From Ephemerocybe angulata (Eukaryota; Basidiomycota; Agaricomycetes; Agaricales; Psathyrellaceae), in NCBI GenBank assembly GCA_013368325.1, contig JAACJK010000219.1, forward strand, positions 186,001 to 250,000: a stretch of DNA of 64,000 bases, read 5' to 3'. Positions 1 through 64,000 of the stretch are shown here, piece by piece (the stretch's first letter is position 1; each line of letters opens with the position of its first letter). Below the pieces are notes generated by a model. That model was not told where the DNA came from, made no database searches, and was given only the letters and a program-made list of their open reading frames with translations. The position numbers and the translations under genes are program-made.

Positions 1-315
1 AGACTGCCGGCGCTGTGGCATGTGGCATTCCATCTCGAGACTTTTCGTCAGGGGAAACTGATCCCATCACTGCGTCCGGATGTACCTGTCTGCGGATGGA
101 ATACAGGAGGTTATTCTTGGTTATCTGAATTGTCTGGGCTAATTAAAGAACAATTGAGAGCCTAAGGGAAGGGTACCATGAGAAGATGATTGTGCCCGTT
201 CTGCTGCAGAATCATACCGAATACCAACAAGTAAGTATACTCGATAATATTAGTTCAAGGAAGTCATACATAAGACGTACATCTGTACTATCTCTAGCTC
301 TGGTGTATGGCGCGT
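1..315. other. Intergenic stretch, no gene seen
   Basis: No open frame with a convincing start, and no RNA gene, is visible here. It probably holds the 3' flank of the F-box gene, which reads leftwards and stops at 316, plus the flank of a neighbour outside the window. Confidence 0.5.
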
Positions 316-2112
316 CTATCGCCACCGTCTCGCCTTGAGGCCATGTCGAGGCTGAACAAAACTCGGTCTAATCTTCTTCTCCAGGACGATGTCCATCCCG
401 ACTCGAAGGCTCCCAACCTCCTCCGCGAAGTTGTTTACCGGCCTGTCCCAATCTTTCTCATAGGAAAGCTTAGCACGGCGCAGCCCCAACTTCTTTCTAT
501 CCTTCAGAAACTCGAAAACGCCGCGATCGGATAGGGTAGACAACGTGGTGCACTCAAAGCTCCTCAACTTCGGCATCACATTTGGTGCGCTGAAGGGCAC
601 CTGAAACTGCCGCAAATCACAATTTGTGAAGGGAAGCATCCCTTGCTCGTCTCCCGGATACTTCACACTCTCGAACGTGCTGGGTCTAAGCCTCAGCTTC
701 CGCAAGCCGGGTAACGTCTCCCAGCATTTCACTCTGTCCAGCGGCAAGATATACTGGGTATCCAGAGTGAGTTGCTCGATCTTCGGTCCGTATCGGCGTA
801 GGAAGGGGGGGAGGGAGAACGTGTAGTTCACCCCATTACCCGCTGCGGGATCCGGCTTTCTTGACGTTTGGAATTCCAGTTTCCTTAAACAGGGAGTTTC
901 GAGGATCTTGAAGAGGCTGAGGGAGGATGATTTGTCTTCGAAGAATGCGAGGGACACGAGGGAAGGCAACTGAATGGGTTCCACGAGCTCGCCGTGATTG
1001 CTCGGGGGCTCCGGGGCGCATGGTGTAAGAGCGAGTCTGGCACGCTGGAGGTGAATGCATTGCCTCAATACAGAGGCTATCACTGGGAGGTCGATTACGA
1101 TCGCGCGGTCTACGTAGCCGAATTCAGCGAGAGTTCCTTGCTTCTCGATGACGAGAGAGGTGAGCCTTGCCCAATTGATGGGCATGACTACGAGCGGCTC
1201 GTCGATACGGAAGAGACTGAGGGACTCTAGGAGGGGTGCTTCGAATATCCGGCTGCACTTCCACGATGGGAGGAGTTCCTGCTGGGGAGCCAATCCCGCC
1301 CCACCGAGTGCAAAAGGAAACGCCCCCGTGCGTGTAAGTTGGTGACGAGACGTAGACCATGCCGAGAGCGACCTCATCGTGGGCACATCCTCTGGTTGCA
1401 CGTCAACGATGGCCCCCACAGAGCGCAGCGGCGTAGCAATATCAACGCTTTCCCACTGCGTCGACCGGCGAAGAAGGACCTCCAGAACACTCTGCAGACA
1501 TGCGTCCTCCTCCCTACTCTGGTGATCCTCCTGGAAAACGGAGAACGAAAGGCCGCATCCTCCAATCCTCCCAATCCACGCTTCTACGACTGCAACAAAC
1601 GCGTCTGCAATCCCTATGAACTTGGCCTTGAGTTTGTATCGTTCATTTTCCGCGTAGACGAGGGGCATGGACTGTGGGGGAATGTGCAGCACAGGGATGG
1701 GTATGTGTATCGATGTCCACAGCCGACGCGTATCGTTCGCGACGTACCGCCACCGGCGGCAGATCTGCATAAGGAGAAGTGGTGCCTGCAACGGATCGAG
1801 GGTCGGGTAGTGGGTCCCAGAAAGACACCAGAGGAAGATCTCCTGAAGGATGTCGTCGGGAAGTCGGCGGATAGGAGAGGCTATAGCTCGGAGGGGCCGA
1901 ATATGTGCTTCTATGCGCTGCCTTTTGGCGTGGATTTCAGCCATCGCCGCCTGAAGCTGGAGGAGCTGCGCTGATAATGCTTCCATTTCTCCCCTCGGTT
2001 GCCTGAGCAAGGCTTGGATCGCGTCGAGGTCTTCGTCTTCTGGAGATTCATTTGAGACAGAGAAGTGTCCGTAGAGTTCGATGTTGGGTAGGCAGGACGG
2101 TACGGTCGACAT
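316..2112 (-). CDS. F-box domain protein
   Basis: Single-exon gene, 598 aa from the ATG at 2112. The frame stays open to about 2187 but only through a GTG, so I start at the ATG. Residues about 41-75 are a short amphipathic coil (EMEALSAQLLQLQAAMAEI). Residues about 78-135 match the fungal F-box (SPIRRLPDDILQEIFLWCL, then MQICRRWRYVANDTRRLWTS). The remaining roughly 450 residues contain irregular leucine-rich stretches like the C-terminal halves of agaric F-box proteins. Family knowledge: such proteins are substrate receptors of SCF ubiquitin ligases, binding Skp1 through the F-box, in cytosol or nucleus. The substrate cannot be read from sequence. Agaricomycetes carry very large, fast-evolving families of these genes, so an individual role is unknown. 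Confidence 0.88.
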   Translation of the reverse strand: MSTVPSCLPNIELYGHFSVSNESPEDEDLDAIQALLRQPRGEMEALSAQLLQLQAAMAEIHAKRQRIEAHIRPLRAIASPIRRLPDDILQEIFLWCLSGTHYPTLDPLQAPLLLMQICRRWRYVANDTRRLWTSIHIPIPVLHIPPQSMPLVYAENERYKLKAKFIGIADAFVAVVEAWIGRIGGCGLSFSVFQEDHQSREEDACLQSVLEVLLRRSTQWESVDIATPLRSVGAIVDVQPEDVPTMRSLSAWSTSRHQLTRTGAFPFALGGAGLAPQQELLPSWKCSRIFEAPLLESLSLFRIDEPLVVMPINWARLTSLVIEKQGTLAEFGYVDRAIVIDLPVIASVLRQCIHLQRARLALTPCAPEPPSNHGELVEPIQLPSLVSLAFFEDKSSSLSLFKILETPCLRKLEFQTSRKPDPAAGNGVNYTFSLPPFLRRYGPKIEQLTLDTQYILPLDRVKCWETLPGLRKLRLRPSTFESVKYPGDEQGMLPFTNCDLRQFQVPFSAPNVMPKLRSFECTTLSTLSDRGVFEFLKDRKKLGLRRAKLSYEKDWDRPVNNFAEEVGSLRVGMDIVLEKKIRPSFVQPRHGLKARRWR

Positions 2113-3219
2113 GAGGGGCTTCAGATAGTTCAAATAGTGTGCGAGAGGGTTTGGCGCTGGGAGGTGAGGAGGAACCGACGGGCGCACACGCGACAGGTCC
2201 TCTTATAGATCTATGGTCAAACCCAAAGTATGTCCGGTGACGCTGTGACGGAACCTTAGAATGCAGGCGCTCATGGGGCACAAACAGCCAACCGCACCTT
2301 GGTGTCCGAGTCCACCTCGTAGCCCGTGTCGTAATCGGACCCTAGAAATCAGGCTACGTCCTGCTACGCCGCCGGAGATTGTGCGCCTTGAGAGATACGA
2401 TTGGCAAATCTTCAATTCAATTCTTGGGTGTGCGCGCACGATTCAGAGGAGACAGGGATCATGCAGAAAACAAGCAGCAGACGCATCCCTGCCCCATGCT
2501 GCAGAGCACCTTTATGATCGCCGGAGACCTAGATTTGGCTTCCAGGGCGAAAGTTATGAGATAACACGAGGAATGCTTGGTGCGAGCTTGTGTGCTGGGC
2601 GCTCGACGGGTGAAGCGGAAGTGGCGACAAGAAGATGTCTCAGCTTGGATTACAACGGAACCTGCCCAGGCACGAACAGATCGGATATTGCATCATGAGC
2701 CATTATAGGACGGGCTTGAAGATACCCTGCGGAGTGGACATTAAGAACGAGTGCAAGAAACGTGTTCGACACAATAAGGTCTGGTTAACCATACAGGACG
2801 TCCTCGCCCGGCACGCTGCATTCTTCAAGCATAGATGGGGCTGAAGGGAAAGCAAAGAAAGACCTCCGATTACATCGAAGGATGAGGCGCACCTATCGCA
2901 CAACGAATCATGAAATGCCAGTGCAGTATTTGACGTAGAAATGAACCGAGCAGGCGTTGGAGGGGTTGATGCGGGGTGCTGATATGCGTGAAACGGACTA
3001 CGGGAGGAAAGTGAGATTAGAGAGCGTCGACATTAATACATACACGGATCCAGGATATAGATGCTTGATCACGAATGGCATAGCTAGAAATACATATGAG
3101 AGCTAGCAGAAAACTGATAGTCAGAGTTAGTGTTATACCGTGCTGACGATGGAAATGTAGCTCACCTGGGGAAAGGAATGGGTCTTTAGAGCAGGAGGAA
3201 CGGATACAGGCGAACACGG
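2113..3219. other. Intergenic region between F-box gene and Hsp70-like copy A
   Basis: This 1.1-kb stretch holds only short open frames with no recognisable protein signature. It contains the promoter of the F-box gene and the 3' flank of Hsp70-like copy A. All the other Hsp70-like genes but D are followed directly by a coiled-coil gene; I looked for such a partner or remnant here and saw none. Confidence 0.5.
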
Positions 3220-5528
3220 TTATTTCGGATCCGGATCGTAGACGATCTTAGCAGGCGACCTTAGATAAAGTCAAAACACAAGCTTCATGATGGAGGCAAG
3301 AATGAACGCACCTCTTCTCGACCCCATTCTCCTTCCATGAAAATACGGCCTTCAATTCTGACAACCCGAACAACAGAATGAGCTTATAATGCAAACGATA
3401 GAACGGCCCCTCGGGTCCATTCCTCTTGAACTGGTCAGCAATCGACGCGAGGTGCTTCAAATCGACCTCGATCGAACACAACTTGGTATAATTATCTATC
3501 GCCACAAAAGGTAAGCCACTCGAACTTACGAACGTGGTGGAGTGGAGAAAGTGCCGACCGACCTTCGTCAACGTCCTTCCATTGCGGAGTCACGATATCT
3601 CCTCTATACGCCCACACGCTGACATTCGCAGTAGTCAACTTTCCGATTGACTTCTTCGAGATGTGGAAGTCCTTTGCGAACTCCTTGGTCTCGGATACCT
3701 GTGTATTCCTTGGGAGAATGATGCTAAAGTTGTTCTTCACGTTCCTCTGCCCGGAGAGGGAGATGTAAGTATTCGCGAAGCGCTTCTGATGCTCGGCATT
3801 ATGAGGATCGAACTTGGTGTTCGAGAACTGGCCATAAGTGAACTTTGAGACGCGTGTGCGAACGCAGTGATCGATGTAGAACGACATGGCGCCATCGGCG
3901 ACGGCTTTATTCCTGCGGGCGGGTAAGTAAAACCGTTTATTGTTTGTACCTGGGCGACATACAGATGATTCTCTGGCCGAATCACGTTAAAGCCCTCCGG
4001 AGAAAGCCGTTCCTTGACCTTTTCGTACAGCCAGTCGCTGCTCGCAAAGCCGCCCACCAGGACCACATGCTGTGCACCGTCTGAGCCCATGTCACACTAT
4101 TGGAAATAAGAGCGTACCGAGAATGGCTTATGCGCAAGCCTACGTTGCTCCTTCACAGCATTCACGATGCAGGTGATAGATGGTTCGAAGAATCTGGCGA
4201 CATCGTCCCTGAAACGCACACCGTCAGACGTGGATGTGAGATGAGGGCACGAAGGCCTTACCCAGGTAGCTTGAGCTGCCCGTATCGAATATTTGTCTCT
4301 GGCTCGTTGTCCCGCGTGGAACCGAATTTGACAAACTGGGGTTCTCCTGCGTTCCTGAAGCGTAGCTTGGTGGTCTTGTCAAAGCTCTTGACAATGGTAT
4401 CGAGGTCGTCTAGGAACTCGGATTCGGAGAGGAGGTCTGCAGTGTTTGATCAGGATAGGTGCGCAGGGAAACCGATCGATGGTAATCACTTGAGATGAAG
4501 ACTCGTGCGTGCAGGCTCACGAAAACAGACCCGTGAAAGTGGCACTGCGGGGGCGCAATTTCCTCAAACACTTTCGCATCACCAACCGTCCCCGGGCTCT
4601 TGGCGTAAGCACTGACATCCACAGTGCCACCACCTGCATCCACAATGACAACACCGTCGCCTTGCTGTACCATAGAGTGAGCGTTGATTATTTGGCACAC
4701 AGTGCCTACACACCTTTAGCGAGTCCGCGGGCAAACCGTTCTCTAACGAGTAGTGAAGGCTCGCTTCACCCTCTGTCACGAAATGAAGTCTCTCATTCCC
4801 CGCAGGAGTGTCCGGAACTAAGCCAGCGATAACCGCAGCCTGCCTCATCTGGGTCTGTTGCGAGCCCTCCCAGCCGTTCGGATGGCTCAGGACGACTTCG
4901 GCTTGAGGTGACAGCGTTGCCCAGAGATCGACGCCGTTTGGATGCGTCTGCTCCATGTAGCTCTTCACGCATTGAAGGAGGTATGCCATAAAGTCGCTGT
5001 AGACTTGGACGACGGTCTTTCCAGGTGGAAGAGGGGGTAGTTGGGTGGTAATCGGGGATCCTGACGAATCGTTCAATGGGCGCAAATGGAGCTTGAACCT
5101 GGAAGAGTTTAGCGAGGACTCAGTAGCACTTTCCGGTGGACTCACCATTCAACCTTGAACCAGCCTTCATCCTCCGCTTGCTCGTATATGCCTTCACTCA
5201 GGGCCTCTGCGCCGATGGCTCTGACCGTCCCTTCAGCATCGTAGTACAGCACTGTCGGAATCTTAGATGAACCAGCAACCTGTTCTTGGGCAGGGAACCT
5301 GAGTTGGTCAGTCTTCGTCATACTTCTAATAGTCTGCATCCTACCTGGTCACTCCCTGAATCTTCGGAGGATGCCCAGGGTCCAGTACGCTGCACATACC
5401 ATCAGAACCACAAGGCTGTCGATAGTAAACGCGACACACCTATAGGAGATACCGCTGAACGTCGTCCCAACATCGAATGCAACGACGAGCTTCCGGCTAA
5501 AACCTCCAAACGGATTCCTGTTTTTCAT
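3220..5528 (-). CDS. Hsp70-like ATPase, HSPA12 type (copy A, no adjacent coil partner)
   Basis: Eleven exons give an intact 597-aa protein: 5440-5528, 5345-5389, 5146-5298, 4714-5098, 4490-4664, 4262-4436, 4118-4208, 3963-4069, 3563-3912, 3312-3495, 3220-3259. It begins MKNRNPFGGFSRKL. Actin/Hsp70-superfamily ATPase motifs are in order: phosphate-1 AFDVGTTFSGISYR (Asp19), THPNGWEG-like block (here SHPNGWEGSQQ), VTEGEASLHY, phosphate-2 VDAGGGTVDVSAY (Asp233), and adenosine motif VVLVGGFASSDW (from about residue 373). It lacks a classical substrate-binding domain and an EEVD end; it finishes VEKRSPAKIVYDPDPK. This matches the divergent HSPA12 branch, expected to be a soluble ATP-binding protein of unknown client. 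Introns found in other copies are missing: EEIAPPQCHFHGS is uninterrupted, ILPRNTQVSE is uninterrupted, and the 14-nt micro-exon is fused to its upstream exon. Copy D is its closest relative here. Confidence 0.9.
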
Positions 5529-7006
5529 CGTGTGTGCTCGCCGTCCTGGGGTATATGGCTGTGATCAAGATGAGCATCAAGCTCATCATATATAGCGTTT
5601 TCGGCGCCTATGTGTGGCAGTACAAGCTGTGTGGCGGAGCGTATCATTATGGCTATCATATCCTTCTCGGTGGTTGGTTCGTGGTCGGTCGATTGCCGGT
5701 CGAGAGCGCTCATCGTCAGAGCTCTCGCCGTCGTCGTCGGTGATTGCCAGTCGGAGTGTGAAAACCTGTGAATGCCGACTCATTGCCGAGACGGAGATTA
5801 ATAGGCAGCCGGACGAGAGTCTGGGCGCTTCTTGACGACATACCTTCGTCTTCGTCCGTATTTACCAGTTTTATGAGCTTTCATTGACCCTAAATCTCCT
5901 ACTATCCAGAATGCTCCTCGTATCGTCAGGTGAGACTTAGGTTCGTCAGTTCGTCGCCTCGGGCTGCTGATTATTAAAGGCACTAACACCACAAGAAAGG
6001 ATCCATGTTTCCTTCGATGCCATGGTGTGGCATTGTGACAGACCGATTATTGCTCCCCGTGAAACAAAGAAAACCGGGAACATATAATCGGTCTGTTACA
6101 GTGCTTCACAATGCCACGCACTGGAAACATTGCGCTTTTCTTGTGGTGTAACTCTCTGAAACCACTTTTTCAGTTATCAAGTAAACAGTTGTCGAGATAC
6201 GGACGTGCTGCAAACCACCCCCTTGAACGGCCTCGTGTTATCCGTGAGGATCACTCTCTGCGTTTTATTTTGGCGCCGCGCTGCGCACCAGCCTGGCAGC
6301 CACACTGTGGCGACGAGGGTCATCTCGCACGCGACTTCCGCATGGAATGTTGCTAGGATCCTGATTCTGTATCTGTCCCTACAGCTGCACTGGGAGAATC
6401 GAGGATCTGAGGATTCATACGACTGTATACGCACGGTCGTTACAAGAGAACTATCAATTGAGCACCGACGAGACACTCAGCGCTGGATGACTTCTTGGCC
6501 TCAGTTTCTGTGTCCTCTTCTAACCGCTTTTTTCCCTTGATTACATCCGATGGCCTCCAGCTCATGCAACTTGAAGCTTCTGGGAGACTGGGACGGTCTG
6601 TTTGCGTTTCTCGATCAAAACATACCTATCAGGATGCCGGTGGAACGGCATCACAATCTGAGGTATGAACATGTCTCAAATGTTCGTGGTTCACCTTGTT
6701 TTCCACACATCTCTCTCAACCATTCCATGCAGATCAACGCTACTTCTCGACGGTTTGCTGTCCTCGAAGCACCCCGAAAGCTTAGTTGGCAACTTTGATT
6801 GGGTCTTGGAAGCCTGCCTGCAAGGCTGCAACCACCCCTCTCCAGACTCCAGCCCTCTCCCTCGGACCACAGCGACCGGCAATCTATCTCCATTTGTCGA
6901 AGGTGACGGAACCCCACTCCACCGGTTGCAGGTTTCCTCGTTTGCTTTCGTCTATCACCGCCCTTTACTTAAGGGAGCCACCCTGATTCTTCATATCACC
7001 CTCGTC
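5529..7006. other. Intergenic region upstream of copy A
   Basis: No supported gene. It contains the copy A promoter, a GGGCGCTT half-match at 5823-5830 that lacks the final A of the recurring 9-mer, and the inverted repeat near 6027-6117 listed separately. Confidence 0.45.
6027..6117. repeat. Two-tier inverted repeat
   Basis: Outer arms GTGGCATTGTG (6027-6037) and CACAATGCCAC (6107-6117) and inner arms ACAGACCGATTAT (6038-6050) and ATAATCGGTCTGT (6084-6096) are perfect complements. A 10-nt bulge lies on the right side and a 33-nt loop in the centre. It could be a small foldback/MITE remnant or a structured RNA; no target-site duplication or coding capacity was recognised. Confidence 0.6.
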
Positions 7007-8185
7007 ATGGATCAGTGCAATTCTGTATTTTCAAGTCTCGCCTCGGCCAGCTCTTCTACCCTTATCGTTACACCACTTCCCAAGGGCGACGACTTACTAT
7101 TTTCGACACAAGCGCCGCCTCGCAGACGACCACCCGGGGTCCCAATGACACGCATGGCTCCGCCGACGAGGATGAGTGGCAAAGGGTTTATCGAGCCCCA
7201 TTTCAGCCATCTTCCCCGGCGGGTGAAAAAGCTGCCATCAAGACGCAGTCGCTCAAGTAGCGGTGATACGAACAGGGCGGAGGGGGGCTTCGAGAGCAAG
7301 GGGACGGGGCGTAGTCCTTCCAGGGACCCTATCGAACGGAGACCGATCGCAGAACCAGTTCCTTCATCCGCTCCTATCTCCCGGCAAGCGAAACATCCCG
7401 GCCAAGGCCCATTGCAGCCTCACGTCAGCAATCTCCCTCGGCGCCACGCAAGACGGCCGCATTCGATAGTGCAGCAGCGCGAGGAGAGACTGTGTTTGCA
7501 GGAGATAGGTGCTGGGTCGAGGATCTTTGTGGGGCTTAGCCGGGGCGTATGGAAGGGCGAGGCTGCTGCAGGGAGCAGTAGCGACGAGGAGGACGATGAA
7601 GAGGAGGATATTCTGAAGCAGCGTTACTCCGCCATTGTTCGCCTCGTAACCAGCGACGAGGACACCAAAGACGATGCTGGTAGCTCCAAGGATGAACACG
7701 TCCTTCTTCGCCTTCCATTGCCCAAGTCTGAACCAGACGCAGCCGGCTGCACTCAGCTTACGACAAGGCAGCTTCGATTGGCCTGCTCTTTCTTGTACGA
7801 GCGGCACCGCCCCGTTCTCATTCTCGCCCGACCGATGTGTGCCATCGACGCGTTCTCAATAGCCCTTTGCTTCCACGCATCAGCATCCTCGATATCGACT
7901 AGCCGGAGACCGGTATCTCCTGGTATTCCACCGCTCACTCCCCGCACCGAAGACGTCTCGCATGCCGAATTACCTCTAGAAGACGAATACTCCGCCATCC
8001 ATCAGCTGGCTATGAAATTACACGACGAAGACCTCTTGGTCATAGACGACGAGAACGGGAAGCGGTCAGGTCGGGGTGACTTGAAGCCTGGGGCTTCCGG
8101 TTTGCGGAACGAGTGGAGAGGCCTGCTCCGGTACGAAGGTATCGCAATGTTGGACGGCATTTGGAAGCCCTCCCCTGCATGCTAA
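7007..8185 (+). CDS. Uncharacterised protein with weak dual-specificity-phosphatase-like C-terminal region
   Basis: Open frame without introns, 392 aa from the ATG at 7007; an earlier in-frame ATG at 6665 would add 114 unconvincing residues. The first roughly 200 residues are basic, Ser/Pro-rich and probably disordered. An acidic stretch (SSSDEEDDEEEDIL) follows. The C-terminal part reads KQRYSAIVRLVTSDED, HVLLRLPLPKSEP, LRLACSFLYERHRPVLILA and AIDAFSIALCF, in the order of the strand and helix elements of dual-specificity phosphatases. The catalytic Cys-x5-Arg loop is absent: after VLILA comes RPMCAID. If that reading is right it is a catalytically dead phosphatase-fold protein. It ends with NEWRGLLRYEGIAMLDGIW. 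The gene call is fairly secure, the fold assignment speculative. Confidence 0.6.
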   Translation: MDQCNSVFSSLASASSSTLIVTPLPKGDDLLFSTQAPPRRRPPGVPMTRMAPPTRMSGKGFIEPHFSHLPRRVKKLPSRRSRSSSGDTNRAEGGFESKGTGRSPSRDPIERRPIAEPVPSSAPISRQAKHPGQGPLQPHVSNLPRRHARRPHSIVQQREERLCLQEIGAGSRIFVGLSRGVWKGEAAAGSSSDEEDDEEEDILKQRYSAIVRLVTSDEDTKDDAGSSKDEHVLLRLPLPKSEPDAAGCTQLTTRQLRLACSFLYERHRPVLILARPMCAIDAFSIALCFHASASSISTSRRPVSPGIPPLTPRTEDVSHAELPLEDEYSAIHQLAMKLHDEDLLVIDDENGKRSGRGDLKPGASGLRNEWRGLLRYEGIAMLDGIWKPSPAC

Positions 8186-9640
8186 TTGGGCATTTCGCGC
8201 CCTTTCCCTCCAATTACTCCCAGCCAACCACACATTGGTTCCTCGCCCCCTTCCAGCCAACTCCCATTGGTTTATGCTTGCCGTTGCGACAATTGGACAT
8301 ATCCATCGATCCGTTCCGAGAAGACATCCTTCTTTGGAAGGAGCAGGACCTTTTGTTACACAAAGCTCGCTGACGCACTGTCATTCTCCCTCCTTCTTTT
8401 TCACCTGCCATTGCTCATATCTCGGGTACATTTCATTTCATTTCACTTTCCCAGTCCTTCATCCGGCATCCCTTTCGTAGATAATCCACGTCTTCCAATC
8501 GCATTTTCGAATGCCTTTTTCGTAACCGGCACCCTCGATCATACAGTCTAGACCCCTACAATATCTTATCTGACTCCGTTTGCTTTATCTTTCCCCTGTA
8601 GATTTTTCATGTAGAACTCCATCAACGGCTTCAAACCTCCTCGTTCTCCCTGGGTTAAACCCATCCTCCCCATTGTTGTTTTCGTCTAGGTTATTACTCG
8701 GTCCCTCTTGTAGCATATCGGTCTTCGCACTCTCGGTTTCTTGTACAATATAACTCGTGATATCGCCTTTCAGCTTACGAAAAAGGAAGCTCAGTATACT
8801 TCTGTTCGCCCTATCTGCCGCCATGGAATGAAATAAGCGAGTCGGTGGGCATCGGGAGTTTGGGAACTACTTTGAAAGACGGCGAGGGTCCGGCCCATGG
8901 GAACGTTGGAGGCGGCGGCGCGGGCTCGATCTCGGTTTTCTATGTAGCTTTTCTTTGCATACTCTGGTAGGCTCAAATGGTAAGTCTGTACCAGCGAAAG
9001 AAAGCGGCGTTTGGCTGGTGTTCGGCACTCGAGCGTAATTAGCACTTAGCACTCCTTTCCCCCGTGCTCGGCTCGTTAGAAGCAAAAGGCTTCATTTGGG
9101 GCTCTGTGCGCAGGGTCCCAGGTGCCCAGTCAAGCTATCCCGACAGAGCTGGTAAGTGATGACAGAACGATGTCGGACGAACACATTGTACACAAACATA
9201 CGGGACCTGCCGTTTTCTCGAAGAAGAATAATTGCCCGTACCACCTCTAGACCAGGTTTTGCGCGGGCGCTTAGTAGGTGTCAAATCTTAGCGCCGACCT
9301 TCTGATGATGCCACTGCAGGGCCGCGGCAAATCGTAGGCTTCATGATTCTCGGAATTTTTCCTGAATTTCACTGTCCAGTGCAAGGGAAGAAGATACGAA
9401 TTACATTGATCATGAGGTACAGCGCCAGGAACGGGTATATATGGGCAGGTAAGATATAATGTACTAACATGAAGCCATTCACAGATCCCTACTCGACTCA
9501 AGAAATGATACAGTCGTGCTCAGGCATTCGCAGACTGGCTTCTAGCCGAACGCGAAGCTTTTCGTCGGCGGCGATATACGGATTCCCCCTACGATCGTTA
9601 TAGTAATTAGCTGTGAACGATCCGAAGAATCCTGTGTCAC
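8186..9640. other. Intergenic region
   Basis: No supported gene in 1.45 kb. It contains the 3' flanks of the two convergent neighbours and one copy of the recurring 9-mer GGGCGCTTA at 9265-9273. Confidence 0.45.
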
Positions 9641-10879
9641 TCACGCATACTGTAATGTGGCTGCGGAAGGGCTGTCTTCCAGAGAGATAACGATCTGGAA
9701 GCCCCTGGATTGCAGTCTCTCCCTACATGGAAGGCGAATGCTAATGGGTGGGCGCGCTTTCGACCTTGGGCTGGGTGGGAATCCAAAGGTGCTGGATGCG
9801 GATTGGAGGAATGATTCGGATCTACTAGCTGAACCAGGTGAGGGGGATACTGGTGGAGGGTGCTCGTCGACGGCTGGATCTACAACGACAAGCCGTGAGT
9901 CTATCCAGGTCGGAGGGCTGCTGTCCTGGAGGCTGAGGGAGATTGTCCACGATCCAAGCCGTGGTCCAAATGGACCGTTTTGTCCTGCGATAGCGAAGAC
10001 GAGCTTCCACATTCGACCTGGAGCGTTGAGTTGAGGGCATTACTCTAGGAGTGAGCACTTACTTCGCGCAATGAACTCGAGGGGAATCTCTTGCGTCACC
10101 ATCATCCTCTTCTGGAAATGCGGAATCACAAAGTTGACTGCAAACTCGCCCTCGTCTCCCGGCAGTTCCTCGACTTCAATTTCGTCGTGGGGAAGAGTGA
10201 CCCCAAGCAACATTTGATCACTCCCAGAGACGGTCGCAAACTCTGGGGACATCCGCAGTCGTTGGAAAAGGCGCTGGTCCGAGGTAATCAGGCACGCATG
10301 CCGGATGTCCATGATCGTGTCCTTCTTCAACGGGGTGCTATGCGAGAGGAGCGCTATGAGCAGGTCGGGGATCTGTGACGTGTCTTCGACGTCCTCGTCG
10401 GGTCTCCGCTTCACAATGGCCCAGTAGAGCGGGGTGTGGCCCTCGATCGACTTTTCTTGCAGAAGGGATGATAGGGAAAGGGATTGACTCTCGCACGCGG
10501 CGGCGCAGCTCTGGAGGATCCCGAGGGGGGCTGCAGAGTCGGAGTGGTGTTCGCGTACAAGGTCTCGGACGAGTCCGAGGACGGTTTTGCGCACGTCTTG
10601 TTCTGTTCGATACGCTGCGAAATTGAACCAGTTGATTTTCCCCTTTCCCTTTAGGCTGCTGGCGCAGGTTATGGGTGGGGATGAGGGTCCGGCGATGGCG
10701 CTCGGTGAGCGTAGCTGGCCCCCAGAGGATCCGGAGTAGCGAGGCGAGGTTGGGGTCTTTGAGTCCTGTGGCAATGGTAATCTGGATGGGTCCAGCGAGA
10801 CGAGCGTGTCGTATGAGGGTGGTGCATCTGTGGGCGTCGGGTCGTTCGGGAGTGCTATTTTGCCACTGTCGATAATCAT
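9641..10879 (-). CDS. Ankyrin-like repeat protein, uncharacterised
   Basis: Two exons (10063-10879 and 9641-10017) joined across a 45-nt GT..AG intron give 397 aa starting MIIDSGKIALPNDPTPTDAPP. The first roughly 90 residues are Pro/Ser-rich, including a PPSYDTL sequence of PY type that could bind WW domains. Residues about 95-240 are helical; they include EGHTPLYWAIVKRR, which looks like one ankyrin-repeat core, followed by a second helical pair. The C-terminal half (FAVNFVIPHFQKRMMVT, then MWKLVFAIAGQNGPFGPRLG and GSWTISLSLQDSSPPTW) is rich in beta strands. I recognise the general architecture from agaric proteins annotated as ankyrin-repeat, but no function is known to me. Confidence 0.75.
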
Positions 10880-11364
10880 GTCTGTCGAGCTGAGAGATAG
10901 AGGGTGTTCCCAATTTACACGATTGGGATGGGGGTTTCACGGATGATGATGGTCTAGAGAAGAAAAGTTCAGGTCAAATGTGCATCCAAGATAGCTGCGG
11001 ACGTACCTACAGTCGCGAACAGAGTTATGGCGACGCTGCGGAGGTTCCCCAGGTTCGTACAAGGCAGTGAGATATGAGCAATGGAAATCAGAGAAACCCA
11101 CAATTGCGGAGTGGCAGTGCGCTGCGAAATTGCGAAAGCCGAGATGACACATCGCCTCGGCGGCCGGCAGGCCATTCTGGGCCATTTTTGACGGGCGCTT
11201 AACTGTACTGCGAAGCGCGCAGCACGCCCGGCAGCCCAACGGCACATCAGAATTCATCTACTGGGTCCACATAGATAGAGAAGTGGAAGCGGCGATTAAT
11301 TGATAGTACTATTTCACAATAAATATGGGGCCGAATCTCAAGACTACAAGTGTTACTACTACAT
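10880..11364. other. Promoter region of the ankyrin-like gene
   Basis: No gene. It holds GGGCGCTTA at 11193-11201, about 310 bases upstream of the ankyrin-like start, and the 3' flank of the membrane-protein gene. Confidence 0.45.
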
Positions 11365-12981
11365 TTACAATGTGAGCTTCGTTCCACCCATGGGTGCTCT
11401 AAGATGGACATGGCCCCCTAATTGATTAGATTTACCCCAAGACACGGCTCCTTCATGCAAGAAGGTACCTCTGTAGTACTCCCATATCTGCCTTAGTCTT
11501 CCCTGGCTAGTCTTCTCATCGCGTCGAGATGTGTCATGTACCTCCCGGAACGGAGACAGCGCCTCCAGTTTAAATCCACCTTCGAAGTTTTTGTGGGTCT
11601 TGACATCAACCATGTTGCATGATGTCGAGGCGTCAACATGTAGGGTGGCATTGCTCGGTGCCCCGGTTACGTCCAGGAATACCTTCCGCCGCGATGTGCT
11701 TGCTTCGATGCTGTAGCACCCATGGAGCCCGTCCCTCGAAGTCAAGTTTGTAAAAGCTTGGATATATCTACAGGCAAGTCACAATGCATAAGTAATCCTG
11801 TGAAACCATTATGAGATGGCTACGCACCCATTAGTGGTCTTGAGTGTAGCCTCTACTCCAGGTCGACCCGAGGCGCTCTGCGGAAGCTGCGGATCGTAAA
11901 TGTTAAGGTTGACGTCAATAAAGGAATTTGCCGTCTGGAGATTAACATCCTCAGATGTCAGGAAAAGCCCCTTTATCGGTGCATTGCTAGTCCGAAGCGA
12001 GGCTCTCCTCGCCGATAGCAACTAGACCAAAATATCAGGTTACAGAACAACATCACAGTTGGGACGGGACGCACGTCAGCGGCAATGGGTTGCTCGCTCG
12101 TGAAGAGGTTCAATTGATCGAAGTGGACGTCCCAAAGAGGTCCGAAGGTATGGGAGAAGTTGGGCATGTCAAAGGCGACCTCCCCGGCGCTTAGCGGTGC
12201 CTCCATGCTCGCCGGGAGCTCGATAGAGATTCTGAAATGACCGTCTAACCGTGGGCGCCATGGAACAGTCTTTGGGCAAAGGTGTCATTGTATGGAGTGA
12301 GTTGATGGAAACTCAGAAGCGGAAGTTTACTTACAAATATCCCGACCCCTGCTCGAGCACTTGCCCTCTCCTTGAACTCGCATACTTGGAGATAGTTGAA
12401 GAACCTGGGGTCTTCTGCTACGGCATGCACTGTGACCTTCGCCATTTTCGAGCTCAGGTGCCGCGACGCATCCGATTGAGTAACGACGACAGTTCCAGAG
12501 GCCAGGGCTCCCCGTGCGAGGAAGTAGGCGGAGTCCATATCGACGTCGAACTGTCCAAAACACCTCCCATATCCGCTCATTATGTTGGCGCATCGAGTTA
12601 AAACGATCTCCTCTGGAATTGGAATGTGTCGGTTATCCTGAGGAAGATATCAGGAGTGAGTCAGAATCTTTGAGCACGAACGACGAATTCCCGATAACAT
12701 ACCTTGTAGCGCGCTACTTCGGTCCTAAGCGCCGGGATGACGAAGCATACGAAGAACCCTAAGGAAGCGACGAAGGCGACTAAATGGCAACGTCGGCGTG
12801 CTCTCTTGGACAGTCGCCGCGATGGTCGCCTGAATGGAAAGGGAGTGCTGCATTCGTCTAATGAGAGGTTGTGCACTTCATGGCTTGGCTGGGTTGGCGT
12901 CCTGGTGGGCAATAAAGGTTCTTGAACAGCTTCTTCCCGGCGGGGTGGTGTTTGATTCTTATTCGCGCCCACCAGAATCAT
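11365..12981 (-). CDS. Single-pass (type II-like) membrane protein, uncharacterised
   Basis: Five exons (12703-12981, 12335-12637, 12075-12269, 11828-12021, 11365-11767) give 457 aa. The N-terminal 65 residues are Pro/Arg-rich and cytosol-like (RRPSRRLSKRARRR). One transmembrane helix follows at residues about 66-86 (HLVAFVASLGFFVCFVIPAL). With positive charges before the helix, the long C-terminal part is predicted outside the cytosol. That part is a series of short beta-rich repeats (DVDMDSAYFLARGALASG, SLRTSNAPIKGLFLTS, TANSFIDVNLNIYD, NATLHVDASTSCNMVDVKT) suggesting an adhesin-like beta-solenoid. I have seen this TM plus beta-repeat layout in other agaric hypothetical proteins but know no function. 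Confidence 0.8.
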
Positions 12982-13338
12982 GAGAGGGCAGTCGGCGATG
13001 AGGAGGGCGACACGATGGTAAGGAGAAAGGGACGGAAGTCAGCAATTATGTTGATTGCCCCCGAGCGACCTGATGCTTGCCTGATGCCAAATGATTCTGG
13101 AATTTTTGACACGACCGATTGACCCGAGGTGCTGCGGATTCGCCATTGCCCTTACTTACTAAACCACCTCACACCTGCTTTGATACTGACAATCATCACC
13201 CTAGCTTCGATATCCACCTGACATTCGCTTTCAATCAGCTCTAAGAAGATCGAAACCGTGACAGCAAAGTACATCGGATAGCGGGTAGTATGGTAACATG
13301 ATATTCAGAAACAAGGATGGAGAATGCGGGGACTGACT
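12982..13338. other. Short intergenic region
   Basis: Holds the promoter of the membrane-protein gene and the 3' end of the DUF2828 gene. No other element seen. Confidence 0.45.
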
Positions 13339-15570
13339 TTAATCAAGCACCTTCAATCCGGCGAAGCTCTCCTTCAACAGTGCCTTCTTCATAACGTTCA
13401 CGGGGTTGAACTCGTCCTCCACTTTGACAGTCTTCACCACTTCACCCTCCTCGTTCACCTCTTCCCATTCCGAAGCCGTCTCTTCCTTCTCACCCATGAA
13501 CACCTTCAGCAACGACGACGAGAAACCATTCATCATTGCAACGCCCTTCCTTGTCGCCGTCACCTCAACAGTCCTGCCCGGAGCCGACGCCAGATCCCAG
13601 TAGACGATCTGCGGGACCTCATACCCCGCCTTCTTGTACGCCTTCTCGATTTTATCGTAGTTGGTCTCCCACTTCCCCATGTTCTTACCCTGCGAGGACG
13701 CCTGGTCGAACTGCATATCGGAAAAGATGAAAAGTCGCTTGATCATGTCCTCCTGCTTGATGTTGTTCGCCTTCGCCAAGGGGAGTAGAAGCTTCATGAA
13801 TACGGCGTTGAGGTCGGTGTTCATGCCCCAGTTGCTCCCCACCATGTTATGGACGTTTTCGACGAGCGACTTCTTCTCGAGGTCCAGGGTGATATACTGT
13901 GGGCTTTCCGAGAACGTGATGAACCCGCCATTGAAAGGGGGAGAGGCGATGGAAGCGAGGACGAGGGAAAGCGCGACTGAGACGTGAATGGGAGAGGGGT
14001 TGTCCCGAGAGGCAGGGGACGAGATGTATCCCATTGACCCGGAGACGTCGCAGATTGCGATAGAGTTTTCGATCGATCCGGACTCCTTCAGCTTGGCGAT
14101 GAGCGTCTTCCACTGACCCTCCGCCACCCGCTGCTGTGTCTCGGCCAGCGTCTTCTTAAACTCAGCCACAGCAGGATACTTTGAGGTCTTGTCCGAAGTA
14201 ACCTCTGTGTGCTCGAGAAGCTGCGAGATGATCTCATGCGGGAAGAGGGTGGCACCGCTGATTTTCTTCTTGCCACTTTCGACGTCGATGAGGTACTTCT
14301 GGAAGCCCTCGGGGTCGTGCTTGAAGAAATGTTCCGTATTCTTCTTCATCGCGGTAGATGCTACTCGGGCGTATCTGATCTTGTCCCATCGATTCGCAGC
14401 CATGAGTGGCTCGGGGCAGTCGATGAGCTCTCGGAGGGGCTTCAAAACAGAGCGTCCGAGGAACTGTCGAAGAGTGATGAATCGCTCCTTGGTGTCCACA
14501 GGCCCCTCGAAGGACTGGGGGAACTGTAGCGAAGCAGGCTTGGCATGACAGAGGTAGAGGGCGATAGCAGAGGAAAGGTTGGTGACCCTATCGTGGGAGC
14601 ATGCAGGAGTAGGCGCCCATTTTCCCGCGAGGGAGATCGTCTTCAGGACGGCGAGTCTGTCTTGATCAGGGGAGAGGGTCTTGAGCTGCTCAATCACAGC
14701 AAGGTCCCTGAGCAGGCGCTCGCCGAAGAGTCGAACGACGGTGATGTAGAGGGCGAGATACTTTGGCTGGGCAAGTTTGGAAGTGAGCGTAGCGTGTGCA
14801 GAGGCAAGCCCCTCAGCCCTCTTCTTCTGCGCCTCTTTCCTTCGCTGTGCGTTGCGCTCGGTGTGCTCGGCAACGTTGGACTCCTTCTTCGCGTCCCCTG
14901 TGCCAGTTTCCTTAGTCTCTTCATTCCTTTTCTTCGATCGAGCTGATTTCGGATCCTTCGGCTGGCGAGGAGGGTGCAAGAAGTTGAACTTCTCCACGTC
15001 TGGAGAAAGCTCGTCGACCGTCGCCAAAGCAAGGATGTTGAGGAGGTCCTTCCAATACCCATGGGCCGCCTCTCCCTCCTTGGGCTCTGCGAGGTGACGA
15101 AGGTTCGCGATAGCAGTCCTTGGATGGTTCTCGTACAGCCAAGCGAAGGCTTTGTAGAATCCCTCTCGATTTCCCTTGCCGTCAGGAATGCTCCTGAGAC
15201 ACCAGATGATGCGGAGTGTGAGCGCAGGGTCTTCTTCCCATGCGGCAGAGAGGTGGGTTTTGATAACTTCACCTGATGCTTGGTGGTTGACGGTGTTGAA
15301 GGCATCCAGAGTGGCTGAGAGGGTTGAGGCCAGCGCTGGGGCCTGGTTCTCGGTGAGAGTCTGGTTGGTTGTGGCCTTGAGCGCGTCGATGAGAGGATTT
15401 GTAGGGGCCTCCACTACAGTCGTTCCCTCAGAAGGCGAAGCGACCAGATCGTAGTCGGCATCGATGGCAGGTGGGAGCAGGGTGTCGAGATACTTCTCGT
15501 TGAAGAGCTCCACGATCTCGGGGATCGTTACATTCTGAGCAGAACGGGAGGAAGCAGGAAGGGCAGCCAT
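13339..15570 (-). CDS. DUF2828 (TROVE/vWA-like) protein
   Basis: Uninterrupted frame of 743 aa starting MAALPASSRSAQNVTIPEIVELF. The layout matches the DUF2828 family known from fungi and plants: a helical-repeat half (TLRIIWCLRSIPDGKGNREGF, LRDLAVIEQLKTL, MAANRWDKIRYARVAS) followed by a von Willebrand A-like domain. The metal-binding MIDAS motif is visible as ICDVSGSMG (Asp about 507), then NWGMNTDLNAVF and LFIFSDMQFDQ. The helical half resembles the TROVE ring of Ro60, so RNA binding is plausible by analogy but unproven. A charged low-complexity insert (SARSKKRNEETKETGTGDAKK) lies near residue 215. Absence of introns is unusual beside its many-intron neighbours but frames and motifs are intact. 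Confidence 0.92.
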   Translation of the reverse strand: MAALPASSRSAQNVTIPEIVELFNEKYLDTLLPPAIDADYDLVASPSEGTTVVEAPTNPLIDALKATTNQTLTENQAPALASTLSATLDAFNTVNHQASGEVIKTHLSAAWEEDPALTLRIIWCLRSIPDGKGNREGFYKAFAWLYENHPRTAIANLRHLAEPKEGEAAHGYWKDLLNILALATVDELSPDVEKFNFLHPPRQPKDPKSARSKKRNEETKETGTGDAKKESNVAEHTERNAQRRKEAQKKRAEGLASAHATLTSKLAQPKYLALYITVVRLFGERLLRDLAVIEQLKTLSPDQDRLAVLKTISLAGKWAPTPACSHDRVTNLSSAIALYLCHAKPASLQFPQSFEGPVDTKERFITLRQFLGRSVLKPLRELIDCPEPLMAANRWDKIRYARVASTAMKKNTEHFFKHDPEGFQKYLIDVESGKKKISGATLFPHEIISQLLEHTEVTSDKTSKYPAVAEFKKTLAETQQRVAEGQWKTLIAKLKESGSIENSIAICDVSGSMGYISSPASRDNPSPIHVSVALSLVLASIASPPFNGGFITFSESPQYITLDLEKKSLVENVHNMVGSNWGMNTDLNAVFMKLLLPLAKANNIKQEDMIKRLFIFSDMQFDQASSQGKNMGKWETNYDKIEKAYKKAGYEVPQIVYWDLASAPGRTVEVTATRKGVAMMNGFSSSLLKVFMGEKEETASEWEEVNEEGEVVKTVKVEDEFNPVNVMKKALLKESFAGLKVLD

Positions 15571-16177
15571 TTTTAGGAGTGGAGGTGAGATGAGAGACCA
15601 AGCAAGACCGTTCGAATCTAGTCCATCTTATCGCTTTTCTGCGGGGCTGTCATCATAAGATCAGGCATGCTGTGCCAAGTGCTCAAGTGACTCGAATTGG
15701 GCTGACATCTTAGACTTGCTCTTCTCCTCGCCGTTTCAAGTCACATCGTGTCATCGGCAAGTCATCGCTAAAAAATCCGAGTCAGCCTCACTCGTTCTCC
15801 GTTTCTCAATCTCACAAACTTCACTTCGTCAAGAACGCACAATGCCGTTGAAAGGTCTGTCAGTGTTCTGTTCAAGTTGGTGGTTTGTAGACAAGCTTGT
15901 CTACGCGGCAATCCCCCAGTGATCTGGCCATCGGCTCAGCGGTCCGGCGACGGTGCTTCTCCTGAGGCTGGGTGCCTTCGGGCGCTTAATGGAAAATCGC
16001 CGCGTTTATACTGAAATTGCACAGGCTACCTCACTTCCAGGGGGGCAATGAGTCAGAAAAAGTGAAATTCATAATTCATATCAGTAGCTATTATCGAAGA
16101 AAAGATACATTCGACCGAGTGTGTGAACCTCCTTCCAAGAGTCGTGAATACCGAGCGATTCCAAGTAGCATCAACTT
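15571..16177. other. Intergenic region
   Basis: Promoter of the DUF2828 gene and 3' flank of the protease gene. Contains GGGCGCTTAAT at 15980-15990. No gene seen. Confidence 0.45.
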
Positions 16178-18259
<2,082 letters not shown>

Positions 18260-19670
18260 GGTAAAGTTGGTAGCTTTGGAGTTGTTTTACTGAAGAGGAG
18301 GGCTGGTAGGGAGGAAACACTCGAGCACTGGGTGTCGGGTGTGAGGAATGGTTCATGGATTTCAACCAGCTTTTGTACTGCTTCAGCCATGCCGCCCATA
18401 TGCTTTCAGGATTGCCGATTTGGAACGAACCATTTCGAAGTGAAGCTCGCAATCCACCTAATCCCTTGCACTACGCATACGATAGCTCGGCATCCACATG
18501 TATCGGACGTCCAAATCCAGTCGCGTAACACGCGTTCTGCTCAAAGCACTGCAATGATAACAGATTGTCATGAACCGACTTGAGTAAAGGAATATTCCTA
18601 AAGCATAGGAGAAGCTTACCTATTGAATGTATCTCTGACGCATTGCTGGTGGTTGGACGGAGGATACAGTTAGCAAGCACCGACCCTGTCCTGAACACTA
18701 AATTTAGCTGTTGAGTTCTGAGAAGAGCGGCCTCGATGGGGTCAAAGAAGTCGAGTATATACCTGAGGAAGAGCTCATAACTGAGTTCTTCTTTAAAACG
18801 ACCGCTCGCCGCGCACCTCCCGGAGTGATCTGAGGCCCCGTAGCTCGTCAAAAGCTAGATGTGGCGGTTACTCATATAGAGAGGCCCATATCTGCACTCT
18901 AAAACTGTTGATCAGTCGATAGGATGAAAGTCGGAACGACGAGAGCAAGCGCACTGGCCGAGGAACGAGGATAGGTGCACCTCATCTCCTCTCTAGCGGC
19001 GCCTCTACGAATCACACAAGCATATGGCGACGAGGAGCTTGGCAGAGGGTACTCGCGTGCACTGAAGAATCAGAAGCGCAGAACGCGTTGCTGAGATGCA
19101 GGGTTTGCGCTGGTTCAGCCTATCAGATTCATTCATTAGATGTATTTGGAATCTCAAGGGGTTCCACTCAAGGACCGACGAAGAACACTCACGAGGTGAT
19201 CCTTCCAACCTATACGTGCCTAGGAACCGAAAGGTGGAACCGCGGCTACCACACATTGAACGGCAAATTGAAAGGTTCTTTTCGACAGCCAAGCAGGGGC
19301 GCTTGCCATCGAGAAAATAAGCTAGCGCTTGGTGATGGCGGATCGAGGAAACATCACTCGGATACTGAAAGCGGCTCCTGCCAAAGCAGATGACGAGATG
19401 TGAACGATAAGAGAGTGTTCAACACATGGGGATACGAACAGTGTACGTATACTGCTGCTTAACTATACCCTGTAAACGCAATGAACAAAGTAAGCCGTCT
19501 GAGGGGAGCGTCTAGGGATACCGCTTACGGTATGACAGATAACAACTTTCGAAGCCATAGTTTGTACTCATCGCCATATGGTATGATCTGGCTGACCCGT
19601 GAAAGGCACCATAGACGCTGAACCACCTGAGTTTGCATAGCTAGCGTCCATACTGAGAACCAACATGACC
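18260..19670. other. Intergenic region between protease and PL14 gene
   Basis: 1.4 kb with no supported gene; a 126-aa minus-strand open frame at 18471-18851 has no recognisable signature. It contains the protease promoter and the PL14 3' flank. Confidence 0.45.
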
Positions 19671-20622
19671 TCAGGTGACGATGACGCCAGTAATGTCAGC
19701 AAACCAAGCTCGTTGATCTTTCGGGGACGCCCATTCTGGAGTGTGCCCTACGACGAAGTCTCAATATGACCAATTTGCCTCATGATGAGATAGAAGCGGT
19801 CAACTAACCTCCAAAGAACGTCTGGAATTGAATTCCACGAATAGAGTGGGCATCCGATTCCCTCAGCATGAGGCCATCGATAGAGATTACGCGACGGCCA
19901 TCGATCCAAACTTCGACTTCCCCGTTCTCAGCCCCAATGTCGTTCAGCTTCGTGCGTATCGCAATTGTAATCCAGTTTCCGACAGCGGAATTGAAGTCGA
20001 AGGAGCCACGGCCTACCGAGATCCCGTAGTCGGGGTTCTCGACAGACAAGGGGGGAACCTTCAACTGTTGTGACGAGTTTCGCTCTGTTAAAGGCAGGTA
20101 CGTGTATAACTCGCCCACTCCATTCGATCTGGGTTCCTGTGAGTTTCAGGTCATTTGGAGAAGTATGCGATGTACCTCCACATGGGCCGCAGTCCAATAC
20201 AACGACACCGTTGCTCCTTGCGCCCACCACTGCAACTATACGCCGAGTCGTCAACGCCTCCAACTAGATAATTAACGTCAGCTGAATCGACAGTAATTCA
20301 CGACTTCACTCACAGGGACCTGGGAGCTTGCCGCCTTTGGCCCATTCCCAGTCATCCTGGAGCATCACCCTATAGCTCAAGACTGCCTCCGTAGCCCTCG
20401 CCAGGCGAGCCTTGAACTCGGGTGGCCCAGAAAGATAGAAGCTAAATCCACCAGGAATGGGGGCAGATGGGTTGATGCTTCCTTCAGGATAGAATGCTTC
20501 CCATGCAAGCTTCGGGGCATCAGAAATTCCTTGTTCTGAAGGCCCAGGAGGTTGTACAGTTCTGTGTTGGGTTTTAGACGCTACTTTGTGAACCCCGAGA
20601 ACTCTGTCGTCGAGTGGGCAGC

Positions 20623-20928
20623 TGTAAGCCTGCTCCCCGTTGATCGCGCTTACGACGAAAGACGCGACGCAGACGCGTCGCGCCATAGGACTCAGGCTGG
20701 GTGATGACCCAGCCCTTCGCATCACATGATGCTTTTCTCGACTCAATTCCCGATTCCCGCCTTCGTTGCTCCTTAGTCCTAACGACCCGCAACGAAGGTG
20801 AGTATTATACTATTCTATCCCTATGTATTATGTACAGTCCTAACGACCCGCAACGAAGATACTTTCGTCCTGTTACCGTACCGGTCTGAATCAGTGAAGG
20901 TCGTCGTCCCACACACGACGCCCTTACA
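20623..20928 (+). repeat. 5' LTR of the Ty3/Gypsy element
   Basis: 306 bp, TG...CA ends, same length and apparently the same sequence as the copy at 26135. It contains an internal direct repeat (CCTAACGACCCGCAACGAAG, twice, about 60 bases apart). Short open frames inside it are not genes. Confidence 0.96.
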
Positions 20929-21387
20929 CTTTTTTTTTAACACCGACGAAAACTCTTACTGCCGCCCACCGTGTCTAGAAGACAACCGTCCGAAGCCCCC
21001 GCTGCCGTAACCCGCGCAGCAGAAAAACGTCGACAACAAGGACCTGTCCCTACACTGTCAACACCACCACCGACCCCCTTGGAAAATTTTCCTACATCCT
21101 CAACGTCTGCCGTACCACCGATTTTCGAATCCGCACCGTCCTCACCATCCGATACTGTACCCCCACCGTCACTGTCAGAAACCGCCGTCACCGTCCCTTC
21201 TGCCTTGCTCGTCGCCATCAATCACGCGACATCGCCATCAACCGTTCCCGCGACCATCGCCACCTCCACCTCCATCACATCCTTAACCACTAATCCACGC
21301 GACACCACCCCTGAAGATCCTGATCCCTCGTCTAGCGACACCGAGCTCACATCCCTCACACGCCCTCGACACCATCGCAAGACGAAG

Positions 21388-24300
21388 ATGCCGCTCACCG
21401 CCGAGGTCAAGGTGACCAAGTTCAAGGAGTGTCCGATGCTCACCGAAGGGACGCTCACCCCGCTCACCCTCCAATCGTGGACACTGGCGTGCAAGCGCTA
21501 CATGAAGCACGGAGGCGTGAAGCCGGTAGAGATTGTCAGTCACGTCGCGGAGGCAATGATGGAACCCCGGCTTATCCAATGGTACCAAGCCGACCAAGCC
21601 CGGATCGACGCCCTCACCCTCGACGCGTACATTGCGGAGCTCGCGGATCTGGCGTTGGAAAGGAACTGGTCGCACAAGATGAGGGAGGAGATTCTCTCGT
21701 CTCGACAGGGTGACCGTGAGTTCATGGATTGGAAGGTCGAGATCGAGAACAAGAACGCCATACTCGCCACCTCCGCCGCCGCCTTCTCACTCACCAAAGC
21801 CGCCCTCAAGTCCCAGCTCGAGGCCAACCTCAACGCCGAGCTGCGCACCGACCTCGCGAGCGATCCGATCGCCGAACCCGATCTCGCGAAGTGGAGCAAC
21901 ATCGTGAAGGGTAGGGACGAGAAGCTGAGGTTAGAGACGAAGAAGATCCAGAAGGCCATCGCAGACAACAACGCGGTTCGCGCCTTGCGCAGGAACGAAC
22001 GCACCCTGGCCTCTCGACTCTCCTCCCCTCCCCCGACGAACAACTCTACTTCCCAGCGCAACAACAACCGCAACCGCTCGGACGCCGCTCAGTCTACTAC
22101 CACCAGCACTACCGAGGCGCGCCGTTTCTTGCCTGCCCTCACTGACGCCGAGCGCACGCTGCTCGACACGCACAAGGGTTGCACGAGGTGCCGGGTTTTC
22201 TACGCTGGACATCGTTCTGATACGTGCCCCTTGAAGGCGACTGGGTCTTGGCCGGACGCCGAGACTTACCGCACCCTCACCGCTGCTATGGCGCGCGCTG
22301 CAGCACCTGCCGACACAACTCGCACCACCGCTGCCTTCGCCGTCGCCGATGGAGCCAGCGACACTGGATTCTTGGAGAACACCTTTTATGGTGATGATGA
22401 TACCGACTCGTACGTCCCTCCGTTGCCTTCTTCACCCTCTACTCCCACTCCCTTCTCCGTTCCCCACCTGTACGCACCTCTCGAGGTGCTTGGTGGTCCT
22501 GGTTTCCCTCTCCCACTCCGAGCGATGCTTGACATCGGTTGTCCTTCTGTAGTGATTAGCGACGCTCTCGTCGCGAAGCTCCGACTACGAAGGTATCCTC
22601 TGCCCGCTGCAGAGGATAACCTATCATCGCTATCCAAGACGCCGTTGGTCTGTCAGGAGTGGGTTAGTTTGGAAGTACAATCAGGGCAGGGGAAGTGGAG
22701 ATCGGGATCGGTACGAGCGAAGGTTAACGTAGGACTACCTGTACCCCTCATTCTCGGAATGCCATTTCTTTCTGGTGAACACATTGTTATTGACACCCGC
22801 GCCCGCACTGCTATCGACAAGCGAACCAACTACAACATCGCCGCACCACAGGCGCCTACTCTAGCTCCGCAGCCTTCGGGCAACAAGACGTCGGGGCTGG
22901 ACGCTCTAGCTTCGCAGCCTAAGGGCCACAAGAAGGCGAGGCTGGAGTCTCTGACTTCGCAGCCTACGGGCCACAAGAAGGCGAGGTTGGAGACGGCCGT
23001 GACCCTGGAGAATGCACCTGCCCCTAAGCTCGACGGCTCACTGTTGCCTGAATCGATCATGGCAATGGTGAGGGAGCGAACGGAGATCCTGGCCTTCCAG
23101 GAGCTGCTGAGGAAGAAGGACGCCGCCGCAAAGAAGCGGCATGCTGACCGTTTCCCATTCCAACTGCCCGACACTGTCGTCGACCTCCCTGCAGACATCT
23201 ACCACCGAATTCGCCTCCGGGACCCGACAATGGTCGTGAAGGGGAAGGGTTATTCCGCTCCCAAGAAATATCAAGAGAGTTGGAAGAAGCTACTGGACCA
23301 GCATTTGGCCGCCGGCCGCATACGTCCCTCATCGTCCGAACACGCCTCACCGTCATTCTGTGTACCGAAATATACCGACGGCGCCCCCGACCTCAGCGTG
23401 CTACCTCGCTGGGTGAACGACTTCCGAGAGTTAAACGAGAACACCGTCCGAGACAATTTCCCACTACCGAAGGTCGACGATGTCCTTGCCGACTGCGGGA
23501 AGGGCAAGATCTTTGGGAAATTGGACATGACAAATGCGTTTTTTCAGACGAGGATGCACCCAGACGATATCCACCTTACCGCCGTACGCACACCTTGGGG
23601 TCTCTTTGAGTGGGTAGTCATGCCCATGGGAGGCTGCAACGCGCCGTCCACTCACCAACGCCGGATGAACAACGCGCTCAGAGACCTCATCGGGAAGATA
23701 TGTCATGTCTACCTCGACGACATTATCATCTGGTCTCAAACCGTGGAGGAGCATGACCGTAATGTGGACCTCGTCCTGAACGCGCTCAGGAAGGCGGGAC
23801 TTTACTGCAATGAAAAGAAGTCTATCCTTTTCGCGACTGAACTCTCATTCCTCGGGCACCGCATCTCTGCCCAAGGTATCAGCGCTGATCCTCACAAGAC
23901 CGACCGCATCCTGAACTGGCCTGTCCCTACCACCGCTACCAACGTTCGCGGTTTCCTCGGTCTCACACGCTACATCGCTGCTTTCCTCCCTGCACTCGCT
24001 GAACACACCGCAGTCCTCACACCGCTCACTACGAAAGACGCTGACAAGTCGTTTCCACCATGGACAGATGAACATCAGGAGGCCTTTGACGCAATCAAGA
24101 CGCTCGTGACTGGAGCAGAATGCCTCACGGTGATCGACTATGAGGACACAACGAAGAAGATCTTCGTCACCACCGACGCGAGCGACCGGAGAACAGGAGC
24201 TGTGCTCAGTTTTGGAGAAACTTGGGAGACAGCTCGCCCGGTCGCCTACGACTCATACCAGCTCAACGCTGCTGAGAAGAACTACCCCGTGCACGAGAAG

Positions 24301-26103
24301 GAGTTACTCGCCATCATCAAGGCGCTTAAGAAGTGGCGCACGAGCCTGATAGGCGCCCGCTTCGAAGTCTACACCGACCACCGTACCCTTGAGTACTTCC
24401 ACTCACAGAAGGAGATGTCTCGTCGACAGATGCGATGGTCGATGTTCCTCGCAGACTATGACTATAAGATCGTCTATGTCAGGGGGGAGGATAACTCAGC
24501 CGCAGACGCGTTGTCCCGCATGCCCGACCTCGAACCGAACCCCTCTCTCGCTGCCTGCGCCCTCGCTTATACCAGAACACCACCCTCGTCCACTGCCGCC
24601 GCCTCCCTCACCATAACGGCTGATCCCCAATTCCTCGCCGACATCAAGTCAGGCTACAAGGAAGACGAATACTGCAAGCAGCTCATCGCCAACACCAAGG
24701 CCGGCAGTGCAGAAGGTGCGAGATTTGATAGCGGCCTACTCTATGCAGGCCGTCGTCTAGTCATCCCTAGGGATGTGAAGGTGCGCGAGACCCTGTACGC
24801 AATGGCACACGACACGCTCGGCCATTTTGGATTCGACAAGTCATACGCCGCCCTCCGGGACTCGTACTACTGGCCAAATATGAGGAAGGACCTCGAGACG
24901 GCATACATACCCGCCTGCACAGACTGCCAACGGAACAAGGATCGCACGGGACGTATTACAGGTCCCCTACACCCTCTCCCCGTGCCGGATGGACGCTTTG
25001 AACGGGTCGCGATCGACTTCGTTGGACCACTTCCCGAAGAGGACGGACGTGACATGGTCCTCTCTATGACCGACCTTATGGGCGCGGAAATTCGTTTAGC
25101 GCCCGTCCACTCTACTTGGACAGCCGCACAAATCGCAGTCGTCCTTTTCGACGAATGGTACTGCGAAAATGGACTCATGCTCGAGATCGTCTCTGACCGT
25201 GACGCGCTTTTCACCTCCGAACTCTGGGCGACCCTTCACAAGCTCACCGGCGTCAAACTCAAGATGTCGACCTCATACCACCCCGAGACGGACGGCGGAT
25301 CAGAGCGCACCAACAAGACGCTCAACCAGCTGATCCGTTACCACGTCGACATCACGCAGAAGGGGTGGCTGAAGCAGTTACCCCGGGTGCGTTTCGCGAT
25401 GATGAACACCGTCAATGCCTCGACCGGCTACTCGCCTTTCCAGTTGAAAACCGGCCGATCTCCACGCGTCATGCCCCCTCTCGTACCTGCCCTACCCGAC
25501 CTCACACCACAAGAGATCACGGCGCGCGAGATTATCGCACAGCTCGAACTCGACGTTCAGGAAGCCCAAGACACACTCTTCGCATCCAAAACCCGCCAGG
25601 CGTACCACGCCAATCAGCACCGCGCGCCAGAGATTCCCTACAAGGTCGGCGATCAAGTCATGCTTTCCACGAAGAATAGGCGCCGAAACTTCAAGCGCAA
25701 GGGACAGAAACGCGTCGCCAAGTTCATGCCGCGTTTCGACGGACCGTACATCGTCGAACGCGCCTTCCCTGAGAAATCCGAATACACCCTCCGCCTCCCC
25801 AACAGCTCCAACATCTTCCCCGGCTTCCACTCCAGCCAACTGAAGCCTTTCGTCGAGAACGACTGCTCGCTATTCCCATCGCGCGAGTTTGATCGACCTG
25901 GTCCCATAATCACCGAAGACGGCTACGAGGAAAATGTCATGGAGAAGATCATCGACGCAAGGAGGCGCGGACGGGGTGTACAGTACCTCGTCCGTTGGCT
26001 CGGATACCCACCAGACCACGACGAGTGGCTCCCGGGTAGTGCACTGAAGGACTGTGAGGTCCTTGACCGTTGGGAGGAGGAGAACGGGACCGAAGTTGCC
26101 TGA
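21388..26103 (+). CDS. Gag-Pol polyprotein of the Ty3/Gypsy chromovirus
   Basis: One uninterrupted frame, 1571 aa from the first in-frame ATG at 21388; the frame is open back to 20941 without an ATG, covering a Pro/Ser/Thr-rich stretch. Domain order: Gag; a zinc-knuckle-like segment (CTRCRVFYAGHRSDTC, about 22180-22230); aspartic protease core written DIG (22531-22539) rather than DTG/DSG; reverse transcriptase with YLDD at 23710-23721; RNase H (TTDASDRRTGAV, AEKNYPVHEKELLAI, YTDHRTLEYF); integrase with HHCC zinc finger (HDTLGHFG...CTDCQRNK) and the DDE core (IDFVGPLP, VSDRDALF, ETDGGSERTNK); then a C-terminal chromodomain (YLVRWLGYPPDHDEWLPG) that targets integration to chromatin. Gag and Pol share a frame with no stop or shift. 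All domains look intact, so it may be autonomous. Confidence 0.95.
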   Translation: MPLTAEVKVTKFKECPMLTEGTLTPLTLQSWTLACKRYMKHGGVKPVEIVSHVAEAMMEPRLIQWYQADQARIDALTLDAYIAELADLALERNWSHKMREEILSSRQGDREFMDWKVEIENKNAILATSAAAFSLTKAALKSQLEANLNAELRTDLASDPIAEPDLAKWSNIVKGRDEKLRLETKKIQKAIADNNAVRALRRNERTLASRLSSPPPTNNSTSQRNNNRNRSDAAQSTTTSTTEARRFLPALTDAERTLLDTHKGCTRCRVFYAGHRSDTCPLKATGSWPDAETYRTLTAAMARAAAPADTTRTTAAFAVADGASDTGFLENTFYGDDDTDSYVPPLPSSPSTPTPFSVPHLYAPLEVLGGPGFPLPLRAMLDIGCPSVVISDALVAKLRLRRYPLPAAEDNLSSLSKTPLVCQEWVSLEVQSGQGKWRSGSVRAKVNVGLPVPLILGMPFLSGEHIVIDTRARTAIDKRTNYNIAAPQAPTLAPQPSGNKTSGLDALASQPKGHKKARLESLTSQPTGHKKARLETAVTLENAPAPKLDGSLLPESIMAMVRERTEILAFQELLRKKDAAAKKRHADRFPFQLPDTVVDLPADIYHRIRLRDPTMVVKGKGYSAPKKYQESWKKLLDQHLAAGRIRPSSSEHASPSFCVPKYTDGAPDLSVLPRWVNDFRELNENTVRDNFPLPKVDDVLADCGKGKIFGKLDMTNAFFQTRMHPDDIHLTAVRTPWGLFEWVVMPMGGCNAPSTHQRRMNNALRDLIGKICHVYLDDIIIWSQTVEEHDRNVDLVLNALRKAGLYCNEKKSILFATELSFLGHRISAQGISADPHKTDRILNWPVPTTATNVRGFLGLTRYIAAFLPALAEHTAVLTPLTTKDADKSFPPWTDEHQEAFDAIKTLVTGAECLTVIDYEDTTKKIFVTTDASDRRTGAVLSFGETWETARPVAYDSYQLNAAEKNYPVHEKELLAIIKALKKWRTSLIGARFEVYTDHRTLEYFHSQKEMSRRQMRWSMFLADYDYKIVYVRGEDNSAADALSRMPDLEPNPSLAACALAYTRTPPSSTAAASLTITADPQFLADIKSGYKEDEYCKQLIANTKAGSAEGARFDSGLLYAGRRLVIPRDVKVRETLYAMAHDTLGHFGFDKSYAALRDSYYWPNMRKDLETAYIPACTDCQRNKDRTGRITGPLHPLPVPDGRFERVAIDFVGPLPEEDGRDMVLSMTDLMGAEIRLAPVHSTWTAAQIAVVLFDEWYCENGLMLEIVSDRDALFTSELWATLHKLTGVKLKMSTSYHPETDGGSERTNKTLNQLIRYHVDITQKGWLKQLPRVRFAMMNTVNASTGYSPFQLKTGRSPRVMPPLVPALPDLTPQEITAREIIAQLELDVQEAQDTLFASKTRQAYHANQHRAPEIPYKVGDQVMLSTKNRRRNFKRKGQKRVAKFMPRFDGPYIVERAFPEKSEYTLRLPNSSNIFPGFHSSQLKPFVENDCSLFPSREFDRPGPIITEDGYEENVMEKIIDARRRGRGVQYLVRWLGYPPDHDEWLPGSALKDCEVLDRWEEENGTEVA

Positions 26104-26134
26104 AACGGGCCAAATTTTTCGGGGTGGGGAGGGG

Positions 26135-26440
26135 TGTAAGCCTGCTCCCCGTTGATCGCGCTTACGACGAAAGACGCGACGCAGACGCGTCGCGCCATAG
26201 GACTCAGGCTGGGTGATGACCCAGCCCTTCGCATCACATGATGCTTTTCTCGACTCAATTCCCGATTCCCGCCTTCGTTGCTCCTTAGTCCTAACGACCC
26301 GCAACGAAGGTGAGTATTATACTATTCTATCCCTATGTATTATGTACAGTCCTAACGACCCGCAACGAAGATACTTTCGTCCTGTTACCGTACCGGTCTG
26401 AATCAGTGAAGGTCGTCGTCCCACACACGACGCCCTTACA
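26135..26440 (+). repeat. 3' LTR of the Ty3/Gypsy element
   Basis: 306 bp, matching the 5' LTR base for base as far as I can read, followed by the second GCAGC target-site copy at 26441-26445. Confidence 0.96.
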
Positions 26441-26855
26441 GCAGCATAGTATCCGATTGTGGTCTATGCTCGGAGCAGTTGAGAATCCAGTCTCAAAGAT
26501 CTTGACGGGTACCAGATGGGATAGAAACATAATTTCACTGTCAAGGAGATCGTTTTGGAACTGTATCCCGTGACAAAATTGGAGGTAGGTAGAAGAAAGC
26601 AGGTCAACAAATCTTCTTCCCAAATCGTGTGAATATCTATCGGCAAACGCCGGACTTAATAGGTCCGGTATAGTCCGGTCAGCGTCAGTATTTCTTTCCT
26701 TCTTCTTCCACAAGCGTTTTCGAACCAATCGAGATTTCTTCGTAGGTTGTGGGCGATGTCGTAAATGAATCTCTTGAATATCTGCTGAACAGACCCTATG
26801 CTCCAGGCAGACGCTGGGAAAAAATACATGCTCAAACGATGAGACGAGAGTAAAC

Positions 26856-29200
26856 CTAGGCCGCGCGCAGAAGTACTTTCGGTCTGAGAATGACTATTTC
26901 CTTCTCCCCCTTTGCATGCTTCGCCACGTATGCGACTCCCAAACCAAGTGTGCAAACCACAATTCGACCCTTCGTTGCCTTCCCGTCATCATCGTCCTCC
27001 ATCAGCTCGGGGTTATACGGTGTGTTTCTTTGGATGGAGAAAGGTCGAATATCGGCCGTTACGACCTCCAGGATTATTGTGGACTTGATCTTCAGCGCAT
27101 CCGCAGCGATTTCCATGACTTTCTCTTGGATCTTGGTGGCGACATTGGAGGCGTCAGGAGCGTCTTCTCTCCAACCCACGATGCTCATCAACTCGAGGAT
27201 TTTGGTCGTCATGAAGGAATGGTCAATATTGTTTGTCTTCAACTCCTTGAAAGTGATTGCCATCCAGTTCTTGGCTATGGCTGTTTCGTCTGCACGGTGC
27301 ACCATCAGTCAGCTTGGATCTAGACAGGACTGTCAACGGCGAGACGACTCACTGGACCGAAGAACTCTCTGCCATAAAGATTTCAAAAACTCCTGGATAC
27401 CTTGGCTCTCCGAGGCAAAGCTACAGATCACCTCGACGCACCGTTCCACCAGCATGTTTTGGATCATGCGCTCCAACAAGACTATGTCCGGATCCCTGTC
27501 GTCAGTACATCCCTTTATCAATTCCCTGATCAAATCGGCACCCCAGTCCTTCTCCCACGTCCTGAGATTGGTTTCGCGCTTCTTCACACTCTCGGCCCTC
27601 TCCCGGTTCCGCTTCCCCCACTTCTTGGTCTCCTTGTCGATGAGCTTGTCCGCAGCCAAGAAGGCGAGTAAGGCGATTCTTTCGTTCAGATCTTCGACCA
27701 TTCTAGAGATCTCGACTGGGGTGGCCTTGTCTGCGGTCGTCATGAAAGCTTGTGCGATATCAAGCTCTTGGGTGCGAGTAGCCAGTAGCCTCTCCGATTC
27801 CTTCAACGCTTCCTGCGCCTCCGCTGCGGTCTTCTTAGATACCGCCGCCTCGATCTGCATTCTTCTGATCTCCTCCTTAACCAGTCCTTCCCCATCCCCC
27901 GAGGTTTGCGTACGCTTCTCCAGCTCCAACGCTCGCCGTTCCGTCCTTCCTAGCATCTCCCGAAGCCCCTTTGTGTCTTCATTCGCAACTTCCAAATCGC
28001 GTTTGAGTTGTTCGGCATACGCCTGTGCACTTCTGATCTCTCGCTGTGCCTTCTTCAAATCCTCCTCCTTTTGCATCGCGGCTTGCTCTTTCTCCGCCAC
28101 CTGCGCACGGCTGGCGGACAGAGCGCCCTGCAACCTCTCAATCTCGGCTTCTTTCTTCTGTAGTTCCGACCCGCCCTGGGGATCCGGTGCCTTCCCTTGT
28201 GCCCGGGCTATCACCTCCTTCGCCTTTCTCGTCTCGATTTCTTGGTCCCTGAGCCGTCGCTCCAGTGAGGACTTCTGTCCCTCCACCAGCACCAACTGCT
28301 TCCTCAACTCTTTCAACGTCTCTCGAGTGTTCCCTTCGAACTCAACGGCATCCACTAGCTCCTTCTGCGTTCTCCCAGCCTCGACCAACCCCTTCTGGAC
28401 CCTATTTCCATTCTCCCACTCGGACAGCAGCGCACGACAACCTGTTAACTCGTTCTTCAAACCATTGATCTGGTCGTCTTTCTTCATGATGAAAGAAACG
28501 ACGTGCTTCCTTCCCATCTCCCGCTCTCCTGCTTCCGTCCGGAGCATCTTCAGTTCCTCGTGTAAGCTGTTGCGTTCCTCGATGACCCGTTCGAGCGACT
28601 CCCTATATACGATCTCTTTCGCGTCTTCGATCGATGCGGCAGTTGCCACGGCGCCTACTCCAGCTTTCAATGCATTCGTGACATATCGAAACACGCTGAA
28701 CGCACTCCCTCCACCCTGGTTCGACTCTTCTGTGACTCTGTTAGAGCCTGTGCCGCGTATGGCTTGATTTCGAATTCAAGTTAGTCGAAGTCAAGAGCGG
28801 ACAAGAAACTTTGCGACTGACTGAGAGCGGATTTCTTCATGAGCCTTTCTATTTCGATCTCGGCCTCCTTTCCTACCGATGGAGCTGGAGCGGAGCGCAA
28901 GCCCTCAACCCGACTTTGGTTGGAATCAAGCCGAGGTAGCTGGGGGCGAGAAGATGGCGCCTTTGGCTCGGCTGTGACGACATCCTTGGATTTCGAGCCG
29001 TTCTTCTTCGTCGTGAGGCACTCCTGCATGTCCTTGCCAGCCGTCGACGGTGTTCGGGATGGGTTTATGAAGGGACTTCCATCAGGTTCGGAAGGGCCCT
29101 TGGCCTTCTGCAAGCGTTCTGAGCGCCTTGTTTCAATAGATCGACCCTCCGTTTTCGTAGCGTCTTTCGACCGGGTACTGGTTTGAGCGGGGGGCGGCAT
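26856..29200 (-). CDS. Coiled-coil protein with conserved C-terminal helical domain (coil a, partner of Hsp70-like B)
   Basis: Three exons (28822-29200, 27353-28747, 26856-27289) give 735 aa. Residues 1-130 are basic and probably disordered (MPPPAQTSTRSKDATKT...). Residues about 160-420 are a long heptad coil (ERVIEERNSLHEELKMLR, QKSSLERRLRDQEIETRKAK, ALELEKRTQ). The C-terminal domain found in every coil protein here follows: DIAQAFMTTADKATPVEISR, MVEDLNERIALLAFLAADKL, DPDIVLLERMIQNMLVERC, ETAIAKNWMAIT, GWREDAP and a last block VVCTLGLGVAYV...VILRPKVLL. The second intron falls just before ETAIAKNW as in all paralogues. The gene starts 342 bases after the stop of Hsp70-like B on the same strand. 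No membrane segment or catalytic motif seen; it looks like an oligomerising adaptor. The C-terminal domain recalls a mushroom-specific uncharacterised family with an AQAFL..AD motif. Confidence 0.88.
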
Positions 29201-29321
29201 CGAAGGGCAAATGTCGATGTGGTGTGAAGGAGGAAAGGGAACACGTTGCTTAGGCGTGGATTAGATGGTGTTATCGATGCTGCAGCGTCCAAGTATGGAC
29301 AGTATCTGGTTGCTTATGTTT

Positions 29322-29340
29322 GGGCGTTAAATAAGCGCCC
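29322..29340. promoter_or_regulatory. GGGCGCTTA element as an imperfect palindrome upstream of coil a
   Basis: GGGCGTTAAATAAGCGCCC: the exact 9-mer on the minus strand with a near-match facing it. It lies about 125 bases upstream of the coil a start. Role as a protein-binding site is inferred from recurrence. Confidence 0.5.
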
Positions 29341-29542
29341 ATCAATACCATTTCTTACAACCTAATCGTTCGGGCACGGGAGTCGCGGAGGATATTCAAG
29401 TAAGTGTCATGTCTATTCGGTACGATGAAACATAAAGAGAAAAGCGGGTAATAGACGGGTATCATACATAGCGGGATCCAGTCGCAGATATACAAAGAAT
29501 GCATACTATCTGGTATCGTGAGGTTCGTAACGGCGTGCGAGT

Positions 29543-32054
29543 TTAATCTGCCGCATGAGCGACCCTCGCTGGACCCCTAGAATTGGATCAGTAAAGTTTC
29601 GGCTACATATGGCAAAAGTGCATACCGTTTCTCAATTCCCTGTTGTTGGAAACATTTTAGGTAGTGGTTTAACGACAGAATGGGCGTAACTCACGTCTTC
29701 TTCCCAAGCAATCTGCGCCTGCAGCTCTGTGAGACCAAATAGCAGGATAATCTCAAACTCGAGGCGGTAATATGTGGATCCAGTCGCTCCAGACCGCAAC
29801 TCCTCGAGCTTCACAGCAGATGTATCAGCTTCGACTGTGCAGACGACGGGGAACATATCTGCAAGTGACCGTCTCAGTTAGTTCGCCTGTGGCACATTCA
29901 ATAGGGAGTGCTTTATTGACATACCTGGGTCGTCATCAAGCCACGAGACTTTCTCCAACTGCCCCGTGTACCCGAACACCTCTGCACTGATGCTCTTCAA
30001 CTCATTCTTGTCCGTCGAGCGCTGAATGAAAGGGCTCTTAAACTCTGTCGTCTCAGTAACCCGGGTATCCTACACGAAGAGCCGTCAGACATGGAGCTGA
30101 GCCAAAAGATGTGAAGTCTCGAGCTTGCCTTTGGAAGAATAACAGAGAAATAATTGGTCAAAATACGTTCACCATTGATGTTCTTCCTGGCGAGGTCTAC
30201 TCGGCTCCGGTGTGAAGAGTCGCTTGCGTCGTACGGAGTAGCACAGAAGGTGCCGTACGTTAGCCGCGAGACTCTGGTGGAGACGAAATGGTCAAGTGAG
30301 AACGAAACGGCTCCATTGGAAACCGCCTTATTGCTAAGAAGGGTCAAGTATAATAATGAATCTTGGCACACCCTTTACGACTGGAGAGCGTGCTTACACA
30401 TGTGAATCAGGCCGGGAGACAGATACCCCCCATGGCTGAACTTTCTTCTTTACTTGGTTGAAGAGCCAATGGCTGGCGGAAAAGCCTCCAACGAGGAACA
30501 CCGACTTAACGGGTTGCCGTCAACTTCAACTCATATTGTAGGTTAGATCGCTCGCACCTTGATTGGGAAATGGGATGCAAGCATTTCAAGCTTGATTGCC
30601 TCGACGATGCAATCCACTGAAGGTTGGAAGAACTGGGCGACATCGCGTCTATCGTGGTATTCAGTTACAGTTACTCACGAAGTACCGAATATGAGTTTGG
30701 ACGTACCCAGGTACCTGCAAGCGCCCACCGCGAATCTTCAAGGCTTCGTTCTTCTCACCACGCCCTGCAAACTGAATGGGCTGCACCTCATCTTCATCTT
30801 TGAACATATGTTTTGTCTGTCTGTCGAAGCGGGCCGTCAGGGTGTCGACATCGTCCACGTACTTACTTCCAGCGAGGAGGTCTGGAGTTTAATCGTCAGA
30901 GCGATGACATAGCTACGCGGCGGAAAGAAACGGAAACGGACTTCTAAAATGTCTTTCAGCCCTCATCGTCACATACGCAGCCCCTTGGAAATGGCCTGTC
31001 ATGGACGTAAGTTGAAGCGCTATTACAGACGCGGTATTAACCTACATTTCGGGATGGAGATCTCCTCGAAAGATCCATCTGGAAGTCGACGATAGGAGCT
31101 GAAGTCGATGGTTCCTCCGCCAGCGTCGACAATCATAGCTCCTGTTTCTTTCTGGTAACTTCGTCAGTCGCGAGTCGCTGAGACTTCCAAGGTTTGACTC
31201 ACACTATCCTCGTCTCCGATCGAGAGTCCATTTGCAAGGCAGAAGTGAAGGCTCGCCTCGCCTTCGGTAACGAATGAGATACGAGCGCGCCCTTCCTCCG
31301 TGTCCTCAATCAAACCTGCACGGACAGCAGAGCGACGCATATCCGCTTGCTGGTTTCCTCCCCAGCCATTCGGATGCGTGAAGACGTACGCTGCATCGTC
31401 TTTCAGAGTGGTCCAGAGACGATCCCCATTCGTTTCAGTCTCCGTGATATACTCCCTAGCGCATTGGTAGAGATATCGCATGTAGTCCCCAAATATCTGA
31501 CCGACGGCCTTGTTTGGGGGAAGAGGCGGCAAGGGGTCAGAGTTCCACATCTTGAGGACGCTTGTAGGTTTTGGGCGGAGGTGGAGCTTGAACCTATGGA
31601 CCACGGAAGTTATTAGATGGGTTACTAGGACGAATAAGGGCCATACCAGCGAGCCTGACTCCAGCCTTCTTCCTCGGCTTCCTCTTGCACATTCTCTTTC
31701 AGGGTCTCTGCGCCAATTGCGCGAGGCTTCCCATCTTTATCGTAGTAGACAACAGTCGGGATCTTAGAGTCGGCACCGGCTGCCTCTTGGAAGGGGAACC
31801 TAAGTTAAAGCTTGGGTAGTAGTTTTTGTTATTTCAGGGTCGTAAACGGTGCCCCGTACCTCGTAACGGGGAGAATGACAGGTTCTTTTCCGGGATCAAG
31901 GATGCTGTCACTTCGGTTAGATATGCGCCCGATGCACGACCAGGAGAGCCATTTCAAACCTGTATGATATCCCGCTGAATGTCGTCCCGATGTCGAAGGC
32001 AAGTAGCAGCCGGCGACTCCTGCCGCCGTATTTCTTTCGAGGAGGCAAGGGCAT
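29543..32054 (-). CDS. Hsp70-like ATPase, HSPA12 type (copy B)
   Basis: Fourteen exons give 592 aa: 31960-32054, 31860-31904, 31647-31799, 31203-31593, 31046-31151, 30942-30995, 30707-30881, 30558-30648, 30398-30504, 30129-30333, 29925-30069, 29695-29858, 29626-29639, 29543-29576. ATPase motifs: AFDIGTTFSGISYR (Asp21), THPNGWGGNQQ, VTEGEASLHFC, VDAGGGTIDFSSY (Asp237), and SVFLVGGFSASHW (from residue 371). The C-terminal 150 residues carry the shared NKAVSNGAVSFSLDHFV, SRLTYGTF and EIILLFGLTELQAQIAW blocks but no classical peptide-binding domain. The intron after ILPK starts with GC (30123-30128 read on the minus strand), a GC-AG intron. A 14-nt micro-exon encodes GIEKR. The protein ends RGPARVAHAAD, unlike the SxAKVVY ending of its relatives. 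It is the first gene of the B/a pair. Confidence 0.9.
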
Positions 32055-32228
32055 CAAAGGCGATGAAAGGGGGGAACACGGAGCAAGGGAGGCTGAAGGA
32101 GGATGAGATGTCGAGGATCGCGAGGCTAGTTCGTACTTAGCTCAAACATATGTTGGGAGAAAGCTGCGGCACCTGGAGGCCACGACCCGTATATCGATAA
32201 GAACGCAGACCATCCAATGTGGCAAGCC

Positions 32229-32240
32229 GGGCGCTTATTT
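32229..32240 (+). promoter_or_regulatory. GGGCGCTTA element upstream of Hsp70-like B
   Basis: GGGCGCTTATTT; exact copy of the recurring intergenic 9-mer. Function inferred only from recurrence. Confidence 0.45.
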
Positions 32241-33034
32241 CAATCCGCGCGGTAAACATGTGTTCGCACAGCTGACCTTGCAAGCCAAATTTAGGCTGGA
32301 TTTGTGTCTAAAGGCACGCTTATACCTCATGGGCCGTGTGATCATCAAAATAAAGCTGACTTTGCCGGGGAAGGTGGGTATCTGCACTCCTTTGGATGAC
32401 AGGGCTTTGAGTAAATACCTCAAACGTTGAAGTCAAACGCTACATTTAGTCAAACCGAGTATAACTTGAGCGATAACTCGACTTGATACAGCAAAGAAGT
32501 ACGTACCTGCCTCGTTGTATTCCGAGTATCGTTCCTCGTTCCTCTGCCATCTCCGGATTTGCGCAAGATCTGTGTCGTAAATAAGACGGGCCAGGCTGGA
32601 TCATGATGTGGTACAAGAACTTTGAAGTTCGCGCCAGTTGTTGTATTTAATGCAGGAATTCAGGACTGGCACATGCGTTGAACCCTGAGCACTGAGCGAC
32701 GGATGATGGAAAACGGAAAAGAAGACTCGGAATAAAGTTCAGATGGGACTGAGAAGGACTGAGAATGATGCATTTCAAGCGGCGCTTAATTTCAAAAGCC
32801 TTTGTCAGACAGCTGCACTCCCGTTCATTATAAATTTATTCACGGCAAGCGGTTTGACTCGGAATTGTGCCCAGAAGACTTCGGCATTCTGCTCGCTTTT
32901 CAGAACCTCACCTTAATTTAGGCGCCCAAAGCGCCCAGAGTTCCCATGTCATCTACAACGCCTATTGGCTCACTGCTCGGCGGGGGAGACCTTGCTCTTG
33001 GATAGTCGGATACATGTCTGCATTGGGAAGGAAT

Positions 33035-33054
33035 ATGCGTATATATATACGCAT
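33035..33054. repeat. Perfect 20-bp palindrome
   Basis: ATGCGTATATATATACGCAT equals its own reverse complement. It lies between coil b and Hsp70-like B, outside any supported transcript. It may act as a protein-binding or cruciform site, or be an alternating TA expansion. Confidence 0.6.
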
Positions 33055-33257
33055 TCTCGACGCACGAGTCGCTTCTGTTTGTCTAAGAGCACACATCGAC
33101 TGCCAGCATTCCCCTCCCGCCAGCATGAGACGTGACCCTCAAGGATCATGATAGAAACCTGGTTACCTCTGAGTGAGCTCTATGCACCCATGTTTGTAAT
33201 CAGAAATCTGACTATTTGAGTTGTTGTAGCCAAACCATCCCGTTCCGTCCGTCGAAC

Positions 33258-35618
33258 CTACTGGAGGAGCACCCTCGGCTTGAGGATCACCGTCGCCTCT
33301 CGATCTTGCACCCTGTATGTCGCCCCCATCCCAACTGTACATAGAACCCGTCGCCCGACCTTCCCAGCAGCAGGCTTTGTCTTCCCCGAACCATACTCGT
33401 CCTCGTCTTTCATGCAAGAGTGGTCGTAGGTGGATTCAGCTCGAATTAGGATGAGGCATATGTCTGCTGAACGTATGTCGTGGATTATCGCGAATTTTAT
33501 CTTCAGCGCCATTTCAACAATGTTCTGTATCTTTTCCTGTACGCTGGCCGCAATCTTCTGGGCAGTTGGGGCGTCCTCTCTCCAGCCACCAATATTCATG
33601 ATCTCACTGACTTTTCTCTCTAGGTATTGAGCTTCAACGGACTCTGATTCAAGGTGAGCGTGAGTGATCGAAAGCCAATTCTTGGCGATTGCCAGCCTGT
33701 CTGGTGCACAGGAAAAATAGCAGTGAGTTTTAGTCGATTGCAAATGTTTATCGCATTGCTCACTCGTCTGCAGTATCCGTGCCCACAAGGAGGCAAGGAA
33801 GTCCGCGACCTCCTTTCTCTCAGAGGTAAATCCGTGTACGAGCTCGACACAGCGCTCGACGACCGTGCTCTGTATCATGCATTCGAGGAGTGTTGTATCC
33901 GGGTCCCGCTCTGCAACACCACGGCGCATCGTATTGACAACCCTTTCACCCCATTTCTTCTCCCAGACTCGGCAGTCGCTTTGTCGTCGTCTCCTCGCAT
34001 CCTCGCTTTCTGGGTGTCGATTTGCCCAGTTCCTCGCTTCCTCGCCCAGCAATTTGTCCGACACGTGGAAGGCGAGAGCACCAATGTACTCGTTCAGGTC
34101 TTCAGCCATTCGGGTTACATCGACTGGAGAGAGCTGGTCACTTGTGGTCATGAATGCCTGGGCAACCCTGAGCTCCTCCGTCCGTGAAGCTAGGAGATTC
34201 TCCAGCTCCCTGAGCCGTCTTCTCGAAGTCGGGACTCCTCCTATAGTGCCACTTCTCTCTCCTCGCATCCTCTCAGCATCTGCTGCTGCCTCCCTCGCCT
34301 GTGCCAAATCGAACTCTGCCCTCTGAGCTTGTACTTGCGCACCATTGACCTCAGCAGCTTTTTGCAATAATCGCTCCTCCAGGTCGTGTGCCCGCGCACG
34401 CTCCACCATCACCATACCGCTTAAGCGATCGATATCGTCCTGTTTCTCCTGTAAAGCAGCGCGTTTAGTCCCCAGAGGTTCCGTTTCTTGTGTCCCTTCT
34501 CGATGTGACGTCGATCCGCCAATTTGAACGCGCTTCAGCTGCTCCTTTGCCATTGTTAACTCCGCTTCCTGACTCGCTAGGCGTTGCTTCAACTCCGCGT
34601 TCTGATTCGTCAGCCTCTGACGAGCTTTCTCGGACTCCTGTCTTCCCTCCTCATCCTCCTTACGCGCCCTCCGCATCTGCTCCTCAGACCTCCTCGCCCG
34701 TTTCTCCGACTCCCGGACTTGTGCCTCCAGTTGTTGCGATATCTTTTTCAAATCCTGTAGTTCTTTCTCTGCGAACGCAATCTTGGAAGTGTGCTCGGCA
34801 GAAACCACTCGGGCCCTGGCAGCTTCCCCTTGAGCTGTCTTAGCCTCACTTCTCCTTCTCCTCTCTAGGGTCTCCTTCTCCTTCTCCACCTTCCGGACCT
34901 TCTCCCTGTACATTGATATGTCGCGCTCGTGTTCAATTTTGAGGTCGTCGTACTTTCTTATCGCTTCGCCCGCCTCTTTTAACGAGTTACTAAGCTCCAT
35001 ACGCAATGTCTCCACTTTTTTCTTCCACCTTTTTGATCCGTCCTGCGCTTCCCTCAATTTCCCTTCTAGCATAGTGATATGCTCCTGCAGCCCAGCTGAC
35101 TCTGCTCTGATCTCCCCAAGTTCCACCCGAAGATTATCCACCTCATTCTCCTTTTCCCGAATGACTTCGAGGTACGAGTATTCGTCTTCTTTGCCCAACC
35201 CAGACATTACATTCTCCCTGTTCCAGCCTCCTCTCGATTCACCTGCAAACCTATCACGCTCGGTGTAGCCTGAGTCAACCGTAGCCTTCAAATGCTTGAT
35301 GTCGCTATCTCCCTGGCTACGTCCGTTGGCAAACGAGGGCGCCGGACCTCTGGACAATGAGCGAAAGTGACGCCGGGTCCTAGAAATAGGACCTTCATGC
35401 ACCGCCGACGCTGACGTTTGTTTGGCGACCTGACCGGCTTGACCTTCAAAACGACAAATATTAGTAGAAAATCAATGGATAATGCATTTCCATGGACATT
35501 TAAACTCACTTATCGCTGAAAACTTGCCTGATGTCCAACCTAGTGCTGAGGAAGGTCTTTTTGTGTTCCCTGCTACTGGAAGCGTGTAGCTGGGCTGGTG
35601 TTGTCTGCCTCTATCCAT
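33258..35618 (-). CDS. Coiled-coil protein with conserved C-terminal helical domain (coil b)
   Basis: Three exons (35510-35618, 33764-35443, 33258-33700) give 743 aa starting MDRGRQHQPSYTLPVAGNTK. A Ser/Arg-rich N-terminus leads into a heptad coil of roughly 300 residues (KENEVDNLRVELGEIRAES, KIAFAEKELQDLKKISQQLE, RRSEEQMRRARKEDEEGR). The shared C-terminal domain follows: RVAQAFMTTSDQLSPVDVTR, MAEDLNEYIGALAFHVSDKL, DPDTTLLECMIQSTVVERC, RLAIAKNWLSIT, GGWREDAPTAQ, and VLCTVGMGATYR...VILKPRVLL. The 63-nt second intron (33701-33763) is a multiple of three and stop-free, so retention would insert 21 residues. b is the only coil gene without an Hsp70-like gene directly upstream on its strand; D, also minus, lies beyond the inverted C/c pair. 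Confidence 0.88.
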
Positions 35619-36117
35619 TGTAGCAGAGTTGCTCCTCGGTCCTGTCTGAGGGTGTGCTTCGATCTGGGACAGAGTCTCCTTGCTGTAGCAGAAGGATTAG
35701 AGAAGGATACAGGCCTAATTCTGACTATTGATTTGGCCGAGCGGCGCCGAGTCGACAACACGTTCCTGGCGTTTTGGAGGTAAGGGGGAGGAAGACTTCA
35801 TGGCGTGATCTGGCACGTTCCAAATTGCTGTGTGTACCCGTATCGAATTAATTCACATGATTCGTTTTGGACATCTTTGACATGATGCAGTCGACTAGGC
35901 AGGACTCGGTTGGATGAAGATAGGCGCCCAAGATATCATCTGCGTACCAAGGACTGGGTTGAGATTCAGGGGTATAAGATTGTCTTGGCCTGTCATTTGA
36001 CCAATGCCTTTACGCCATGTGTGATTGGATCCCCCAGGTTCCGAAGATAAGTCGTGACACGCTGGATCTTCTTGGTTCTCCCTCTGCCCATCACTCTCGA
36101 ACGCTTCTGAGTCGGTC
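35619..36117. promoter_or_regulatory. Divergent promoter between coil b and Hsp70-like C
   Basis: 499 bases separate the two start codons, so both genes must be driven from here. It contains GGCGCCCA at 35923-35930, related to the recurring 9-mer without its A/T tail. No other signal is clear. Confidence 0.55.
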
Positions 36118-38701
36118 ATGTCCCTACCGCAGCGCAAGAAATACAGTGGCCGAACCAGACGACTTTTGCTTGCCTTTGACATTGGAACAACCTTCAGTGG
36201 GATATCCTACAGGTACTCTCTCTCCCGCATAGCATCCCGAACAAGACTTAGATACATACTTGGACAGTATTTTGGACCCTGGAAACGTCCCTGAGATTCT
36301 TCCTGTTACACGGTAAGGCGATTATTCCTCCTCTGTCCGCAAGAGCCACATTTTGACGACAGAGTAAAACGTTAGATTTCCATCGCAAGAGCAAATCGGC
36401 GGGGATTCCAAGATACCTACCGTTATCTACTACAACTCTGCTGGAAATCCTTGCGCCATTGGGGCAGAGACGCTCAAGGAGGGGATCGAGGAAGACGCTG
36501 AACAAAACGGCTGGACTCAAGCTAAATGGTTGGTCATATTACCTTCATTTTTGGGGGTGAAACATCACTCAGAGTACCATGGCTTTGTAGGTTTAAGCTA
36601 CACCTTCGCCCAAGGCCATCTGGACAACTAAATTCCCCGAATACTGACCCTGGTATTCCACCGTTACCGCCTCACAAGACCGTGGTTCATGTCTTCAAGG
36701 ATTACATGCATTACCTCCATCGATGCGCGCGAGAATACATTTCAGAAACACACGGCGACCGACTATGGTCCGCCGTCAAAGACGACATCATGTACGTCTT
36801 GACGCATCCCAATGGCTGGGGCGGTCCTCAGCAAACCCAGATGCGGGCAGCAGCAACACTCGCAGGGTTTGTGGCGAACGGAGAAGAAGCACAGTCTCGC
36901 ATCACTTTTGTAACAGAAGGAGAGGCCAGCCTCCACTTCTGTCTCACTAATGGACTCTCGCTCAGCGCTGATAAGAAGGTGCGTGAGCCTTTGGCCCTGT
37001 GATGAGTTCGCCCCTGAATCCAACCCGATTATGATTCTAGTCAGGCGTTATGATTGTGGACGCTGGAGGGGGAACTATTGATGTTACCGCGTACCGTAAG
37101 CGTAAAAACAGTTCTTTCGAGGAAATCGCAATTCCTGAATGTAAGTCACTTCACTTTATCATCATAGACTCCGTTCCAGGTCCCCGAAGCTTAATGGGTC
37201 GTGTAAATAGGCCATTTCCAGGGCGCGGCTTATGTCACGATGCGGGCCAAGGAATACTTCACGGGTATGTCTTCGCAACTATAAAATGAACGAGTTTGAC
37301 CAAGTCATATCTTAGATTTGCTCTCAAATACACGATTCTCTCAAGACATTGAGACCTTGGAAAGGCGCTTCGATAGAAATACGAAGCACGTTTTTCGAAA
37401 GGACAGCGAACCTCACCACATCCAATTTGCCTCCCACCGTGAACGTGATTCGGCTCTTAATATCCGAGGAGGACGACTAACTCTATCGGGGTGCGTATGA
37501 AGTACCTACCGGCCACATTTGCATCGTTTCTGACTCAATCCTGATTCTTCGTTTCGTGTCTAGAGTGGTTGTCGCCAAAATGTTTGAGCCCTCGATCACT
37601 TGTATTGTCGATGCGGTACGAGCTCAGAAGGCCGCATCCCATTTTTCAATAAAGGTGTGTCCCATACGTCAGAGTTTAACATATACAGCAGCCTCTGATC
37701 ACCTATTAAAGTCCCTCTTCCTAGTAGGGGGCTTTTCAGCTAGTACTTGGCTCTTTGACAGGGTTCGAGAGAAGGTAGAAGCGTTAGGAATAACTGTCTC
37801 GCGCCCAGATACCTTCGTGTGCGTAACCCCTCTGGAATTCATCTGCTCCGTATCCTCTAATGAATCATGCCATTTACAGCAACAAGGCAGTGTCGAATGG
37901 TGCCGTATCGTTTGTCCTAGACCACGTAGTGACTACAAGAGTCTCCCGATTAACATATGGGCTGTATTGCGATACGCCTTTCCGCAGCGAGGACCCTGAG
38001 CATCAAAAGAGGGCAAATCGCACCTTTCGTGACCAGTTCGATGGGAAGCGAATGTTGAAAGGAAAGTATCAGATCATCTTGCCCAAGGTGCGGACATTCC
38101 TTCTTGGCAGTTTTGGAGCGAATCACTGATAACCAGGGTATTATCAAGAACATTAGAATTCGCGAGACCGTTGAGTTCAAGGAGGCCTTCACACAGAAAA
38201 GCACTGACAAGAAGTCCCTCAAAACGATAAGCGCAGCAATACTTGTGTACACCGGGAAGAAATCGAACCCAACCTGGGCCAGCGATGATCCCGGTAAGCC
38301 ACACTAGAATACGTCGACACCTTGGGCAAGGTAGCCACCCGAGCAATCGCTCACATCTCTTTCAGGTAGTTACTCAATCGCATGCAGAATTGAAGCTGAT
38401 ACTTCCGCTGTCACACTGGTTAAACGCAAATCCACCGTAACCTCGCAAACGTATTATCGCATGGATTATGAAGTTGTCCTTCTCTTTGGATTGACCGAAC
38501 TTGTAGCCCAGATTGCCTGGAGCGACGATTCCGTACGTACACTACTACTATCTTTCGCGAGAACCCTTTCTGACTAGAATCGTAACATAGGGAAACGAAA
38601 CAAGGTATGTGTCTAAAACTCTGCGGGAGACTTGACCATTGGCGAAACAGTTTCTGAACTGGGAAAATAGAAGCCCTGCAAAGGTGGTCTACGCAACATA
38701 G
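36118..38701 (+). CDS. Hsp70-like ATPase, HSPA12 type (copy C)
   Basis: Fourteen exons give 594 aa: 36118-36212, 36268-36312, 36376-36528, 36591-36978, 37041-37140, 37211-37264, 37316-37490, 37564-37654, 37712-37818, 37880-38087, 38137-38293, 38366-38532, 38591-38604, 38671-38701. Motifs: LAFDIGTTFSGISYR, THPNGWGGPQQ, VTEGEASLHFC, VDAGGGTIDVTAY, SLFLVGGFSASTW. The block FDRNTKHVFRKDSEPHHIQF is nearly shared with copy G, and the introduction FPSQEQIGGDSKIPTVIYY with G as well, so C and G are sister copies. The C-terminal part is NKAVSNGAVSFVLDH, RLTYGLYC, EVVLLFGLTELVAQIAW; the 14-nt micro-exon encodes GNETR; the end is SPAKVVYAT. Coil c begins 295 bases downstream. Orientation is opposite to B and D. 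Confidence 0.92.
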
Positions 38702-38934
38702 CTATCAGGATTAACCCCAGGAGCCCAAGTTTCCAACCCTTCTCTTTCGATTGCGGATAGCACAGTATTATAGTCGCCGAGCCAAACTCTGCCTTCTCCT
38801 CATGTACAATTCGTGTATCATTTGGCGTATATGATCCCGCCAGGAACCGTGTCATACATATAGCCTACCTTTCTAAAACACCAGATCTGATGCCATCCCC
38901 GCGCCGTGGCAATGCTCTTAATGATATAAAGCGG

Positions 38935-38941
38935 GCTATCT
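38935..38941 (+). promoter_or_regulatory. TATA-like element of coil c
   Basis: TATAAAG about 60 bases before the coil c start codon, in the short gap after Hsp70-like C. It suggests that c has its own promoter rather than being read through from C. Confidence 0.5.
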
Positions 38942-38996
38942 TGAGATAAGACTTAGCCCCTTCCCAACGTCGTACTTCTCGACATTATCATCAAAT

Positions 38997-40674
38997 ATGG
39001 ACCAACCGCACAATCCAGAAGGTCCAGATGCGTGGGCACCATCGCCTTCGAGTCAACCTCGGCAGAGGATCGCATTGGACGAGGAAGACAATCAGCTGCG
39101 GAAGGGAACAAGAGGGAGGCATCGAAGACTCTGGTACAAGTCAGCCCCGAGTCAATCCGCGATGTATCTCAATTCCATAATCCATGGCAGCGGGAGTGCC
39201 ACTCCAGACCCAGGATTCACATATCCTCGAGACGGCATCACCACTTTCGATGTTGGTCGAGCACAAGACCACATCCAAGGGCAGACCCCAAGATCCAGGG
39301 CAGCTCCTGCTTCCAGTGGAAGCGTGACGTGTGAGCGGTTCTGTAGCCTCTTGTACATAGACCTACTATTAAGTACTGCTGCATCCAGTAGTGGCCGAGA
39401 GCGAGAAGGATCGCGAGATCAAGGCCCTCAGGAGTGTCATTGCTTTGCTTGAGGAGGAGCGCAGAAAGGATGGCCTGTTTCAGTCAGAAAGACAAAGGAG
39501 GCTCGAGGAGGGGTCACAGAGGAAAGAGGCCGAGATGTCCAGGTTGAACGAAGAGTTGCGCAGGTCCGAACAGATTCGCGGCGTTTGGGAGAAGCGGGCC
39601 AGAGATAGCGAAGAAAAACTGAGAGACGCGAACACGGAGGTTAGGAGGGCTCAATCAGAGATCGACACGTATGCTCACCAGGTTGCAGTGGCGGAAAGGG
39701 CGTTGACCGACTCCGAGGAACTGATGGCCGCACGATCTGACGAGCTCAATGCGGCCCAGGCGTTCATAACGACAGCAGACAAATCGGCACTGGCGGACAT
39801 CTCTCGGATGGTCGAGGAACTAAACGAGGAGATTGCTCAGCTTTCCTTTGTCATATCTGACAAGATTGTCGATGAAAATCTAAAACGTTGGTCGAAGGAA
39901 AAACCCGAACGTGGCGAGAGCGCGAAGAAACAAGAGGACACTTCCCGGTTCTGGAGGGGGAAGTGGGGACAATGGCTGGTTGACGATATGTGCGAAGGAG
40001 TGAGAAGAACTGAGCCCGACACGTTTCTCTTCGAATGCGTTATTCAGAACGTCCTTTCCGAGTTTTGCGTCGAGATCATCTGCACCTTCGCCTCTGATGG
40101 CGGTGAGCAAGGGAGGCACCTCGATGTGCTATGGAAAGACGTCTGGTGTAATAGTAAGTGCTTCACCAAGACAGACACCCCGTCGTGGTTCTTAACTGCC
40201 AGCGATTTAGATGGAACAGCGGTCGCCAAAAACTGGCTTGCAATCACGTATGCACAGCTCGAGACGGAGAAAGGAGAAGCCTGCGAATTGGAAAAGCTAC
40301 AAGAGCTCATGCGAGTGGTCGGTTGGCGAGACGATGCTCCCGAAGCCCTAGAATTCGCTGAGCATATTCAAGCGCAGGCGGCATCCATTACCGCAAGAGC
40401 GAGAAGGATCAAGTCAACAACGATCCGGGATATCCTCTCGGCCAATGTGCATCCCTTCGTAGTCCCAAGAAACTCCAAGTACGATCCAGGACAGATGGAA
40501 GATGTGGAATGCTCCGTCAAGGGCAACTCAAAAGCAGACCACAAGTCGGGAGGCAGACAAACCGAGTGCACGGTGAGCATGGGGGTTGTGCACAAAGTGA
40601 AGCACGAGCATGGTGACCAGGAGAGGGTTATCTTGAAGCCAAAGGTGCTGTTGCAGCCTCCCAAGGCAGGATAG
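38997..40674 (+). CDS. Coiled-coil protein with conserved C-terminal helical domain (coil c, partner of Hsp70-like C)
   Basis: Three exons (38997-39330, 39389-40153, 40211-40674) give 520 aa. The N-terminal 110 residues are low-complexity (MDQPHNPEGPDAWAPSPSS). The coil (EKDREIKALRSVIALLEEER, RSEQIRGVWEKRARDSEEKL) is much shorter than in a and b. The C-terminal domain is complete: NAAQAFITTADKSALADISR, MVEELNEEIAQLSFVISDKI, EPDTFLFECVIQNVLSEFC, GTAVAKNWLAIT, VGWRDDAPEAL, CTVSMGVVHKVKHEHG and VILKPKVLLQPP. The second intron (40154-40210, 57 nt) is in-frame and stop-free. A TATAAAG at 38935-38941 lies 62 bases upstream of the start codon. It ends 308 bases from the convergent copy D. Confidence 0.88.
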
Positions 40675-40982
40675 ACTAGGACTTTTGAGAGCGAAATTCG
40701 AATGTGAATGCATAGCCGTACCGAGGGGTGGATTTATGTTGAAGTCGGATAAAGTTCAAGTTCAGCACCGCTCAAGCAGGCGCACCGTTTTGTTTTCAGA
40801 GCAGAGTTTCAGGACCGCAGTCGAATGGAGTCGAGAATAAGCTCAAAGTCGTAGTTCGGGAAGAGTTTGGTTCAAGGAAAAAAGAATGTTTAGGCTGGCT
40901 GGGAAGATTTTTAAAGTCCTTGCAAAACAGATACAAATTCTCTTTCTGATAGATAAGATTAGATCTTAGTCGACCCAAGAAT
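40675..40982. other. Convergent 3' gap between coil c and Hsp70-like D
   Basis: 308 bases holding both transcript ends. The 3' flank is AT-rich around 40910-40970. No gene seen. Confidence 0.45.
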
Positions 40983-43255
40983 CTACGAATTGTCGTAAAG
41001 AATCTTGGCCTGACTCCGCTTTTCTACTCCCTAACCACCAAAACAAATCAGCCTTCCAGTTTAAATCACTATTAGAACACGTACATTTTCCCGGTAGGCA
41101 ATAAGCGCCTTAAACTCTGTCAGCCCAAAGAGCAGCACAATTTCATAATCCAGCCGAAAAAAAATCATCCCTCTTTCGCTCCTCATCGGTTGTAGTGTCA
41201 ACGCCGACAGGTCGACCTCGATCGTGCATATCTCGGTGAAGAATGCTGTTTGGAAATTGGAATGATACAGTGATCAATCAGGCGCTCGGTCCCAAGAGTC
41301 AACGGGTCATCTTGCGAACTTACGGGCATCGACATCTCTCCACCGTGGTTTCTCAATCGCACCTCGGTATCCCCACACGACGAACGTTGCCTTCTGGAAG
41401 TCTATCCTCCTCTCCGACTCGCGAAAGTATGGTTTTCGGAACTCCTTCAACTCTGAGACTTGCACATTCTGGTTTTGATCAGAGTCGGACCTTTCCGTAG
41501 ACTTTCGACGAGGGAAACTCACCTTAGGCAGGATGATATCAAAGACATCCGAAATTCTTCTATAACCCGAGAGGGAAGTGAATACCTGATTCATCCTACT
41601 TCGATGCTCAGGGTCCGTCTCGACGAAAGGTATGTGGCAGAAATTCCCATATGTCAATTTGGATACGCGACTGTTGACAAAGTGGTCGAGATAGAAGGAG
41701 ATAGCGCCGTCGGAGACCGCTTTGTTTCTGAGAAGATGTGAGTCGAAGTCAATGTGACGAGCAATCAACTTACACATGGTTCTCCGGACGCACGACGAGC
41801 ATTCCGTGCGGGCGCAGCGCTTCAAGAACTCGTGCAAAAAGCCAGTCGCTCGCTGCAAAGCCTCCGACTAGGACGACATGCTGAGATGCCCCTCGTCAAT
41901 ATCCTTCCCCCACACGGAAAAAGCCGCTCACAGTTACAGGCCGATGGGCCTGTCGCCGCTGTTCAAGGACCCCATTCACGATGCACCTCACAGATGGCTC
42001 AAAGAACGACGCGACTTCTGACCCTTCCAGTTTCAACTGCCCGAAACGGATGTTGCACGACGGGTCATTATCCCTCGTGGATCCAAACTTGATAAATTGC
42101 TGTTCGCTCGAGTTGCGGAACCGGGGCTTCGTGGTTTTGTCGAAGCACCGCTGAATGTGTTCGATGTCGTCTTGGAAGGCGGATTCCTTGAGGAAGTCTG
42201 GCAAATGTGAGGTTAAGCCCAACGTAGAGAGGTGTAACGCACTTTCGAGATAGACGCCCGCATGGATAGTAACGAAGACCGATCCGTGGAAGTGACACTG
42301 CGGAGGCGCAATTTCCTCGAATGTTGTTTCGCGGCCTCCATTCTGGGTCCGACCATAGGCGCTTATATCAACTGTCCCTCCACCGGCATCTACGACGACG
42401 ACCCCGTCCCCCTTCTGATCTCCTAGTGTAAGTTATCTAGCTTAAAAGGAATAGACGCGCGCCCACCTTCGTTACAGCCTCTGGCAACCCATTCTGAATC
42501 GTAAAGTGCAAACTCGCCTCACCCTCCGTCACAAACGATAACCGGCTTTGCCCAACTTGCGTATCCGGTATCAGCCCGCCAATCACCGCAGCCCTCCTCA
42601 TCTGCGCCTGTTGCGCCCCCTCCCAACCATTTGGATGGCTCAAGACAAAGTCCATGTCCCCACAGACCGACGCCCACAGATCCGGCCCATTCGCATGTGT
42701 GTCCTTGATGTATTCCTCCGCACAGTACACCAGGTACGCAAGGAAGTCGGCGACAACCTGCGTTACCGTTCTGCCAACAGGGAGCGGGGGAATCTCCTGT
42801 GCTATGACCTGCTGCTGTGTGTCGTTCGTAGCGTTCACCGGGCGGAGGTGCAGCTTGAACCATTCAGCCTTGACCCATCCTTCGTCCTCCGCAGTTTCAA
42901 AGATTCCTTCTTTGGTGGCTTCGGCGCCAACCGCTCTGACCTGGCCCTCGCGATCGTAGTAGATGATGGTAGGGATTTTGGAGGCACCGCTGATGTGCTC
43001 GTGCGCTGGGAACCTGGTTCAAAGCTCACTTGATCCATCGACGAGCGTAAGAGGGTGCTAATACCCACCTCGTTACTGGTTTGATCTCAGGTACTTGGCC
43101 AGGATCCAGCACACTTCCGAGGGTGTTAGAGGTACATAGTCTCAAGACAAGCCGAATCTGACGCACGCGTATGATATGCCGCTATATGTGGTCCCGACAT
43201 CGAGGGCCAAGATGAGTTTACGTCGAAATCCACGATAGGGTGTTCGAGGAGTCAT
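40983..43255 (-). CDS. Hsp70-like ATPase, HSPA12 type (copy D)
   Basis: Ten exons give 594 aa: 43167-43255, 43069-43113, 42467-43013, 42243-42414, 41932-42197, 41774-41880, 41523-41727, 41324-41468, 41085-41245, 40983-41030. Motifs: ALDVGTTYSGISYA (Tyr in place of Phe after TT), SHPNGWEGAQQ, VTEGEASLHFT, VDAGGGTVDISAY, HVVLVGGFAASDW. The blocks EEIAPPQCHFHGSVFV and KFGSTRDNDP..NIRFGQLKL mark it as the sister of copy A. Four introns present in the 14-exon copies are absent, including both that bound the 14-nt micro-exon, whose codons (GVEKR) are fused to the last exon ending SQAKILYDNS. GGGCGCTTA lies 61 bases upstream of its start. Its presumed partner b is separated from it by the inverted C/c pair. 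Confidence 0.9.
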
Positions 43256-44999
43256 TAGTGAGGATGGTGGTACGGGTTCAACCAGTGTGTTGTCACAAGG
43301 CACCGCATTACATCCGGGCGCTTATCTATGGCGACGGACCTTATGGCTGTGGTTATGAGCGCTGAGGCTGTGCGGGAGTGAGTTGACTCAGGCACCACAT
43401 ATGCTGTCTGGAGGATATCAGGAACTGTACGGCCCCTTGTAGTTTTTGCACAAGGACACCTGAGGTCGAATAACATCGAAAATAAGAGGTCGACTTGGAC
43501 ACGACGCGAGGAGATTGACCCTCCTCTCTTGGATGAGAGTGGACTTTCTAAACTCAACACGCTCTGCCTAGCGAGGGAGGCCCGTGCACAGTTTCTCTAA
43601 TAGATTATCTGAGTGTTTACCTACGATGCGGGAACGAGGCACCATGAAGTCGCAGATATGAACCTCTACTTTACCTCGATTCAACAACCCTCTACATAGC
43701 TATCCCGCATTAGCTTAGTGATGCATCCTAGAGAGACCCATGGAAGAAATAACATCTGTGAGCAAACTACAGCGGGCATGCTTCTCACACCATCGACTTC
43801 ACCTCGTCGGTCCAGCTATCTACCTCCACTCCCAGACCCATAATCATCCGGGTTCGGCATCCTCGAGCCCATCTACTGCCCGGGCATCTCTGGTGCAGGG
43901 TAACGCAATATACTGTCCACGATGGACGCCGCAAGCGTTCGTTCAACATCCAGAGGCAGTTTCCCTGATAACGATCTGCACGGGCTCTTTCATCCTCACA
44001 GTAACGAGCTCATCGGCGGGCAGTGCAAGGCAGCCGCGAACGTGGTCGCGCTGCGCACTAGCGCTGAGGACGGAGCATTGCCTGGGTAGCGGAAAGTGGC
44101 GGATTGTGATGGAGGATATGTCTCTGTGTATCTAGCGACCTTGGACGGTTTAGTCTGGGTTTAGTCGACGTTGGTAAGCGGAATCTGAGACAAGGTCGTG
44201 GTCTTCCTAAAGTGCGAGCCAACCGCAGTCAAGCAGGAAGGATCGGATGTAGCTGTTTTCCTCGGCGAGCTAGATGGATAGGATGTAAACCTCCAGACGG
44301 AAGACCCCTTTGTTGCACTAGGTCCTTTTCTTCACGAGAAAGTTCCAGACGTGTTCGACAGAGCTCGTCGCGATTGATGACGTGGGGACGGGGCTCCCCT
44401 GAAGCGGCGTGGACATTGGGCCGTAGATGTCGATAAATAGAACCCCGGGCTCTCAGTGAAGATGGTAGAGACTTCCCTTGCGGCACAGAACTAGAGGGAT
44501 AGACAATAGGTGCCCTGAGCTAACCGTCGGTGCATGGGCCCCGACAAGTCAATGGTGTCTCTCGTCTGAAACTTCCTTTCACCGAGGTGCCGATGCGACG
44601 CATTTCCTAGAGTGTGACCGAGGGTATGGAGCAGTATAGTACAGTCTCTGAGCATGGTCCGCCCGCCATCTTGCGGCCAGTATCAACCGAGTATAGAACG
44701 CAGATTCAGTGCGGCTCGGACTGGGCTACTCAACGCAGTTCCTGTTTAAAGTCGATCATCTAGGACAGCGAACTTACTGTTGTTGCGGTCAGATAGCGAG
44801 CCTTGTCCACACCTATGTTCGCCTACACCATGATAGTTGAGTTGAACTGTGGAAGGATCATGGTGGAAGGAGAAGAACAAAGAATTGTGGGAAAGCAAAA
44901 AAATGTGCACGGGCTTATCTTATCTGCTAAGCTCCATATTCAATTATTATTTTCCTTTGCGAACCTTAACCACATACCCAGTCCTCACGCTCTTACAAA
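43256..44999. other. Large intergenic gap upstream of copy D and REX4-like gene
   Basis: 1.7 kb with no gene I can support. A 131-aa plus-strand open frame at 43740-44135 and a frame opening with ATG at 43922 show no recognisable motif and no continuing exons. The region holds the promoters of the divergent D and REX4-like genes and GGGCGCTTA at 43316-43324. Confidence 0.45.
43316..43324 (+). promoter_or_regulatory. GGGCGCTTA element upstream of Hsp70-like D
   Basis: Exact copy of the recurring 9-mer, centred about 65 bases before the D start codon, the closest spacing to any start in the window. Function inferred from recurrence. Confidence 0.5.
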
Positions 45000-46258
45000 A
45001 TGCCTCCATCAGCTTCATCCAATTGGCTTAAACTGCAGAAGGTTTGTCGTTATAAGGCGTATGTTTTACCTACTAATAGAAAGAATCAGACTATAAACCC
45101 TACAGGCAAAACAAAAGCGCCGAAAAGGCGGAAACACGACAAAACTACGCGCGAAAAGTCGCCTTCACCGACACCATCCCAATCGTCGCATGCCCAGCAT
45201 GAGGACAGCGAAGCAGGACCATCATCAGCGGCGGACAACAGCCCAAAATCCCTAAGGAAGATGGTCGAGGGGCACGTCGTTTTCACAGAGAAGCAGCGCC
45301 AGTGAGTTCGGCGTTCTACCCTCACGGCTGCACTCTGAACTTGCTCTAGACCCGGAAAATACCTTGCAGTCGATTGCGAGATGGTGGGAGTAGGGCTAGA
45401 GGGCGAAGAGTCGTCACTAGCGCGAGTCAGTATCGTCAATTTCTACGGCGCGACGGTGCTGGACGAGTTTGTGAAGCAGCGGGAGAGGGTGGTGGATTAC
45501 CGGACGCAGTGGTCTGGTATCCGGCCGAGCGACATGGTCAATGGTGCGTGCCCTTTTCTACCAAACGCTCAACTTACTCATTAGGCGCAGCCAAACCGTT
45601 TGCAGAAGTGCAAAAGCTCGTCGCAGAGCTTCTGGAGAACAGAATACTCGTGGGGCACGCAGTCCACAACGATCTCAAGGTGCGTCCTCAAACCGTTACA
45701 ATACTTTCTGCTAACCCCTCGCAGGCCCTCCTCCTCTCACACCCATACCCCCTCACCCGCGATACCCAGGTCCTGGCGTTCAAGTCCAAGGCCACAAAAT
45801 CAAAACGCATCGCCCTGCGGAACCTCGTCAAGCAGGAGCTGGATCTCACCATCCAATCCGGCGAGCACTCTTCGGTCACCGATGCGAGAGCCACAATGGC
45901 CGTGTACCGCATCCACAAAAAGGCCTGGGACAAGCTTCTCGGTGCGTTTGCACGCACGGACGCCCTGTCGCTTGCAGTCGCAGGGAAACGGAAGGCCGAG
46001 GAGGAGGACGAAGAGGAGGAGGATGAGCCAAGGAAGGCGAAGAAGGCTAAGGGGGTGCTGCCGGGGCCCGAGGGGCGCAAGGGTGTGAGTTCGGGGCTGT
46101 CGACGGTCGTGAGGAGGGGGTCGCAGGTGCATATCAAGGGCAAGGGCAAGGGTCGGGGGGCTTCTGGTGCGGGGGGAGGTGGGGAAGATAAGGCTCAGTG
46201 GTGGGCTCAACTCCCAAGCTCATCTTCTGGAACCAAGAAAGGGTCGATAAAACTATGA
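45000..46258 (+). CDS. REX4: REX4-like DEDDh 3'-5' RNA exonuclease
   Basis: Five exons (45000-45041, 45090-45301, 45350-45543, 45585-45679, 45725-46258) give 358 aa. A basic, Ser-rich N-terminus ([19 protein letters not shown]) precedes the exonuclease domain. The catalytic set is visible: Asp93 and Glu95 in [11 protein letters not shown], Asp179 in [10 protein letters not shown], and His229 with Asp234 in [11 protein letters not shown]. The C-terminal 100 residues are Lys/Glu-rich then Gly/Lys-rich and nucleolar-like. The family trims rRNA precursors in the nucleolus (REX4 branch). Start: the ATG directly after a CAAA context giving [14 protein letters not shown], typical of REX4 N-termini. 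A housekeeping gene flanking the chaperone array. Confidence 0.92.
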
Positions 46259-46792
46259 ACGTCGGATGGCGACCATAGGTGCCCATCTAGTTGAACTTGG
46301 TTGGAGTTGCATGGGGAGCCAACACTCCCCATCTCGAATTTGTTCCCATACGAATTCACTTATGCCCTCGCTTTCGGTGCTACTCTGTTCTTTTAGAGTG
46401 CTGGGCTAAGGTCTATCGGTTCCAGGCATCCATAAACCGTGGTTAATCGGGTGATGCTACTAATACAGACCTGTATATATTTTGGGTCAGGGAGCCCGAA
46501 GCGCCCAGGGTTTTTTTTGAGTACTGCCTACAACAGGTTGAACGTGCTCCTCCCATATCAGGGCCCATAAAAACCGGCGTAAACTTCGATAATATCTGCT
46601 AAGCGCTCAGAGTCTGCTCTTCTCCCGCCTGACAACCTGGTCTGCAATGCTTTACTATCGTGAGAAAAATCGCAGGGAGCTTTAAGCGCTGGCGCCGAGC
46701 CCCGCGATCGCGTCACTTTTCGCAATGACCGCCACTGGCATCCGCCCGACAAGCCTGGTTCGTCCACAACCACGAACACCACGACCACCACG
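46259..46792. other. Intergenic region
   Basis: 534 bases between two same-strand housekeeping genes, with AAGCGCCC at 46491-46500 as a partial match to the recurring motif. No gene seen. Confidence 0.4.
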
Positions 46793-48110
46793 ATGAACAA
46801 GAGCACACAGGCGACGGTCAACGAGCTGCTGGCAGGGAGCGTTGGGGGTGCTGCACAGGTCCTCGTGGGGCAACCGCTGGACACGATAAAGACACGAGCA
46901 CAGGTCGCACCGAAAGGCATGTTCGTGAGTCGTTCGAAGTACGAGTTTGGGGAGGTCGAAATTGAGGGAAGATGTTGTAGAAAGGCCCTATGGACATTCT
47001 GAGCCAGACGTTGCGGAATGAGGGCTTCTTTGCGCTGTATAAAGGTGCGTTGCACGACCCGAATGGTCCATTGGATGTATTCTGACGGGAGGATGCATGG
47101 ATGGGTTGGTTTTGCAGGTATGGCTAGCCCGTTGCTTGGTGTTGCTGGAGTGAACTCGCTGCTGTTCGCGTCGTATGGGATCTCGAAACGTTTCTTGTCG
47201 CCGTACCCTGAGCTCTCGTTGAAGGAGACGGCGCTGGCGGGTGCGATGGCGGGTGCTGCGAATGCGGTGCTCGCGAGTCCAGGTGCGTCACCCGTATTAC
47301 TTTGGCCTGCGTCGACGAAGGCTGAATGAGAACAGTGGAGATGTTCAAGGTGCGGATGCAGGGCCAGTATGGTGGGAAGGACGATAAGCGGCTGAGGGCG
47401 GTTGTGAGCGGGATGTGGAGGGAGTATGGGTTCAGGCAGGGCATCATGCGAGGGTACTGGGTCACCGTGGCGCGAGAGATCCCTGCGTACGCCGGGTTCT
47501 ACGGAGGTGTGTGCAGAATTTCCCTTTCTTCGGATCGTATCTGAACTCCTGGTAGCATTCGAGTTCTCGAAACGTGAGTTCAAAAAGGTGTACGGAGACA
47601 ACCTTCCCGTGTGGGCGCTCCTTGCGAGTGGGTCGACTGGTGGTGTACGTCGCAGTTACTCTGTCCATATATGAGATCTAAACCCTCTTTAGATTGCGTA
47701 CTGGCTTGCCTGCTATCCTCTCGACGTCGTCAAGTCACGCATCCAGCTCCGCGCAACGCCGCCCATAGGCACGCCCGTGCAGTACATCGCACACGAGCTA
47801 AAGACCATCGTCGCCGAGTCCGGATGGTGCGTTCTTCGCTTCCCTGCAGGAGAACCCAGAACTGACGAGGATTGCTCCGAGTAGGAAGGGCTTGTTGAGG
47901 GGGCTTTCGCCGTCGCGTGAGTTGGTTCTGTCTACAGAGCTTGGCGTCGTCATCGCTGACCGGTCTTTGCAGTGATTCGGAGTGTTCCGTCAGCGGCGAG
48001 TACTTTCGCGGCGTTTGAGCTCACGAGAGGTCCGTCTGAGCGTTCTATCTGTCTTCTTGGAATTACTGAGATGCGTGATAGAGTATCTAGAGAAGGTTAC
48101 CGGTGCTTAA
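46793..48110 (+). CDS. Mitochondrial carrier family (SLC25) transporter
   Basis: Nine exons (46793-46924, 46981-47044, 47118-47282, 47336-47506, 47556-47644, 47693-47826, 47885-47916, 47973-48029, 48082-48110) give 290 aa, the usual size. The three carrier signatures are present: PLDTIKTR (28-35), PVEMFKVR (120-127), PLDVVKSR (216-223), each beginning a two-helix repeat, so six inner-membrane helices. GMASPLLGVAGVNSLLFASYG and GYWVTVAREIPAYAGFYG resemble the carnitine/ornithine/YMC1 group that exchanges amino-acid-like or acylcarnitine substrates, but the substrate cannot be settled by eye. A degraded copy of its last exons lies at 53706-53930. Confidence 0.9.
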
Positions 48111-48551
48111 GGGTCTGCTCTGGGTCTGCTATATCACTACATCTACCAACGTGGCCCCGCGTAGCCACCCTGGATTATATATTTCCAGTGAAACCAAGTG
48201 CAATTCCCTGTCCCCAGTTTTCACGTTGGGAAAGGAGCGGAATAATCTTACATCTTGCGCCGAAGGTGGCAAGGCATGTTGTGCGAGAAGCTCTGTCGAT
48301 GTCATGTCAGGCGCTTATTTTAAGGCTGTGATGGGACGAAATCAGTTTGCTCGAAAGCCTACCATTTCACACAGTAATCAACCAGGCACCTTCTACCCTA
48401 GGTTCATTCCTGTCGAGTCCGACACCTGATAAGCTAATCAAGAACTGCTCATCGTTTATGTAAAGGAGAAAAAATCTTGCCCCCAACGTCGAATTGAACT
48501 TACTCGAGCTCTTCAATCCCAACTTATTCGTCGCCACGCCCAGGATTCAAG
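48111..48551. promoter_or_regulatory. Promoter region of Hsp70-like E
   Basis: 441 bases between the carrier stop and the E start. AGGCGCTTATTTTAA at 48309-48323 is a one-base variant of the recurring GGGCGCTTA, 229 bases before the start. No gene. Confidence 0.5.
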
Positions 48552-51208
48552 ATGCCCCCTCGCCCGCGCTCCAAGTATAAAGGCGACAAGAAAAAACTCG
48601 TATTTGCGTTGGATATTGGGACAACATTCAGCGGTATATCTTATTGGTAGGTCGCAGACTGCAGTTCTTTTCTGCGATTCTTGGCACTCACCGTTATTGC
48701 CAATGAACAGCCGCCTCATCCCTGGGGAAATTCCAGAGGTCAATCCAGTTACTCAGTAAGCCACTGGCCACATCTCTTCCACCTGCGTGCAGCTAAATGA
48801 CATTCCGTAGGTATCCACAACAGAAGGACGTCAGCAGTGACGCCAAAGTCCCCTCCATCGCCTACTATGATTCCAAGGGAAAACTTTGTGCAATAGGTGC
48901 GGAGACCTCGACCTCTCCTATTCGTAACGAAGCCAGGGTGAAAGGCTGGCACAAAGCCCAATGGTAGCTATTAACCATGGTCTTTTTACCACATAAGACG
49001 CTGACGATACGACGCCTCAGGTCAAAGCTCCACCTGCGCCCTGAGGAACTGGTTAAACCTGGGGAGAGTGTTCCTCCGCTTCCTCCCGGAAAAACGGTTG
49101 AAGAGATCATCGCCGATATCATGGGGTACTTGTACAAGTGCGGTAGGGATTACGTTGAGCAGTCCCACCAAGATGGGGTCCCCCTCAAGGCTTTCCGTGA
49201 CGAGGATATCCATTTTATTCTAACCCATCCTAATGGCTGGGGTGGCGTCCAGCAAGCTCGTATGCGGAAGGCTGCGATAGCCGCCGAGCTTATCCCTGAC
49301 ACCCCTGCTGGGCATTCACGTATCACCTTTACGACTGAGGGAGAATCCAGCTTACACTTCTGCCTTTCTGGAGGCTTGAAGGTCGACTACAAGGTGAGTC
49401 TCTCTCGTGCCGTCACATTGATAGCCTGGTGTACTGAATGGCACTTTAAGGAGCGCGGCGGTATCTTGATTGCTGACGCAGGGGGTGGGACGATCGACAT
49501 GTCGGTGTATCGAAGGGTTAAGGGTGGTAATTTCGAGGAAGTGACGGTCCCTTCATGTATGTCGTTTCCCTAACGATGTCCCGAGTGCAATACTAATGCC
49601 TCTTCATCAAAAAGGCCACTTTCAAGGCTCAATTTACGTGAACGTGCGCGCTGAGGAGGATTTCAAGAGTGAGTACCGTCGCTTTAACGAGTCTGGTGTA
49701 ACGTCTCTCAAAATGTTCTACTTGACAGAGAAGCTAGGTAACGACCCTCGCTATGCTGATTCAATTCCACTTCTGGTGGATCAGTTCGAAAGAATGAAGC
49801 CAGAGTTCAAGTCGAAGGACTCGACCTATTTTCTCCAGTTCAGTTCTCCAGGGGTAAACGATCCGGCGCTGGGGATCTCCGGAGGGCAGCTTGAAGTTCC
49901 AGGGTAAGATTCCCCTTTTGAACTTCATTCTCTTAGTGCCCAATTGACGATGACGCTACCAGCGCCTCGATAGCGAAGTACTTCGGGCCTTCGGTGGCAT
50001 GTATCGTTGAGGGAGTCAAGCAGCAACAAAAGAAATCGAACATCCCGATCAAGGTAAGTTCCACCAAGGGCCTGTGACTACAAGGCCGTACCGCTGATGC
50101 GGTCTTCGTTCAAGTTTGTGTTTCTCGTTGGCGGCTTCTCTGCCAGTGGGTGGCTATTCGAACAAGTTGAAAAGAAGCTTCGAGCTTTGAAGATAACTGT
50201 CAAGCGACTTGATCGACATGGGTAGGTGATCTATTCCAGGGAGTCCAAAGGGAGTCCCTGCGCAGAACTGGAATCTACGACTAACCTACCGGCAACAACA
50301 GGAGCAAGGCCGTCGCAAACGGCGGTGTCTTCTTTTTCCTCGATCGGAAGGTCAGCTCGAGGGTCTCTCGCCTGACCTACGGGATCGAGGTCGACATCAA
50401 CTACAACCCGTCGGACAGGTCGCACCTGAAACGATGCAAGGACGTTGTTACGCATCCTGTCAGCGGGCGATCGGTCCTTCCAGAGACGTTCAGTACTATC
50501 TTGAAGAAGGTTAGCACTTCTCTTGCCCGATTCATTTTCGAGGCATTTCTTTGAACATGGAACGTCTAGAACGTCAAGGTTAAAGACCTTCAAGAATTTA
50601 GTGAATCGTACGAACAGCTTAGTAGCACTTCGGCTGAGCTTCAGTCGATCAAGTGCGAAATTCTGTCTTACCGCGGAAAGGCCGAAAATCCATCATGGAT
50701 CAGTTCTGAGCGCGGTCAGTAGTACCCTTCCCCGCGAAACTTGAGGCTGAATGTGGTAGTATAGATATGTATCCTGTACTCTGCGTCGTGGAGGCGGATA
50801 CCTCGTCGGTTCGGCGAATGAAGTCCTACGATGACTCGGGTAAGGCATACTACGGAATCAAGTTCGATATCGTCTTGTCGCTTGGTTTGACGGAGTTGAA
50901 AGCGCACATTGCGTACTTCGACTCAGTAACCGTACGTCTTTTCAACTTTACTCGGTGGCTCCAACACTGTGCAGTATCGTAAGCTCACATTCTTTCTTGC
51001 ATATTGTGTCGTAGGGGGAAAAGAAAAAGTACGTCCTTGCCCCAATTCCTTCTGAGCATCGTTTTTAATCAGTTGCAACAGGGGGGAAGCCCGTGTTGTT
51101 TTCGTAGATGATGTCAACACCCTTCAAACGGCCATGGATGTCGATGAAGACGACACAGATGGCGATCCAGGCAGAGACTCGGATCACTCATTTTACTGCG
51201 ATGAATAG
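48552..51208 (+). CDS. Hsp70-like ATPase, HSPA12 type (copy E)
   Basis: Fourteen exons give 619 aa, the longest copy: 48552-48646, 48711-48755, 48811-48963, 49021-49393, 49451-49556, 49615-49668, 49729-49903, 49963-50053, 50115-50221, 50302-50509, 50570-50714, 50765-50931, 51015-51028, 51082-51208. It begins MPPRPRSKYKGDKKKL. Motifs: FALDIGTTFSGISY, THPNGWGGVQQ, TTEGESSLHFC, ADAGGGTIDMSVY, FVFLVGGFSASGW. The block after VxVRAEEDFK differs from C/G (GNDPRYADSIPLLVDQFER) and is shared with F, so E and F are sisters. After the 14-nt micro-exon (GEKKK) the last exon is extended into an acidic tail (MDVDEDDTDGDPGRDSDHS) not found in other copies. Coil d follows 404 bases downstream. Confidence 0.91.
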
Positions 51209-51612
51209 TGAGGTTTGATAATCGGCGTTCAGAACTCCCGTAGATCCACCCATTTTGTTACGCGCTTCGACCGAATGCTGAACCTAAAAGCTTTGTCGAT
51301 CTGAATGGAACCACAAACATGTTTCCCTTGTTCGCCTGTTGGCGATTCAGTAAATCGATCTTATGGATGACCACGAGCTAAGAAAGAAGGACGTCTTCTA
51401 GACGGCAGTTGTGGGAAGGTGCCTGGTTCCTGGCTGTTCTTTGAACTCCGCCTGCACGACCAGACGTTGACAGGCAATCGTTACGCGTCGCTGTAAATTT
51501 TGTAGTTTCTACGACCACTATTCTGCACTGCCTACCATCTGGCATCTAGGGCCTATTGCGTGGCACTCTTCTCACCTCTCTGCTTCACCTCTTCCGATCC
51601 TGGATTCACCTT
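51209..51612. other. Gap between Hsp70-like E and coil d
   Basis: 404 bases with no gene. Presumably the terminator of E and the promoter of d. Confidence 0.4.
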
Positions 51613-53369
51613 ATGATGCCGACGACTACCCGGGCATGTTATCGCCAACAATGCGCCGAGGACAGCCAGCTCACGTTGCTGGAGACAGTATCTTCGAGCC
51701 GTAGTGCATCAGCCGAAAGGGATATTGTTTCTGGACATCAACCTAGCACCGAATATCAGTACACCAGCGATTCCGACCATGGTCGTGGTAGCGGTATGTA
51801 TGGTTCGGCTCTCAGCCATAAGTCTGTCCCTCCGATGACCGTGGTGCCCCAGATGAATCCATGGTATCTATAACCGACGATGAGAACACCGAAGAGGGGT
51901 CAGATGGTATGTAAAGGCTAAGCGCCTCACGCGCGCCGCCGTATGCTCACCGGTCCGCGACAGATCCTCTCGAGCTTCAAGTCAGTGCCCAGGCTGGAAC
52001 GCACCAACGGCCAATATCCATTGCTTCAGCCTCCTCCTCAGAAAACCACGAGGAGACTGATACTGACGACATGATGGTTGAAGGACCAGAGTCTCTGGCA
52101 GAGGAAGACTCGGAGGAGTCCATTGGCGGCCTGTCGGACGCCGAGCAAACGATTGCCGAACTGCAAGACGCGCTGCGGGAAAGAGATTCCACGATTCAAC
52201 GGCTCACCGATATCGTGAATGGAGACGGCAGAATGCTCAGGGAAACGCGGTTGGCGGACCGCTGTGTCCGCCTGGAACGCCAGCTGAAAGCGATGGAGAA
52301 TGACAGCAAAGAAGCGGAGGCGGTTATGACGAGGCTGGAAAGGGAGTGTGCGTTGTCTAAGTCCAAGCTGAAGGCAAATGCAGCTCGCCTGGAAGTTTGT
52401 GAGGCGGAGTTGCGTGCCACCCAGCGGTTCGGGACCACGGCGGATGCAGTTGATGTTGCGGAGGTAGCTCGCATGGTTGACAGACTCAACGTCAGCATTG
52501 AAACTCTTGCTTCGGCGCTAGGGAACGAAATCGTCACTAGCAGAGCGTTGGAGCCAAAGAAGAGGGGGAGGCCACCCCGCTATGTAAAGAATGCGGACTT
52601 GCAAGTCATCCACAGGTGGGGCGAAGACCTTGTTCTCTGCATGAAGGCAGGAATCACGTCCAAAAACCCAACAATCTTCGTGGCGCTGGTGCGGAATGCG
52701 CTTTCGGAGCTCTGTGGAGCAATTATCCAGGCGTTTTCTCTCCGAGACGGCGTAATGGATGACAAGCTGATGGAACTATGGGCCGTGGTTAATGAAAATT
52801 GTAAGCATATTTATCACCCAGAGGTCGCCTGCGGCATTGGTTATTTCTCCAACATTCTAACGCACTTTGCCATAGGTGAACACGCCGTCGCGAAAAGATG
52901 GCGCGTCATAACGGGCTCGCAGTTGGGTCCCGACGATGACGATGTTGCCACCCTGACTTTGTCAATTAATGAACGTCTCGAGGACCTGATGGTTGCCGCA
53001 GGATGGAGGCATGCTAGTAAACGCTCAAAGGAACTTCCCTCGTTTGTGCCAGTCGATCTCGCTGATATTATAGCAAGAGCGCTGGAAATTAGAAGAACGG
53101 CACTCGAAGACGTTCTTTCGGCGGATTTGGAGGCCTTGATGTGTGAAATGGGTACTCCATTTGCTCATGCAGAGATGCAGGACGCGTTGACCGTCGGGCA
53201 GAGAACCGTCGACGACCCTGGACTGGACGGTCAGCCGATATTGTGCTCTACTGGAATAGGAATTAGATGTACTACTAGGAGGGGAGGGAAGCGGATGACG
53301 AAGGTAGCTCTTAAGTCAAGGGTTCTCTTGCCTTCGGCTTTGAAGCTAATGTGCGTTAGCGACACTTGA
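51613..53369 (+). CDS. Coiled-coil protein with conserved C-terminal helical domain (coil d, partner of Hsp70-like E)
   Basis: Four exons (51613-51793, 51853-51906, 51964-52800, 52876-53369) give 521 aa. Two ATGs stand together at 51613 and 51616; the second (MPTTTRA) aligns with coil e and may be the true start. Acidic N-terminus (DDENTEEGSDDPLE, EDSEESIGGLSD), then a coil of about 100 residues (EQTIAELQDALRERDSTIQR, LERQLKAMENDSKEAEAVM). The C-terminal domain is diverged but complete: ATQRFGTTADAVDVAEVAR, MVDRLNVSIETLASALGNEI, EHAVAKRWRVIT, AAGWRHASKR, ILCSTGIGIRCTT and VALKSRVLLPSA. Loss of AQAF and the RW for NW change separate d and e from a-c. The third intron (75 nt) is in-frame and stop-free. 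Confidence 0.87.
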
Positions 53370-53522
53370 TGTGGCAGATAGTCTTTCTTGTTCCAAGCAT
53401 CCCCATAATTTTTTTTGACAACCATTGGCACATATCTCATATTCTTTGTTTTAATCTCCTTTGAGGGCAGATATTGCACCTGCACAGCCTGGACTTGACC
53501 GTGACTTCAAGTTGGGCTCAAC

Positions 53523-53545
53523 GGGCGCTTAATAAGTGGCTGTGC
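53523..53545 (+). promoter_or_regulatory. GGGCGCTTA element in block shared with the G upstream region
   Basis: Exact 9-mer in a 23-base block that recurs with one change at 59706-59728. It sits just after coil d, 1.3 kb before Hsp70-like F. Confidence 0.5.
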
Positions 53546-53705
53546 CCTTAACATGGAAAGATCCGGCTTCGCTGACTCAGCTGCCAGACGAGCGAACGGA
53601 ACCTGACCGTCAGACCGTCGACTCGTCTCCTTGCTACTAAAATGTAGGCAGCTTGAAGAAAGCTCCAATTTCGGCCCTAGCGAATGAAGAGACGAGGAGG
53701 AACCT

Positions 53706-53930
53706 GCGAGGGGTACAAGCTGGCTCTCAACTCGCGTGAGTCCTGTTGGTTTTCACTTGGTGGCGTCATCGCTTGGTCATCGCTGAACGTTCTTCGCAGA
53801 GATTCGGAGTGTTCCTTCAGCGGCGAGTACTTTTGCGGCGTTTGAGCTCGCAAGAGGTCCATCTAGGTGTTCTATCTTTCTTTGTGGGGTCACTAAAATG
53901 CATGGTAGAGGGTCACAGGTGCTTGAATGC
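53706..53930 (+). pseudogene. Truncated mitochondrial-carrier fragment (last two or three exons)
   Basis: Corresponds to about 47890-48105 of the intact carrier. The region matching exon 8 (53800-53856) differs at five of 57 bases by my count and still ends in a GT donor. The last-exon region is badly eroded and the upstream carrier body is absent, so it cannot be a functional gene. It marks a segmental duplication that carried the carrier tail together with an Hsp70-like/coil pair. Confidence 0.85.
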
Positions 53931-54710
53931 ACCACCGATATACATGGGCTTTATCGGCTCTCGTCCTTCGATCCCCGCCATGTTGGGCTTCTAGACTGTA
54001 AATATCTGAAGTTCCCTCTGAACCGCGGCAGGCCCGCAGGGAGCTCCGCATTTACCGGTCAATTAAGCACCTTCCTGGCTCGGCTCCCCGTCGCCTGCAC
54101 ATGAGTGAAAGCTCCGCTCTGGGTCCCAGTGAAGAGAGGGAGAAGGAAGAGACTGTGAGTGCACAGTCCGGTTTCAGCCTTCTAGACGATGGACCTCATC
54201 TTAGAAGTTTGCGATATTCGGGTAAGCGAGCACAATGCCCCTAATCTTAATCTCAGGTTACCGACCAATTTCTTCCCGCGCATTTAGTCCTCCATCTCGA
54301 TCGAAAGGAAGCTCACGAAGGTCCTCAGCGACAGGTTAGGTGACAACGTCTCAGGTCGGTCTCTCGTGATAAACATGCATACCATACACAGGGTAAACAT
54401 CAGTACTCTGTACCTGGCGTTAGTAGGTAACCAGTGCTGTGAAGACGAGCGATAGGGCGAATGAACACAGTCATTGGAGGTACACCTGAAACGAAGGTGC
54501 ACTACAGGAAAGTCTAACTGGCATCGTAGCTCTACGAGTCACGACAGGTCCTGACTTCTTCTCAGCGGCGTTTAACCGCAGGATTGACCGGGCAACGCGA
54601 CGGCCGTCGCAACGTCCGGGACGGTGCAATCATGATGATCCATTACACGGAAGCTGCATAGACGCGGCCCTCTTCACCTACTAGGCCAGGCGTATTTACC
54701 CTCTCTTGCT

Positions 54711-54720
54711 TATAAAAGGG
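54711..54720 (+). promoter_or_regulatory. TATA box of Hsp70-like F
   Basis: TATAAAAGGG, 106 bases before the F start codon; the best TATA element seen in the window. Confidence 0.6.
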
Positions 54721-54825
54721 TGCAGAAAGACAGGATCATTCCCGAACTGGTGCTTCCCATCCCTTGACTTACTACTACCCTATCTCAAATACCCCTCGAA
54801 CGAGCATTCACTTGCACAGCCCAAC

Positions 54826-57416
54826 ATGCCTTCTCGACCGCGCCCGAAGTTCAAAGGCGACAGAAAGCGCCTCGTGCTCTCTTTCGACATTGGGACTACA
54901 TTCAGTGGTATCTCTTACAGGTGCGTTGAGCATCATTTACCCCCACATGCGTGATGATGCTCACCATCATTGATTAAGCATCCTCACTCCTGGGAGGGTC
55001 CCAGAGATTCGACCAGTCACCCGGTGTGTATATAGAGATAATCTCTCTTGGAGCATGACTCAATGTATTCCTGTAGGTACCCGCACCAAGAAGCGGTCGG
55101 AGGCGATGCCAAGGTACCAACCGTGATTTACTACGATCCAGCAAACGGAAAGCCACTCGCAATTGGCGCGGAGACCTTGAAGTCCAATGTCATCATGGCC
55201 GCTGGGCGAAAAGGCTGGCACAAGGCAGAGTGGTACTGTCCTAGCTTCCTTATGATCCATGACCTTGACCTGATGTTATTAATTACAACCCCCAGGTTTA
55301 AGCTCCACCTACGATCGCTAGACATGGTCCAACCCGGTGAAACGGTCCCTCCACTCCCACCCGGGAAACCAGTTGGCGCCATTCTAGCCGATTTTATGAA
55401 GTATCTTTACCAGTGCGCAGAGGAGTACATTGAAGAAAGCCACCGATGCGTCAATTTGAGGGCATTGAGAAGCACGACTGTCTTCATCCTGACGCATCCT
55501 AACGGCTGGGGAGGTGCTCAACAAACTACCATGCGGAAGTCTGCGATAGACGCTGGCCTCGTCCCGGACGCAAATGCCGCGCGCGACCGCATCTTGTTTG
55601 CGACGGAAGGCGAATGTAGTCTTCATTTCTGTCTCCAGAATGGACTTGAGATAGGCCCTAGGGTATGCACACCTTCGCTTCTAGAACTGCTCGTTGAGGT
55701 AAACACAAGTCTTTCAGGATAAAAGTGGGCTCTTGATCGTGGATGCGGGCGGTGGAACTGTGGATGTGACTGGTTATCGAAAGGATCGAGGTTACTTCGA
55801 AGAAATTACTGTCCCAGAATGTGAGTGGCACATATTTCTATTGTTCTGATAGTAACGCCGTTATACACAGGCCATTTTCAAGGCTCAGTTTATGTGACCA
55901 TGCGTGCCCGGGCGGACTTCGAGAGTCAGTTCCTTTCTCTTAATCCGTTATTCCGCTTAACTTATGTTTCCCTCACAGAAAAGCTGGGCCTCCACCCTCG
56001 TTACGCTTCTGGAATCCCACTACTCGTACAAGAGTTTGATAAAGGGGCGAAACACTCCTTCAAAGATGAGGACGAAACCGTGTATATTCGGCTTGGTGGT
56101 CCATATGAAACTGAGCCCGCTCTGGGAATTGAGACAGGGCAACTTGCCGTAACGGGGTGAGCGTGCTATTAGAAGCTGTCCCGCAAGGGACTGTACAGCT
56201 GATCGCCGTCCCCCTAGCGCCACCATCGCGAAGTTCTTCAAGCCTTCTGTGGACTGCATCGTTGCGGCAATCGAGAACCAGAAAGAGCAATCCATTGACA
56301 CCTTTCCCAATTGGGTGAGCTTTCACCAGTTTTGATCAACTATCCCATATGCATGATGCTCAGTTCAATTTCTTCTTTTGGCGCAGTCTGTCTTCTTGGT
56401 TGGCGGATTCTCTGCAAGTTCATGGCTATTCAACCAAGTTAGAGACCAAGTCCCGTTGAATACCAGGGTTACACGCCCAGATGGACATGTGTGAGTTTCT
56501 ACAATTTGAATGCCCAGTCGACGCACAGGAGTAACCTCTGACCCCCGTGCAGTAATAAGGCCGTTGCCAGTGGTGGTGTATCCTTCTATCTCGATAACGT
56601 GGTTCATTCGAGGGTGTCTCGTCATACATATGGCGTCGACGCATTCGTCGATTACAACCCGCGGAAAATGTCCCATTTCCAGCGACGCAAAAAAATCATA
56701 GACGACCCTGTCAGTGGAAAGGACATTCTAACGGGATGTTTTGACCCAATCTTAATGAAGGTTCGATTCTCTATTATAATACTGCCACCCTCCGCGACGT
56801 CTAGCCTAACAGAATCTGTAGAACACAAGAGTGAAGGACACTGAAGAATTTCGACAAACGTACATACGGATCAGCAATAACTCCAATGAACTTCACAACA
56901 TTGAGGCTGAAATTCTTTGTTACCGCGGGAAGGCCAGCAATACGATGTGGATAGATTCTGAACCAGGTGAGTATCCTCAAGTTGGATCAGCGAGTGACAG
57001 AATGATGTAGGCCACTTGCTAGATATGTATCCTGTTCTCTGTAGAGTGAGGGCTGATACGTCGATGGTTCGGCAAAGCAAGAAACGCGACGTAGATGGGA
57101 AGCGATATTATGAAATCGAGTTTTCAGTCGTCCTACTGTTCGGATTGACCGAACTGAAGGCCCAGATTGTTTACACTGATTCTGCAACTGTACGTCCTTC
57201 TTATTCCGGATTTCTCTTCCACCAAGTCTACACTCACATTTCTTTTTATTCTTGGATTCTGTGTGTGTGTATCCTAGAAGAAAGAGCGGAGGTACGTCCT
57301 ACATCGTTTCTTTCGAGCGACGATGTCTGATGCAGATCTCCATCCCAAATTACAGAGGGGAAGCACAGGTTCTGTTCCCAGACCCCGGAAATAGTTCCCT
57401 AATAGTTTCTCGATGA
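54826..57416 (+). CDS. Hsp70-like ATPase, HSPA12 type (copy F)
   Basis: Fourteen exons give 597 aa: 54826-54920, 54979-55023, 55077-55232, 55296-55662, 55718-55820, 55871-55924, 55979-56156, 56218-56314, 56387-56490, 56553-56760, 56822-56966, 57023-57189, 57278-57291, 57356-57416. Starts MPSRPRPKFKGDRKRL, close to copy E. Motifs: LSFDIGTTFSGISYR, THPNGWGGAQQ, ATEGECSLHFC, VDAGGGTVDVTGY, SVFLVGGFSASSW. Shares KLGLHPRYASGIPLLVQEFD with the E block. The usual C-terminal blocks are present (NKAVASGGVSFYLDN, VVLLFGLTELKAQIVY); the micro-exon encodes KKERR. The final exon runs 17 codons further than in C or G (ending SSLIVSR) because the expected stop region has changed. Coil e follows 396 bases downstream. 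Confidence 0.91.
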
Positions 57417-57812
57417 TAGCTGGAATGGCGGACTTGAAGTGCTCGATTTGGGTGACTCGGTCTCTCCGGAGAATGGGGGACAACTGAAAGCGCCGTAGAT
57501 CTAAGATTCTTGTCTCCCGAATAGTTAAAACCTAGAAATCCTGTACGCCGATGAGGAGCCATGCAATTTCTTCCAATCTGTGTACATGACTGAGGGCCCA
57601 ACCGTAATTGACGCGGGCAGCGCCCGAGAAGGAGGGCTATCCCACAGAAGCCTCGGAGTTGGAGGGGAGAGACTGACTCGTTAACGTTGGAACTCCGCAG
57701 TTGAACAGTGACTTCAATCCTTCATCGCCCCGAGCTACTTCCCTCAACAAATTCCTCATTGCCCGCCGTACTCAATACACGCGGCATCAGTCCTCCTAGC
57801 GATTCATTCGCG
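57417..57812. other. Gap between Hsp70-like F and coil e
   Basis: 396 bases, no gene. An open frame from 57708 starts only at GTG and is not used. Confidence 0.4.
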
Positions 57813-59543
57813 ATGCCGACAACTACTAGGGCGGCGTGGCGCATCCAGCAATATATGACAGACGACGAGCCAACGCTTGGGACTGTAGCCACCCCAGCCA
57901 AAAGGCGCCCTAACTGTCGCACTAGTTCGAAGGGCCATGGTGCATTGGCATCCAAGAAAGAAATTGAAAATCAGAAAAGCAGCGACTTTGAAATCGGTCG
58001 TATTGGTCGTATTGGTGCGCATGATTATCTCGGGGAACGTCTGCGTGCTGACCTCGCCTCAGATAATCTGCCGATGGGGCTTCCTCCCAGCGACGACAAC
58101 ATGGACGTGGTTTCCGACGGTGAGCATGTCCGCTATCTCACAAGGTGCGGGCTATCCACTTACTTTCCCCAGATCCACTCGAAGGGTATGGGATGCCAGA
58201 AAATCGAGGTTCGACCATTTCTATGTCTTCCTCGGACATAGTACACGACAACATCTGCCCCGATCATATAATGGAAGATCCAGTACAACTTTCGGAGAAC
58301 GAGGACCTATCGGACCAAGTTGTCATTCGAACCCTTACCAAGCCGCGGAACGAATTGCGACTGAAGGCCAAAGCTCTCCAACGGCCAAGCGACATCGTCC
58401 GTGGTGATGGCAGAGTCCTTCAAGTTGAGCACGAGAAGCTATTGGTGTATTGCCGTCGCCTCGAAGGGGATCTGAAAAGTTCTAGGGACGATAACCGACA
58501 GTCGAAGGCGGTGATAACGACGTTGAGAAGGGAGTGCGAGGCGGCGAAATCGAAGTTGAAAGTCACCAAACTTCGTCTCGCAGAGTGCGAGGAGAACTTG
58601 GATAGCGCGCAGCAATTCTTGAACACTGCTGATGCGGTCGAGATTGCCGAGGTTACGCGCATGGTCGATAGGCTGAATGACGCCATCGAAGGTCTTGCTT
58701 CCACACTGGGGAACGAGATCATCCGGGCAGCCAGGGCCAGGGCCAGGAGCAAGCCGCCGCGTTATGCCACGGAGGCTCGCACAGTAGTCACGCAGATGTG
58801 GGGGAAGAAGATTGTGGATTGCATGACGCTGGGGATGACTATGAGAAATTCGACGATATTTGCAGCCCTGGCACAAAGTGTGCTTTCCAATATTTGTCTA
58901 ACTATTGTCCGGGCTTTCTGTCTTGAAGACGACGCAATGAACGAGAAGGTAGCCAGCCTGTGGGTTGGGATCAATGAGAACTGTGAGTACAATACCTTCG
59001 AGGGAGTCTGTTAGGCTTACTTAACGACGCATGCTCTTAGGTGACCTCGGAGTTGCAAAGAGGTGGCGATCTCTCACCAATGCTCAGCTTCAGCCTCGCG
59101 GTGATACTATTGCAGCAATCACTGCATCAGCCACCCAGAGTCTCTCAGACCTGATGGTTACAGCAGGATGGAGGCAGAGGACTCCGGACAAGCTCCCCCC
59201 ATATGTCAAGGGAAGGCTTGACGATATCTTCGCAGACGCTCTGGAAATCAGGAGGACAGTGATCGACGACGTTCTCTCGGCCGATCTGGAGGTCATTAAG
59301 TGCGAGAATTCCACTCCATTCCTGCATAAAGAGATGCGGGATGCCTTAAAGGTGGAGCAGGGAGACGGTAAGGATGCAAGCTTACTAGATGGGGAGCCTA
59401 TTGTATGCTGCACGGGGATCGGGATGAGGTACACCAGTTGGAAGAAGGGGAAACGTGTTTCAAAAGTTCTGCTGAAGTCCAAAGTTCTCATGCCTTCAGC
59501 ATTGAGGCCGAAGATCAAGATAAAGGCTTCTTGGGTATCATAA
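57813..59543 (+). CDS. Coiled-coil protein with conserved C-terminal helical domain (coil e, partner of Hsp70-like F)
   Basis: Three exons (57813-58119, 58173-58982, 59041-59543) give 539 aa starting MPTTTRAAWRIQQYMTDDEP. N-terminal half polar and probably disordered, joined to the coil through the same SDDPLE-type junction used by d. Coil: KPRNELRLKAKALQ, HEKLLVYCRRLEGDLKSSRD. C-terminal domain: SAQQFLNTADAVEIAEVTR, MVDRLNDAIEGLASTLGNEI, AQSVLSNICLTIVRAF, CDLGVAKRWRSLT, TAGWRQRTPDK, IVCCTGIGMRYTS and VLLKSKVLMPSA. It is clearly the sister of d, mirroring the E/F relationship, so the pair duplicated as a unit. The last intron (58 nt) is not a multiple of three, unlike in b, c and d. Confidence 0.87.
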
Positions 59544-60390
59544 CAGCATTTGGAATCAAAGACACCTTAGACGATCTATGTATTCTCTTGCCGCTGAAAA
59601 GCTCTAGATAAACAGGTTAAACTTTCGCACTAATTAGCGATGATCTTGGTTGCTCTGGCTGCCGTCAGCCTGCCAGTGCTTACGCCGTGAGTGTCGCCCA
59701 TGAACGGGCGCTTAATGAGTGGCTGTGCTTCGGATATCAAATATTCGACTCCGCTGATTCAAGCCGAACTGTTCCCGACCGCCATTTGTTGGCGGTCCCA
59801 AAGGTTCTTTCCGACGTTCATGCACATCGTCGGTGACGAGACCAGCTCTCAGCGTTTCTCAGATCTCATATTGAAGAAGGTGCCGATAGAAACGGTGCCT
59901 ATGTATAGTGAGATTCAACAGAAGGTGTCAGACTGAGAAGTCACCGGAATGCTACCTTTGGAGTTCGAGGTACGTCAATCACGCTTTTCTTCATTTTGCA
60001 TCGCGCTCATATCAAGGGAAGGGGAAGGGGGGCGAAACGGGCGGAATGTTAGATTCTGGGCAACATGGCTCAATGAATACCTCGCCACAGATTCTACTTT
60101 TCGAATGCCAGAGTGAACCTTTGAACGCTGCCGCCTGCGTTGTTCCCAGAGCCCTGAACCAATTCCGATATTTGACGCGTTGTAAAGTATCCTCGGGTAG
60201 AAGCGGTAGTACTAACACGAGGAGGAGACGCCTTCTATCCGAGAACGAACTTCGACCAAAATCCCGCCCACGAGGCTCTAGTCCAGATCTGCTGCCCGGT
60301 AGCCAATGACAGACGTCGCAAAGATCTCTTGAAAAGCCTGGAGTCTTGTCGAGCAGTTCCCCGTCTTTCTCCCATTCATCACCAAGAATC
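59544..60390. promoter_or_regulatory. Gap and promoter region upstream of Hsp70-like G
   Basis: 847 bases, no gene. GGGCGCTTAATG begins at 59706 inside the block shared with 53523. A short polar open frame at 59908-60309 shows no motif and is not called. Confidence 0.5.
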
Positions 60391-62887
60391 ATGGCTTTGC
60401 CAAACCGTAAGGTTTACACCGGCAACTCGCGCAGACTTCTACTTGCTTTCGATATAGGAACCACATTCAGTGGGATATCGTACAGGTCAGTGACTTACTT
60501 TATGCACGAGTGGGTCGTGTACTAACGCGACTTTCGACTTTCAGCATCCTCGACCCTGGCACCGTGCCCGAAATCAGGCCCGTCACCCGGTACGCACCTA
60601 TCATAAGAGTTTTGCGTGAACTACCAACATTCTCTATAGGTACCCTTCTCAGGAACAGGTTGGAGGTGATTCGAAGATCCCGACAGTCATATACTACGAT
60701 GCTATGGGCAAGTCCTGCGCCATCGGCGCCGAAACCCTGAAGGAAGGGATCGAAACGGATGCCGAGGAAAATGGGTGGAACATCGCTCGATGGTATGTCG
60801 GCATGAGTTTCTGTATCTCCTCGACCTCTAGACTAAGCACACGTATAGGTTCAAGCTTCATTTGCGACCCAAGAAGCCCGCTGCCGCTGGGAGACCGAAT
60901 CCGAACGAACCAGAACTGCCTCCTTTGCCGCCCAACAAGACCGTCGAGCAGGTCCTGACCGACTTCATGAGGTATCTCCGCGAATGCGCCAAGATATACA
61001 TCGCCGAGACTCACGGGGATAGACTCTGGGCGTCCCTCGAAGGCGATATCATGTACGTGCTCACTCACCCCAACGGTTGGGAAGGCCAGCAGCAGGCGCA
61101 GATGCGTCGTGCGGCTGTATGTGCGGGCCTGACTCCCAATGGCGAGGAAGCCAATGAACGCATTACCTTCGTCACCGAGGGCGAGGCAAGTCTTCACTTT
61201 TGCATCTCGAATGGCCTCGCTGTGAGCCAAACCGACGTGAGTCTTGTATTTACTTTTGATCTCAATGAGTTCTGACTGAAACGGTGTTATCCAGACTGGT
61301 GTGCTAATCGTCGATGCGGGAGGCGGAACTATCGACATAACCGCGTACCGAAAGTTATCCCAACAAACTTTCGAAGAAATCTCCATCCCAAGCTGTATGT
61401 ATTCCGGTCGCTTTGGCCTTGTAGTTGACTGACCGTGCTCCGGAATTCTTCAGGTCATTTCCAGGGAGGGGCCTATGTTACGATGCGCGCTGAAAAGCAC
61501 TTCAAAAGTGAGTGCGACAAGGATCTCGTCGTGGCGTGGGGCTGACGAATTTGTTAGACCTTCTCGCCGGCAGTCGATTTTTCAATGATGTCGATGTCCT
61601 CACCACCCGCTTCGACAGAAACACAAAGCATGTGTTTCGAAGGGAAGATGAGCCCCATCATATCCAATTCGCCTCCCATCGTGAGCGGGACGCAACCTTG
61701 AACATTCGTGGGGGCCGCCTGACCTTGGCTGGGTATGTTGATTGCTCGAGCGATACCTGTCCTACGACTCATCTACTGCACAGTCGCGATGTGGCTTCCT
61801 TCTTCCAGCCATCTATCGACGCCATCGTCCAAGCTATCAAGGACCAGCGAGCGGCTGCTCACTTTCCGATCAAGGTTTGTCGTTTCGGACGTATCACTCT
61901 GGCCGGCGCTGATGACCGTTATGATACAGACTGTGTTCCTCGTTGGCGGATTCTCGGCGAGTAACTGGCTCTGTGATAAGGTTCGGCGGGCGATCGAACC
62001 CCTTGGGATCGCGGTGTCGCGCCCAGATAGCCATGTGTAAGTCATTATTTATATGCGCCCTGAATCAATATTGAGCATGACGATTCGATTCTAGGAACAA
62101 GGCTGTTTCAAACGGCGCTGTCTCGTTCTATCTGGACAGTGCTGTCAGTTCCAGAGTCTCTCGCTTCACGTATGGCGTGGAATGTCGGAATCCCTATGAT
62201 CCTTGCAACCCTCAGCACCGTGCACGAGCACACTTGGTTGAAGCATGCCCAATCAGAGGAGAGCAAATGCTTTCTCGCTTTTTCAGAACCATACTTCCGA
62301 AGGTAACTTCGTTCTTCGGTGAGGCGATGATTTACTAACTCCTCTTCGATACCACAGAACGAACGAGTGAGCGAAATGAAGGAATTTCGACGCGAGATCT
62401 GGTATAGCCGTGAAACGGCTACTCCTGTCGGTGCGATGAGTTACGAGATCCTTTCTTACAGTGGAACATCAGTGGTTCCCACCTTTACCGATGACGAGCC
62501 TTGTAAGTCGTCGGTGATTTAGTATCTCGTTGGTCGGTCAATGGTCTTACTCTTCGGAAGCCAACTTTCCAACGACTTGCGTCGTTCACGCAGATCTGTC
62601 TGTAGTTCCTCCTGAACTTCGTTATTCCTCCACAGGAAAGGCCTATTATATGACCGCATTCGAAGTCGTCCTATTATTTGGCTTGACGGAGCTTAAGGCC
62701 CAGGTGGTGTACAAGGATCGCTACGTATGTTCTCATATTTGCTCCCTCTTCACCAATAATCCTAATGGGCGTAATTTACCTTTCACACAGGGTACCGAGA
62801 GGAGGTGAGAGGATCTCGTTTGGCTCTTCCGGCGATGACTGACTTCCTTTTAGGAGTGCCGCGAAGGTTGTGTACGAAGGGCCCTGA
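60391..62887 (+). CDS. Hsp70-like ATPase, HSPA12 type (copy G)
   Basis: Fourteen exons give 590 aa: 60391-60485, 60545-60589, 60640-60792, 60849-61236, 61295-61394, 61454-61507, 61558-61732, 61784-61874, 61930-62036, 62095-62302, 62358-62502, 62561-62724, 62791-62804, 62854-62887. Motifs: LAFDIGTTFSGISYR, THPNGWEGQQQ, VTEGEASLHFC, VDAGGGTIDITAY, TVFLVGGFSASNW. The exon around 61558-61732 (FDRNTKHVFRREDEPHHIQF, HRERDATLNIRGGRLTLAG) is the closest match in the window to copy C. Usual C-terminal blocks; micro-exon GTERR; end SAAKVVYEGP. Coil f starts 475 bases downstream. Exon lengths and phases equal those of C almost throughout, supporting both models. Confidence 0.92.
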
Positions 62888-63362
62888 ATGATGAATTGGG
62901 CCCCCGTTTCCCGAATCAGATTTCTTGACGTTTTCGAAGGGCGCTTTCCCCTAGTTTGTAGTTTATCGACGTTCCCCGAATTGAACTTTACGCGTTTTTT
63001 GTCGCTTTAATCCATGAACTATCTACTGAACGATGCTAACGGTTCAAGTTTGGGCCCCAGAGGCCGCTGTCTACAAGGGATAAATCGATAACGGGGTGCG
63101 ACCAAACCGCCGTCGAAGCTGCCAGTGTCAATTTAACCTCTACACCCGCTGCCGACAGAAACTCAACGAGGATCGAATGCTTCTATATTCCTCCGTTGAT
63201 CTGCTTTGGTAGCCCAGGTGCAGGACCGAATTCGACGACGGCCTTTCTTCTCGTCTTCCCTGTTCTTCCCACCCTTACGCTGGAGACTAGCTGTCCACTC
63301 CCTCCCCAGATCTTATTCTTCGTCGTGCTCCTGCCGCCTGCGCATTCAAGTCGTAGTATCCC
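62888..63362. other. Gap between Hsp70-like G and coil f
   Basis: 475 bases, no gene. GGGCGCTTT near 62938 is a one-base variant of the recurring 9-mer. C/T-rich tracts around 63240-63340 lie just before the f start, as is common for fungal promoters. Confidence 0.4.
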
Positions 63363-64000
63363 ATGCACATCGACATGAAAGAAATACGAGATGGATTACC
63401 CCCTGTCTCGACAACAAACAATACCCATTCGCGATCCATCGATGCTAGACCAGCGACCACAGCAGACCCTTCGAAAGAGGACTGCTCTGACGCAGGTTCA
63501 TTCGAGGAAGGCGATACTTTGAAGCTGGGCTCCACCCCTGCCCGTGGACGTGAGGACCACGCGTCTCGACATAGGCGTACCTCTTGTGCGTTCTTCCCTC
63601 TACCTATTTTCCCTCGTTCTCACAATTATTGAATGGTAGCCACCGGATTCCTCTCAAGTGTCCGGGGGAAAGTCGAAGGCGCCTTGACGTTCGGTAGCGT
63701 CGCATGGAAGGATCCTGCTGTAGGAATGGGACAGCCCTTCCGCCAGCGCAACGAGGAGCCTGAGGCTAGTCAACACCAAGAACTGCATCATCTGCGCCAG
63801 AAATTGCAGGAGATGGCGGCGGGGATGGCGTCTCAGCGAGCATACAGCGAGAAGACCATCCAGAATTTGCAAGAGCAAGTGCAATGCATGCATACCACGA
63901 TATCCAGGGCCAATGTGGAGGTCAACGACCTGAAACGGCAGCTGGAGATGACTTGGAGGAATCTCGGGGAGACGAAGAAGCACTTGGACGACAGAGCAGA
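63363..64000 (+). CDS. Coiled-coil protein, 5' part only (coil f, partner of Hsp70-like G; runs off the window)
   Basis: Two exons visible (63363-63585, 63640 to the window end), the second incomplete. It starts MHIDMKEIRDGLPPVSTTNN. A polar N-terminus leads to GFLSSVRGKVEGALTFGSVA, which corresponds to the VFRYVTNALKAGVGAVATAA segment of coil a at the same exon boundary. Then the heptad coil begins (HQELHHLRQKLQEMAAGMA, KTIQNLQEQVQCMHTT, EVNDLKRQLEMTWRNLGETK). The conserved C-terminal domain is expected beyond 64000. Identity rests on position directly after an Hsp70-like gene, exon phase, and the coil. Confidence 0.75.

What the first reader, a model, noticed from the sequence alone, without database searches (positions are those of the whole stretch)
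26856..64000. Repeated two-gene module: HSPA12-type Hsp70-like ATPase followed by a coiled-coil protein
Seven intact Hsp70-like genes and six coiled-coil genes lie in this window. In five cases (B/a, C/c, E/d, F/e, G/f) the ATPase gene is followed on the same strand, 295-475 bases later, by a coil gene, whichever strand the pair is on. All visible coil genes share one C-terminal domain, and sister ATPases (E,F) sit beside sister coils (d,e). Order and pairing survive inversion and duplication, as for toxin-antitoxin, chaperone-client or sensor-effector partners. Established: HSPA12-like proteins keep the Hsp70 ATPase but lack the classical substrate domain, and their clients are largely unknown. 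Inference: the coil protein is the dedicated partner or client, and the array is a birth-and-death family such as those used in recognition, defence or development. I know of no description of this pair.
Basis: partly seen in the sequence, partly recalled or inferred. Interest (0 to 1): 0.92.

Follow-up and report, generated by a model that had tools for sequence, protein, structure and literature searches.

The report
Paired Hsp70-like and coil gene array
A mushroom carries a large cluster of chaperone-like genes, about half of them followed by a coiled-coil gene that has duplicated and diverged in step with its neighbour, which points to a little-known working pair whose job is still unknown.

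Summary
The genome is Ephemerocybe angulata. The core array (C115:189-344 kb) has 18 Hsp70-like ATPases and 19 coil genes; in 10 cases the ATPase is followed on the same strand by a coil within 0.8 kb. Position alone is modest evidence (P 0.014-0.022; 8 ATPases and 9 coils unpaired). Stronger: ATPase and downstream-coil divergences correlate (r 0.65, P 0.0004), those of upstream coils do not (r -0.13, n = 7), and gene trees share clades. Elsewhere, a Sphagnurus model joins an ATPase tail to a coil, and Laccaria and Candolleomyces accession numbers place both families together. Correction: the ATPase is predicted as an Hsp70 NBD plus beta substrate domain without the helical lid. The coil protein is predicted as a disordered N-terminus, a 107-residue helix and a helical/beta domain without a significant PDB match. 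Best reading: a co-inherited two-gene unit, probably an ATPase with a dedicated partner. Binding and function are untested; neutral co-duplication remains a serious rival.

The parts
3248..5528 (-). ATPase A, Hsp70-like, no coil downstream
   Evidence: motifs; model; tree; unpaired
29632..32054 (-). ATPase B, Hsp70-like, paired with coil a
   Evidence: motifs; model; pair
26856..29200 (-). coil a: N-terminal region plus shared C-terminal domain; 432 bp downstream of B
   Evidence: models; second-strain protein P0002 (N-term 93.0%, CTD 98.6% identical)
33258..35207 (-). coil b, unpaired: divergent from C (911 bp), and 1.2 kb upstream of B
   Evidence: model; gaps; second-strain protein P0001 (N-term 92.0%, CTD 96.9%)
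36118..38635 (+). ATPase C, paired with coil c
   Evidence: motifs; model (3' end at 38701)
38997..40674 (+). coil c, 362 bp downstream of C
   Evidence: models; CTD alignment
40983..43255 (-). ATPase D (= public protein D9611_003520, P0109), unpaired, convergent with c
   Evidence: model; P0109 match; structure model
48552..51208 (+). ATPase E, paired with coil d; groups with F and T
   Evidence: motifs; model; tree
51861..53369 (+). coil d, 653 bp downstream of E; groups with e and t
   Evidence: models; tree
54826..57676 (+). ATPase F, paired with coil e; sister of T (C115:167.7-170.3 kb)
   Evidence: motifs; model; tree; 3' end uncertain
57813..59543 (+). coil e, 137 bp downstream of F by my model; sister of t (C115:155.3-156.5 kb)
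   Evidence: models; tree
60391..62887 (+). ATPase G, paired with coil f
   Evidence: motifs; models
63363..64000 (+). coil f, 476 bp downstream of G; runs off the window to C115:250942
   Evidence: model on joined contig sequence

Best explanation
The repeated thing is a two-gene unit: a lid-less Hsp70-type ATPase (nucleotide-binding domain plus SBD-beta, ending about 30 residues after the last SBD-beta motif) followed by a helical protein made of a fast-evolving disordered N-terminus, a ~100-residue coiled-coil stalk and a conserved ~290-residue C-terminal domain (CTD). A founder unit like S/s, with relatives in other Agaricales, was multiplied by birth and death into a 155-kb array in E. 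angulata. Most likely (inferred, not shown) the coil protein is the dedicated partner of its own ATPase: its CTD engages the SBD-beta face, doing in trans what a lid or bound client does in an ordinary Hsp70; the stalk oligomerises it; the variable N-terminus gives each pair its specificity; ATP binding and hydrolysis switch the complex. Shown: adjacency, co-duplication, correlated divergence, purifying selection on average. Predicted: the folds. Inferred: binding, switching, recognition.
For: 10 ATPase->coil pairs in the core array, gaps 137-789 bp, 4 of 10 on the minus strand. Correlated divergence r 0.65 for the whole ATPase; SBD-beta v CTD r 0.72, and 0.60 (P 0.0003) after removing NBD divergence, against 0.30 (P 0.07) for NBD after removing SBD-beta (0.32, P 0.02, with T/t added). 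Upstream coil neighbours: r -0.13, n = 7. Matching clades. T/t, the sisters of F/e, kept strand order although now 11 kb apart. Sphagnurus P0016: residues 6-60 match the end of the ATPase profile (positions 533-584; 37.9 bits for the first 75 residues alone, best of 200 shuffles 4.6), followed by a coil CTD. Laccaria bicolor ATPases LACBIDRAFT_298114 and 298123 and coils 298115 and 298121 share contig length 1105879; Candolleomyces EST38_g170 (ATPase) and g174 (coil) share 336591; these are 3 of 3 listed ATPases from the two named non-Ephemerocybe species that occur in both lists. dN/dS 0.15-0.35 for eight CTD comparisons, 0.14-0.26 for four of five ATPase comparisons, one saturated. Folds.
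Against: No interaction was measured or modelled as a complex. Half the core genes are unpaired (8 of 18, 9 of 19); the 8 ATPase loci and 3 coil loci found on other contigs lack the other family nearby. ATPases are found far more widely than coils: 1500 hits against 14 and 2, though the search misses fast-evolving relatives. 0 of the 120 listed ATPase proteins carry a coil CTD (the length limit only partly allows it). Positional P values are modest. In Laccaria the two coils are 87% identical over their whole length but the two ATPases only 60%, so the pairs there do not mirror each other. Parts of the two E. angulata trees are unresolved, and f groups weakly with a-c while G does not group with B/C. 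For the five ATPases with both an upstream and a downstream coil, the downstream correlation alone is not significant (r 0.45, P 0.18; upstream r -0.37), and with one pair per sister group P is 0.054. The SBD-beta/NBD contrast is not significant by bootstrap (P 0.06-0.12), and SBD-beta exons are also nearest the coil. Linkage in Laccaria and Candolleomyces rests on accession numbers and contig lengths.
Confidence: 0.42

Rival explanations
1. Neutral co-duplication: the two genes happened to be neighbours in the founder segment and have been copied together by unequal crossing-over. Adjacency and matching trees then reflect shared history only; the proteins need not touch.
For: All ten pairs lie in one array on one contig; coil and ATPase divergence both also follow genomic position (r 0.62 and 0.50); half the genes are unpaired and look maintained. 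A stronger SBD-beta/CTD correlation could follow from recombination tracts, since SBD-beta exons lie next to the coil gene. The Laccaria pairs do not mirror each other.
Against: Correlation remains after removing position (partial r 0.49, P 0.003); upstream coils (gaps 278-2736 bp) show none; both families are also linked in Laccaria, Candolleomyces and Sphagnurus; the ATPase->coil gap is shorter than the coil->ATPase gap (median 371 v 848 bp, one-sided P 0.011; 7 of 8 coil->ATPase gaps, the 21-kb one left out).
Confidence: 0.35
2. The coil protein is a general co-chaperone (nucleotide-exchange-factor- or J-protein-like) acting on the NBD, rather than a partner of SBD-beta.
Confidence: 0.1
3. 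The array is a recognition or conflict repertoire (fungal allorecognition, antiviral or antibacterial), with the ATPase as switch and the coil N-terminus as sensor or effector. This is about role and does not exclude the partner model.
For: Large array of diverged copies; coil N-termini evolve faster than CTDs between strains (93.0 v 98.6%, 92.0 v 96.9%) and between paralogues; Hsp70-like domains occur with coiled-coil proteins in bacterial CoCoNuT systems (PMC11090510, passages).
Against: Pairwise N-terminal dN/dS is 0.18-0.53, no sign of positive selection on average; coils a and b and ATPase S are conserved in the second E. angulata strain; no effector domain above a Pfam cut-off in the coils scanned. 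Population data not available.
Confidence: 0.15
4. Fast-evolving developmental or stress chaperones with no fixed partner; pairing is a leftover.
For: The 8 ATPase loci found on other contigs have no coil hit nearby.
Against: Shared clades and the upstream/downstream contrast.
Confidence: 0.15

Closest known systems
HSPA12A/HSPA12B (vertebrate atypical Hsp70s)
   Same: Diverged Hsp70 NBD and no sequence similarity to the canonical SBD (described for HSPA12 in PMC2266713, passages; here the profile matches PDB Hsp70s only in the NBD). Several of the 120 listed relatives are labelled 'Heat shock 70 kDa protein 12A' or '12B'.
   Different: Tandem array; about half followed by a coil gene; C-terminal domain predicted as SBD-beta. 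No direct alignment to human HSPA12A was made.
Canonical Hsp70 / DnaK / BiP
   Different: No helical lid; 16% identity; below the Pfam PF00012 cut-off (P0109 10.3 v 20.6 bits).
DnaK-GrpE-DnaJ gene clusters (recalled)
   Same: Hsp70 gene next to a helical partner gene.
   Different: No significant fold match to GrpE, no J-domain HPD motif, and diversified in a repeated array.
CoCoNuT type III systems of bacteria (PMC11090510, passages only)
   Same: Hsp70-like domain together with coiled-coil proteins in one locus; proposed conflict function.
   Different: Bacterial; McrB GTPase/McrC-based; no sequence relation tested.
Fungal NLR repertoires (PMC4986451, listing and abstract start only)
   Same: Diverse fungal family linked to nonself recognition.
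   Different: Different ATPase fold (recalled); no NLR domain hit in the proteins scanned here.

Membership tests
Hsp70 superfamily | Phosphate-1, phosphate-2 and adenosine motifs | tested here: met
   Pattern scan of 20 ATPases misses phosphate-1 in E and the adenosine motif in U; both are conservative variants outside my pattern, seen in the translations.
Hsp70 superfamily | Hsp70/actin-type NBD fold | tested here: met
Hsp70 superfamily | Pfam PF00012 gathering score | tested here: not met
   P0109 10.3, P0057 11.6, P0021 15.5 bits against 20.6, P0067 and model B no hit. A few listed relatives (e.g. P0018, P0032, P0042, P0133) bear a precomputed PF00012 label.
Canonical Hsp70 | Beta substrate-binding domain | tested here: met
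   Predicted only: residues 426-594 mostly strands, whole-chain superposition on NBD+SBD-beta. No sequence match.
Canonical Hsp70 | Alpha-helical lid after SBD-beta | tested here: not met
   D model ends in strands; 86 of the 92 listed proteins under 680 aa matched my FGLTEL pattern and end a median 29 (max 51) residues after it. Two Hypsizygus proteins of 753 and 787 aa have long charged tails instead.
HSPA12 | Sequence membership with vertebrate HSPA12A/B | not tested
   Only database labels seen.
J-domain protein (coil) | HPD motif | tested here: not met
   0 of 38 coil sequences (22 models, 16 database proteins).
GrpE-type exchange factor (coil) | GrpE fold | tested here: inconclusive
Toxin-antitoxin or allorecognition pair | Toxicity alone, neutralised by partner / incompatibility | not testable with these tools
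   Needs experiments.

The most novel reading that the evidence does not exclude
A split, diversifying Hsp70: mushrooms run an array of lid-less NBD-SBD-beta ATPases, each with a separately encoded helical partner that closes on its own SBD-beta, forming a repertoire of pair-specific ATP-driven recognition machines in which the partner's variable N-terminus is sensor or effector.
Probability: 0.14. Interest if true: 0.88.

Novelty: new variant of a known kind. Interest (0 to 1): 0.6.

Why it matters
A repeated ATPase-partner unit with co-varying divergence gives natural matched and mismatched pairs for testing what such ATPases bind and how a lid-less Hsp70 works. It would also give a two-component meaning to a coil family whose CTD the Pfam and PDB searches made here did not place.

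Tried and rejected
Coil as J-protein: rejected, HPD in 0 of 38. Coil as GrpE relative: not supported; absence of a match is no proof, the CTD was not searched alone. Genuine ATPase-coil fusion: none of 120 listed ATPase relatives has a coil CTD; P0016 carries only the ATPase tail and looks like a gene-calling join, so I use it as evidence of adjacency. Likewise 25 of the 120 listed proteins are over 900 aa and hold two ATPase units; 19 of these 25 lack at least the first 30 profile positions of the second unit, as expected if callers join tandem genes. Pfam hits on coils are generic coiled-coil matches below cut-off. NCBIfam gave no family above its cut-off. Viral contigs: no relative of the ATPase. 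Precomputed Pfam labels PF28422 (P0001) and PF27033 (many ATPases) gave no hit in my scans with the local copy, so I could not place them. Literature: ten searches; five of them aimed at fungi or mushrooms with Hsp70/HSPA12-type words, one at this species (none found). I saw capped listings and abstract starts, and passages of PMC2266713 and PMC11090510; PMC12696064 was opened for one term, not found. Nothing listed describes this pair or such an array; the library is partial, so this is weak evidence.

Weak points of my own: gene models are homology-guided predictions without transcripts; some keep introns. The coil->ATPase gaps were entered by hand (7 of 8). Several correlations were run; P values are not corrected. 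Own-genome searches score only the best candidates, so locus counts are lower bounds.
Full report
WHAT AND WHERE. The window is contig C115:186001-250000 of a 58.7-Mb genome. A public protein (P0003, D9611_003552, Ephemerocybe angulata) comes from a contig of exactly the same length as C115, 1,796,990, so the organism is E. angulata, an agaric mushroom; a second strain (DFP72DRAFT) is also in the databases.

CHECK OF THE OBSERVATION. Seven ATPases (A-G) and six coil genes (a-f) are in the window. I extended the reading with 96 kb to the right plus flanking pieces. In C115:189-344 kb there are 18 ATPases and 19 coils; 10 ATPases are followed on the same strand by a coil as next family gene: B/a, C/c, E/d, F/e, G/f, I/g, J/h, K/i, L/l, S/s, gaps 137-789 bp. 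Eight ATPases (A, D, H, M, N, O, P, Q) and nine coils (b, j, k, m, n, o, p, q, r) are not so paired. If the tags D9611_003520 (D) and D9611_003552 (s) are numbered consecutively (assumed), 31 annotated genes lie between them, and I model 28 members of the two families there: the array would hold little else.

IS IT CHANCE? Shuffling family labels gives P = 0.022, shuffling strands 0.014, both 0.003. Of 18 ATPase/coil neighbours under 1 kb apart, 10 are ATPase->coil, 4 coil->ATPase, 3 divergent, 1 convergent. So position alone is suggestive. The evolutionary test is stronger: over the 10 pairs the distance matrices of ATPases and downstream coils correlate (r 0.645, P 0.0005), and still do after removing genomic position (r 0.49, P 0.003) or leaving out S/s (r 0.52, P 0.003). 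Coils immediately upstream of an ATPase on the same strand (7 pairs, gaps 278-2736 bp) give r -0.13, P 0.73; 11 upstream, divergent and convergent neighbours together r 0.22, P 0.13. Against: for the five ATPases that have both kinds of neighbour in these sets the downstream correlation alone is r 0.45, P 0.18 (upstream r -0.37), and with one pair per sister group (7 pairs) r 0.61, P 0.054. ML trees show {E,(F,T)} against {d,(e,t)}, {B,C} against {c,(a,b)}, {I,(H,J)} against {g,h} (the last at 89/86 for the coils), and in both trees a split, 100/100, between a clade with Laccaria and Candolleomyces sequences, S or s, and a clade of array members (midpoint root, for drawing). Five inner branches are unresolved in each tree; f joins a-c weakly (94/92, long branch) while G does not join B/C. 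T and t, the sisters of F and e, lie 11 kb apart on the same strand at C115:155-170 kb.

OTHER PLACES AND SPECIES. Four coil queries over the own genome (best candidates only) find coils on C115 and at three other loci (C125:2233k, C120:1125k, C220:58k); none of the three has an ATPase of this family in the 8.5-9.4 kb read around it, nor has the coil group at C115:369-377 kb within the 10 kb read. A PF00012 hit lies 27 kb from the C220 coil, not followed up. Two ATPase queries find eight loci on other contigs, none near a coil hit. In other species: Sphagnurus paluster P0016 begins with the ATPase tail and goes on into a coil CTD. In Laccaria bicolor two coils (LACBIDRAFT_298115, 298121) and two ATPases (298114, 298123) share one contig length and close numbers; a third coil (300147) is on another contig with no ATPase in the list. 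In Candolleomyces aberdarensis ATPase EST38_g170 and coil g174 share a contig length. That numbers follow gene order is assumed. The Laccaria coils 298115 and 298121 are 87% identical but the ATPases 60%, so those pairs do not mirror each other. Coil homologues found: 2 proteins for the derived type and 14 for the s type, agarics where named; ATPase homologues: 1500, of which 120 were listed.

SELECTION. Pairwise dN/dS is 0.15-0.35 for eight CTD comparisons, 0.18-0.53 for their N-termini, 0.14-0.26 for four ATPase comparisons (a fifth is saturated; several dS values exceed 1). On average these genes are maintained; single positively selected sites are not excluded.

HOW IT MAY WORK. SBD-beta is more diverged than the NBD among paired ATPases (p-distance 0.62 v 0.46) and follows CTD divergence more closely (r 0.72 v 0.55); after removing NBD divergence SBD-beta/CTD stays at r 0.60 (P 0.0003), the converse is 0.30 (P 0.07; with T/t added 0.32, P 0.02). 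The direct bootstrap contrast is not significant (P 0.06-0.12). This hints that the partners meet through SBD-beta and CTD, as a lid or client would; recombination tracts covering the adjacent exons are a neutral alternative. I commit to the dedicated-partner model at 0.42, with neutral co-duplication at 0.35; the other rivals partly overlap with these.

NOVELTY. Known kind (Hsp70-like ATPase; tandem array), new variant: lid-less, partner-linked, diversified. Ten paper searches listed no description (calls in Tried and rejected); the library is partial.

Noticed in passing
window 20941-26103 (+): Open 1720-aa frame of a chromodomain LTR retrotransposon (reverse transcriptase, RNase H, integrase zinc finger, Chromo, Tf2-type SH3) between ATPase A and coil a.
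   Followed up: partly
one search list, e.g. P0018, P0019, P0021: 25 of 120 listed ATPase relatives are over 900 aa with two ATPase units; in 19 of 25 the second lacks the first 30 or more profile positions, which hold phosphate-1, probably gene-caller joins of tandem genes in several Agaricomycetes.
   Followed up: partly
C115:331394-331573 (+), L042: 60-residue fragment 93% identical to the C-terminus of coil s, perhaps a duplication remnant.
   Followed up: no
C125:2232815-2234249 (-): Coil z, closest to q (CTD dN/dS 0.32), on another contig without an ATPase in the 9.4 kb read.
   Followed up: partly
L052 (C120:1121001-1130000): Lone coil gene between frames that look like an F-box protein and a large GTPase (my reading of the translations).
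   Followed up: no
window 13339-15627 (-) and 316-2202 (-): DUF2828/DUF7788 protein and an F-box-like protein.
   Followed up: no
window 45261-46258 (+): Possible RNase_T-type exonuclease gene between D and E (16.1 bits, below the Pfam cut-off).
   Followed up: no
Laccaria bicolor LACBIDRAFT_298114-298123: Coils there are recent copies (87% identical) beside much older ATPase copies (60%): recent duplication or gene conversion of the coil alone.
   Followed up: no
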